A stretch of 64,000 nucleotides of DNA from Styela clava (lineage: Eukaryota > Chordata > Ascidiacea > Stolidobranchia > Styelidae). The notes under the pieces were generated by a model. It did no database searches and was not told the origin of the DNA. It was given only the letters and a program-made list of their open reading frames with translations. Location: the NCBI RefSeq assembly GCF_964204865.1, contig NC_135257.1:3100001-3164000 (forward strand), written 5' to 3'. The position numbers and the translations under genes are program-made. Shown piece by piece: positions 1 to 64,000 of this stretch (position 1 is the first letter of the stretch; each line of letters opens with the position of its first letter).

Positions 1-3000
1 AGGATTCTCCTGTCACAATGAAGAAAGCAAATTTTGTACCAATGACAATCCAAGAAGTTGACGAGAACGAACCACACAGTACCGAAGACAACGATGCAGC
101 TAATAATTCAGTCTCGAAGAAAGTCACTTTTGCTGTATCAGGAAATAGCAAGGTAGAAAACGAAATACAAAATACACTCATTGACGAAATTTTTGCATTG
201 TTATTCAAATAAGCCATGAATACTTTGTGACTTTCAGTGGCATATAATTCTATGTATATTTTACAGGTATATCCTAAGAGACAAGGCGATGCAGAAAATG
301 GCATTGAAGAATCAGATTTAGCTGTTCAAATAAAGCTACCTTGGTACAAAAAGTGTTGTGCCTCCTTGTGTGGAGAAAATGAGAAGGAAAACGTAAAATC
401 GGTAGTGGCCATTGAAAAAACTGAAGACACGCCATATGAAAATCACATGGAACATGAACAGAAGAAAAAAACAAAACCGAAGAATGCCCCATCTTGTTTT
501 CCTCAATGGTGAGTGATATTCATCTTCCGTAAACAACTGACGCATGTTCAATATTAGCTGGCATAGACAATTTAAACCAAGTGAATTGTCGTAAGTGACC
601 ACCGACGTCAGTAAAACTAGACATGTAAATGATAAATGCCGGTATAAACCGAACGAGGTTAGGGTAATTTCCAAGCTTTTTCCATACCCCATGTATAAGT
701 GAAATGAGTTGTAAACCGAGATATTATTTTTGTGCAATTATTTGTGTCCTTTGCCTGTCATTCGGTCAGGCTGTCAATCATGACAGGATGATTATTGAAC
801 AAAAGAACTTCGAGCTCAATATACGCACTGGTCAGTGTTTTCGAGTAATTTGATCTGAAGAGTCATCAATCACAAAATAGAATTGACAAAATTGTAAACA
901 ACACAGAAACTAACCCTCAACACGATATTATGCTGTGTAGCTATTTTAAAGCATCATAAGTGACAAAGTACATGAGATTCTGTACACTGGACAACAATGC
1001 CTAAAATTGAAGGTGAAAAAACATTTATCGTTAACACTGCTCGAACATTTTATCGTCTAGATTTTGCTTCGCGTATATTATTGTTCACTATGACCATTTT
1101 CAATGGAATGTGTGCTTTGACTTGGATGTGGAAATTAGTAATTTCGCATACTACTTTCTATAAGATCATCCCAGCTAGATTACAGTGCACTATTTGACCA
1201 TTTTAAGTATTTAGTTATGCTAAAATAATGTGACAAATGTTTCCGCAATTAGTTATATAATTTGGTTCAACACATTTCATTTTTATATTATCAAGTTAAA
1301 GTATTATGTGACATTGATTTTAATTTAGGTGCAACTGCTGCGACAGATATGGCGAAAATTGTCTGTTTCGAAAATGGAAAATATTCCGAAACTTCATATT
1401 TCGAGTTGTTAGTCATCAAATATTTGAGTGGTTCATTCTATTCATCATTCTGGCAAGCACTGTTTGCTTGGTAAGTAAAAACTAGAAACTTTAAATAATT
1501 AATTACAAACAAATCGTTCGAAATCATTCACTGAATACAAGGCGTAATGTAAATTAACAGTCACCTTGAATTTAAAAAATTCATTCGGGTTGAGTATTAT
1601 AGTAATTTGGGACGCCGAGTTGCTGTTTCCCACTACAACATCAGGTGGCCCGATCTGGATTCTACACAGCTTCTGCCTTTGTATTCATATGTTTCCCTTT
1701 TTTCTCTTTACCCGTAAGCCACTTGCTTACATTTCGTATACTTCTAGCACCACAGATCACGTATAACAAACAATACACCAATTTCGGTGAAAATAATATT
1801 ATGTTTACTTGGGCTAGAGACATTTGAATTTATTTAAAAGATCTAGTATTTAAACAAAAGATGGACTTGATTGATCGTGTGTGACTACCCTAAAATCAAA
1901 CAAACAATTTCTCAATTCCAGGCAATGGAAGACGTGTATCTTAAAGAAGATAAAGTAAAAGTGCAAGTTCTAAATATTTTGGAATATGTTTTCACAACTA
2001 TTTTTACAATAGAGATGATTTTAAAATGGATCGGAATTGGATGGTCCAAATATTTTACCAATTGGTGGTGCATCATCGATTTCGTCATCGTCGTGGTAAG
2101 CATTAATTATTATTATACGCTATGCTGCTATGTGTAACAGAATTCATTAATAGTAGACTCTAGTGATAATACTTCTCATATTTCGTACGCAAATGTGCTA
2201 GTAATGGTAATTAATGCTATTCAATATTGGTAATTTCAGATTTCTTGGATTGGTATTGGAGCATCTGCAGTTGGGGAAGTCGAATCTTTAAAAGCTTTGA
2301 GAACATTGAGAGCACTACGTCCTTTACGTGCAATATCTAGGTGGCAAGGAATGAGGGTAAGTTCGTCAATTCACAGGATTAGACCATGGTTTTCAAAGCG
2401 CCGATTTAGTATAACGTAACATAGGACTGGAATCTAGATAACTTTGTTCAGATGTAGACTACATAACAGGAGTTTGCATAATTAAAAATGGATCGACTTC
2501 AACAAGAAAGTGCCCAGTTTGCACTATATATATGTATATGAAACATCTCTCAATACCTCGCAACTGTATATTGTCATACACTATCTAATAGATCTTCCAC
2601 TAATCTATAAACTTCTAGAAGTTATTTTTTCAATTATTTCAGGTCGTCGTTAACGCATTGGTGTATTGCATCCCGTCAATTGCTAACGTATTGTGCGTCT
2701 GTATGCTGTTATGGCTTGTTTTCAGCATTATCGGAGTTCAGCAATTCAAAGGAAGATTCTACAGGTACGGAATCGAAATTTATCGATAAACACTATAATA
2801 AACCCATGCTTTCTACCAATTACTTCCCACAGTAAGTGAATAATTCCATGAGTACGGAGCTTTATGAATTTCAATTTCATATTTACACAATGTAGGTGTG
2901 AAGATTTAGAAGGCAATGTACTGAACCACACTATTGTACCGAATCGAACGATTTGCGAACAACATACCGATTATAGATGGATCACCCCGAGAATCAATTT

Positions 3001-6000
3001 CGATAATGTACTCAATGGCATGATAGCGCTTTTTCAAGTGGTAAGTTCAAGTATTTGTAGGTGAAATTTGTTGTAATTTTTAAAGCCTCTGTATTATTAG
3101 ATTATTGTTACAATGTATTGTTTCTTTCTGCAGGCTACTTTTGAAGGCTGGATTGAGATAATGGCAGATGCTAGCGATACTGTAAATGTTGATGAACAGC
3201 CGTACAGAGAAGCAAACAAATATTCATATGTTTTCTTCTTCTGTTTTGTACTGATCGGATCATTTTTCATATTGAATCTTATTGTTGGTGTCATCATCGA
3301 AAGTTTTCAGAAGCTAAGAAAACAGGTTCGTTGAATCGTCGTGCGTTGGTTTATTTTCAGTAAGGAAAAGTATGATGGTAACAATTTGCTTCTATTTGTA
3401 GACTGAATCATCATCAGCTGTTGAAGCATTTCTAACAGAAAGTCAGAAAAACTTTTATAAAACGATGAGAACAATGTTGAACAGGAAACCCAAGAAAACA
3501 ATTCCACCACCAGAGGTAAGACAAAGCTTATTCCGATTAATTTATCCCTATAGGTTTTTGCATGATCTTGCCCACAATTCTTCCCACCTGTTACTAGAAA
3601 AAGTGTAACAATAGAGGAAAGTCTCAAAAATATTTTGCTAATGATGCAGGTTTCCCCCTCTCCCTTGTACTTTCTCTCTATTTCTTCACAATTATTACTT
3701 TCCCAACTAATACACTTATTTGTGTATACAGAACCCTACTCAACAAAAAATCTTCAAATTAGTGACGCACAGCAAGTTTGAGGTAGCCGTGTTCTCCGTC
3801 ATTGTGTTGAACATGATCACTTTAGCAATGGAACATTATCAGATGTCAAAAACATGGACAACAGTGCTTAGATACGTAGACATTACATTCACTGCGGTAT
3901 TTTCAATTGAAGCGACGTTAAAAATTATTGGAACAAGATTCTACTATTTTCGAGATCCTTTTAATGTCTTCGACTTCGTTGTTGTTATACTCTCTATAAC
4001 AGGTAAACGCTGTATTTGGCTACCAAAATACGTCGCAAATGATTCGTATGGGCACTTTTTAACTAACTAAAATTCTGGCTGCATTGCAATTCATATTCTG
4101 GTTTCATCAAATCATTACTGATTTGCAAACAAAGTACAATATCCCGCATAATATATATAAATATATATATATATAAACTTGCTTTATGTGCAATAGCGAA
4201 CCAATATCGGGCTTTAGTCTGTCCACATCTTATATATTGCAATGCGAACTTTTTTTATTCAGCTTATAAATGTATTTCCATACAGGTTTCATTCTTGAAG
4301 AATTATTGACATTTTTGGTATCTCCAACATTGTTGAGAGTGGTGCGAGTATTCCGTGTGTTTCGTGTATTGCGTGTGATTCGTGCAGCTCGAGGAATCAG
4401 AAGATTGATTCTTACTTTGATGATTTCACTTCCAGCTCTTTTCAACATTGCAGTATTGTTAGGAGTATTCATGATCATCTTCGCTATTCTAGGTACGCGC
4501 TTTATTCTATCGAGCTAGAAATGAAACTACTTTATATATTTCAATCGACGTTTTCAGTAGTTTGGATATTATATTTCATTTCTTTTGTACTTCTTCATCA
4601 AATATACCGGTATATATTAGATAGACGTATACCAGCTCTGGGTGATCTTGGAGCATATGTCCAGCAATAAATCGACAACTCATATTCAATGATATATTTT
4701 CAACTGTTTTTCTTCTGAAATTATACTGCTTCTTATTCTTTTGGTGTAAAAACTGTTATTTAGTTAGTTCATGTGTTAATCTATCACATTTACTCGTTTG
4801 GTGTTCCGTTCAGTTCTTCGTTCTCTTTTACTAAATATCCACTCCGCTCGATTTTGGTTCATAGGTATGTCATTCTTTATGGACGTGAAATTACGAGGAG
4901 CTCTTAACGATATCGTTAACTTCCGCACTTTCGGGAATTCTATGATGCTTCTATTTCGTTTGATGACGTCAGCAGGATGGAATGACATATTGGATCCACT
5001 CATGAACGACACTGATTGCGATGGAGCGGATTGCGGAAAATATCATTTTGCTATCATATATTTTGTAGCTTACATCTTTTTAGTATTTTTGGGTGAGTTT
5101 TTTGAATTTGGTGAGGAAATTTTTTTTCATAAATTGTCGACTTGTGAGAGTTTTGGTTATTTGAATTCTTCTCATTAATTTGTGCCTATAAACCCACATT
5201 TTTTTGGCCTGACCTAAAACTCAAAATTTGAGCTCCAAATATGATTTTGAAATAATTCAGCCAAATAAGCACCACTTTATTCATTCAAAAATATTATTTG
5301 ATAAATTTAAACTCGATGCGAACCGACACGACTCACAATCGTGACTTGTCCATCAAACGCTGCAAAGAATTTATACGTTATGATAAGGTCATTCGGGACC
5401 ATTCGTACAGCTTATCATTAGGTCGGCATAGAGACCATAACATTGACTTTTGCAAAAAGTCGCTTAAATATTAAATTTATTATTTTTTAAACATGTATAC
5501 TTTACATTTATCAATAGACAGGTGTGCTCTTTATCGTCACTAATATCTCATTTATTTTCAGTTGTTGTCAACATGTACATTGCCATCATCCTCGAAAATT
5601 TCGACGAAATATTTCAGCAGGAAGAATCTGGCGTTGGGCAGGATGATTTCGAGTATTTCTATGTGGTGTGGGGAAGATACGATCCTAAAGCTTCTCAGTT
5701 CGTTTCAATTGCAGAGCTATCCAATCTCTTACACAGTTTACATCCACCGTTTCAACTCGCAAAACCGAATGAGGTTGGTTGCTTAGTATAATATACTACT
5801 ATTATTGTCTTTTCGGGCACGAAATGGACTCATTGATTGTTTTGGTAATTTGTTGTTGTTACTGTTTTTGTGAATATTTTCTTCGTGTCCATATATTTGA
5901 GCATTGCTTGCTCTCTTTTTCAATTGTGAAAGTATTTAGACACATTGAAAACTACTAAGGTTGTACCCAAACCGGACCACTTTAGCTTACACTATCAATC

Positions 6001-7669
6001 ATTATATTTTATTTTAGATTAAAATTGCAGCGCTCAATCTGCCCATAGTCAATGGAGATAAAGTTCATTGTCTGGACGTTTTATTTGCTCTTGTAAAACG
6101 CATTATGGGTGAAGTTGAAATATCTGATCAAATGCGAGAGGAAGCCGAAGCCAGGTTATTGAAGTCTTTCCCAAATAGAAAAACGTTGAAAGCAGAGACA
6201 ACAACTCTTGTTTTACGCAGAAGAGTAAAAGCAGCAAAAGTCATACAGGTACATTCTTTGCCCTTTTGCATTTTTGACAGGTTCTAAGGTTTTGAGAATA
6301 TGGCCATAAAATGTTCTCTGACCACTATTAGGTCTCGCTTGGTCGTAAGTGAATGCAAAGAAATTTTATAACAAAGTCTTGTCATGTATTTAGCGTTTAT
6401 TGAATCAAAATATCGTTTGTTTCACAGGAGGCGTGGAGAGGTTTCCACGGAAGGAGACGGCGAGGAGCAATCGACGTGAGCTCCGATATATTCAGCCATG
6501 TTTCGTCATCGGATTTTACTCGATCCAATTCATTTTCACTATCTAGTGACATATCAGCTTCATCTCAGAAACAAACTCTGAAAACTGAAATAAGTGGGAT
6601 AAGCAAATTGCCTAGTGTCGATGAAATACAACAATTGCACACTGAAAACAATAATATTAAACCAAACGAAGCCTTAGTTGAACACCATATATATCCTACA
6701 AAAGATGGAGACGTAGCCGAAATCGAAATACCCCAAATTCCAGAAAATGAGAATATTTTGAACGCCCCTCCTGACGTGGAAGATGCAAGTCAAACTGACA
6801 TCAAAAAACAATTAGCATCATCACCTATTCGAATGATTAAAGAAAACGAATCCGATTCGAAATTGAATGAAGTAAACACACCGTCAACAAACGGTGAAGT
6901 AAGAAGTGACCAAGATGCTGACTCAACCTGTCACGACAATGTTGTCATGAATAATGGAACGATTAAAATGAATGAAGCTTCAGGAAAGGTGGACGATATA
7001 TTAAATTCACCGCAGCCAAGAAAAACCTCATTAGAAAGGCGAGCTAAATCAGCCCAAATGGATGTACGAACTAATAAAACCAAACTCGATCAACTGCGAC
7101 CATCAACTTCTTTACAAGTCATACGTAACGATCATGCGCTTGAAGAAAAGGCATCAACTGATGATCAAGATTTTTCCCTGGATATTCAAGAGTCAGATCA
7201 TATACTTCAGACACCACTCAAAAAGCAGACGAATATGGAAAAACACGAAAACACACAGAATTCTTCTGTGTCTCTTCCTAAACCGGATAGTTTAGACTCC
7301 GGAAGCGAAAAACATTTCCATTCTTCAGAGACAAACGCTTGGCATCAGACTTTACAAAAATCTAAATCTGATGTTGCTCGTTTATCTGAGGATTCTATAA
7401 ACATAAAAGATTCTTCACAAGAATCCAGACCCGTTGTAGGGAAAAACTTAAAATTCAATCCACAAACAGGGAAATTTAAAGTTAAAACGAAAAAGGACGA
7501 AGTTGAATTGGTGGAAATGTCGCGATCCCCTTCTACTAAAATTAATAATAACACAAACTCTATTACTCCAGGTAAAACTGAAGTTGATCAGTCTTTAGTA
7601 ATAACAAATAACAATGTATCCGAAAGCAAATTCACAAACGTAACGGAAGAGAATTCTAGCCAGGCTTAG
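1..7669 (+). CDS. Voltage-gated sodium channel alpha subunit, 3' half (partial at left edge)
   Basis: Pore-forming alpha subunit of a four-domain voltage-gated Na+ channel in the plasma membrane; domains I and II lie outside the window. Exons read in phase: <1-152, 267-508, 1329-1470, 1922-2095, 2240-2356, 2643-2764, 2896-3040, 3134-3325, 3402-3515, 3732-4002, 4286-4492, 4865-5092, 5562-5773, 6018-6248, 6428-7669. They encode about 1,262 residues: II-III linker, domain III S1-S6, III-IV inactivation linker, domain IV S1-S6, EF-hand-like C-terminal region ([10 protein letters not shown]), IQ motif ([15 protein letters not shown], split across the last intron) and a long polar tail. Family hallmarks include [11 protein letters not shown] (III S4), TSAGWN (IV pore) and [14 protein letters not shown] (end of IV S6). 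The domain III filter position is Glu in TFEGW, where Nav1 channels have Lys. That fits the invertebrate Nav2/DSC1 class, but domains I and II are needed to assign the subfamily. Stop is TAG at 7667-7669. Confidence 0.95.
3134..3325 (+). other. Nav domain III pore loop and S6 exon, Glu at the filter position
   Basis: This phase 0-0 exon starts [10 protein letters not shown]. The GAA codon at 3143-3145 is the domain III selectivity-filter residue, which is Lys in the DEKA filter of classical Nav1 channels. Domain IV has Ala (TSAGW, exon 4865-5092), so the visible half of the filter is E-A. The second half encodes S6 ([15 protein letters not shown]). In the family, Glu here is typical of DEEA channels with altered Na+/Ca2+ selectivity; that function is inferred for this protein. 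Confidence 0.9.
3402..3515 (+). other. Nav III-IV linker (inactivation gate) exon with AFL motif
   Basis: A 38-codon phase 0-0 exon encoding the cytoplasmic linker that plugs the pore in fast inactivation. The conserved anchor [11 protein letters not shown] is clear. The hydrophobic triad immediately before it reads AFL (codons 3426-3434), where vertebrate channels have IFM and many invertebrate Nav1 channels have MFM. The central Phe is kept and both flanking residues are smaller or different, so inactivation may be weaker; this is inferred only. Confidence 0.88.
4286..4492 (+). other. Nav domain IV S4 voltage sensor and S4-S5 linker exon
   Basis: A phase 1-1 exon carrying the domain IV voltage sensor. 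Eight arginines occur at strict three-residue spacing (beginning [13 protein letters not shown], then [14 protein letters not shown]) with no lysine among them. The following [17 protein letters not shown] matches the family S4-S5 linker and S5. Domain IV S4 is the sensor linked to inactivation in Nav channels. Confidence 0.9.
6428..7669 (+). other. Last Nav exon: IQ motif end and ~400-residue disordered tail
   Basis: This 414-codon terminal exon completes the calmodulin-binding IQ motif ([12 protein letters not shown]) and then encodes about 400 residues rich in Ser, Asn, Asp, Glu and Lys with no recognisable domain. Examples are [16 protein letters not shown] near the start and several basic-Ser sites such as RRAKSAQ. 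Typical vertebrate Nav C-tails end roughly 100 residues after the IQ motif, so this tail is clearly extended. The frame is uninterrupted and shares the phase of the preceding exon, so it is not read-through into UTR. Confidence 0.85.
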
Positions 7670-8410
7670 CTTATGCGACAATGGTTCATGTCTTGGTGCA
7701 TTTTTCTTACCTGTACATCTTTATTCACGGTGATCCCATAACTTTCTTGTTTAAAATGGCTGCAAAATCGAATGAACCTAATGGAGAGTTAGAACTGAAA
7801 CATTTAGTCGTTGATTGTGGCTTTCGATGCCCGGTGACTATCGAAGGTGGTTTAATTTGAAAACAATACTTGAATAATTTATTTATATCTTGTCTAATTA
7901 CTTTTGCAATTATCTTCTTTCTTTGATCTATTTATTTCCTTAAAATATATATATAATTAAACCTGCAAAATTTACTTTACTCTAGGAGTTTACAATGAAA
8001 TTTAACGGTTGAGATATTTCTTGCAGTATTGGAACTATTTATGTTTAGTTTATTTTTCTTTATTTCTTTGGCGGTTCTAACCGAATGGACGAATTTTAGT
8101 ATTGTGGCCTATTGACTGAAAAAACTTTTTTTCACTTTATGTATTTTATGCTTGATAATTCTATATCTTTCATTGACCAACAATATAAAGCAAACAGACA
8201 AACCGTATCCGAGTCTGAAACAATACCCGACTGCGACAATGCTTTATTGAAGAAACGACTCCAACGTTCGAATTCATTAATACAGCGGTTGTTTTGTTCT
8301 TTTTTATATTATCTGATAATGTACTTTATTAATTCACTGTGTCACATTTTTCCTTTTATTATTATTCTTCCTGCTTTATCGTGAAATAAAAATAAATGAA
8401 CCAGTCACTT
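7670..8410 (+). other. Nav 3' UTR with tandem polyadenylation signals
   Basis: AT-rich sequence after the TAG stop. Two adjacent AATAAA hexamers at 8385-8390 and 8391-8396 are the likely cleavage signals. A 34-codon ATG frame (7756-7860) in good initiation context lies inside; it is noted as a finding, not as a gene. Another open stretch around 8112-8384 has no start or splice context I trust. Confidence 0.55.
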
Positions 8411-10796
8411 AAATGTAAAAACCTATCGTTCATGTTCAATAATGAATGGAATTGAGTAAGTATACCGCAAAAAAAATATTAAAACAAGAAGATAACCCTT
8501 TATAAAGAGTCATTGGAAGACATCGTGAAATTAAAACAAGAGGTTTCATGGATTGTATCGATAAATATCTAGTAAATACTTACGAAAAGCAAACTATGTT
8601 TTCAGCTTTATCGAGATGACTCGAATCATTATTAAATATTTTCCCTTTCAATTTATATTGGGGGGTTGCTGTAGTTTTGTAGTTACTCATTATGTTTCAT
8701 TTAAACTGGCCTGCTTCCTGTCAGTACACCAGCTTCTCTTTTTATAATTATCGTTATAAATTATTTACATCTTCACCTCACTACCAGCACAATATGTGTT
8801 ACTGCAATCACATGCGATGTCTGCTTTCTTCAGTATTTCGCTGATACTTGAGGCCCGCCCTGCAGCAATTCGTTACCATCCACGCGATACGGGGTCGGCA
8901 GCCACGGGCACGCGTGCCAATCATGTCACGCGATTTTATACGGCACGCGGCGTCCTGAACATTTTTTCTAAAACAGGTTCAGGTTTTTAAATGTTAAAAT
9001 AATGAAAAAAATACCATACATTCGGTGCGGAACATGTAGTTATATTCGCTGTGTTTTATTTTCATTGTTTCGTTATTATCATTTTATTTCATTATTTTTG
9101 CGTTATCATTGTTTGCTCGCATGCGGTATTTGCGTTTTATTCCGTTTTTAACCCCGATGCATCGCAGGTGTCTAACGACTGATAATTCTGAATCTTGTGT
9201 TCAGCTAAAAGTCATAATTTCAAGCGAAATATTGAAGCTTTGAGTGAGGAAAATCAAGGACAGGCATCCCACTAAAATAGAATGTTATTGTGAATATTTT
9301 CGTGTATCAATTTTACAAATTGATCCACCAGAATAAAAATCCCTGGCGTACTCTCGAAACTGCCAGTTCGTTTTGAGCGCCGTACGTCTCGTCGGCATCC
9401 TTGCATGGGTGGTTAGTGGGTAATACTGCGGGCAATAAATAATTAAATGCTCATTACTAGGTTGACAGGATAACTCACGTGATAATTTTCATCCAGACCG
9501 ATCCAGACATTTAGACGCTACAACCGGACACACAAACACACAGAAAGACAGAAAGAGTATAAAAGTTTCCTAGAGCGGAGATCCGATAAGGAATGAGATC
9601 ATGGGCAAAGTACATAACTGTCATCAGTTTGAATAAACCAACCAACAAGATGTTCGTATAAGTTGAAAATGTATGACAAAAATTCAAAAACTAGTTGCCG
9701 CTTGATAAAAATGGGAATACCTGTGTCGAATGACTAATGAGTGTCTAAACTACATCGAACTCGCTATCAGCAGATTTAGGAACTTTACAATATATAGGTT
9801 AGGAACTCAGCCAGTTATAGATGATAACTTTATTCAGATATCATTTTCAATGTTACGTCAGCGGTCGTCATGCTGTTGGAATTTTCATTTTGATGTAATA
9901 CAACACCATTGCGTGGGCCGCCGTTACCGGTGGCAAGCGAAAAAGGGCATGATTGATTGATGTCACGGAGTTAATGAGCAATCTGGTTAATTACAGTTCC
10001 TTTCATAAATCACGTCCACGCATTAGCAATATACCGAACTGAAACGTATCATTATATCCGACCTATGCCGGTGATTACACTTGAGGCTGCGGTCTGGCAC
10101 GAAGTTATATTCTCATATCCTGCTGATGTGGCCCATTTGCTCTTGACTTGGATATATTTAAATATTGAAATTCAGTTCACTGCTAGATACTGATATATTA
10201 ATAATTCCGGCAGTTGAACTCCCGATGCATCAACACCATATAAAAAGCCGCCGGTATTTAAAATTTAGTCCCCAAATCGTTAAAAACGGCATTCAAAGAT
10301 TAATTATGTCATGATATATGTATATAAAACTCTCAATAACGACGATGTATTGTTAATGGTGAGGATAAAATAATGACTAGTATAAAACTTTGATGATAAA
10401 TTTAATTTAAGTCATGAATAAAAGTCCTAAATCATCTGTACGCTTTAGAATTGATTGTAGTGATGTAAAAGCCATTTTAGAATCAGAATTGGCTGAGATA
10501 TTATTCAATACTATGCTACATTATGTTCTGTCCTCTCTGCCATGTAACTACGAATTATTATTTGTATTTTTTATAAAGTTCGGCAATGACATGAAAACGT
10601 AATGAATAATGGAGTGAATTCATTTAAGAAAGATTCTATTAATAGCCTGTTGCAAAGCACCTTTGGTTATCATCGTTATAATCGAGTAAGTTAGTGGCAG
10701 TGTCACCGATGTTGCCGTGCATTTGGAATATATATGTGAAACGGCCAGTTAAGTCTAGTTTGCAACCAATCTCTTCGCGGTTACCTTCGGTTTTAC
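8411..10796. other. Intergenic DNA, no gene seen
   Basis: No exon with credible splice sites and coding texture is visible on either strand. The region is AT-rich apart from a GC-rich patch near 8840-8960 that holds four CACGCG motifs. A CA/GA-rich low-complexity stretch occurs near 9530-9560. No tRNA or rRNA was recognised. Confidence 0.5.
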
Positions 10797-11354
10797 TATA
10801 GCAACTAACCCCCAAATGTACCCCATTTCATGTTGAAATCATCATGACAAAGTTAATTTTTCCCAAAATTCGAACAAAGACTTTCGTAGGAATTAAATTA
10901 CACCAGTTTTAAGAACATAACAGGTTCCATCCAGTCATTATCAAATTAAAATCTATATTCTCAAGACCTTTGGCACTGATTGAAATAATTATATCTAAGT
11001 TCCCATCCGTACGATGTACATAATTACCCTTATTGAGATAATAGGAATTTCTGGTTATAACGTAAATCACGAGCTCACGTTTACAGCATTTAATTAGATT
11101 TATGATCGACGTATAAATACGACTCCGATATCTTTCGATAGAAAGAAGACGATGTAAACCATTCAAAGCGAGTGTGGATAAATGTTTTAAGATTTGTATT
11201 CTGTGTGTTGTGGAAATTTACAAATAAAAACATATAGAGATTTTTAACGCATCTTCATTCACGTGGGCGTTGAAGCTGAAGAGTGAACGGGTGACTTGCA
11301 AGTCAGAGACAATCTACGAAATAGCAATATACGGTAACATCACATTCATTTACC
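10797..11354 (+). repeat. 558-bp direct repeat, copy 1
   Basis: As far as I can align by eye, this block recurs base-for-base at 12735-13292, an offset of exactly 1,938 bp. The repeat starts at TATAGCAACTAACCC and ends at CATTCATTTACC; the flanks differ immediately outside. It contains an 85-codon minus-strand frame in both copies, with no recognisable protein. It does not start TG or end CA, so it is not a canonical LTR. A recent segmental duplication or a repeat-bounded element is possible. Confidence 0.85.
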
Positions 11355-11422
11355 CAATATTTATGCTATAAATAATAACAATCATTTATGCTATAAATGG
11401 TGACAAAGCCGACTTGAATTAA

Positions 11423-11647
11423 CCTTCTGAAACGGAGCAGATCAACAGGGTTCAACCACAAGTACGGACAACAATCAGGACTGGCAACAATTGGACGGAA
11501 TCAACGAAAAAGCTGACCAAGCGAAAGCTTTCAACAATTGCCGAGAAACCGTCTATACTAAACGTGCGAAAATCAAATTCGACCAACTTACGAACGTCGG
11601 GGAGATTCAAATTGCCTGGAACAACGATTGAAGTATCAAATTGCTGA
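11423..11647 (+). pseudogene. Coding-like stretch between the direct repeats (possible exon or relic)
   Basis: An open frame of 74 codons after a TAA, ending in TGA at 11645-11647, with no ATG. Its translation is basic and Ser/Thr-rich with a natural composition (for example STIAEKPSILNVRKSNS then GRFKLPGTTIEV). A possible acceptor lies at GGAGCAG before 11441, but no companion exon was found. The opposite strand is also open for 72 codons. It could be the last exon of an unseen gene, a retro-relic or chance. Confidence 0.3.
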
Positions 11648-12734
11648 CAAGCCGAAATAATGAAGAACATTATGAGAAGACAATGATCTCAATTGAAATT
11701 CAGTTGAACTATGGTAACGGACTCTGGAAACGTTAAAATCATGAATATGGACTGTATTGAACATCGATCGAAATGAACTCTTTTAGAACATGATATATGT
11801 TCGAGGTGAAAAACCTAATCAAAAACGAACTGTTGAAAACAATGAACAATATATGGACTGTTTTACGGTAAATTACGCGCTCTATTCCAAACAATAGAGA
11901 TATTTTCGCGCATATCTAAAGGATACACAGATCAGGAGCATGTAATTCTACAATTTGTTTCATGATTTGCAGGTTTTTCTTCTCATTGAGACAGACATTT
12001 TTCATTCTTCCACTATTACTAAGGTAAAGTACTTCTTTTTCTCCTTATATATACATGGCGTTTCATTCGATTTTCAATTTTTATAAATTAATTAATGGTA
12101 AAACTTTGAATATTCTAATTTCAAATACCTTTTAGAGATTTATATTATTAAATATTTGTGGTTAACATTCATTTTCGATTAAATAGATTTCGTTATTATC
12201 AAAATGCTCTCTAAAAGTAGATTCGAGCGAGTCATACTTTTAATTATTTACAAAGCCGTCATATAGAACGGTGAAATAATAAGCTCGTTAAACAAAAATT
12301 GTATCCAAAAGCGTTATTTTTTCAAAAAAGCCCTGAGATGGCATAAACTTAAAAATGCGTTTTTTCTTCCCGACATGGGACAAGCATATATTGACCAACT
12401 AGGTCTACAAAATCGTAACAATGCGATAATGCGAGCATTGAGTATTTTAGCGTAGCGAAATACATTAAATTGAAAATATGTTTTAACCGTCCAAACCAAA
12501 ATTTTTCAAATAAAAATACGCCATCCTTCTGTAATTCTACTTTACAACCATTACTCTTTCTATAAACTCTTCTTTATTTCAATGTCGTGTCTCATTGTAG
12601 ATCATATACATGCAAATATTTTTTTTGACCTATATCATTAATTTTAGCATTGTGTATTGTATTTTTCTATTTATTTTCAATTTATTAGAGGGTGCCAAAT
12701 CTTTAAACTTCCAGTTAGTAAGATGGGGAGATAA
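11648..12734. other. Spacer between the 558-bp repeats, no gene seen
   Basis: AT-rich sequence with no convincing exon, terminal repeat or RNA gene. It completes the 1,380-bp interval separating the two direct repeat copies. Confidence 0.45.
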
Positions 12735-13292
12735 TATAGCAACTAACCCCCAAATGTACCCCATTTCATGTTGAAATCATCATGACAAAGTTAATTTTTC
12801 CCAAAATTCGAACAAAGACTTTCGTAGGAATTAAATTACACCAGTTTTAAGAACATAACAGGTTCCATCCAGTCATTATCAAATTAAAATCTATATTCTC
12901 AAGACCTTTGGCACTGATTGAAATAATTATATCTAAGTTCCCATCCGTACGATGTACATAATTACCCTTATTGAGATAATAGGAATTTCTGGTTATAACG
13001 TAAATCACGAGCTCACGTTTACAGCATTTAATTAGATTTATGATCGACGTATAAATACGACTCCGATATCTTTCGATAGAAAGAAGACGATGTAAACCAT
13101 TCAAAGCGAGTGTGGATAAATGTTTTAAGATTTGTATTCTGTGTGTTGTGGAAATTTACAAATAAAAACATATAGAGATTTTTAACGCATCTTCATTCAC
13201 GTGGGCGTTGAAGCTGAAGAGTGAACGGGTGACTTGCAAGTCAGAGACAATCTACGAAATAGCAATATACGGTAACATCACATTCATTTACC
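12735..13292 (+). repeat. 558-bp direct repeat, copy 2
   Basis: Second copy of the block at 10797-11354. It ends only 11 bp before the stop codon of the minus-strand gene at 13304-15491, so that gene's 3' UTR must start inside this repeat. Near-perfect identity implies recent duplication or gene conversion. Confidence 0.85.
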
Positions 13293-13303
13293 AATAATAC
13301 ATG

Positions 13304-15491
13304 CTATATTACAACCGTCTGACATGCAGAAATAATAGCGAGCTTTGGCTTCCGTTCACCCGTATATTGGTTCACAGGTCTATCAATTAGAAAAGTTCTT
13401 CTGCTCGATTGAAAATGCGGGAAAGAATTGCTGTCTTTTTTGAAAATCGTAGTCTTTGCCATTGCAGATGATAAAATTGTATTTTGCCTATCTTGATCTT
13501 CATTGTTTTTTATTATTGCTTCATTAGCAGTGGGAAAACACTTTTTACTTGACAAAGACAAAGGTGTTCTGAGACGATTTCTTCCGACTGGAGTGTATAT
13601 TTCATGCAAGTACCTTCTCATAGATGGGTTATATCCCAGGTATTTCAGAGTTTTCCAGGGAATTGCTCGTTTTTCATTTAAATCGGGCTTTTCTGATTCT
13701 TTCCACTTGCTGACTTGCTTCATAATGTTGTTTTTATCATTGGATAGAAGTGGCGCTTTAGGCGTGCAAACACTTCGCGGAAATGGGCAAATGTCGCACA
13801 CACCCATTGTACTTGGATTTGTGACATTCGACGATGTTGATATTCTTGAATAACCACTACCCATCGAACTAGATGTCCCGTGAGAAAAGGCCGAACTACG
13901 TCGAACAAGCGGTATAGAGGACTCGCTATTACAGTGTGGCAGTTTTATTGAGGACTGAGATGACGGTGTCACAGACGAAATTCGAGTAACCACGTGATCC
14001 TCTGGGATAATTATTTCCACAACAGGACAGTGTTCTTGCCTGGCAACGTCAGTTTGAGACTGAGTTTTCAATCCCAAAAAATGTCGTCCAATGTATTGAT
14101 CAACAAAGCAGTCTACCTTGGTTGAAATACCTAATAGTAAACGGCAAGACAGTTTCACAAAATTACAAAAACTGAAATTTCGTTTGCGTTTTTTTTTCAC
14201 AATAAAATTGAAGTCCATACCGGCAGAGTCGCATTTGCTCATATCAAATAGAATTTTTTCTTCATTTGACTTTTTTGTTTGCTGCTCTTGACATTGTTCA
14301 TTTCTGTGAACTGTTGAATTTACTCTGAATAAATTGGTTTATGATAGACAGAAAAATACTCATATCTAAGCTCATTCTATCTAATCACTTAGTTTTGAAG
14401 TAATTCGAATTGATATTAATAATTACCCGTTTTCATTATTTTCCGGGATTTTCTTTTTCCTCGTTAAAGTAATACTGAAAAATAAATTGATATGTAATAT
14501 ACTGAAAAAGTGCAAATCTGATTCTATTTCAACATATTCCCGATTACTACGACAACTATTCTCAATTTGGCATTGTCATTCACGTCCATGTGCATGACCC
14601 ACCAGCTTTTCAGCAATGCCCTGGATTTTCCATTCAAGTTATAGTATATGCAGCCATCTACTAACACAAGTTTTTGATAAGAAAAAATGCATTAAAAATA
14701 ACTTTAAAAATGCGATGCGAGTCAAATACAAAATCTCACCGTTGTCCAGGGAACCTTTGCAATGTTTCATAAGCAGCCTCAACATCTTTTAATGTGTAGG
14801 GTTCATGGCATGCACAACTTCTGTATTCCGATATAAATTGAATTCTCATAGCTCGATATTCTCGAATATATTCTGCGATTTCAGAATGGAACTTGAATGA
14901 TCCTGCAACCAGTTTACAAACGTTACGTTAATCAAACGCATGATTTGTCAAAAATAATAGATGAGAATTGTATGTAGCTTTGCAGATCATAAATAGCCGA
15001 GTCTCACATGCCGAAAAAAAACCGAAGTAAATTGCCGAAAACATGGAAACGTGACAGCTGGAGCTATAAAAATGAGAGGAAAGTTGCAGCAACCAGTGGG
15101 TGCAGATATATATGCTCTATATACTCTATAGTTCTTGAATCAATTTCAATTTTTAATTAATTAATATAAACGTACTCCACTCTTGGACATTTCAGAATTA
15201 AAATTGGAAAACACTCAAAGAAGCAGAAAAAAAGTAAATTGCATGAGCTCACTCACCACGGCGGAGTTTTTTAGCATTTGTAGTGTGCGTTTTAACTTTA
15301 GATGCTTTCCTTGCCGTTGTATCACCTTGTCGCTTTGAACGTTTTCTCCAAGAAAAAGTTTCCCAGGGAGAAAATTCAGGCGGCCAATTATCTTGAGGAT
15401 GCCAATCCAAACCCAGTAATATCCAATTGAGACGATTGTTACTTGTGAATTGATTGTTACCACACATACTATACCCGTTCATCATCACCAT
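13304..15491 (-). CDS. Unrecognised four-exon gene, 488-residue protein
   Basis: Function unknown. Coding exons in transcript order: 15491-15257 (exon reaches 15500), 14902-14740, 14474-14427, 14324-13304; phases 1, 2 and 2 match at every junction and give 489 codons including stop. The start is the first ATG of the first recognised exon (context GCAATGG). An acceptor-like CATAACAG lies just upstream, so more 5' exons are possible. The N-terminal part is dense and looks conserved: NWILLGLDWHPQDNWPPEF, then YIREYRAMRIQFISEYRSC and AAYETLQRFPGQR. The last exon is Ser-rich and mostly disordered, with a VCDICPFPRS motif and a basic patch VKKKRKR. No signal peptide or clear membrane span is seen. 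The 48-nt third exon is the least certain part: skipping it also keeps frame. Confidence 0.72.
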
Positions 15492-15738
15492 TGCTTCATA
15501 CTGTTATGAAAGTGTTAACTATAGGTAAAGCTTTTAAAAACATTTCATCTGAAGTTGTGCAATACTCAGGATTCAAGAGCAGGAAACAGTGAACATTTTA
15601 TGATTTCCATCTTGCCTTCTTTTTATTTCCAGGAACCTAAACGTTACAATTACAATATCGAAATTAGCAGCACGAAAAGATTGAAGCTTACGGCTAACAA
15701 CATATGATAATAATTTTGCATGACTATATACTCTTTAG

Positions 15739-16091
15739 CAGGGGTGGGCATGGTTTTTGGAAAAGGGGCCAAAAAAAATTTTACCCATCTAGACTGGCGG
15801 GCCATGTATGACGTAAAAAGTTACCTTTTATGAACAATATTCACAGTGTTACAAAAGCAGCTTTGCGCAGTGGCGGTATCGTAACCAATGAGGTTTATCC
15901 GAGGTGCGAATATTGCTAGTTGAAAACAGTGGAAAACAATAGGCCTCGTGCCAAAACTGAACTTCCTCGAGCTATTCTTAACTAAAACATCAAAATTTGG
16001 TTTCAGTTTGGATGTGGCAGCGTCAGGCGGGCCAGATTGAATCACCCAACGGGTCGTATTTGATCCGCGGGCCGTACTTTGCCCATGTCTG
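15739..16091 (+). mobile_element. hAT-like non-autonomous element (353 bp)
   Basis: Termini read CAGGGGTGGGCA on the left and TGCCCATGTCTG on the right, an imperfect terminal inverted repeat of hAT type. The flanking octamers CTCTTTAG and CTCTAAAT match at five of eight positions, consistent with a decayed 8-bp target duplication. The interior is non-coding. A related sequence occurs near 33960-34250 (shared block AAAACATCAAATTTTAGTTT or close variant). Confidence 0.6.
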
Positions 16092-18178
16092 CTCTAAATC
16101 GAATATAACCTAGCTAGAGCATGCCTCGAGTAGGGTTTTGATTTTTATCAATTCTAAAAAAAAACATCAATTTTTTTTTCTATATTTTTTATTGAAATAC
16201 CCCTTGCATCGCGCTAAACTACGCCAAAACGTTGCGTTCTGGCAGCTGCATACGCTGCCGAAATTATAATTTCAAAAATGTGGGTAAAAATTCTTGTTTT
16301 TACTTTTATTTCCATTGCGTACGTTTTTCGCCACGGTGGTATCTACACCAAAGTCATAAGATTTCAGCCGGATTGTTTATCCGAGATACCAGAGAGAGGT
16401 TTTGGGAAAGAAAAATCATGAAACTTAACTCACTAGCCTACTACAAAATTAATTGGATCAAGGGCATCCTTCGGCAAAACGAGTGCGTTACGATAATGAA
16501 GAATAAACTTACATCGGCGGCAATATACTGATTTAAACGATGAGACGCGCTAGGGTAGGCCCTGCTAATTGTAAGTCCTCTGGTGCAAAGACGCTATAAC
16601 TAATCTGTTATGACGCGATAATAAGGATTTCGAGTTTGTGTATTGACATTTTTCTCATAAAATAAAGGCATTATTACGGTTAATTTAGGCTTAGCATACT
16701 TTGTTCTCAAGGTTGAAGTGATGGGGTTTTCAAAGTTATACAAACTGATTCATTAGATCACATTTCAATTTTCGCAAGGTGGTTTTGTCGCAAGGTCATT
16801 CACGTAATTGCTTATCGGTTACGTATTACTGCGCCTACCACGTTTGCGGTCGCACTGAACTACATACAGCTTGAGAAGGTGTGTATGTGCCTAGTCGATA
16901 GTTGTGGCGTTTCGAAGGATTTATTGCAAATAAGAAGCGCTTGGCAAGTTTTTACATCCTTTTTCCTTCAACCTATTTAATACAAAAAAATCAAATAGTA
17001 CAGCCGTTTTGAAAAATACAGGCGAAAAACACTTGATTTAAACATTTGTTTTAAGAGAATTCTTTTTGAACAAATCCCTACCCTCGACTCAAGACTAAAC
17101 TACTGGTAAAAATTAATAAAACTCATTTTGTAAATTCTATCCAAACTTGACCTAACTTTTAGCTCGCACTATATACAATACTATTGTATCCATGGAAAAT
17201 ATCATGAATATATACAGTATATTCTTTCGCATACTCAAGGCAAAATATCTACACTGTTCAACGCTTTTGAATTAATAATAAGTTTTAATATCGATTTGAT
17301 GCCTAAATAAATAATCTTCATCGCAAATAAAGGTGAGATAATGTTATATGATATTTTAGTGTAATTGATCGCTTGTTCGACACTAAAAGTCGACGCCGAT
17401 TTCTTTATGATGAACAATACAATAATGACACGTATGTTGTTGTCTCTGTAAATCTCATCGGTCATACTAACATAAATTCAGTGGAATTCTTCTGACTGTA
17501 ATATTTATATATCATAAATTGATGTATGTACGGAACTGTTCGGTAATCCTACAGTGGGCTTTTGAACTTTCACGGTATTTACATTGTAGGTCTGTGGCAT
17601 TGTCAGCACAAGGTATTGTAAATATTGTATACTTGTATATTATATGGAATACACGAAAATCAATTCATAAAATCTGTTGTAAACGAAATTGCCTTTATTG
17701 GATGTGGTCAATGACTGAATATACAATTCCTAATGCCTGCTTAGGTCTACTTCAACAACGTGGCCAATATCCGAGGGCTTTGACACTATACTTTCGGCTT
17801 CTCTCGTGCTACTAGCCCGAGACGAGCGGTGGAAAAAAATGACCTATTGTCGGTTATATCATGGGTCGTCAACGATGGGGTCGCGAATGATTCAAATGTG
17901 AATGATTTTTAATCCGTGTATCTTTGATTGACAACTTTATATCGTCATCTCATAATGTTAGCTATGGCACTTTGATTGCCCTTTATATTCCCCCGCTCTA
18001 CCCCCTTCAAAAAGTAAACATGCTAATTTAAAGTAATTGAACAGTTTTTTACCCTAATAATGCGAAAAAAATCGATATACTATATATAGGCTATCTTTTG
18101 AAATGACCGGGCCCTGATGAGGAGTAGGGATTGTTCCAATCTCCATTTGAACAACCCAGTTTTAAAAGAACAGTAGAG
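16092..18178. other. Intergenic DNA, no gene seen
   Basis: AT-rich sequence without a credible exon. Open frames such as 16232-16531 and 17519-17815 lack coding texture and splice context. A fragment resembling transposon ends (GGGGTCGCGAATGATT) lies near 17878. Confidence 0.45.
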
Positions 18179-18200
18179 GTGTTAAATGGGACGGACTAAA

Positions 18201-21200
18201 AGTAGGCACTTGCAAATTAGGCACTTTTTTAGGCACTTATTTAGGCACTTTGGAAAAAAAGTAAAAAGGGCGTAATACCTTTTAAAAACATAAATAATTA
18301 GTGAAAAATGGTCAAATTAAATGTTGAAAACGCAAATTGCAACGGGCAAACTCAATAACAACATTTAAAACGTAGTATTAAAGGATGTCGCACGCGCTTG
18401 GTCACCACATATGCTAGGCACATATTTAGACACTTCGAAAAATAAAGAAAATGGCAATTATCACTAATAAAAGACAGAGACATAAACATATTACCCACAC
18501 TGATTAGCCTGGGTAAATATCCAATAGATGCACTTGAGTATAGTACTGGAATTTAGAAATAATAAATTGTTACCGGTAGGCACTTATTTAGGCACTTCGG
18601 AAAAAAGGTGAAATGGACGTAGTAACTCCTAAAAAGGTAATGAATTAGTTCAAAATATTTAAATTAAATGTTGAACGCAAAAATTGCAACAGGTAAATCA
18701 AATAACGATTTTTAAAACGTAATATTAAAGGGAGACGCACGCGCTTTGTCACCACATATGCTAGGCACATATTTAGACACTTCGAAAAATAAAGAAAATG
18801 GCAATTATCACTAATAAAAGACAGAGAACTAAAAATATTACCCACACTGATTAGCCTGGGTGAATATCCAATAGATGCACTTGAGTATAGTACTGGAATT
18901 TAGAAATAATAAATTGTTAGCGGTAGGCACTTTTTTAGGCACTTCGAAAAAAAAAGTAAAAAGGGCGTAATACCTTTTAAAAACATAATTAATTAGTTAA
19001 AAATGATCAAATTAAATGTTGAAAACGCAAATTGCAATGGGCAAACTCAATAACAATATTTAAAACGTAGTATTAAAGGATGTCGCACGCGCTTGGTCAC
19101 CACATATGCTAGGCACATATTTAGACACTTCGAAAAATAAAGAAAATGGCAATTATCACTAATAAAAGACAGAGACATAAACATATTACCCACACTGATT
19201 AGCCTGGGTAAATATCCAATAGATGCACTTGAGTCTAGTACTGGAATTTAGAAATAATAAATTGTTACCGGTAGGCACTTATTTAGGCACTTCGGAAAAA
19301 AGGTGAAATGGACGTAGTAACTCCTAAAAAGGTAATGAATTAGTTCAAAATATTTAAATTAAATGTTGAACGCAAAAATTGCAACAGGTAAATCAAATAA
19401 CGATTTTTAAAACGTAATATTAAAGGGAGACGCACGCGCTTTGTCACCACATATGCTGGGCACATATTTAGACACTTCGAAAAATAAAGAAAATGGCAAT
19501 TATCACTAATAAAAGACAGAGAAATAAAAATATTACCCACACTGATTAACCTGGGTGAATATCCAATAGATGCACTTGAGTCTAGTACTGGAATTTAGAA
19601 ATAATAAATTGTTACCGGTAGGCACTTATTTAGGCACTTCGGAAAAAAGGTGAAATGGACGTAGTAACTCCTAAAAAGTTAATGAATTAGTTCAAAATAT
19701 TTAAATTAAATGTTGAACGCGAAAATTGCAACAGGTAAATCAAATAACGATTTTTAAAACGTAATATTAAAGGGAGACGCACGCGCTTTGTCACCACATA
19801 TGCTGGGCACATATTTAGACACTTCGAAAAATGAAGAAAATAGCAATTATCACTAATAAAAGACAGAGAAATAAAAATATTACCCACACTGATTAGCCTG
19901 GGTGAATATCCAATAGATGCACTTGAGTATAGTACTGGAATTTAGAAATAATAAATTGTTAGCGGTAGGCACTTTTTAGGCACTTATTTAGGAACTTCGA
20001 AAAAAAAAGTAAAAAGAGCGTAATACCTTTTAAAAACATAATTAATTAGTTAAAAAGGGTCAAATTAAATGTTGAAAACGCAAATTGCAACTGGCAAACT
20101 CAATAACAATATTTAAAACGTAGTATTAAAGGATGTCGCACGCGCTTGGTCACCACATATGCTAGGCACATATTTAGACACTTCGAAAAATAAAGAAAAT
20201 GGCAATTATCACTAATAAAAGACAGAGACATAAACATATTACCCACACTGATTAGCCTGGGTAAATATCCAATAGATGCACTTGAGTATAGTACTGGAAT
20301 TTAGAAATAATAAATTGTTACCGGTAGGCACTTATTTAGGCACTTCGGAAAAAAGGTGAAATGGACGTAGTAACTCCTAAAAAGGTAATGAATTAGTTCA
20401 AAATATTTAAATTAAATGTTGAACGCAAAAATTGCAACAGGTAAATCAAATAACGATTTTTAAAACGTAATATTAAAGGGAGACGCACGCGCTTTGTCAC
20501 CACATATGCTAGGCACATATTTAGACACTTCGAAAAATAAAGAAAATGGCAATTATCACTAATAAAAGACAGAGAACTAAAAATATTACCCACACTGATT
20601 AGCCTGGGTGAATATCCAATAGATGCACTTGAGTATAGTACTGGAATTTAGAAATAATAAATTGTTAGCGGTAGGCACTTTTTTAGGCACTTCGAAAAAA
20701 AAAGTAAAAAGGGCGTAATACCTTTTAAAAACATAATTAATTAGTTAAAAATGATCAAATTAAATGTTGAAAACGCAAATTGCAATGGGCAAACTCAATA
20801 ACAATATTTAAAACGTAGTATTAAAGGATGTCGCACGCGCTTGGTCACCACATATGCTAGGCACATATTTAGACACTTCGAAAAATAAAGAAAATGGCAA
20901 TTATCACTAATAAAAGACAGAGACATAAACATATTACCCACACTGATTAGCCTGGGTAAATATCCAATAGATGCACTTGAGTCTAGTACTGGAATTTAGA
21001 AATAATAAATTGTTACCGGTAGGCACTTATTTAGGCACTTCGGAAAAAAGGTGAAATGGACGTAGTAACTCCTAAAAAGGTAATGAATTAGTTCAAAATA
21101 TTTAAATTAAATGTTGAACGCAAAAATTGCAACAGGTAAATCAAATAACGATTTTTAAAACGTAATATTAAAGGGAGACGCACGCGCTTTGTCACCACAT

Positions 21201-22050
21201 ATGCTGGGCACATATTTAGACACTTCGAAAAATAAAGAAAATGGCAATTATCACTAATAAAAGACAGAGAAATAAAAATATTACCCACACTGATTAACCT
21301 GGGTGAATATCCAATAGATGCACTTGAGTCTAGTACTGGAATTTAGAAATAATAAATTGTTACCGGTAGGCACTTATTTAGGCACTTCGGAAAAAAGGTG
21401 AAATGGACGTAGTAACTCCTAAAAAGTTAATGAATTAGTTCAAAATATTTAAATTAAATGTTGAACGCGAAAATTGCAACAGGTAAATCAAATAACGATT
21501 TTTAAAACGTAATATTAAAGGGAGACGCACGCGCTTTGTCACCACATATGCTGGGCACATATTTAGACACTTCGAAAAAAGAAGAAAATAGCAATTATCA
21601 CTAATAAAAGACAGAGAAATAAAAATATTACCCACACTGATTAGCCTGGGTGAATATCCAATAGATGCACTTGAGTATAGTACTGGAATTTAGAAATAAT
21701 AAATTGTTAGCGGTAGGCACTTTTTAGGCACTTATTTAGGCACTTCGAAAAAAAAAGTAAAAAGAGCGTAATACCTTTTAAAAACATAATTAATTAGTTA
21801 AAAAGGGTCAAATTAAATGTTGAAAACGCAAATTGCAACTGGCAAACTCAATAACAATATTCAAAACGTAGTATTAAAGGATGTCGCACGCGCTTGGTCA
21901 CCACATATGCTAGGCACATATTTAGACACTTCGAAAAATAAAGAAAATGGCAATTATCACTAATAAAAGACAGAGAAATAAAAATATTACTCACACTGAT
22001 TAGCCTGGGTAAATATCCAATAGATGCACTTGAGTCTAGTACTGGAATTT
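18201..22050 (+). repeat. Higher-order tandem array of ~347-bp monomers
   Basis: Monomer starts (GGTAGGCACTT or close) fall near 18201, 18576, 18923, 19271, 19618, 19964, 20324, 20671, 21019, 21366 and 21713. Two types are visible: A with GGGCGTAATACC and B with GGACGTAGTAACTCC. The order is ABABB, ABABB, A. The five-monomer block therefore repeats with a 1,748-bp period and the two blocks are almost identical. Each B monomer contains the same 66-codon minus-strand frame, an artefact of repetition. Collapse or duplication in assembly cannot be excluded. Confidence 0.85.
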
Positions 22051-23226
22051 ATTAAGTTATTATTTATTTATTTACTAAAAGTTATTACGCCCATTTTACG
22101 CATTTTTAGAAGTGTCTAAATAAGTGACAAAAAAGTGACTACCGGTAACAATTTATTATTCTCAAATATCACTACTAGACTCAAGAGCATTCATCGGATA
22201 TTCAAATAGGCCAATTAATTTGACTAATATTTTTATTTTCTGTATTTTTATTCATGATAATTACCATTTTGTTTATATTTCGAAGTGTCTAAATATGTGC
22301 CTAGCATATGTGGTGACAGAGCGCGTGCGTCTCCCTTTAATACTATGTTTTAAAAATCGTTATTGTGTTTACCTGTTGCAATTTCCGCGTTCAACATTTA
22401 ATTTGACAATTTCCAACTAATTAATTATCATTTTAAAAGTTATTACGCCCATTTCACCTTTTTTTTTGAAGTGCCTAAAAAAGTGCCTACCGCTAACAAT
22501 TTGTTATTTCTAAATTCCAGTACTATACTCAAGTGTATCTATTGGATATTCACCCAGGCTAATCAGTGTGGGTAATATTTTTATTTCTCTGTCTTTTATT
22601 AGTGATAATTGCCATTTTCTTTATTTTTCGAAGTGTCTAAATATGTGCCTAGCATATGTGGTGACAAAGAGCGTGCGTCTCCCTTTAATACTACGTTTTA
22701 AAAATCGTTATTGGATTTACCTGTTGCAATTTTCGCGTTCAACATTTAATTTAAATATTTTGAACTAATTCATTACCTTTTTAGGAGTTACTACGTCCAT
22801 TTCACCTTTTTTCCGAAGTGCCTAAATAAGTGCCTACCGGTAACAATTTATTATTTCTAAATTCCAGTACTAGACTCATGTGCATCTATTGGATATTTAC
22901 CCAGGCTAATCAGTGTGGGTAATATGTTTATGTCTCCGTCTTTTATTAGTGATAATTGCCATTTTCTTTATTTTTCGAAGTGTCTAAATATGTGCCTAGC
23001 ATATGTGGTGACCAAGCGCGTGCGACATCCTTTAATACTACGTTTTAAATATTGTTATTGAGTTTGCCCGTTGCAATTTGCGTTTTCAACATTCAATTTG
23101 ACCATTTTTAACTAATTAATTATGTTTTTAAAAGGTATTACACCTTTTTTACTTTTTTTTTCGAAGTGCCTAAATAAGTGCCTAAAAAAGTGCCTAATTT
23201 GCAAGTGCCTACTTTTAGTCCGTCCC
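22051..23226 (-). repeat. Inverted right arm of the foldback element
   Basis: From about 22051 the monomers appear as reverse complements of the left arm, with junctions near 22470, 22825 and 23170. The inner monomer (22080-22440) is the most diverged and the outer one nearest the end is closest to its left-arm partner. The arm point is an AT-rich spacer around 22050-22075. Confidence 0.8.
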
Positions 23227-23235
23227 GTGTTAAAT

Positions 23236-24469
23236 CGACCAAAATTATACGAAAAAGTAGAGAGTCAGGTTAGCTGGAGCCCCCGTTGAGGAGAGAAGCA
23301 GTTAAGTCAGTGATGCCACAAATCGCCTAAAAGAACGTCGAAATTTTTTTGGGCGAGGGCATTTTTCGAACTGATTGGAGAGGCGCTAATGCCTGATTCG
23401 CTAATTGGAAAGGCGCTAACGCTAGTTAACATTGAGTAGTATTTTGTGACTGGCAATATTTCAGTAGTTTATTGAAGATACTCTGTTATTTGTATAATGA
23501 CATGTTACATTTAAAATATCAATAATTGAGCGTCGCTGACTCGACTACCTCTTTTATTGCTATGAATCATACCTACATTTTTGTCATGATGTTTTATGTC
23601 ATTATAAACCTTTCAAATCAGTTTGTGCTTTAATAACGTACATTGATTCTTGCATGATGGAAATGAAATATCTTACTCTGTAGTTAATATAGGACCTACC
23701 CAGACGATTTTAATTTTAAAGATGATGAGACTCGGGATGGTTAGGCCTACCAGTGTCAATTTGATTTTATTCAAAATACTAGGAAAACGTTACATGGGAT
23801 GGTAGCTGTACGTGAAACTCAATTACTGTATTGGAATTATAGCACAGAGCTGTTTTTGGTCTTCTGTGGGAACAAGTTTAGTTTGAACGTGACATTACTA
23901 TGGAATCATTATATACTGGTACTCTACAAAAGAGTGACAAATTGGCACAACAGTCGTCAAGATTTGCTCGTTTCTCTCTTTGAGAATCAAGCTTAGAACG
24001 GTTACACAGGAAACAGACTTTTCCGGGACTTTTCTATAGCATAGGTCTAGGATACTGCATGTATTTTAGTGTGATAAGTAAAGGCGCCCGAATGGTTTTT
24101 CGTGTTAATGAGGTTTCAGTCATGTATTTACAACTGTGTGTGTTTACGCGTTCCAGAGCAGGTTCCCGAGCTTTCTGTTAGCATTTTACCCTCATAGTTG
24201 GGTGCACTCACTTAGATTACTCCGCTTATCTTACCTGTGAGCCTTATAGTCATCGATACCCTAACAACGCGTCTATAGTTCTTATGATAACATTACAGGG
24301 CACATTTGAGTTTCTGATTTAGGTCTTGACACTTGTGAAATACGGTAAATTGCCCTATACTGTTGTATTACATATATATGGCGTTAATTGAAAGTGATTT
24401 ACTCGCATTTTTTTTGGAACCGAGATAGATTCAAAGTAATTTCCACTAACGATCAACAATGATTACTCA
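23236..24469. other. Intergenic DNA, no gene seen
   Basis: No exon, RNA gene or clear transposon end was recognised between the foldback element and the MITE fragment near 24470. Confidence 0.4.
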
Positions 24470-24530
24470 GGTTGTGTACCAGGTTGGGGTTCAGGATATG
24501 CGACATCTTGGTGCGCATACTTCAGGAGTA
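24470..24530 (+). mobile_element. Half copy of the short TIR element (MITE family M1)
   Basis: Contains the right half of the 104-bp element found intact at 44776-44879: a GTGTACCAGGTTGGGGTTCA core followed by CGACATCTTGGTGCGCATAC and TTCAGGAG. The left inverted repeat is missing. Confidence 0.6.
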
Positions 24531-24596
24531 CCTTTTTTGGCATTTCTGTAACCACCTACACGCTGGGCACAAACAAATGCTAATATTTACAAATGA

Positions 24597-25285
24597 TTTA
24601 TTTGCACTTTTACTTTAAACAATCAATAAATATACAAAATTTATCATTTGTACAATTATAACGAACAAATACAATAATATAATTAAATGGGTTAATTACT
24701 GATAGCCAATTATAATAGCTAGACATCTGAATCTCTAAAATCGGGAAGATTGGTGTCACCAGACTTTCTTTATCAACAGAAGTGTACAATTACAATATGA
24801 AGTCACAAATAAAAACAATTAATATGAGCAAAGAGAATATTACAATACAGAGACTTAAAGGAACATGAATTAGAAATAAAAAGCAAAATTTCACACAGCT
24901 TTATTAATACTACTGCTCATTTATCGGACAGAGATATATAAAAGCTAATCAAAGCTAAAAGCTTTGAAATAACCAATCAAGATGGAATGATTGAAAATTA
25001 GGTTGAAAATCTGAGATCTGTGAGTAATATTTTGTCATTTATACCTCCATCGAAACTTATCCCCCCAAAATATATAATGAATATCTACCGACTTTGTATG
25101 ATTTTATATTGGCACATTACCATGACTTTTCATCAGAATTTTCGAACTTGTAAAAGACAAAGATATATTTCTATGAGAGGATTGCTTATTCTTAAAAATC
25201 TTCCATGTACTAAATTTGTACTCATGGTGTCTTTATCTGATTACATTGATGTATCTTTGAACATTCTATTGCCTCCAATACCATT
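24597..25285 (-). other. WIPI gene 3' UTR region with polyadenylation signals
   Basis: Minus-strand AATAAA hexamers (TTTATT on the + strand) occur at 24900-24905 and 24597-24602, about 390 and 690 bp after the stop. The stretch is AT-rich without other features; the plus-strand open frame at 25020-25361 overlaps coding sequence and is a shadow. Confidence 0.45.
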
Positions 25286-28200
25286 CTATGATAACTTGTC
25301 ATCCACTATGTTATGTGATGCAGAGGCTTCAATCTGTATTGAGGTAGTTGGCAAGTGCTGATATTTGTTAGAGTCAGGAGATTCGCCAGCTTGATCAGGT
25401 TCATGGGTCGCTGTTGCTCCCTGTTCCATATCATCAGACTGATTTTGCAGAACACTGTGTTGACGAATGAGAGAACAGTCACCTCCTTCCTGGGCATCAA
25501 GGTTGTATATGTACAAATACCCATTGTATCCTGCGACAACAACACGCAGTAGTTTCTGCATACTAACAATGGCACATACGTTTCGTGTTCCAGATACTGG
25601 CAGTTTCACAGTGGCAAAATCACGACCTTGGTTCAGTACACTCGAAACTTGAGTCGGCAAATAATTTGCGGATGTGGTTAAAACTTTGTTAAAGTAACCC
25701 ATCCATGTACTTCCATCTTCTGTTGCAGCGACTGCATTTTTCTCCTGCCCGGGATCGATCAGTTTATAAATATGCACCGTTTCTGTGTTACTGGATGCGC
25801 ACAGGAACACAGAGTCCGTACTAAAAGCTAAAGATGATATCCGAACGCATCTCTTCATTCCCCTTCTGAGTTCAAAAAGTCGTTGACCATCAGGAATAGA
25901 AAAAACTCGAATAACTGTACCTCTCTCTGAAGCTGTTGCAAGTTTGGTACCAGAGGAGTCAAAGGTGAGGGCAGCAAGAGGACTGTCGTGAGCGGGGATT
26001 GTCATCACTGCCTGTGGTCAGTATAAAAAATACAATAATTGAAAATATTACAAATCTAGTATTGATTTAGCACGATAAAATTAAATTAAAAGTTTTATTT
26101 CAGCATATATTTGATTAAAAGAACTGTTGAAACGACAAAAATTCAATTCAGTAACTTAACAATCATCAAAATCATGGATTCTGGTGAAAATTGGGCTATA
26201 TACAGACATTTTGCAAAATAGAAACACTATTCGAACTAAATAACTATAGAAATTGGATAACAAAGTTCAGAAAAGTAATTTAGTCAATATATCAATCATT
26301 TGTCTTAATAAATATAAAAATTATGAAATATCTGGTGACCCGTTAACACTAAATGAGTAAACGGTAACACTTATCATGAATGACAAACACAATGCAATCT
26401 AAACAGCAATCACATTTTAGCTTATGAATCAGAGGTGGCTCAGAGCCTTTATTTCATTTTACTCATACCATCAAGTCACTAACCTTCAAATTAGTGATGT
26501 CAAATATTTGAACCTCTCCCACAAGAGTACTACCAGGATATGCAAGGAATGATACATCATTATTGTTCACACTGAGTGCACATATACCATCTCGATTAGG
26601 TGGTGTGTCCCTTATTGTATGAAGTACCTGTGTTGCAAAAACGAAACAGTTTTTCAATTTTCATCATACATCCCAAGATTCATGGAATGATTTCCTTACA
26701 AAGGCTGTTAAAAGGTCAATTCAGTCAATGACAGGTATACAGAATACAGGACATAATATGCAGGTTTATGTCACAATCACAATATGTATAAAATCAGATG
26801 CAAATCGCAATTTTGATACAAAATTGAATTTTACACATGTGATAGTAGGACTATATATCTTCACAAAGTCTTACAGATAATTTCAGTCAATAAGTAGTAT
26901 AAGAGTACTCTTAGTTCTCATCCCTGATTTGACTACAATAACAAGAATTGATATTTATGGAAATAGGATTTGGATACAGCCATACAATACAATATACAAA
27001 CCTTCATGTCTTTGATATTATGAATATATAGGCTTTCTTCCAACACAACAACCAGTCTTAAACGATTTAATTTCACAGCAAGTATTGTATTCGAATAACT
27101 GTAATTACATATCTCAGTTCCTTTCTTGAAATGGCATACCTAAGTCAAAATAGTTTAGAGATGAAAAATGAACATTCTTTATAAATGAAAAAATATCATG
27201 TATATGATAAAGCGACTTGAATACAATTTAAGAACACTCATCTCATATTGAAAATTAATCACTGATCTGCTGACATGGTACTTTATACATTTTGAGAGTG
27301 AATGGATGAGTACTAAAATGTATCACATTGACTGGAAAAAGTGTTTGGTCGGAAAAGAAATCAGGGAAAGGCGCAGACAAATATAGATCATTATAAATGT
27401 GCGGAAGAATAAAGTAAATGAAAACAATTGAACATGCTAAATACAAATTTGAACCGATCAAATATTCTATGTTTGCGTTTAATCAGAAATTCAGCTGGAA
27501 TGTAGCTGGAGAGCATCACCCAAATATGAAGGCAAATACTTCATGCAAGAAAGTATTTAAGAGTTCCTACAGTTTTCGAGCAATTGATTAAATTGCTTTT
27601 GTCATTTTTAAAAAAACAGCCATTATATCAAAAAAAAATCATAACTTTTATAAAGAATTTGATATAGAGATTATTATGATGCACATAATTTTCACAGAAA
27701 TTCAATTATGTTAAAAAAATATTGAGACCAAAAAATATCACAAAAATCAATCAAAAAACAATTCCAGTAAAATATTGAGTTATCACACTATTACCGTATT
27801 ATGAATGAAGAATTTTGATGCTGTGAATTCGGGTCTTACTATTTACTGATTAGAGTGCAGTAGAGAGGGAAACCTTTTTTTTTTCAATATTTATTAGCGT
27901 CCGTGAAATTTTAAACAATTCAGTGGGAAACAGTATACAGTGGTAGGGAATGATCATGAGTTGATATCAGTAATCTTCAACATCTTTAAATAACCCAACA
28001 TGACGCACCCTAACCTGGTACACATACTGTGTTCAGGTTGTGCGCCATCTTGGTGCACATACTTCTGGAGCTCAAAAATTAATTTGATTTTGCCTATTGG
28101 TGTGCTCATATTGCGTCATGTTAGGTTATTTATTGAAGATGTTGACGATTACTGATATAAACTCGTGATCATTCCCTACTACTGTATACTGTTTCCCATC

Positions 28201-28630
28201 GAATTGTTTAAAATTTCACGGACGCTAATAAATAATTCTTTCATGGAAGAAAAATGTTTCCCTCTCTTTTGCGCTGTTTCGCACTCTATTCAGTAAGTAG
28301 TAAGACAGTGTGAATTCTGATAATGCAATTTTTTAATTCCATATAATAAAGCATATTCTTACACAATCATACCTTCAATTTCCTTGGTGCATTTGTACTG
28401 ACAATAGCGACAAGACTACTGGAAAACAGCCGTTCTACTATGCATACATCAGTCGTTTCACTTGCGTTATCATATATTTTTTCCAAGTTATCAACAGAGT
28501 TGACAGTATAGAGTTTATATCCATATTTCGAACCCATTGAAAGTGAAGTGAAATCTTGATTGAAATTTATGAACAGAATGGGATTAGACCCATCTTGTGG
28601 AGTTGCTTCAGTTGCATGAGCAGAATTCAT
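25286..28630 (-). CDS. WIPI2: WIPI1/WIPI2-type WD-repeat phosphoinositide-binding autophagy protein
   Basis: PROPPIN-family seven-bladed beta-propeller that binds PI3P (and PI(3,5)P2) on forming autophagosomes. In vertebrates WIPI2 recruits ATG16L1 for LC3 lipidation. Coding exons in transcript order: 28630-28373, 27139-27002, 26627-26484, 26011-25286, all phase 0, giving 422 codons including stop, close to vertebrate length. Family signatures are strong: [77 protein letters not shown] and [10 protein letters not shown]. The lipid-binding motif is LRRG (L/FRRG in the family) in the last exon. The start ATG aligns with the vertebrate N-terminus ([17 protein letters not shown] follows). The C-terminal tail is polar and acidic. 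It is probably the single orthologue of WIPI1 and WIPI2; the choice of name is tentative. Confidence 0.95.
27820..28320. mobile_element. Foldback element in the first WIPI coding intron, with nested MITE
   Basis: Two arms are imperfect inverted copies. The left arm (about 27820-28006) carries GAGAGGGAAAC, TTAGCGTCCGTGAAATTTTA, GGAAACAGTATACAGT and GGGAATGATCATGAGT. The right arm (about 28110-28320) carries their complements in reverse order, down to the GTTTCCCTCTC end. The loop contains a partial copy of MITE family M1 (28008-28072). No coding sequence is present. Exact ends and target duplication were not resolved. Confidence 0.72.
28008..28072 (+). mobile_element. Partial M1 MITE nested in the foldback loop
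   Basis: Reads CCCTAACCTGGTACACATAC, then TTCAGGTTGTGCGCCATCTT and the terminal half GGTGCACATACTTCTGGAG. It matches the right two thirds of the intact element at 44776-44879, with the central part rearranged. Confidence 0.6.
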
Positions 28631-30334
28631 TTTCTATGTTTTATATTTCCTGGCTAGACATCTGTCATAAAAATGGCAAGTTAATCACACAGAAAGTTAA
28701 GAATAAGCAAAATCTTGAGGATTATTAAATCAGATTGAGTTATCAATCTAGCTCTTATTGGTACTATAGGTTACCAGCAGTCCACTGTATTCCGACAAAT
28801 CAAGCAACATAAAATTACCGTAATACAATTTCTCTGCAGAGCAAAACTCTGTAACCTCATGCTGTCATGTTTTCTTATCAGTCACATTTCAATAACAATA
28901 ACAGAAGGATGGGCTTTAAGTAGCCCAAAAACAAAACTTAAAAGGCTGTTTTGAAAAAATGACGAAAATGTATGTTTTACCTTTTTCCGTTTTTAGTAGC
29001 TGCAAGCATGAATAAAATATTTTATGTATATTGCTCCAAACTTGGATTAGACACCACCAGACCACAGAGGCACTATTTTTGTTGGCGTTGCCGTTTGATA
29101 ACGCAGTAGCCTAGGCCCACAGCCAGATATAGCAGTAAAAGATGTCCCATTTTATGAAAATACCCTAATTCAAATAGGCTATTTGCCCTTTCCCTAAATT
29201 TATGTTGAAAACTAATTTTGCTTCAATTTCAGAATTAGACTCTGCAACTTACATATCTAAAGTTGAACAAGTAAACATACTGACATAGATAGGCTACGGT
29301 ACGGTATGGCTAGACAAATTATGGAATTTCACTGTTTAAATGTTGATTGTTAAGTCTGTAAGTGCATGTATTCTGACATCAACAGAAACACTGTTGATAT
29401 CTTCTATGATACCTGGCTTCGAGGTAGTCTAACTTCAAGCCAAGTCAGCAAGTGCATCAACTTACAGACTTACTGAGTTCTGGAGCTTCAGAGTTACGGA
29501 GTACGGTACCGGTACTAGTCCTGTAGCCAGTTTCAGAATTGCAGGAATAGCAGCGTCCTTTGTCGAAAGAAATCAACAACAAAACAACAAATACTGAGCT
29601 AGAAAAGCTGTTGGCGAGAAAAACATCAGCATCATGGTGAGAAAACTTCCTCAAAATATTTCATAGCCGAGATTTTTTTAAGTTTTCGTTCGAATGTCTT
29701 TTACGTTGTGTTTTTTTTTTGCGAGAATACCGGTACCGTACGATACTGCAGTACTGTTACCATATCAAAAAGCCGACTTTTTCGAGAATAAAATTTCGCG
29801 ACAATATGTTTGGCTATAAATGTTACATGACATTCTGACATTTCATTGTCTCCGGTTTGACCATTGAGGTGTATTAACTAGAGAGCTCAGTGGGTTTGAC
29901 AGACCAGCGAGGAAGTACCGTACAGTGCGAAATGGGTTCTTTAGTAATTAAGACTCCCATCGTGCCGAAGTTCTGACCAGTAGCAATAAAAGTAAGAGTT
30001 TATGGATGTTTCCCCGAGCATCGATTTCCTTGTTTATTTCCGTAACAATTACAAATCATCAATAAGTTAACAATGACGTAACAATTGTTTTTTATGTCGC
30101 CTCTCAGACACTTCTTTTGCTCGAACAGATATTCAAGCGTGGTTGTAAACATTGCATCTCTTTGGTAGTTTTGTGTGTTATTTGTCAGTTTTTAGTTGTA
30201 TATCCAAAAATAGTTTTAAATAAATACCTTAAGTGTCATTAAGTCTTCTGAGGATCTTTAGTTTAGTTACAATAATCTACAATTTATACCGCAAACGATG
30301 CGATAGACTAGTCTTAAATTCGCTATCAGTACCT
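28631..30334. other. Upstream region of the WIPI gene, no further gene seen
   Basis: Any WIPI 5' UTR or promoter lies here, but no TATA box or splice donor stands out. Motifs of the type GGTACCGGTACT recur near 29500-29520 and 29730-29750. No plus-strand gene was recognised. Confidence 0.4.
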
Positions 30335-30717
30335 ACCGTGTTTCCCCAAAAATAAGACTGGGTTCTTTCGAAAAATAACACTAGGACTTATTTTCGAGGG
30401 ATGTCTTATATTTTCATTTATCAAAAACAAAATTACAAGATAGAGAATTACGAGATTTCCAATATACAAAATATCAAAACCGATATCTATTTACTTTTGA
30501 ATAACTCGTTTTTATTCTAAATAACTGCAAAACATAGATTATCTATCTATTAAAACGAGTAGGTGAGATTTCTTGCTAACGACTAGGTAAAAAAAATGTT
30601 GCCTTATTGGCTAGGGCTAGGTCCTATTTTAAGGGGAGGGCTTATAATAAAATCATTTTAAAACGTCAGGCTAGGTCTTATTCTCAGGGTAGGTCTTATT
30701 TTCGGGGAAATACGATA
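30335..30717 (+). mobile_element. Non-autonomous TIR element (about 380 bp), TA-flanked
   Basis: The left end TACCGTGTTTCCCCAAAAAT continuing into AAGAC is mirrored by the right end GTCTTATTTTCGGGGAAATA ending CGATA, an inverted repeat of about 25 bp with few mismatches. Both ends sit at TA dinucleotides, as in Tc1/mariner-like insertions. The interior repeats the motif CTAGGTCTTATT or GGTCTTATT and is non-coding. Confidence 0.7.
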
Positions 30718-30849
30718 TAAGCGGCACGTGGTTTATTGTTTTAGAAGAAACAATAGTTTTGAACATGTGAGCCAGTTTCCCAGATAGCACAACTACGTCG
30801 GAACAACCATGGCCGAACGTTGTTCGAACCACCGGCCCAATAATGGCGA

Positions 30850-31095
30850 ACAACCATGTTCCAGCGAAGATTTGGCCGCTGGGCCAACGTCGGTCCTTTC
30901 GCTGTAATGCAACCGTGGCAAATGATCGGGCCAACGTAGGCGATACGTTGTAACACAATCGTGAAATATGGCCGGTCCAACGTTGGCGATACGTTGTAAC
31001 ACAATCGTGACATATGGCGGGGCCTACGTAGGTGACACGTTGTAATACAATCGTGGCACATGGTCGGGCCAAGTTAGGCGATGTGTTGTACAGAC
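30850..31095 (+). repeat. Minisatellite of ~60-bp units
   Basis: About four degenerate direct units share GATACGTTGTAACACAATCG followed by TGACATATGGC and CCAACGTTGG. The most regular units start near 30949, 31009 and 31069. The array lies just inside the left copy of the 20-bp inverted repeat, as subterminal repeats do in some DNA transposons. The minus-strand frame through it (30671-31072) is an artefact of periodicity. Confidence 0.7.
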
Positions 31096-31211
31096 AGGGT
31101 ATGGATCTATACTACATAGAAATTTCCCACTAATCTAACATTATTTATATAATAAAAAACAAAAGATAACAAAATGTCTTTATTTTACAAATATGTATAC
31201 ATGTAATAAAA

Positions 31212-32690
31212 TTAATCGGAGTTCGTTGCCAGATCATCCATAGCTGAAAAATATAAAAATTCTGTGTTAAATTGCAGTATTAGCAAATTACAGCACCAGA
31301 GTTCAAAGCCTAGTCTGAATAACTGCATCCCAACAAATTTTCAGAGTAGGAATCTTAAGCCAAGTTTCTGCAGTCGCAAATGTGTGAGTGAAGCTTACAT
31401 TGACAAGACAATAATAATTGAGAAATACAGAAATTCTTGATTCCGCAAGGGGGGCGTAGACAATGTTTTGATGGGAATATTTGTTGGAGGGAATAATGAT
31501 GATTTGAGATTTTATCTGACTAAAATGTCTTCAAATATTCCTTGTTGAAATTCATCTATATTATTAGAAACATCATGCACCATGATTAGTCTATTTGTTT
31601 AATAGATTTACAATAAATTTATTTGTAACTTCATCATTTGCTGTTGTGCTAGGGGGCTTATATTCTTTACGCTTCAATCTTAATTAAGGTTTTGTTTTCA
31701 CTCCAGATTGTCAGATTCTGAGAATACATTCAGATTATAAGAATACATCTAATGAAAAGGTTTCCATCCGTTGCAAAAGCTCTATGTTAAATTATCGCGA
31801 GTATCTACTCTAAAATATACACATATGTGTTTTGTCCACATCCCATTCGTATAAAAGTGAACAATTTTAATATTGCAATCAGATCGTATTTAGACATTTA
31901 AATAACCTTCCTTGAACACGAAGCGAAAATATTGGGCATATTGTATTTCATACATAAATTCGAAGCGCTTCATGCAGTCAAAAACAAAACGACAAAAAAT
32001 AAAAGGCACTCAATAAGATGAGACCCAGCAAGGGTATTTTCACCTATTTTACTTTCATGTTCTGTTTAGCTTTCCAATTAATTATGGAGTAATCTGCAAT
32101 ATTTTAACATTGTACTAAAACTACACAAATATTCTGAATCTCAGAGATTTTTACATCGTGGTCTTCATACGATGGCATGTGTTACCGGTCAGCGAACTCT
32201 TAAATTAATTTTGCTTGCCCACTGGCCGCTGGGGTAAAAAGGTTGGGAACCACTGAACTAAACAGTTAAGTACAAGTACAACCACGTTGCACTAATGCCC
32301 CGCAAACTTACAGTCGATTTTCATCAGAATGATTGAATAGAATAAATTGATTTTTAATGTTTTCTCGTTGTGGGGTCACAAGTATCTGTAGTCTGTGATT
32401 TTACAAAAATTGGGGTCGCGGAAAAAAAAGTTTGGGAACCACTGCCGTAAAGTGTATGTAATCAGCCTATAAAAGTATTCAACTCACGAGCGATTTTTTC
32501 ATCCTTGAATGTTTTCTGGATCAAAATGTAATCAGACAATGAATTGACAATGAATTTCATCAATTCCTTTATGTCCGAGTCCACACTATAATCAGTGGAA
32601 AGTTGCAGATGCCGTAGCTTGTAGCATAAGAGTTTCTACCGCCTGTCCCAACAATTTTTCCATGGACTGGATTGGAGCATGGCTTGATCT
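31212..32690 (-). pseudogene. Relic of an unidentified minus-strand coding sequence
   Basis: Two exon-like pieces: 32690-32488 (acceptor TTTTCAG, donor GTGAGT) and 31243-31212 (acceptor TTTTTCAG, stop TAA). A polyadenylation hexamer follows at 31184-31179 (minus strand). The 3' part of the larger piece reads HLQLSTDYSVDSDIKELMKF and then IVNSLSDYILIQKTFKDEK, joining in phase to PMDDLATNSD and stop. The 5' part is coding-like in another frame (SMEKLLGQAVETLMLQA), so a frameshift near 32610 would be needed. A possible upstream exon, about 33508-33393, reads ENSPASIPSFTQSYTVSFQV. The family is not recognised; it may be host or transposon derived. Confidence 0.4.
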
Positions 32691-32807
32691 CTGAAAATCA
32701 AGTTAGTGTTACACCATATATAGTACATGATTGTCTTTCAGATGATAAACGTGAACGAATGGCCTATACTAATTACCAGAATATAAATTTTTCATTAATA
32801 TTAGTTA

Positions 32808-33277
32808 CCGTATTTTCCGGCGAATAAGTCTACCCGGCGAATAAGACGAGGCCTGTTTTTAAGCCTGAAAAAATGGGTTTTTGCATATAACCGGCCGATG
32901 AGTCGGGGTAGTAAAATCGCATCAACGTCGGGAATCTCAAATTACCATGCAATGCCTTTCGAGCGGTTGCCGCGTTTGCGCATTGGTTAAAATAGCCTAT
33001 GACTTTTTTTTATAGCGTAATATTCAGTCCATATATGATAATCACAGCATTGAAATTTCAGATTCACAGCACGAGAATGTCGATTTAATTAAACTAACCT
33101 GATGAGGACGTGGGGGATGCTATCGCCGAAGGTATTTTATTGTCCGGGTTCAATAATAGGGCAACAAAAAAATGAAAATGATCATACTCGCCTAATAAGA
33201 CGACCCCCCCCCCCGAAAATCAGGCTAAAAATTTGGGTCTAGAAAAGCGACTTATTCGCCGGAAAATACAGTATTAA
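32808..33277 (+). mobile_element. Non-autonomous TIR element (about 470 bp)
   Basis: The left end TACCGTATTTTCCGGCGAAT continuing into AAG is mirrored by the right end CTTATTCGCCGGAAAATACA ending GTA. The TA at each edge suggests a Tc1/mariner-like target. The interior is non-coding and holds a run of about 12 C near 33207-33219. It resembles the element at 30335-30717 in design but not closely in sequence. Confidence 0.7.
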
Positions 33278-33959
33278 CCACATGATGTTGTACTAGGTAA
33301 TTATTCAACCGATATATCTAGCTATTGTGCAATATTTTATGGCACAGGTATGCAAGGAGCTACTATCAAACTATGAAACAAAAGCACCTGTTTTGGCATT
33401 GTCCGCATTGAAACATTGAGATACTTGAAATGACACAGTGTATGATTGCGTGAAAGAGGGAATTGAAGCAGGTGAATTTTCCAGTCCATTGTCATAGGGC
33501 CTATTATAAAAATGGTATATATCATTAAACTTACAATGGTAATATTGACACTTGACAGAATATCTAATCGGTAATAATTATTTAGAACCGGGAAAAAAAT
33601 GGATATTACACAAAATATGTCCAAATATTTGTAAAGGATGTGTCGTACAATACTTCATGCTTTTAGAGTCGCTGGGCATTGCACAGTTGCATGCACATTC
33701 GGCAGTCATTGTACAGAGATGGGCTTCCCCCCAATCGCCCGAATCTTTTTTGCTAGCGGTCTACTTTCCAATTCACTTTAAAATATAATAACACTTAATT
33801 AAGGTTGGTTGGGTAAGATTACATAGCATACATACTGAAAATAAATCATATTAATATATATGATTACCCAATATAATTCTATTGAATTTTAAAACAAAAT
33901 AGATATTATTCAAAAATCAGTAATTTATTTCTCAACAAAGCTGAAAATATGAAATAGAG

Positions 33960-34250
33960 CAGGGTTGGACAAAGTTCTCGGACCTCGGACAAAAATTGAA
34001 AAAAAATTTAAAGTGTTACAAAAACAAAAAGGGAAAACAATAATCCTTGAGCTATTTTTTACCCAAAAACATCAAATTTTAGTTTCAGTTTGATTGTGGC
34101 AATTGTTAAAACATATTTTAGATTTCAGCCAATTGAGATCTGTATTTAGATTTGTTGAAATTCATCAGACAGAAGGTTCACAAATGTACAACTATTCAGA
34201 TTACTGGATTAAGTCGTTCAACGGGTTGGATTTGGGCTGCGGAAATGTTT
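33960..34250 (+). mobile_element. Diverged relative of the hAT-like element at 15739
   Basis: Begins GCAGGGTTGGACAAAG and shares with 15739-16091 the blocks CTTGAGCTATTTTT-like, AACATCAAATTTTAGTTTCA and TTTGATTGTGGCA, ending near GGGTTGGATTTGGGCTGCGG. Ends are poorly preserved. Confidence 0.4.
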
Positions 34251-34320
34251 GCACTTATACAAATAAAGTAAATATAAAAAATTAGGCTATATCCAGGGAT
34301 GAAGGACCAATACCGGTATC

Positions 34321-34665
34321 GGTACTCGATAACGAATACTGGTAAATAAGAGATGGCAACCTCAGAAAGTTTAACAAAAAAATGTGCCAAAAGACCAAGT
34401 ACGGTAACGTACTGTACGGTACCTCATCTCGTTCTGTCGTTACCAGTACCGGTACCTATGGTGTCCAGGATAAATATGTAACTTTTACCGGTATCTACCA
34501 TAGGTACCGGTACTCGATAACGAATACTGGTAAATGAGAGATGGCAACCTAAAAAAGTTTAACAAAAAAATGCCAAAAGACCAAGCACGGTACCGTACCT
34601 CATCTCGTTCTGCCGTTACCGGTACCTACGGTGTCCAGGGATAAATATGTAACTTTTACCCGTAT
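34321..34665 (+). repeat. Imperfect tandem duplication (188-bp offset), GGTACC-rich
   Basis: The segment starting GGTACTCGATAACGAATACT at 34321 recurs at 34509. Both copies continue through GAGATGGCAACCT, CCAAAAGACCAAG, CTCATCTCGTTCTG and TATGTAACTTTTACC. Palindromic GGTACC and ACCGGTACC motifs are concentrated between and around the copies. Confidence 0.8.
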
Positions 34666-35030
34666 GGTACCCTATCACCCTTATGAACCGTGACCTGACA
34701 ACGCACTTAGAGTACCGGTACCATGAGATTAACTTACACGGTTACAACTAGGCTATCTCTACTTTCGCCATTCTACTATGAAAGCATAAAAAGTTCAATG
34801 TCACTGTCCCATCCACGGCAAAAACCTCGTAACAGGCTATCGATTACGAGTACCGCCAAAATGAATGGCGACCTCATGTGCTATATTCGAATCGCGCGCG
34901 CATTTCTTCGCATAATGGAGTGTTTCGTTGAAGGCCAATCATGGCCTTACCATGGTAAATGGTTGTAAAACTGCGTACAACGGTTGCCGGCGGATTATAA
35001 CGTTGGCCCAACGTAGTTGTGCTATCTGGG

Positions 35031-37023
35031 TTGTTGGATTCCTCCATAATCAGCGTAAACGGCGATAAAATAATTGAAAATAAAACAAGACAAATAAATA
35101 AAACTTTTACAGATCCAGGGAAGCAAACAAAACCTTAAGTAAAGTTTAAAACGTACAGATTTTAGATTGAAATTTGTTGTCAAAAAAAGTGGAACGTGTT
35201 CGCTCACCCAAAAATATTGTATTTATGTTTATTCGTCTCGTAAAAGCAATATAAAAGAGTTAGTAATTATAGATACTGAAGGCGGGATGTATGCACAATA
35301 TCATACTGGCCTCATACACGGGTTAGAGTGGAGTATACGAAATGTATATATGTATATATGTGCAATATAAAGTTAAATAAAACACGCACGTACACACACA
35401 CACATACCCAGGCTTATCCATGCGAGTGAGATCCCAAGTGCTACGTCCCATGGGATGAGACAGGCATAAATTGTTATGGGATGGGACTGAAAAATATGTA
35501 ACGTAGACAAGCCTGCATGCGCGCCAATTTATCCTGTCAATATATAGGAAATTTCAACGTAATATATCTTAGACATAATGAGCATCAGCAGGACTTTGAT
35601 TTGCAGTTTGCCTTTTGTATACAAATTCTCCTAAAACTTTTTTTATCAATACATCACGATGAACTCCACAGTAGAGAGCAACGCCAGAATGGGCACGAAA
35701 GTCCAATGACAAATGACATTAAAATCTGGACGCGTATTGAAAAAAGTGATGGAGCATTGCTGCGGAAAACACGTTATTCGATCAGCGAAGCGTTGAATTA
35801 AATCCGGAGAATCGGCTTATGACATGACTTCACTAAATCTAACCCGACGAGGGCACACGTTTCCAATTACAGTATATTAAACCGAGTAAAACACATCATA
35901 GGAATCAGACCCAATGCATCATATCGACTACTCAATTTGGCTAACATCCGCGGGATCGGATCTGAGATGAAAGAAAGCAACCCACACCTTTCAAATTTCG
36001 AAGCCTTACAGAATGAAACTATAGTCGCATGATAAAAGTTAACAACGCTGATCAACTGGTAGCAAAGAAAATAAAGCTTTTTGGTGGGGGGGGGGGGGGG
36101 GGGGGGGGGGCGTAGAAATCAAACAAAAAAGCATCACCACTATTACGACAATGAAAAACTGTGATTATTTGACGATGATAGTTGTAGCTGATATTCGGAG
36201 AGCCGGTGAAGCACCTGTAGCGAAGAGGAAGGGTGAGTGGCAAGCGGGCACAATTTTCTGTGTACAAAATGTTGCACCGAAAAAAATCTTTGATCACAAA
36301 AATTGAAATCCAGCTAAAATTTTAGTTAGTCGAATAGCCCAGTCAGAAAAATATATTGAGTACAATACAAATGAGACGTTTTCAAGTATATATGAATGCC
36401 ATACCATCACGGGCACAGCTTGATTATACGTCAATTGGTCGCATTGATTTATCTAAGTCGATTCAATGACCGATAAAGGCTATGCAGATATTTGCTGAAT
36501 TTTATATTCCACAAAAATACAGTGTAAATATTGGAGATATATCAAATTAATTCAGTAGCTTGACCTACATTACTTATGCGACAACACTTGGAACATTCCA
36601 TACGCAAACATGTTCAAGATAACCTACTTTACTGTAAATGTACACAAAGTAAATGTATGCGCATGTTGAGAGTTGCATCCAGACTTCCTGAAGTAAAATA
36701 GATACTCTATTCATATTTTATCCAAAATACAATTTTACATTGATTGCATATTTACTCGGTCGATGATGCGCTCAGCATCCACGAAAAAATTTATTATGTC
36801 ATGCTTGATTGAAGGTGCTGTGACAACGCAATATCGATATTTCATTGGCCCACATTCAGTTCAACCTTCACAAGTGCAACTTTCTTACAGCACCATAAGA
36901 GAAAAAATTTCCAAGGCATTCACAGACCCCTTGTCCCTGAATTAAAACAGAGTCCATTTTGCGTATGCACGCAGTTCGAATGAGCAAGCTTCAGCGAGTT
37001 ACAGGAAGACAGATCTTGTGGAA
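35031..37023. other. Region upstream of the giant gene, no gene seen
   Basis: Contains a short CA microsatellite near 35385-35405 and an uninterrupted run of 25 G at 36086-36110. The promoter of the downstream gene must lie here or just before it; no TATA box is clear. No exon was recognised. Confidence 0.4.
36086..36110 (+). repeat. Homopolymer run of 25 G
   Basis: Uninterrupted guanines in an otherwise AT-rich region; capable of G-quadruplex formation. Its length is likely unreliable in an assembly. Confidence 0.85.
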
Positions 37024-37155
37024 ATGGTGTTCCACAACTTCTCTGTCACAATAAGTGTCGTTATCGCCATTGCAGTGTTGGTGACATTTATCGACAAATG
37101 TGATGGACAAACTAGATCTCGCGTTAGACCTGCTCAGCCTGTATATCAGCATCAG
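37024..37155 (+). other. Exon 1 of the giant gene: signal peptide
   Basis: This 44-codon exon runs from ATG to a GTAAGT donor, phase 0. It encodes a short N-region, the hydrophobic core VVIAIAVLVTF and a polar c-region ending DKCDG, followed by the mature start QTRSRVRPAQPVYQHQ. An upstream in-frame GTG at 37018 is not a plausible start. Confidence 0.85.
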
Positions 37156-40100
37156 GTAAGTGCTGGCGTGGCGATTAAAGGAAAATACGGGTATTTAAAG
37201 CTATTTGGTTCGAGCTCTTATTTCAATAGAGTCATAAGTTCTTCAGTTCAATAGTTCATTTGCACTTTATGTATTGTGTAAAAGACTAAAAATTTAAATA
37301 TATAATTGTAAAAATTAGGCATAAATACAGTAGCATTCCATATATACTGTATTAACGGAAAGTTTTCTACGACAGAGAATTCCAGGATCGTATAATCCTA
37401 CTTCTCAGAGGCAACGTGGTCGTACGCCCTGGATGAATGAAGTCGATGTTTCATTACGAAGAATCGACACAGATGTTAAGCTCATGAAGTCAACCTTATC
37501 TTCTTTGGAAAGTAGATTGTCTATAACATTGTCAGCAACAATTTCAAGAAGGCTTAGTGGTAAATATTTGTTATAATTCTCCTGCAAATAGGCGAGCGAG
37601 TTTCAAGCTTTACGATACTTTGAAATGCGAAGTTACCATGAACTTTTGGTAAATTGACGGACTTTTTTTACCGACAGGGTGCAATTGTAATGCACAAAGT
37701 TGTGCTAGTATTCCACCAAACCTATCAATTAGAGAAACAAAAATATAGCGTTTTATGGGAATTTGGATCTTGGCGGTTATTTTGTAGGGATTTTTATGAA
37801 CCTCGTTTTTGAGAGGTTTGTTTCCAGTCGCAGCTGAGCGCAGTGAACTGAGAGAACGTTTTGATTTTCAATTGCTAATGGGCTTTTCTTCTGGCATAAC
37901 CCGGTAAAAATAATTATGCTTTTTGACAGCCCATTTTTATGCATACGTATGCATCGTCGCGCATTACCAGGATCAGTACGCTTCAATTTTCATGTTGAGA
38001 AGCTCCGCGATAAGCTATTTTCCTAAATGTGTAACTACAAGCTAGTACTCTACTTGTGAACGTTGCTCGAGGTACACTGGTTTGTATCGGTTTGGGGGCA
38101 ATATCTGAAAAAGCGTTTCAAAATTATTGGTATTGCAAAACCATCAGTATCAAAATCATGGATCCTATAAATGGGACTCTCAGATCTGGAATACTTGGAT
38201 GGACTTTTATTATCTGAACGATGTAGAAAATTTTTCTTCAGCTTATATTTACCGTATATTCGTATGCGTTGAAATGAAATACCTTAAATTCGGTTTATTG
38301 CTCTCAGATGATCTGTTTATTAAGTGATATGAACACACGTGCACTGTCAGCATGACGTGAAACTAGAGAAAGGCATGTGCATCGGCTGGAGTCCTCGAAT
38401 ACGTTTGCAACTGACGAGCATCTGCGCTACGCTCGTTCAAATTTATATTTGGGGGAAATGCCCCTAATCGCCCATTTCAACGGTAGAGCCCTTCAAATCA
38501 TGAAACTCTCCGGCGACGTAGTATGCTCTATGATCAAGCATTTTATCGGTTTTCCTCTTACACATCATGATAAATATCGAACATCTGAATGTATAGCTTG
38601 GAACCGCAACAAAAAACTTGCTTATGAAAGGAAACGGCGAATATATTGAATTGTACCTCAAAACGCACGTGTTTTGCAGGAATACTTGATATCACGAATG
38701 ATCATGAAACTCGAATTAAAAAAACAGAAGACAAACTCAATCGTATTGAACGAGAAGTGGAGATGATGAAACATGGCAATTCGGAAGTTTTGAGAACTAA
38801 CGGTATGTTCGTAACTACTATTAAAGTAAACTAAGAGTATCGGTTAAATTGCGATGATTTGAGGACGAATGTCCAAGGATCCTCATGTGCACTGTTAATA
38901 TTTTTAAGTAAAAGGCGACAACTCGCTCATGCTACAATGAATAATGACTAGACCATATTGGATCCAGGAATCAGGGGTCAGATGTTCAGATCTCAAATGC
39001 AATTTTCAAATGATGCAAAATTCTCGGTACTCTAGCACTGATTTTCGTTTCGATGGTTCAACGTTTTCAAGAATGTCTCAAATATTGGCTTTTGCAAATT
39101 CAGCCAATAAATTTATGAATAATCATTTATCATAATAAGAACAAAACGCTGGTTTTGTAAATACATTGACATTCTCTCTCAAAATGACAGTATACAAAAT
39201 CTGAAACATCTGTATTACAGCAAGAGTATTCAGAGACAATGGCAACCGGCGATCGTTTGTACTTTACAACACGTTTCTATTACTCGAAATTTTTTCATCC
39301 AATTTATTATATAATTGCTTTCAACAGATGATGATTTGTATATAAGCAAGGATAACACTGGTAGTGATATATTAGAAATTTCAAAAAGCCTTGGGTATTT
39401 GAAAGAAAGTGTTTCCATCCATTCCAGTCTTATAAAGAAATGTTTGAATGATTCGGAATCACAGAATTTCAGGTGAGAAAGCGAATAAAAATTGCTTATG
39501 TTTTATTTTCAGAATTTATTGTTCTCTTCCCTAAGAGATTTTGCACAGACGTATTACCATGGTAGCATTATTTATGATATGTTTAAAAAGGGTTTTTGAT
39601 TTGTGCTACCATTTTCACTAGTGTCTAAATATCGTTTTACTTCTTTCAAACAGGATGCAAGCCATTCAATCAAAAATTCAGCAAATTGAAGATGACAATT
39701 TCGAAAAAACAACAACCCATTGCTGTGAAAACTTTGTTCGAAATGTCTCAGAAATAGAAATTAAACTTCTGCACCGAATCTCCAACGTAGAAAACGCCTC
39801 AATGGTATTTTTACATCTCATCAATTTACCTTGTGACTTTGGGGCACGCTATAATTATTCGAATAAAATTGTCCCAATATTTGCTATATGCTTTCTACTT
39901 TGACTATTTCCGTCACATACATCATTAAGATATTTATTGAGATAATATCTGAGAAGAAACTTTCGTCTGAAAGTAAATTGACCCTTACCGCTAGTTTGTC
40001 TCAAGCTCTCACGTACCAGCCTTCTAATAACAAACTACGAAGAAAAATGTCATCATGTACTGCCAATTTTACTTAGCTCCAAATAATGATGCTCGTTTCT

Positions 40101-43100
40101 GTGTTGGCACGTGTAGGTTGAAAATCGTATATTTCATATTTTATCCTTTCTGCTTCGAGGTTAGTTCTTATCAAATCATCCATAAAATCTACCAAAAATT
40201 AATATAACTCATTGTAGTTGCAACTAAAAAATTGTCTGATGTCCATTTCAAATAAATAACCGATATTTAGATCAACCACAACCATCCGTATCTAAAAGAT
40301 TTGATAAATTGCAGGTCCTAGATAAAAACACCAAACTACTCGCCGGCACATTACAAAGCCTGATTAAATCAAACGAAAGCGCAGGAGAGCAAAAAGAATA
40401 CGATTATGGAACGTTGGATGACGATATCAGTGATCAACTCATCCACTTTGAAATATTCGATGGAGACTATCCACTGACAGAGGGTGCCAATCTCAATAGA
40501 TCTCAAGTTGCGCGAATAGTATCAAATTCTGAGATTGAAAATGCTTTGTTGGAGTTTGGCAACAAGCTTCATAGCTTTGAAGAAAGATTAAAAGTACTAA
40601 ATCAATCTGAGAGTACTAGCGAACTTGATGTTAGAATGGAGAACGAAGAATTGAACATTTCTATTCATGAATTATCTAAGCGGCTTGATTTAATATTCTC
40701 TCGCGTTGAAATCCAAGAAAGCTCACTCGAAGATATCACTGAAGTTCAAAGCAATAGGTCTCAGGAGGTGGAAAATGTTAATGTTCGATTCGATGTCGTC
40801 CGCTCTGCGTTTCAGAGAGCTAATGCAGAACTAGTTGGAGGAATAAGATCGAATCGTCGAATACTAGAAGCTGCTGTGAAATCTATACGAGAGAAGACTC
40901 AAGATGATCGTCGTCAGAATTCTGCCATAATAAATCTTCGACGTAGAATAAGAAATATAGAAGGTGTGGTATTCAATATGACTTCCATGAATAGTTGCTT
41001 CTTCCATATCAGTTGATGCTTATACATAGCCTTGCTCGGATGAGAGAGCAAAATTCCTTGTTGAAATCTGTTTCAAAATCTCAGTTTTAACCGGATTTTG
41101 GCAATACATGCACAAAGTCCACGACGGTCATCTATGACAAACGCCAGACATTTTTATATCTCGAATGAGATAGGATCGCAATCTGGTTAAATTCATAAAA
41201 TTTGTGATGAATATAATAAACTTCGAATTAGAGTGTCAAAATCAAAATATTTTATATTGCAGTTTGAACTTTCTCTCACTTTCAGGTCTTAAGTTGAGAA
41301 ATGCTGTCAATGAAGAAGATTTCCAACAATTTAATAAAAGCACAAACGAGAGGATTTCACATCTGGAGAATGAAATTGAATTATTCAAGCAAGAAAAACT
41401 GATAAATCCATTAGACACCAATGCACTGACAAAGAATGACGTGAAATTGTTGATTGGTGATGCAATGTTCGGAATAAATAAGCAAGTCAAAAACAATGTT
41501 GGACTGTTAGCAAATGTTGCAAACACATCTCGTCATATTGCGTATCTGGAGTCGGAGGTATTGTAGTTTAGGAACAAAATTATATCATCTTTTGAAAATG
41601 TGAACAGACATACACGCATATTTGTTTATCATTCATTAAACAAGAAAATATTAATGAAAATATGATCACACTAAATTACAGGAAGCCAGAAATTTTCAAA
41701 GGGGCGAGTTCTGAAATTTCTATTTGTCAAGTTAGATCGAGACCGCTATAGCAGGTCCGACCGAACGCCAGAAAACGTGTGTTTCCATGAGTCATGAGGG
41801 TTTGAAAAGCGTTTCGAGTACCTAAAAATTGCTATGTATGATACAGAAAGATGCTTTTTTACATTTTAAAGGGGTGGGGGCCAACCCCCAAAACCACCCT
41901 CTGGCTATGCCCCTGCTAAACTATACGCAAGAATATTTGTAAAAATTGGAAAATATATTATCAGAATGATGTTAATTACCACGTCCATACTACCTCAGGA
42001 TGTAACATATTTCTTTAACTCCACCTTTGTATTACATTCCCTCCTATGGATAATGGGGCAAATAGCTGTGACATCCATCTAAAACCACTTTATTCGCCTT
42101 ACAATGAAACTCAAACTGCAAGCTTGTATTCTATTTTACCCCTGCGATGAAACACTTCGGACGATAATTATTACCTTTTCTTCTTGTCAATGAGCAAGAC
42201 GGCAATGAGCAAGATATTTTACCCCTTGCCTGAAATTACCAAAGAAGAATTTCATATTTTATGAGAACTATCCATTTAATTCAGATACGAACTTTTTCTC
42301 ACGAACTTCCATCAATAATCAGATTGAAGGAAGACGTGGCAAGCACAATAAATTTACGAAATTTGGTTCTGAGAAATTCTGGTGATGTCACAAAAGTACA
42401 CGACTCATTTGATGAAATCAAGACAACAGTGACAGAGAGTAAACGGAAATTGGATGAAATTGACCTGGATGTCCAAGAACTGCGATCTTTAACAAGTGAT
42501 ATAACGTAAGCAATCCATATAAAGATACTTTGAATACTATATCTCGATTTATTTTTCGATACTTTAATTCACAGGGCATCCGGAATTCCATTCCCACTTA
42601 TTAGATTTGTAGTGATGAGTAAGTAAGAATCATGGATCTTTTAAAATTCGAAATTGCTTTACCGTTATCCACAATTGAATTTACTTGAAGTAGTACAACC
42701 ACGTACAACCAATAGCTGCAATAAAACTAGCGTGCTTCCTAAACAAAGTACGGATTAGTGTACTGAGCACATGGCTGACTAACTTTTGAAAAGTATTTAT
42801 TATTCATTGGCTGATTATGGTCATACCCGTTGCATGCACATATTAAAAATAGTTATGTATTTTCTTATTTGACTGCATAGATTCAGACAAGAAAATTCTC
42901 AAGAAAAACTGACAGAGATATCTGACACTCTGAGAGATACTCAAAAGCAAATAAGACTTTATGCACTCACCACTAAAAGAAATATGACAGATATAATGTA
43001 CGGAATACAGAGGATTCGATCGAAAGCTGAAGAATATGATAGTAAAAATACAGTACTCAACGAAAAAACTAACGCTTTGAGTACTGCGCTTGATGATTTC

Positions 43101-46100
43101 AAGCGGGATTCAGAAATAGAAAAAGCAAAAAGTCAAAGATCGCAACTTGAAATAACTAACAGAGTAGATGGCTTAAAATTATCGCTGTTTGGATTAAAAG
43201 AATCGACCAATACATGGAAAACCAAAACAGAAAATGAAATTTCTATTCTTCAGTATACAGCTGAAGACAGCAAAGCATCGATAACTGAAGCAGTCAATAA
43301 TATTCTTGATTTGACGACAGATGTTAATGTTATCAAGCAACATCGTATACAAGAATTGGAAGAAAAGAACTTAATGAAGCAAAAGCTTGAGTTTGTAGAA
43401 GGTAAATTAATTCGTAAGAAACTTTGTGAATAATTTCAATAATTGAATATTCTGCATACGAACAATTTTAGACCATTCAAAAGTTCGTAATTTTAAATTG
43501 TTTCTCGTGGTCGAGCAAATGGAAATTTATCGAGATATTACGGTAGTTATAATTGGTATTGACATAACAGTTGTTTGAGTTAACAAAGTCGCTAAAACAG
43601 GAATGGTAACAGTAACTAAAATTCAAGTTTTAACTATCCCACAGTTTTTATATCTTAAACGTAGTAACTGTGCCTGTGTGAACGAATGAGGTTTTATAAA
43701 TTTATTCCCTACAATCTGAGTCTAAACTGTAATCTTGAAACGATTGATCTATGTGAAGACAACGTTTCATCAATATGTACAAATTAAATATCCATACAAT
43801 GTTGATGGCGTTTAATTCTTTATTTTGTTAAATAATCATTTTCGAGGTTTTGTGTTATATTTATGCCCTATACCCTATATTGTTTCGTTGTTCATGATGT
43901 TGTATACCATTTCTTAGACAGTGTCAATCAACAAAAGCGGACTATGGAGGAGACAAAGATGGAAATTCGAAGAGCCGGACATTTCACAACTACCTTAGAG
44001 GAAAAGCTGAGAATGCTGGAAACAAAATTTAATGTTGTTGATCAGGCAGTAGAGAGCACAAGAATGATGGTCGTGAGACAAGTAATGTAATTTTATACCT
44101 ATGAAATCAAAAGTTCAGTCATAAAATATTTGTGTTTTTGTACAGATTAATTCAACCAACCAAAGTAGTGTACATTTATTGATATACCTAATATTACATG
44201 TAGAACATTCAATTGGTAGCTGATTAAAATCTGTTCTTTACGTTCTTTACAATTTTGTTTTTATTGGATATTTAGAGACAGATTTCGAACAGAACACGAC
44301 TATTCACATCAGAAAACAAAGAAAAGTTAGCATCTGTAGAACAGAAAATGCAACATATTTCATCCTCCATACAACAAATAAAAAACAATGTTAATAACCA
44401 TCAGATAGAACTGGATGGAATCGTGATAAATTCAGCAAATCAGAGCTCATCGATCCGTTTGCTTAAACAACAATTCAAATATGAATTTATGGGTAATAAA
44501 AACCACTTACTTTGCTGCCTTCTTGGTAATTAAATCATACAATATGCCAGATAAATAATATGAATATAATATAGTAGAACTGATTCACAATGATTTGGTA
44601 ATAAATATTCTGCCATTTTCACTCTTATGCCAGCATGTAACCAATACACAAGGTTTTCTGAATCTTCGCATATCTAATTTGCATGAATTTTTCTGCCACT
44701 CACAGGAAATTATTTACACAAGTTTAGGTGTATAGTGTAAGTGAAAGTTTATTTTGATTTCCTCCAAAAAAGGAAGCTCTAGAAGTATGTGCACCAAGAT
44801 GGCGCACAATCTGAACATAGTATGTGTACCAGGTTAGGGTTCAGGTTGTGCGCCATCTTAATGCACATACTTCTGGAGCGTCAAAAAAAGACATACACAA
44901 AACAATGAACACACAAAAGTTTGTGAAAATCAGGAAACTGGCAAAACCTTTAATAAATTTTAAGACATGCCGAAATACATGTGCCAGTTTACCCATCTCA
45001 CACACACAAAACATTTATAAAGAAAGATAAAAAAATATGAATGTGTATCATTCGGGCATCTAACTTGTGTTACATAAACACATACTCGGTTCAACTTGGG
45101 TATCTCTAGGACATCCATATTTCTGGTTGGGAAATGCCATTAATATTTACTTTATTTTTCATGTGTATTCATTGGAATCATATTTGTAGCACTAGAATTG
45201 TAGGTGTAATGATATTTTTGTCAATAATACATTGTTGTATTTACATACATCAGCATCTAATGCAACAAGACAACTTTTCTACAATGTAGCTGAACTGAAG
45301 CAGGCAATTGAGAGTTTGAAATACGAAATCAATGCAACGCAGGCTTTATACACCGCGAACAAGTTGCAGCAACGTGTTTTTGCTATAGGTTTATCTGATA
45401 TTGAATCAAGGTAAATAAATGTTCTTTTACACATTGAATACAGAAATGACTAATATTACCTTCATTTAGCCTATTATACCTACGTAGGATATTGGATACA
45501 TATGAAGTTTTTATGAGTGTTTTAGATCTTGGTAAGTTCCAATTGTTCAATTTCAATAATAACTAATTTTCTCCAGTGGCTCACTGGCATTGGCCACCAC
45601 TACCAGTCATCCCATTTCAAAGACGTCCCCCATACAAACAAGATAGCACCTTGGTCAAATTCTGAAATAGCCATAAATATCATATAAAAAAAAATCAAAC
45701 AAATACTTGTATTTTGATTACGCATATATATGCTAAAAATATAGTGACCTTTTTTTTTATAATGTTACAGAGTAGTTAAATGTGAAAATGACAACCAGCA
45801 ACAAAAATCTCAGCTTGATAGCGTAGAATCTGATTTGGAGAATAAAAATGCAGCCCAACGTTCTAACGTAGAAAAATTGTATGAAATAGAACATTCCTTA
45901 CTGGAAACTAAAGAGGTGATTTATTTTTAATCAGTATATGTCCTAGACAACATACTTTATCATTATATTTTTGAAAATTCAACTGTCTGAATTTCACTTT
46001 AAGTATATATCAATTACAACATATACCTCCAGTTTCCTGCCAAATTTAAGTATGATTATAGACCACTAAATTACATATATAGGCAGCCTATATGCTGATC

Positions 46101-49100
46101 CCACAATAAAACATTGCACCATGGCAATAATGTACACCAAATTTGACAGGAAATAGTTTGTAATGTATTCGCTCATTACGAGTATCAGAATTATCCTCTA
46201 CAATTTTTTTTCATTCGAATGTCCTTCTTTCTACACTCAAGGCTTCAAAACTTTCAAATGGAAAAATTGACAACTTGAAACAAGATAGGGACAATATGCA
46301 ATTTGAAGTTGATGTATTGGAGGAATCTATCAGAAATACTTTGAACAGAACTAGAGATATAAGGATAGCTGTTGATACTCTAAAGATAAAGGTTGGTATA
46401 TGTTATATTTGGAGGTCCTAAATATTTCGAAAAAAGGCAATTTATATCCTAATATACTTTATCACTTCAAAATAAATTCCTTTTTTGTTTTTTCATACAG
46501 TTCCCCCACCAATATACTGTACGGGATGTCCATCAATTTTGTCCAATCCAATTAGAAAAATTGTCACTCAACCACTCTTAGTGAAAGAATTCCAGGGTGA
46601 TCATTCCAACTGGATGACACTCCTGCCCATTTTGCAATGAATGTAAGAGATTGCTTGAGTGAAATTCTCCCAATTAGATTGGAAGATATGGTGATGCGGA
46701 GTGGTCTCCCTGTTCACCACAGTATAAAGGAAAGTGTACTCAACAAAAATCACTGATTGAATGCACTCAACGAATAAAAATTGAATGTATCAAAACTGAC
46801 AGCCATGTAGATTTATTGCATGCCAGTTTTGTGAAATGCATTAATATTTGCATTGCAAATGATATATTGAAGATGTTATTTGAATAAAAATGAATAGTGA
46901 AAATAATATTACTTTTAATTACATACTAAAAATATCTATTTATTCTATGTGTCCAGACCTTATGGACATCCTGTACATGTATTTAAAACGTAGAAAACAT
47001 AGGAAATTTACTGCCTATACCTGTACTTTATATTCTTCAGAATATTTTTTTCAAACAAGGTATACACTAATAATTCTAACAGAGTCAAGATCTTAAATTA
47101 TATCTGACACCAAAATTAAAGACATACTTGATAAGTATAAGCTTGTCACCAGGTGTTTTTTTTGGACCTCCTTGGTCCTTGAAGTATGTGCACCAAGATG
47201 GTGCACAACCTGAACATAGTATGTGTACCAGGTTAGGGTTAAGGTTATGTGACATCTTGGTGCACATACTTCAGGAGCACCGTTTTTTTGTATTTTGTAT
47301 CTGGGAATGAAGACTGCCTCGAGTTGAGTATATATTTCATTTGATCGATGAAGATGTCATAGTACGTTTGCTTGTATAGAGTCTTGTTATTTGCAATACT
47401 CCATGGAGTATAATTCATAATTATATTCAGGCCCATAGATTGGAATCACAACAGCAATCAAATATTCAAATGCTGAATGTTGTCGATAAAAAAACTGAAT
47501 CAAATGCAGAAAATTTCAGATCACAGGACAATGAAATTCGAACAATAAAGCAAGATTTGCTTCAATCCGTAGATAGTGCCCAGACTCTTACAGCTGATTT
47601 AAAACATGTGAAAGAAGAAACTGCGAATATCAATTTTCTGAAAACTAGGTTTGGAAAATAAATTCAGTCTGCATATGTTTTGTATTCTCACCTGTAATTT
47701 TTGGAAGTGGTTTATTTTACCCACAATGCCATTTAATAGTTAATTTTTCTACTAGTATGTTGCAGCTTTTTCACTGTCAAAGTACGAGACAAATTGAACC
47801 AACAACCTCCATTCTCGAAGTTTTTGTGATTGTAATAGGTTAAGTTACCTGACATCAGGAATAGATATCACTTCTTATATTCTACAGAATTGATGCATTT
47901 GAGAAAGTTGCTTCTTCACATGATAAAAAGATTGCAGAAAACAGTAATTCTATCACCTCACTTTGTAATGAAATGAACTCGACGGTTTCTGTGATACATC
48001 AATTACAACTATCCTTGTATGAAGAGAAACAAAGAACACATTCAAAGGAACAACAATTACATTCTGCTGCAAATGAACTCAGGGCAAAGATCTACCGTGT
48101 CAATTCCACTAGTATGCTGAATGAGGTACACTTTAATTCATATCACTTGTTATAAAATATCTAGACATATTTCTTCAACAATGCCTGATTTATTTTTATG
48201 CTTCTTTATACTTTTAGCTTTTCACTTCCAATGAACAATACTGATAGACCAGAGAGGTGTAGATATTTAAAAAACCCTTGAAATTATTATTTAATATTCA
48301 ATATTTGAAATATTCTTTTAACATTGCAGATTCGAATTTCAAGATTCCGCGATGAAGAAATTGTAAGAAACAATATATTATACAATTTGACAATTGATGT
48401 CAATTCTCTGGCAAGAATGATCGGTTTGTAATTTTATTAAAATACTTTGAATTGTACACAGTATTGGATGGAATACCATTAAGTTAAGCTGTGGTTAATC
48501 GCCCTAAAATAAAATAATCATTTTGTTGATCAGATCTCCAGAAAGTTTCCATCGAAGATACTGAGAACGTCCTCTCCAGAAATGTTCAATCTTTATCAAA
48601 AGAAATAAGGAGAAATGAAATGAAATTTTCAAAAATAAACAGCAAGATGTTTGAGGTTTGACACTATTTTTTTAACATATAATTATTAATCTAAATCGTT
48701 TTAATCCTATGTCATCAATTTAAATTATCAAATATTGAACCAAAATAATGTTTACCTGATTTACAGATCACCTAAAATATGGTGTGTTTTGACTACACTA
48801 CAGCCACTGTATAAAATTTGACAGCTAGGTACCTATAACTTATAACTTTTTTATCAAGATTCAATCAACTGTTGAAAATGATTCATCTGAATATGCAGAT
48901 CGAATCAGATCATTATCAAATTCTGTACATTCTCAAAAAGAAGCCCTTTTGGAAGTGCTGAATATATCTAGAGATAATGAAAGAAGATTAAATGGTGTAG
49001 ATGCTGAAATACTTCGCACAAAAGATGAACTAAACAACACTCTGATAAAAATAGAAGAAATTGATAATGAAATGAGAAACAAGTAGTTGATGTTATGACT

Positions 49101-52100
49101 TGATTGAATAATATTGGATATTCTTCTTTCTTTCAAAAATAATATTCATTCTTTGCTTGCAATTTATGCTTGGAAACGTTCACATATTTTTTATGGCCTT
49201 AGGTTGATTTGTAATGCTCAAACTGTTTAATTTATTTATAGCAACTGATTTATAGTGAATCAATTAATTGATGTAAATGATTATTACTGTGACTTTTTTA
49301 TGTAAGATTTCCGTGTTTAATGAAACGTGTTCGTTTATAGCATTACAACATTCTCAGTTTTGTTCATAACTTCCTATTTTTCATAATATTTGCTTTGAGA
49401 TAAGTTTTTTATAAAAAATAATATGCCCATACTCAGATCATTATTCTACTTACAATCTGAGCATGTGCCCTCAGTCGGCAAAATAATTATTGAATTAATT
49501 TTCAGGTGCTGTACAAAATGATGCTTTGTGTTTTTTTTTTATGCAGATCTGATTTAATATTGGTGGAAGACATAAAAATAAAGTTATTACATGATATAAG
49601 TGAACTAAACAAAACATTCTACAGTAATTCACTTTTAATGAACAAGATAAATTCCAATGTGTCTTTGAAATTTTATGAGCAGTCTAAAGAATTACAAGGT
49701 TTAAAAGAAATTCAAAAGGTATTTTGTATTTGTAATTTTAGTAATACTTTGTTTTGAAAATTGTATCTTTACTATTTTCTCAAGGGGCAAGTTCAACTAT
49801 AATATGACCCATTCTAAATTATATGAAGAAAGATGGATGTGTTGGTATTGTTTTCTTGTGTACACTAAGTCATTTTTAAAGTCATCTTGTGACTTATTTA
49901 CATTTAGCAGTAGCACCTAGCTTCATCTGTAAATATATTATTTACATATGTGTCACCTTTTAATCAGGAACTGTATGGAATAGTTGATTTTCTATCTAAT
50001 GGAAGATTAGAAATAGAAGAGTCTCTGTTAGGTACAAATGAGAGGTTGGATCGCCTCCAAATTAATTATGAATCTTTGGATGATATGGCCAAAAGTTTAT
50101 CAAAAACCACAGATGATATGAAGTTACGAGAATCGGCAATATTAACAAAACTCAATTTTCAATGGCATCTGCATGGAGAAATGTTGAAAGAGGTGATTTA
50201 AACCAAAGATCTATATTTTATACAACTTTCTGTAAACAAGAAATGACAAATAAGAAAACTAAAAAACAAGAGCTAGTTAAATGAATTCAGTTTCATACCA
50301 AATATCTTACTATTTTCAATACTGCAGTTTCATTAATTATAATTGTGTTCAATTTATTTCAACAACACTAGGTCATAAAGGAAGACGATGAGATTCTCTT
50401 TTCAAACGAATTTAACAATGGATCAATTTTTTCACAAGATGTAGATGCAACCAGTCGACTGCTGTTTGCAATTCTTCAACAGAACAGTCACAGAAATGAA
50501 TTATTGAACACTTTGAAATCCAAAATGAAAAGTCATTTTCATGAGTTGGCAAACAAAACATTCTTTATATCTAAACATTTAGCTAAAAATGCCATTGCAG
50601 AACAGAAAAGGTATGGAACATTGTAATATTTTATGTAACTAAAGGGATTACCTTAAATTGATGTTCTAATTTGGGGCCTGTTAAGGGCGGCTCATAGGAT
50701 GAGACATTGCACTCCACTAATATAGAGAAAATACACATCACTTCATTGTTCTTTATGTATAGGCTTTATATGTCACTATCGTATTTGATTGTTATCATAC
50801 ATAACTTACCAATATAAAATTCTGTGTACAGAAATATTCAAGGAAATATTACTCTTCAAAAACTTTTTGACAATTTAAAAAGGATTGCGTTTGTGGTTGA
50901 AACTAATAAAGAGATCTACTCTATTGGTCTTGCAAATATGACATTTCTCCTGAATCACCAACAAAATTATTTGGAAAATGTGTCTCAGGTTGCAATGGTG
51001 AGTGATGTTAAAACAAATTGTGGAAAAGTTTTATAACTGCAAGAGATGCCTGCATTGAGAAGGGGTTGTATTCATTTATTTGTTCTTGTGTTCTTTTGTT
51101 GTCATTTTTATTTTACAATGTGCATTTTTTGCAATGAATTGACTTGTCATAAATAATTGCATATATCATTCAAGCTTCTTAGATCGTATTGTTTTTCTAA
51201 ATTTATTTTCATCTCCAATTTGAATGCTTCATTCATCCTAATATGAAATATGGTGTAATTACAGTAACTAGGACAAAGTATTTTTTGGAAGAGTATCCAT
51301 GGTAGCAAATAATTTTTGAATAACTTTAGGAAACCCTCAACTACATAACTTATGTACAAATATTCGTTCAGGAAATATCAACATCTTTACCCTGGCTGAC
51401 AAGAAACGTATCATCGATGCAAAAAAGTATTCAAAATGTAAACACAAATATGGATCACAGCTTCAATCTACTGAGCAATAATTTCAAAAATGCTGTGCAA
51501 AACATGACTACCCTTCAGAATCATTACGATGGTCTTAACAAAGTGTCTGCTGATTTGCTGGAAAATATTTCGAGCAACATATTACTGATTCAAAGCCTTA
51601 ATGAGTCACTGAGAGAGTCTGATTATAATCACAGTATTTTCTACAACAAATTGAGAACTATGAGTGAAAATTCAGGGCAATCCGTCTTATCAAAATTGAA
51701 CAAAAATATGATATATGTTGCCAACATGAGTGATAGAGTTGATTATATTATTGCAGAGCAACTTAATACAAAACTTGGTATTATGGAACAGGTAAGCTTG
51801 AATGTTTGATATGATTGCCCAAGTCATAATTGTGAATTCAGGATGTCTCTAGTGTGCATAAACCAGCTGTGTTAGTTTATTATCTATCATGCTGTTTCAG
51901 TTATTCAGCTAACATAAATGCTTGTAACAATGACCCAATCAAACTCTATAGCATGGTTACTCAACTGGCGGACTGCTGTCCGAATCCGGACCTTTCGAGT
52001 ATTTGATTCGAACCGCAATTAATTTAGATCATCAGCCCCACTTTTAAAGATTTCTTTTATAAAAAGACTTTTATAGTTTTAAATATATATGAAAAGAACT

Positions 52101-55100
52101 ATGACACCATAATAAGCAATTTTGATTAGCTAATAATCATTAGCTGGTCGAGGAAATCCGCGTTTAGAAATGTCAAAATATAATTTCTGGAAAGACCGGA
52201 CCCAAATAATTTTGAAGTTTTGTATACCCTGTGTTTTTTTGACATTACGCCGGAGCTGTTTTATGAAAGTTAATTTATGGTGTTGCATTCACTACTTATG
52301 ATAATTAACATTAATAACATTTCTTTTTTTCAATTTATTGGAAATTATGATATAAATTATTATAATATATTTTACAGATAATCAACATATCAAATATTTT
52401 GGAGAACTACAATAAGACTATTGCAAATAATCGAAGGTATGGGTTGCATCTATATATCTTTTATTCTCACACGTATGCCACTACAACTAGGCACATAATG
52501 AACAATAGAAAACATTTATTTCACAGAGGGTTCTATATTCATTGTAGATAAAAAAAGGAATTTGCTAAGTGTATTTTTTCTTTTAAGAATGTCAATGCTA
52601 CAAGAAGCCACACAAAAAGTCGAATTGGACGAACTGAAGACCAATTTGCATATTATTACACAAAATATACTTAATATCACGGAGGATCTAAACCTAGTAA
52701 ATCTTTCTGATAAATCTGACAAATTAAAAATAAAGGTACTTTGTATATTTGTGTACTTTTATGAATATAACTTATAAATATGGCAATAGTCATGACTATT
52801 ATTTTGTTTGTAGATATTGCAAAGAATCATATCAAACATGACTAAAAATACCCAAGACAATGATTTGGAGATTGGTGTGGTAAAATCAAAGGTAAGTTTT
52901 CATACCTTACAGACTCATAACTCAAAGGCAGCAACAGACTGCCTCACTTATTTCCCTCGTCGATGTAGTTTTTCCTTAATTACTGGTTGGCTATGGTCTG
53001 ACATGCGAAGGGAGAGGTAAACTGTATAGATCAGTGGTTCCCAAACTTTTTCAAAAAAATTCCACGACGGACCCCTTTCAATTTTTTTAATGATTCGCGG
53101 CCCTATGCACTTGAATAAAACATTAAAAGATCACAACAAAAAAATAAATGCGTCGTACGGTATAGTGAAAATCCTTCTCTTCACCTGTGTTTATCACAAT
53201 AAACTAACATCACAATTTTAAAAGACATTTTGAAATAAATTTTACAGAGCGAAAAACGTAAAAATATATGCATACCGTTACCGTGTGTCAAAGGCTAAAT
53301 TTGACAGCTAAAAACTAAACGTAGTGCCTCTCTGACTACTCTCTACTTAACGTCAGTCAGTAGTTTATTATTCACCAAAATGAAAATGCACTTACTGTGA
53401 ACATGAATTAAAAAAGTTTGAAATGACATTTCACGGTGAAGGGTTGCGCAAAAACCAAAGTTGGTTAACGCTACCTACCGCTCACTACAAAAGCGTAAAA
53501 CAGCGTTTCGAAGCGGACTGGCATACTTTATAATTATAAACTACCTACTGTAACTCCATCCTATACCAACAGACGCGCTAAGGCAGGGTAAGCTACACCT
53601 CGGCAGTTAGTTAACTTATAGTGGCAGCAATTGAACTTTGTCTGTGATGTCATAGATCCGCTGCTTTGTGACATCACAATGGGACACATGATCGAAACAA
53701 AAAGTGAACGATCAGTGATTGTGGGGCTCAAAAGGCGTCAAATTTGCAAATTTAAGCACTTAATATTTGCATTATTTCACTATGAGGCATAAAACAGATT
53801 TCTTTCGCGGACCTTCCGAAAGTGCTTCGCGGACCCCAAAAGGTCCGCGGACCCTAGTTTGGGAACCACTGGTATAGATGGATGTCAATCTGTCTTATTA
53901 TCCTATTTTTTTAAACTGTGTGACGCAAGAGATACTCAGGTGTGCTGCAGAGCTTTTTGGAATATTAGATTTGTATTACACATAGGCATGCATGCAATGG
54001 GCAAGCTTGTGAGACTTGAGTATCCAGTATTTAATAAGACTGGTAATATTAGTGCATTTGCCTTATTGTTGTAGTAAAGGTGATTGTCATGTTATAATTA
54101 TATTGTTATGTCATAATGTATTTGTGAACAAAATGTCTACCTTCCACCATGTTGACTTGCGCTCTTAGTTAGGCTAACAGGAAAGCAAGTTTCAACAAGT
54201 CTATTTGCTTACAAATTATATTTGATCATCCATGCAAAAGCCATCAAAATAATCTAGCCATTTGCTTCTTCATGGCTCTGAAAAACGGATTATCTGCTAT
54301 GGCTGAAATTAAAAGCAAAAAATGGAGCGACGGAACCTCATTTCAATTGCTTCTTAAAACAGGCACACACATCGCATTAACATTTGCGGAATAATTTGTT
54401 TAAAACGACCTTCATTTTTTTACAAATGTGCTGCAAATTTTTTCATTTGCTCAGTGCGCCGCGAGCAAAAAAAGTTTGAGAAACACTGGTCTATACTATA
54501 GTAGACAAGAGTTTATAACAAGAATGTAATAATGTATTCAGCACATATATAAATAATTGGCTTGCAATCTTCTAAGCATTATATGCTGACCTACCACAGA
54601 ATTAATGGCGCGTTTCTTTGTTCATCATTATTTCAATGATATTTATACATACAGATAACAAATGTAGAAAAAATGGCAATGTACCTCAATCAAAAAATTG
54701 CAAATTTGTCATATGCAACAGACCAAGAATTGAATGTCACTAAAAAGACCTTGGCAAAACTAAAACCCAGCATAAATGAAATGAAAAATGTGCTTGGTAA
54801 TGAGATAATGAAGGTGTTGGCATTCATGAATGAATCTCAGAAGTTGATAAATACAAGGTAAGGCTTTGATATGAATATTCAAATACAATAGATGGCTATT
54901 GTAAATACAAAAACACATTTAGATGTGTTTGGCTCAATGTGCATGAGTTAATCCTACTGTTGCTAACATTTTTGTAAAATAGGGAAAATATTAGTGAGTA
55001 ATTTTTTACATGTCAGCTGTTTTTACAAGACTCATAAATTCCGAAATTTTTATGCAACAGGTTCTCTATGAGCAATCTTGCTTTTTCACGCCTGGTAAAT

Positions 55101-58100
55101 GAATCAAAGATTGTCAGTATCAAAATAGGTGAACTCTTCAAACAAAGTAAATATACCATTGAAGATGTGAAAAATTTACAACTACATGGCATTTCAGCTA
55201 TGGATTCATTGAATGTATGTAATTTTGTTACATCTGTAACATCCATGTTCTCAACGAACTATGCATTGAGCAAAGTTTTCAAATGTTTTAGTACTTTATA
55301 TGACTCAGGGATGAAATATAATTTTTATTGATATATTGTGAAGTGCCCGCAATAACAATATTATAAAATAACCTAAAATTCATTTGCTTTATTTGCAGCT
55401 AAGATAATGAATTTTTATCCTTCTCAAATTTCAGATCTCATTTTGTCAATTTTTAAGACATAGTTAGTAATCACTGCAGTATTAATTTTTTTTTTTTGTG
55501 GATGTTTTTTTTTTATATATTTTAAATTGAATTTCTTTTTTATTAGTGAATGAATACCATATTGAATACTGTATGTCAAAACGAATTAAATAATATCTAG
55601 TTTTGAGCTTTCGTTAATAATATTCAATTCTGTAAACTTTTAGCTAATGAAAGAAAATGTATCAAATATTTCAAACAACACTGTCAATTTGAGACTGCTG
55701 ATGGATAATATGTCATCACTGATGAGTAGAAAACAAGAAAATCAAACTAACAAACTAACTGATTTCTTGGAATTGTATTCAATGAATTCGTATGAAATCT
55801 TTGCAACATTATCAAAGCATCAACTACAAATTTTGAATGTTGTTAACACAACAGAAAATATATCTCATAACTTGGAATATTTGGAACAGAACAACAAAGA
55901 TGCTGACTCAAAGGTTGTTGTCATTGTTAAAATAAATTTCATATAGTATAGTACTTGAGATTCTAAACAAAAGTCATAATTATTAGTAACATGGTCTGCA
56001 GAAACTTGCACAAGTTGCATGACATGTCATATTGCTCCAAATTTGTTTGTTCAAAGCGCTTTTTTTCCAGATCGAAAATATTGTGGAAAAATTGAAACAT
56101 ACTGAAAGAAATGTCTCATATGTGTTTGAAGAAATGTTCAATACTCATTCTCACATGGACTCTGTGCATCTGAATATGAATCATTCTCTGGACGAATTAA
56201 AAAAATTGACTGAAAATGAATTGGCACGTCTTCAGGATAGCCATAATTCAATATATCAAAAGTTGAATATTTTGAACATTACTGACAAACATTTGGAACA
56301 AAAGTATGTATGTGTAATTAAATTAAATTAATTGAAATTAAATTAAAAGTCAAAATTTCTAAAGGAAAAACAATCAGGCTAGGATCCAATCAGATAGTTC
56401 TGTGATGCATTCATAGGTGGCGTCAAATATTGCTAGGCCATATGTGAAACAAAATACGCGAGCCCAGTTTGAGTAGAGATGAGGTCAATAACTGAAAATT
56501 TAGGTTTTGTAATAGTAAATGGGTGCTCCAGGAGTATGTGTACCAATATGGAGGTAACTAATTTTGTTCGGATATTTTACCTACATCAAGTTGTGTGAAG
56601 GGACTGAAAGCTATGGGCAAGGGGATATTCACTTGGCTAACACAGACAGTCAGTCCCTCGTAATAGAACTAAAATAAGGAAAATCTTGGCCTAAATAAAA
56701 TTATGTTTTTTACATAGGTCATGCTTGCAACCTATAATAATATAACCTAATACAAGTGTTCATAAATGATGATAAAATTGACTTATTACTATTTAGATTT
56801 ATTGTTGTGTGTCCCAAGTATCTTATCTCTGTTATAATTATGCTATGTGCATTTTTACATATTTTAAGTAACCTCATTTTATCAGGATATTGGATCAGGA
56901 TAATAGATCAATATATATTTCTGGGTTGCTCAATGTATCCAGCAGACTTTTCTCAGATAAACTAAATGCTGTACTACAAAAAGCTACAAATAATTCCTTT
57001 GATATAAAAGTTTTAAAAGAATATAGTGGAGTGAATATGTTGCACACTAAGGTAAATAACGTCAATTTATGAACATTTGATAAATAGAAAAAGGTGAGTG
57101 ATGTTTTGACCAAAACCTCCAAATTCAGAGCTGCATGCAATTGTCACCAATGACTATATTCTGTACCGTAAAACTATGAGTTACAATTTTACTACTTTAT
57201 TTTATTAAATGAAGATAAACATTTTTATCTACTGATGATTATTTGATCATACTATACTTTCACATGGGGAAGATTATATTTGTAAGCGTATGTATGTTAG
57301 CTGAAATTAATACAGTTTCATTCAAATATTTTTTGTTCAAATTTATTGGCATTCAAACTTTTTTTATGGTACGTCAATTTCAATTTAACTTTGTACAAAT
57401 CACTTGATATAAATCACATTAATATAAATAGTTGGTTTTAATGAGTAATAAATGAAAAATATAAATTAGATATGTTTATGCTGTACAAGTTTGACAGTCC
57501 ACACACAGAATATTAAGCATTTTTCTAAATGTATTTCATAGTTGGCTTTTTTTTTACTTTATTTGAATTTACTGAAAATGTTTCTGTTTTGGAAGCTATT
57601 TTCTTTCACAAATATTTCATAGTGAGCTGAAGAATCTGCAATACACTATTCAAGGATATATTTCCTTCTTTCGTGGATTTGAAGAAGTTTTTATTTGTTC
57701 ATGTTTTAGCTGGTGAACAATTCCACATTACTTCTATCACAAAAGCTGAAAACATTGAATCAGAACATAAGTGATTTGGCTGAATCATGGAAAAGTCAAC
57801 ACGATGTTCAAACAGAGAAAATTCATATTTTTCAAAACATATCTGTGATGAACCAGCATCAAGTTGAATATTGTCTTGCATATATTGATAAAAGTAATCA
57901 AACAGTAGAAAGTATTAATCTAAAGGTATGTATGTGTCTTAATGTCACAATTTTTGTAATATTTGTAATTATTTAGGATCAATAATTCAGTGTAATTTTG
58001 GTAAAATATTTTCATTCCCTTTTCCAACTTTTATATTATTAAACTTGACACACAAAAAAATTAAAATTTAATTACACCAAAAATTGAATTATAAATAGAA

Positions 58101-61100
58101 GGAATTATATATACCAGTATATTTTTTACAGATCGATTTTACAAATTTATAATAATTTGGACAAACCCTCAACCTTATTCAATCTCTTGATAATTAGTTA
58201 TTATTTGGATTACCATTTAGCTTAATATTAATATTTTTATATATATCACATTTTTTCCAGCAAAAACCGTTTCAACATGTTGAAAACTTTTACAACTACA
58301 CTGTTTATATTTTTACAGATAGAAAATGCAAATGAAGCTATTGACAAAAGTGAACTCAGCATCACATCTATTGCAAATAGATTAATTGATACTAGCAAAC
58401 AAATTAGTGAGATATATGAAAATCTTTTATCCAAAATTAACAATATGGCGAATGATACTAAAACTCAGTACAAGACGGTATTAAAAGAATCTTTCCAAGC
58501 AATTGAGAATTCGGAAATCAACATAAGTCAGAAGTAAGCATTTATTTGTTTCTTATCATTATAAACATTTTAGAAGATAGTTTGGCCTGCCCAACCTTTT
58601 TCGTCTCATGGGCCACTTTCACGTGACAAAATTCGTTGCGGGCCACTAACGTTTGTACCAAACTTCGATACCAGCCATGTGCTGATTTCGTTAGAATTCA
58701 CATAATACCTAAATGGCAAGTTTATTGACATAAAATCAATCAAGTTAATGAATAATTAATACTTATCGATTTTAATCCGGTACTTAAGCCTATATAACAT
58801 AGTAAAAATTTAAAAAGGTCGCTTAGTAACTTTATTGGGCGGGCCGCAAAAAATAGTCCAGCAGTCTGCAGGCTGGGCAGCCATGGTTTAAGCCTTTCTT
58901 TTACATACCCACCACAGAAAATTGTTGTTTAACATTTCCGTTTTAGTTATAATGACACTTCAGTTTAAGCTAGGTTAAAATTGATCTTTTGAGGTAAATA
59001 AGCTAAAAAAACTTTTATTCATAACATTTGGTAGTAATTACAAGCCCATATCTCTGTTTAGATTACATGATTACAACAATGAGCAAGTGCTTTCAGTGGG
59101 TCTTCTTCATGATATTCTACATGCAATAGAACAAAACAACTCTGACATTATAAAAAGCATTGAAAATCTGCAGCATACAAAAGAACTTCTTGAACATGAG
59201 TCAAATGTAAGATTTGTTAGTTTTTGCGAAAACTTAGTGTTAAACTAAAGTGAGGAATCATAGGGATAGAATCATATGATAAACCATGGCCTCTCGGCTG
59301 GTTACCAGTTCATGCAAGGTATAATTCACTAGTTGATGTTTCGTATGCATGGACTTTGGGGGTGAAGGTAGCTCTAACTTATCAGCAGTTATTTGATCCA
59401 CTCTATAAACCACGTCAGGAGTCCAGTGCAATCTTCTCACCCATTTTTTGCCCATTTATTATCTAGATCTTTGGTTTTCAATTTTAGGCTAGTGTGTTTG
59501 TAAAAATAAAGCAAAACCTTGCAACCTTATATTTAAAAAAAAATTGAATCACAGAAATTATTGTCATAACTAGGTCCCGTTATTTCAAGTGTTTCCAATT
59601 TACAGCACATAACAAATTCACCAACCGACATGATAAAAGCAGTTAAATGATTTGCAACTGATGTATACACATCAGTGGTGTCTAATACAGTGCTAATTTT
59701 CATTGTATGTATACATCAGTTGAATATTCATTTAACTTATGTATACAAAGGATGAAAAGTGGCCCTGTGTTTGGCACCACTGATAGTTTGGTACTGATTT
59801 ATAGACCAATGGTTGAAAGTCTCTTTGCTAGATAATTTATGTTGCCTAATCTATTCCAGTATGATTTTTTGTCTTGTTGGAAACACAAGCTTTGTTCTTG
59901 AGGTGTTCTCGCACTGAATAATTTTACAATGTACTGTTTTTCAACCTAGATAAAATGGGATGAATTGGGCATGTTCTTTTCACCTGTTGTTTTCTAGATC
60001 CACTGACTTGAATTGAATCAAGTTCTATCAGTGAATTGCATGTATGCTCTCTCTCAAATACTTTTTCTACTTCAGTTTGAGAGCTTAGGACCTTGGATCA
60101 GACGAACGTGTATATACATATACTCAATATACCAGTATATATATATATATATAACTATATTTCTTATACAGAGAGTTCGAAATGCATTACTTAATGTAAC
60201 AAGTATTGTTACACCATTACAAAGAGAAGTGGAAATACTGCAGACATCTTTGTTGGGAACTCACACCAGTCACAATAATTCTTTTATAAATATAAAGAAT
60301 GAGACTGTGCAGAATGCAGCAAATATTGAAAATATTTTGGAGAAACTTACAAATGATCTGTATCCCACTAACCTTACTGAAAAGGTTAATATGCTGGTTA
60401 AAGATCAGATAAAAATGTTAGAGGAGCAAATGGCATTGGGTATTAAGGTATGCTAAACTTACTAAGGCTGTTTTTCTGTGCTGACATTCAATCTAATATT
60501 AATTTCAGAAATTTTTCAATGTGTAGTTTATACATTGATGTAGGTAAAAAAAGTATTGTATCATACAGAAGATATATGTATCAAATTGTTATTCAGAAAT
60601 TTGTTTTCATACCCAGGTATCATATGTATCAGAAAAACTCAAGAAAACTGATGAAGATTTTGCTGACAAATTCATGAAATTATCTTTGAGGTATGTTATT
60701 TTGTGTATTCAATTCAAAATAATACATTGAGTACATATTTGAAATATGTTCCCATTCTTGTATCTAAAAAAAAATGAATTCTGTTTAGAATTACTGAAAA
60801 TGACAACTCATTGTCTCCCATGAAAGAAAAAATTAATCAAACGGTAAAGTCTTTTGATGATGAAATCTTTGATTTGAGATTCAAGATGTCTAACTATTCG
60901 GAAAGTGTCTCATTGTTGACTCAATATAACTCATCCACAGCAATAAGAGTGAAGGTAAGTAAAAGTAAATATACAACATGGTGTTACACGACTATGCTAC
61001 CAAAGTAATAAAACATAATTATATTCTATAAGTCTTAAAAATATTCAATTTTTCAATTCAATTTAATTCTTCAATTCAAAGTCCTTAGAAGAAGCTATCA

Positions 61101-64000
61101 AAGTGATTGAGAAGAATCTGACATCATTGAAATTTCAATTCGAAAAAACCAACGAAATTTTGTTGCCGAAGTTTAACAATCAAACAACGAAATTGATGGA
61201 GTTGGAGAATATTTGTAAACGTGGCAACACGAACATTATCAAAACTATAGAACAGATTGGAAACTCAAGCATTTTCATTTCAAATTTCACTGAATCTACA
61301 TTAAACATCATAGAACAAAATAAGGAATTAACAAAAAATCTGGAAACGAAGGTGAGCATGGAAAAAATATAGAAGATGAAAGGTGTGATTTTGTCAAGAC
61401 GAGCAAAATTTGCAAAAACTCGAAAAATGAATTTCTGATATATTTATCGTAAAATTTCAATTCTCTATATTAATTTGAAATGCTAATTTTGTGAAATAAT
61501 TTAGAAAATGAAATTATGTATTTCGATGGTTATTATTTTTAATTTGCAAATTGCGACAAGAATTTGTTTTACTTTTCTAGATAGGAATTATATTTGATAC
61601 CATGAAGATCCAAGATCAAGTAATCGATGAAAATGTTGTGAAAATATCAGAGCTATATGGATTGAATAACAAAACTTTGTCAAATGTTACATCAGTGATC
61701 AAACGTTTAATGAAATCAGCAAAACAATCTCAAATTTCTCATATGCTACATATGATGGATTTGTTCAACACCTCAGAAAGGGACATGAATGAAAGGTTTG
61801 TTGCAAAATGATGAATTTTGTACAGATACTTTTATTCAAATACCTCTTAGTTTCCACAATGCTTTAGTGCTAATTCAGCAAGTTGCCACTTCGTTTTTCT
61901 AACTGACAATAGGAAATGTTGAAACTCTTCAACTTTCCCATTCTTTCTGGACTTTATATGTCTTTCGAAAAATTGTTTTTAGCTTACTAAAATGTTTTTC
62001 CATTTGCAAGAATACTCAGTTCAAATAAATCCATGCAACATCTGAATGATGAATTAAATGGAATTCAACAAAGATTAGGATATCTCATGGATCGAATTTT
62101 AAAATATGAAACAAATGTTGAAAAAATACAGAGAGTCAATATAACAATGTTTTCAGAGCAAACGGTTTGTTTTATTTCAAGTAGACTTATTTTTTAGATT
62201 GTTGTTTTCGGCCTTTTCATCCTATCTCATGTGAGCATTTAGAAGTTGATTTACGAATATTAGATTAGCTGAATAAATTGTAATACTCATTTATTTTGAA
62301 TGAATGCTTGGATGACTTTATTACACCACTGTATTGAACAAATGAATCCAAATGCACTTTATTTATGATGCACTTCTTTATGATAAAAAACAATATTGGA
62401 TAGACATAGAAAACTCTATTGGCTTAAATCGCATTTGTGCAATATGCATCTATAAAAAGAATACTTAAAAAACTAATACATCATAGTATTAGAATGTCAC
62501 ATATGATTGCATGAAGACGAGTAAGAATTGATCATCATTACTTTCTACAGGAAATAAGAAATTTTGTTTCAAATTTATCTATGGAGATGACTGCAATAGC
62601 AAAAGAAATTAATGAAATGAAAAATTCATTGTTTGAGCAAATTTCTGAGCAGAACACGTCTATCTCAGAAGTTCGAAATGCAATCATATTGCACGATAAG
62701 AGAATCGATATTGTTCAAAACGACTCAGGCAATGCATTCTCAGTTTTGTCGAATATTACTTCAGGAGTTGTTGCTGCAAATATAAAACAGAAAGAGGAAA
62801 TGGGGATTGTTGATAAGAAGGTACAGCATGTTGATTTTTGAACTTTTTTTGTTTAATAATGATAATAATTTAAAGTGAATATTTTTTGTTTCAATTGATA
62901 CCTGCCAGGCAATATATATTTTACCCCATTATCTCATATATAACTCATGGTAACATTCTGTATATCAATTTTTTCCTTTTTTATCAATCATGTTTCCAAG
63001 CAATTGATAATCTGTTACTTTTGACATTTGTTTATATGCTTTTAGATGGTGATGTTGCAAGGTGATCTTGAAAGTATTAATGTTGCTATTACTTCATGTT
63101 CTCAATCAGTACTGGACAATCAAGAAAATATAAATAATGTTAATACATCAATCAATTCAAATATCAGAAAGCTACAGAAAATGCTTATAATCTCATATAA
63201 AGATTCACAAAGAGATGCAATTGAAAGTCTGAATAAGACCAAAATTAATTTTGATGAAAGGTTAGAAAAATTTACTACCAAGACTTAGTACTTTCACAAC
63301 ATACAATGATCATTAAACTGATGTTCCAATTATACTGAAATATATTTATAAACATGCAACATTAAAGCTATTAGGTTGTTTCTATTTTTTATTGGAAATT
63401 TCAAAAGCAATCTTCAAGTTTCATTTAATCTATATTGTCCCTACAGTCTTTTATGTACTATGTATCAGAATAAGAATCATTCATGAAGCTAATGATTAGC
63501 ACTGCATATTTTCATTGTAAATTATTTTACAAATTTTCTATTATTGTTTTAGAATGGAAGAAATTACCCAATCTGTGTCTCATGTCGCTAAAACATCAAA
63601 CCAACTGCAAGTAAAATTTGAAAATATCACTGAACAAGTGTCAATCAATAAGATGCTTTTGAATGTTCTACACCTACAGGATTCAAACATAACAGCTGTT
63701 TTGTCTAATGAGGTCAAAATTTTCTTTCTGAATTTGTGTTTATACATTTTAACTTCTGAGTTTGTAGAAAAAAAAACAACTTCAAGAATCTTTTATCAAA
63801 TATTCAGATAACTGTGGCAATAAGAAATATAACTTCAACGATCAAGAAATTGCAAGATGAAATGACGGCAATGGATGTAATGCAACTGAAGCAAAATAAA
63901 TTTTTCACCAATTCATTACATAACCTTACAAATGAAACAATATTGAATAAACATGAAATTAAAGACATTTGGAATAAAACAACGAAAAGCAGTCTTAAAC
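37024..64000 (+). CDS. Giant secreted coiled-coil protein, 45 exons recovered (partial at right edge)
   Basis: No known family recognised. All 45 exons have GT-AG sites and consistent phases, giving 9,229 coding nt (about 3,076 residues) with no internal stop and no end in the window. The start ATG at 37024 opens a signal peptide (hydrophobic VVIAIAVLVTF, cleavage likely near KCDGQ). The rest is almost wholly polar heptad-like sequence with abundant N-glycosylation sequons (NNTV, NMT, NVS, NIT) and very few Cys, as expected for an extracellular rod. No collagen, EGF, fibrinogen or membrane segment is seen so far. From exon 19 the exons form nine three-exon cassettes of identical phase. Possible roles are matrix filament, cuticle or tunic component, or stalk of an extracellular receptor; none is supported directly. 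A C-terminal globular domain may lie beyond the window. Confidence 0.85.
44776..44879 (+). mobile_element. Intact M1 MITE (104 bp) in an intron of the giant gene
   Basis: Near-perfect inverted repeat: left arm GCTCTAGAAGTATGTGCACC then AAGATGGCGCACAA, right arm TTGTGCGCCATCTTAATGCA then CATACTTCTGGAGC. The centre is CTGAACATAGTATGTGTACC followed by AGGTTAGGGTTCAGG. Other copies lie at 47176-47278, 28008-28072, 24470-24530 and 56524-56555. Confidence 0.85.
45580..45690. other. Intronic patch of unusual composition, possible element fragment
   Basis: A GC-richer stretch with GTGGCTCACTGGCATTGGCC and CCACTACCAGTCATCCCATT in an otherwise AT-rich intron. No ends or coding frame recognised; low confidence. 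Confidence 0.25.
46515..46690. repeat. Inverted repeat of about 30 bp in an intron
   Basis: TCCAATCCAATTAGAAAAAT and TGTCACTCAA on the left pair with TTGAGTGAAATTCTCCCAAT and TAGATTGGA on the right, with a few mismatches. Probably a decayed short transposon. Confidence 0.5.
47176..47278 (+). mobile_element. Second near-intact M1 MITE in the giant gene
   Basis: Left arm GAAGTATGTGCACCAAGATG then GTGCACAACC, centre TGAACATAGTATGTGTACCA, right arm ATGTGACATCTTGGTGCACA then TACTTCAGGAGC. It has more mismatches than the copy at 44776. Confidence 0.82.
53032..53871 (+). mobile_element. Non-autonomous hAT element (840 bp) in intron 27 of the giant gene
   Basis: Ends are CAGTGGTTCCCAAACTTTTT on the left and AGTTTGGGAACCACTG on the right. 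The element is flanked by perfect 8-bp duplications GTATAGAT (53024-53031 and 53872-53879). No transposase frame. An intact TSD points to a relatively recent insertion. A separate hAT-like right end (AAAGTTTGAGAAACACTG) lies at about 54470-54488. Confidence 0.88.
56524..56555 (+). mobile_element. M1 MITE fragment
   Basis: GCTCCAGGAGTATGTGTACC followed by AATATGGAGG resembles one terminal repeat of the M1 family; the other end is missing. Confidence 0.45.
58587..58880 (+). mobile_element. hAT-like MITE remnant in a giant-gene intron
   Basis: CTGCCCAACCTTTTTCGTCT at the left and GGCTGGGCAG at the right form a short imperfect inverted repeat. The interior carries GGGCCACTTTCACG, GCGGGCCACTAACG and GGGCGGGCCGC, typical of this transposon style. 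No target duplication seen. Confidence 0.5.
59641..59782. repeat. Hairpin plus short hAT-like ends in an intron
   Basis: AGTTAAATGATTTGCAACTG continuing ATGTATAC at 59641-59668 pairs with GTATACATCAGTTGAATATT continuing CATTTAACT at 59709-59737, an almost perfect inverted repeat. Overlapping it, CAGTGGTGTC at 59673 and GGCACCACTG ending at 59782 form a second inverted pair. Confidence 0.55.

Follow-up and report, generated by a model that had tools for sequence, protein, structure and literature searches.

A gene of Styela clava predicted to encode a giant, probably secreted coiled-coil protein with an FN3-MAM-MAM-lectin head

The ascidian Styela clava probably has a single gene for a secreted glycoprotein with a predicted length of 6,486 residues, in which a giant coiled-coil rod carries an FN3-MAM-MAM-C-type lectin domain (CTLD) head and would serve as an oligomeric spacer. 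The gene begins within the window (the whole stretch of 64,000 nucleotides that was analysed) and continues beyond its edge. Its exon chain, domains, heptads, sequon enrichment and modules were computed.

Within the window the gene comprises 45 exons (9,223 nt, 3,074 residues), running on the + strand from the ATG at 37,024 to base 64,000, where the frame is still open. This agrees with the first-pass annotation, which had described a signal-peptide exon followed by 44 exons, with more than 3,070 residues and an open frame at the edge. The splice-aware model was built independently by dynamic programming, using codon log-odds and splice-site matrices. The finder accepts only GT..AG introns, matching phases and stop-free exons; such properties are therefore built in and are not evidence. 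A first model of 160 exons was discarded, its exon penalty being too low and many of its exons tiny. Hand edits were made afterwards: four tiny low-scoring exons were removed, exon 1 was put back to 37,024-37,155, the acceptor of exon 2 was moved to 37,376 and the start of exon 6 to 40,315. For the controls the finder was run in a modified form, with a minimum exon length of 54 nt and any ATG accepted as start. With this variant the region scored 880.8 on the + strand and -10.5 on the - strand, while the two strands of 8-35 kb scored -8.2 and 3.7, one further stretch -3.9, and six of six first-order Markov simulations -9.6 to -1.4. Downstream DNA kept out of training scored 673.9 on the + strand and -1.9 on the - strand. 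As control DNA and simulations score near zero, chance open reading frames were ruled out as the source of the exon chain. The features are as follows, with A, B and C denoting module exons.

Exon 1, 37024..37155 (+), start ATG and hydrophobic N-terminal segment, more likely a signal peptide than a signal anchor
Exon 2, 37376..37559 (+), basic Pro-containing linker, coil begins; acceptor hand-set
Exon 3, 38680..38802 (+), coil
Exon 4, 39328..39472 (+), coil
Exon 5, 39654..39804 (+), coil, with Cys-Cys pair
Exon 6, 40315..40963 (+), coil, longest exon, 216 aa; start hand-set
Exon 7, 41286..41557 (+), coil
Exon 8, 42285..42505 (+), coil
Exon 9, 42887..43401 (+), coil; AlphaFold2 helices 2-78, 83-170
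Exon 10, 43918..44081 (+), coil
Exon 11, 44276..44492 (+), coil
Exon 12, 45254..45410 (+), coil
Exon 13, 45771..45915 (+), coil
Exon 14, 46242..46391 (+), A, phase 0 to 0
Exon 15, 47431..47648 (+), B, phase 0 to 2
Exon 16, 47888..48125 (+), C, phase 2 to 0
Exon 17, 48330..48423 (+), read as part 1 of an A exon interrupted by an additional intron
Exon 18, 48534..48655 (+), read as part 2 of that A exon (94+122 = 216 nt)
Exon 19, 48859..49082 (+), B
Exon 20, 49547..49718 (+), C
Exon 21, 49968..50192 (+), A, strict 0-0-2 run begins
Exon 22, 50372..50610 (+), B
Exon 23, 50832..50997 (+), C
Exon 24, 51372..51791 (+), A; AlphaFold2 helices 2-101, 104-139
Exon 25, 52378..52436 (+), B, short
Exon 26, 52588..52735 (+), C
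Exon 27, 52814..52891 (+), A, short
Exon 28, 54655..54857 (+), B, behind longest intron
Exon 29, 55061..55214 (+), C
Exon 30, 55644..55913 (+), A, 270 nt
Exon 31, 56071..56303 (+), B
Exon 32, 56886..57051 (+), C
Exon 33, 57710..57925 (+), A
Exon 34, 58319..58533 (+), B, 215 nt
Exon 35, 59062..59206 (+), C
Exon 36, 60172..60447 (+), A
Exon 37, 60617..60690 (+), B, short
Exon 38, 60789..60954 (+), C
Exon 39, 61082..61351 (+), A, 270 nt
Exon 40, 61581..61795 (+), B, 215 nt
Exon 41, 62011..62164 (+), C, 154 nt
Exon 42, 62551..62820 (+), A, 270 nt
Exon 43, 63046..63260 (+), B, 215 nt
Exon 44, 63553..63712 (+), C
Exon 45, 63808..64000 (+), A, cut by window edge, true end at window-equivalent 64,062
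Outside the window, to window-equivalent 90,974 (+), remaining coil exons
Outside the window, window-equivalent 91,081-91,591 (+), FN3
Outside the window, window-equivalent 91,910-92,032 (+), Thr/Ser linker
Outside the window, window-equivalent 92,515-96,804 (+), MAM1 and MAM2
Outside the window, window-equivalent 97,246-98,495 (+), C-type lectin domain and stop

Using the host genome past the window, the whole predicted gene covers ~61.5 kb and 103 exons encoding 6,486 aa (~736 kDa), with the sole stop at the end of the chain. The same genome has a cellulose synthase-GH6 locus, in keeping with a tunicate host. GT-AG borders, phase and openness of this chain were imposed by the finder or by hand edits, and its exon borders are predictions, some of them adjusted by hand, most of all those of the head. 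The continuation past the window that had been predicted is borne out, as the gene extends to a C-terminal FN3-MAM-MAM-CTLD head. Its longest intron (1,763 nt) precedes exon 28. Exon 6, used as a query against the host genome, matches itself alone, and it is on this exon that the single-copy status of the coil rests. Several short or weak exons are possibly wrong (e.g. 25, 27, 37, 61, 67, 69, 76 and 80-85).

The coil region, bounded by periodicity and exon structure, covers residues ~61-5,884 (5,825 residues, insert included). Heptad power at period 3.5 was 3.43 for the 3,074 window residues against 1.01 (sd 0.11) in shuffles, and 3.31 against 1.03 (sd 0.095) for the 5,825 coil residues, a periodicity beyond composition. 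Over 43 splice junctions of the window, register agreement had a mean cosine of 0.504, compared with 0.542 inside exons, 0.004 (sd 0.108) for random registers and 0.027 (sd 0.11) for swapped exon joins; the value of 0.504 was reached by 0/2,000 and 1/2,000 of these controls, respectively. The mean was 0.495 over 86 junctions of the full chain (random 0.000, sd 0.078) and 0.454 over the 44 junctions from exon 45 onward. An unsupervised 7-state model showed core positions a and d to be hydrophobic in 67% and 64% of cases, against 16-19% at other heptad positions, with similar richness in Ile and Leu at a and d. The window residues include 9 Cys and 14 Pro, and one Pro-free stretch of the full chain spans 2,343 residues. 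As a Pro-rich non-coil insert occupies residues ~5,422-5,585, the rod is not perfectly continuous. The earlier description of heptad-like, Cys-poor sequence is upheld, and finder controls, heptad power and cross-junction register together show the giant multi-exon coil to be real. Weak database matches of the coil were set aside: Pfam Tropomyosin (3.4e-4, 20.6 bits against a cut-off of 38.6) is a generic coil match, SCO1-SenC and two matches from later coil pieces fall far under their cut-offs, and the DrrA chains found by phmmer in the PDB with residues 1-552 (four matches, best 4.1e-4) were regarded as weak coil-like resemblance and not as homologues.

A large part of this coil is made up of divergent repeats of one three-exon module, a feature absent from the first-pass annotation. 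Beyond the first 13 exons, which lie outside the pattern, exons recur as A-B-C triplets in the intron phase order 0-0-2, and their lengths are often the same between copies (270 and 215 nt). By intron phase 18 triplets were counted, one of which (with exons 52-53) depends on a hand edit, against a permutation mean of 5.5 and a maximum of 14 in 20,000. Exactly 215 nt were found in 10 of the 22 exons of the B phase type (exon 52 hand-set) and exactly 270 nt in 7 of the 26 A exons. Exon-exon blastp matches at E <0.05 (small database) fell within the same phase class in 16 of 18 cases, against 0.21 of random pairs; exons 57/59 share 48% identity (2.5e-26) and exons 56/58 share 36% (5.5e-15). Total module length, often about 213 residues, was not significantly constant (1,923 of 20,000 pairings were as even), and C junctions resembled each other no more than they resembled B junctions (-0.420 vs -0.411). 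Some windows failed against heptad-shifted controls (up to 58/400, and up to 168/400 for the hydrophobic-pattern measure). Held-out B exons were not picked out by a B profile and held-out C exons only weakly by a C profile, while a reversed control reached 14.4 bits with the A profile. The triplets, with their phases and often identical lengths, suggest that the rod grew by internal duplication. Repeated tandem duplication of the module would lengthen it, phases 0-0-2 and the conserved heptad register letting copies insert without breaking frame or coil; the triplets may represent a route to coil lengthening.

In the head, FN3 is followed by a Thr/Ser-rich linker, two MAM domains and the C-terminal CTLD. 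Pfam analysis matched MAM (PF00629) to two stretches (9.9e-84 for the protein), Lectin_C (PF00059) at 1.1e-19 (71.6 bits, cut-off 22.6, profile positions 2-106 of 107) and fn3 (PF00041) at 2.9e-11 (43.8 bits, cut-off 25). Among PDB relatives, the MDGA1 MAM was best for MAM2 (2.3e-41), and those of the CTLD were mannose-receptor-family lectin domains, with tetranectin and collectin-11 among them. The canonical calcium and sugar motif of such domains is EPN or QPD plus WND, and some superfamily members are without it. By eye, WND is present (NRNWNDISC) and EPN/QPD is not seen at its place, so that ordinary calcium-dependent sugar binding is uncertain; the predicted assignment to the C-type lectin domain superfamily stands despite this. 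Among the matches listed in one search of the host genome, the MAM-MAM-lectin head was found at this locus alone. The first-pass annotation had recognised no family, a view that does not hold end to end, as Pfam finds this head on the coil.

The sole strongly hydrophobic 19-residue window of the chain lies at residues 5-23. No other candidate membrane span was found in the 6,486 aa and a C-terminal one is absent; the protein is therefore predicted to be secreted or, at most, anchored N-terminally. N-glycosylation sequons, already described as abundant, are enriched nearly twofold, with 95 in the window part against 49.6 (sd 6.1) in shuffles (reversed motif 47 against 48.8) and 195 in the full chain against 103.3 (sd 8.9; reversed motif 99). 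Of 189 sequon Asn, 9 occupied core a/d positions, against 93 of 446 other Asn (Fisher p = 5.9e-8). The product is thus probably extracellular and N-glycosylated.

Were the N-terminal segment uncleaved, the protein would be a type II membrane receptor with its lectin head on a giant coiled-coil stalk, an extreme version of CD23 or langerin. The n-region lacks Lys and Arg, which would be compatible with an uncleaved anchor; basic residues lie C-terminal of the hydrophobic segment, and type II C-type lectin receptors usually have a coiled-coil stalk with the CTLD last. We nevertheless consider this reading unlikely, as the cytoplasmic part would be merely ~4-6 residues, the segment has the length of a signal peptide, with a plausible cleavage region behind it (CDGQ, cut before the Q, by eye), and there is no other candidate span. 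Of the signal-peptide exon described earlier, the hydrophobic N-terminus in exon 1 stands, and its cleavage is the likelier of two possible fates.

It is improbable that the helical region is a string of spectrin-like folded helical bundles, which would make the protein compact or elastic and not a stiff spacer. The module is often close to twice the length of a spectrin repeat, and AlphaFold2 predictions of exons 9 and 24 (single exons, no alignment, pTM 0.42-0.44) gave long helices with one short break each, between helices of about 80-100 residues. However, the predicted helices of 36-100 residues exceed the roughly 30 of a spectrin helix, the 5,825 coil residues are very poor in Pro and Gly (18 and 112), and the stutter is the commonest register shift (65/144), as in continuous coiled coils. 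In residues 1-3,074 and two pieces of 3,001-5,890 (up to ~4,137 and from ~4,532), Pfam gave no spectrin or collagen match up to E 0.1, no repeat family at its cut-off, and no EMI or C1q domain. Even less probable are two or more adjacent genes, either a coil gene and a separate FN3-MAM-MAM-CTLD gene or several coil genes. Splicing is predicted, the finder itself enforces matching phases, and several coil exons close to the head (82-84) score below the middle ones. Against this, no intron exceeds 1,763 nt, the coil-to-FN3 junction is in phase, heptad register is maintained over junctions inside and outside the window, and a second strongly hydrophobic stretch, and hence a second obvious signal peptide, is absent.

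For the single secreted protein that we favour, oligomer state, orientation, rod length and binding function are what we infer, together with secretion over anchoring. The predicted layout is a signal peptide, a parallel alpha-helical coiled coil of ~5,800 residues, FN3, the Thr/Ser-rich linker, two MAM domains and the CTLD. Chains would associate lengthwise through their coils, and the comparable richness of a and d in Ile and Leu makes a trimer the probable form of the oligomer. The product would be a stiff, sugar-coated rod of nominal length ~0.8 micrometre, holding several heads at one end. Such a long spacer may cross-link or tether extracellular targets through multivalent binding, possible targets being matrix, tunic or mucus components, cells or microbes. 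The first-pass annotation had proposed a filament component or a long receptor stalk; the C-terminal head favours a stalk presenting a binding head over a filament. The MAM-MAM-lectin head hints at a role in adhesion or defence over a long reach in tunicates, the closest relatives of vertebrates. More tentatively, this could be the longest coiled coil described, an extracellular multivalent lectin rod of ~0.8 micrometre with its length set by module copy number, and perhaps a strut of the tunic or mucous feeding net.

Among the matches listed, literature searches gave nothing matching a tunicate or giant secreted coiled-coil lectin, nor was this protein found in work on longer or exon-duplicated coiled coils. 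In collectins, tetranectin, CD23 and langerin, too, a helical coil drives oligomerisation and the CTLD comes last, but these coiled-coil-stalked lectins have coils of tens to a few hundred residues, against ~5,800 here, and are not known to have the FN3 and MAM domains present here; collectins also have a Gly-X-Y collagen-like region ahead of the coil, and none was found in the coil pieces scanned here (112 Gly/5,825). MDGA1 and RPTP-mu/kappa, adhesion proteins that similarly combine MAM and FN3 in one chain, are short and membrane-attached and are not known to have a coiled coil or CTLD. The spectrin-repeat giants nesprin and plakin consist of three-helix repeats, unlike the long predicted helices here. 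Golgins have a cytosolic coil and a C-terminal membrane span, whereas here the sole hydrophobic window is N-terminal and sequons are enriched. Laminins and EMILIN/multimerin are, as proposed here, secreted coiled-coil rods with terminal binding domains, but their marker domains are absent from the parts scanned, and the domain set and module-built rod differ. Laminin is listed as a secreted extracellular coiled-coil protein in a benchmark survey found in the search for longer coiled coils (PMC1322226). Giantin, a Golgi tether of 3,056 residues, is the longest coiled coil identified according to a 2016 review (PMC5082667). If the present model is true, an animal secretes a single chain with a coil nearly twice as long, raising testable questions on its folding, pairing and export. 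Both proteins are very long coiled coils, but by our own delimitation (5,825 residues) the coil predicted here is ~1.9 times the length of giantin, rich in sequons and terminated by adhesion domains.

The + strand gene whose ATG lies at 37,024, and which leaves the window at 64,000, was modelled with a splice-aware exon finder (codon log-odds combined with matrices for donors and acceptors, with retraining on the exons it called) run on the + strand. An exon penalty was needed: when it was too low, tiny exons were over-called, and with it a stable chain of 50 exons was obtained, which was edited by hand to 45 (four tiny low-scoring exons removed, the pieces of exon 1 merged and two exon starts fixed). 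The first-pass annotation, made from the sequence alone, had described a signal-peptide exon at 37,024 followed by 44 phase-consistent exons, a frame running without a stop for more than 3,070 residues; this independent model likewise consists of 45 exons, its 3,074 residues and 9,223 nt agree with those counts, and its introns within the window, as hand-edited, measure 78-1,763 nt. The finder itself enforces GT-AG borders, matching phases and stop-free frames, which therefore carry no evidential weight of their own. With a variant of the finder used for chance testing (minimum exon 54 nt, any ATG), 37-64 kb scored 880.8 on the + strand versus -10.5 on its reverse complement; scores were -8.2 and 3.7 for the two strands of a control at 8-35 kb, -3.9 for a control at 130-157 kb and between -9.6 and -1.4 for all six Markov simulations. 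The region 64-91 kb, beyond the window and kept out of training, scored 673.9 on the + strand and -1.9 on the - strand. Features outside the finder's direct scoring, namely heptad periodicity of hydrophobic residues and the continuity of its register over junctions, also support the exon chain: the mean cosine over 43 in-window splice junctions was 0.504, equalled by none of 2,000 random registers and one of 2,000 swapped joins, and that over 86 junctions of the whole gene was 0.495 versus 0.000 (sd 0.078) at random. The original observation is confirmed.

The 120 kb past the window were taken from the host assembly (376.6 Mb, 379 contigs), with window numbering carried on downstream past 64,000 (window-equivalent). 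Coil exons of like character run on to window-equivalent 90,974, and a composition-neutral codon model uncovered non-coil exons downstream of the coil. Extension towards the C-terminal domain, proposed earlier as a check, thus gave more coil followed by one FN3 domain (Pfam, 2.9e-11), two MAM domains (Pfam, 9.9e-84) and one C-type lectin domain (CTLD; Pfam, 1.1e-19). The exons of this head are as follows.

Exons of the C-terminal head (window-equivalent positions)
91,081-91,256; 91,465-91,591, + strand, FN3 exons
91,910-92,032, + strand, Thr/Ser linker exon
92,515-92,652; 92,817-92,903; 93,506-93,675; 94,514-94,651, + strand, MAM1 and MAM2 exons, first four
95,325-95,455; 95,850-95,934; 96,349-96,433; 96,661-96,804, + strand, MAM1 and MAM2 exons, last four
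97,246-97,391; 97,968-98,053; 98,324-98,495, + strand, lectin exons

Borders of the head exons were read from raw sequence and the chain is partly hand-made, the starts at 91,081 and 94,514 being set by eye; given these choices, phases agree at all junctions. A stop codon lies 3' of the lectin domain, with AATAAA ~70 nt beyond. Extra head exons proposed in single finder runs (e.g. those beginning at 93,190, 93,876, 94,416, 95,738, 96,147, 97,059 and 98,160) were left out because they would interrupt domains; the one at 93,876, similar to an ORF at 123,051, could be a dispersed repeat. By eye, WND is present in the lectin domain and neither EPN nor QPD was seen, which leaves sugar binding of the ordinary type uncertain. 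The domain content suggests that the head binds protein or glycan.

The full predicted gene comprises 103 exons, 19,461 nt and 6,486 residues, with a predicted protein mass of ~736 kDa (length x 113.5 Da), and its longest intron is 1,763 nt. Its donors are 101 GT and one GC, the latter 3' of exon 52, in what is likely a GC-AG intron between window-equivalent 68009-68223 and 68550-68703. The GT-only finder had taken a poor donor at the exon 52-53 junction, which was moved by hand to the GC because the module lengths described below predict it: exon 52 is then 215 nt and exon 53 is 154 nt, in frame.

The heptad-like, Cys-poor character noted within the window holds for the whole coil. The coil region of 5,825 residues contains 13 Cys, 18 Pro and 112 Gly, runs without Pro for up to 2,343 residues (2,612-4,954), and has a power at period 3.5 of 3.31 versus 1.03 (sd 0.095) in shuffles. 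In a 7-state model trained on the sequence, hydrophobic residues fill 67% of a and 64% of d positions and 16-19% of the others; 65 of 144 register shifts are of stutter type. Ile and Leu make up 22.8% and 21.8% of a, Leu and Ile 26.8% and 17.9% of d, and Asn occurs more often at d than at a, a core composition that may be read as leaning to a trimer. AlphaFold2, run on single exons with no alignment, gave helices at 2-101 and 104-139 for exon 24 (mean pLDDT 79.9, pTM 0.42) and at 2-78 and 83-170 for exon 9 (78.0 and 0.44; remaining four models at 47-75). Approximately residues 5,422-5,585 (exons 81-83) form a Pro-containing non-coil insert, and a Pfam scan covering the coil on either side of ~residues 4,137-4,532 (exons 61-66) found nothing above family cut-offs.

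The richness in sequons reported earlier was borne out, with 195 N-X-S/T in the chain versus 103.3 (sd 8.9) in block shuffles and 99 for the reversed motif. Asn of sequons occupies core positions in 9 of 189 cases versus 93 of 446 for other Asn (Fisher 5.9e-8). Such an excess with avoidance of the core would be expected under selection for surface glycans. Apart from the domains, it is the main sequence evidence for placing the coil outside the cell.

A feature absent from the first-pass annotation is that, from exon 14 on, many exons form triplets A (phase 0 to 0), B (0 to 2) and C (2 to 0); exons 2-13 depart from this pattern. Within the window, the longest run in which phase(i) equals phase(i+3) is 24, reached by none of 20,000 permutations (maximum 13) or 20,000 first-order Markov series (maximum 21). 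For the whole coil the longest run is 33 (permutation maximum 26, n=20,000). ABC triplets number 18, one of which hinges on the hand edit of exons 52-53, versus a permutation mean of 5.5 and maximum of 14 (n=20,000). Exactly 215 nt is the length of 10 of 22 B exons (one hand-set) and exactly 270 nt that of 7 of 26 A exons; in the window, C exon lengths are more even than in any of 20,000 permutations, and module total length is not significantly constant (1,923/20,000 permutations as even).

Same-class junctions also have heptad register and sequence in common (A/B label test 0.462 versus 0, sd 0.054), and in four windows without splice-site residues at most one of 5,000 permutations scored as high. 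C junctions were no closer to one another (-0.420) than to B junctions (-0.411). Most junction windows, not all, stand out from heptad-shifted controls: in some, as many as 58 of 400 shifts scored as high for substitution, and as many as 168 of 400 did so for the hydrophobic pattern. When same-class exons were aligned by their starts, offset 0 beat all others to 35 residues in all eight sets, which were overlapping and chosen. Sixteen of the 18 exon pairs at blastp E <0.05 (small database) are of the same phase class, versus 0.21 of random pairs; exons 57/59 (48% identity, 2.5e-26) and 56/58 (36%, 5.5e-15) resemble a pair duplicated recently. When 41 held-out exons, of which 16 are A, were ranked by a profile of five in-window A exons, A exons took the top 8 places, and the top 7 lay above 14.4 bits, the highest score of any reversed sequence. 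The B profile gave no discrimination among held-out exons, the C profile discriminated weakly, and eight A-type exons share only 12-20% identity with exon 39.

A search of the animal's own genome with exon 6 returned no match besides itself (all four candidates scored). The MAM-MAM-CTLD query recovered all 11 of its own exons and also matched several MAM loci and several lectin domains elsewhere; no second locus with both MAM and CTLD occurred among its 94 matches, drawn from 92 scored of 284 candidates, and a copy that is weaker or was unscored may have escaped. At 6.36-6.47 Mb of the same contig (C9), ~110 kb contain dozens of MAM-like matches and seem to represent one large gene with a MAM array or a cluster of genes. 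GH6 (PF01341) was above cut-off once in the genome, on this contig, and in none of 14 control genomes; in the fetched sequence L031 (C9 ~16.18 Mb) the GH6 exon lies at 8890-9171, with a cellulose synthase-like ORF (QRSRW by eye) upstream at 6233-7054. Cellulose synthase-GH6 fusion is a tunicate trait, and the locus therefore supports a tunicate as the source of this DNA.

Around the giant gene, a YTH-domain ORF (1.4e-50; 5534-6208 of fetched sequence L007) lies ~20 kb downstream on the same strand, and a run of 25 G at 36086-36110 lies ~0.9 kb upstream of the start codon. A short dispersed repeat, 90-97% identical and partly inverted, occurs at 44779-44879, 47178-47278 and 28007-28072, two copies being in introns of the gene. 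A 347-bp satellite forms 10.9 tandem copies at 18230-22051 and a further 3.1 at 22122-23184, whose consensus looks opposite in orientation; 12-mers resembling TTAGGCACTT stand at the edges (18230-23184 overall). A 578-bp direct repeat (99.1% identical) occupies 10794-11370 and 12732-13308. Pieces of a voltage-gated cation channel gene on the + strand at 1-8000 (Ion_trans PF00520, two exons scanned) look like Nav, and one pore reads TFEGW; vertebrate Nav has TFKGW at this place, and the difference suggests a Nav2/BSC1-type DEEA filter. The - strand carries a PROPPIN/WIPI-type WD40 exon at 25289-26017 (6.9e-73) and a 344-codon open frame (stop to stop) at 13307-14338, with no Pfam match up to E 0.001.

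The giant protein is probably a secreted multivalent spacer, in which the coil would drive oligomer formation and the oligomer would be a glycan-coated rod with adhesive heads at one end. At a rise of 0.1485 nm per residue, a fairly continuous coil of ~5,360 residues would be a rod ~0.8 micrometre long. The main rival reading is type II anchoring. Residues 5-23 are the only strongly hydrophobic 19-residue window of the whole chain, which leaves secretion or, at most, anchoring by the N-terminus. The earlier interpretation, a giant secreted coiled-coil protein, is partly supported, and is improved by the FN3-MAM-MAM-lectin head (Pfam) and the exon modules.

Among the matches listed from the open-access literature, no published account of a coil-FN3-MAM-MAM-lectin architecture was recognisable, which is weak evidence that none exists. 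Tunicate collectins are mentioned in the available text of PMC514892, where MAM as a whole word has no occurrence. Extracellular coiled coils named by a proteome survey (PMC1322226) include adhesion factors, surface receptors, apolipoproteins, fibrinogen-like factors, laminins and cartilage matrix proteins. In a review (PMC5082667), giantin, of 3,056 residues in human, is described as the longest coiled coil identified; the coil region here, bounded by periodicity and exon structure with the insert counted and not by a coiled-coil predictor, is 5,825 residues, an approximate comparison. The predicted giant protein is a coiled-coil-stalked lectin, a known kind, taken to an extreme.
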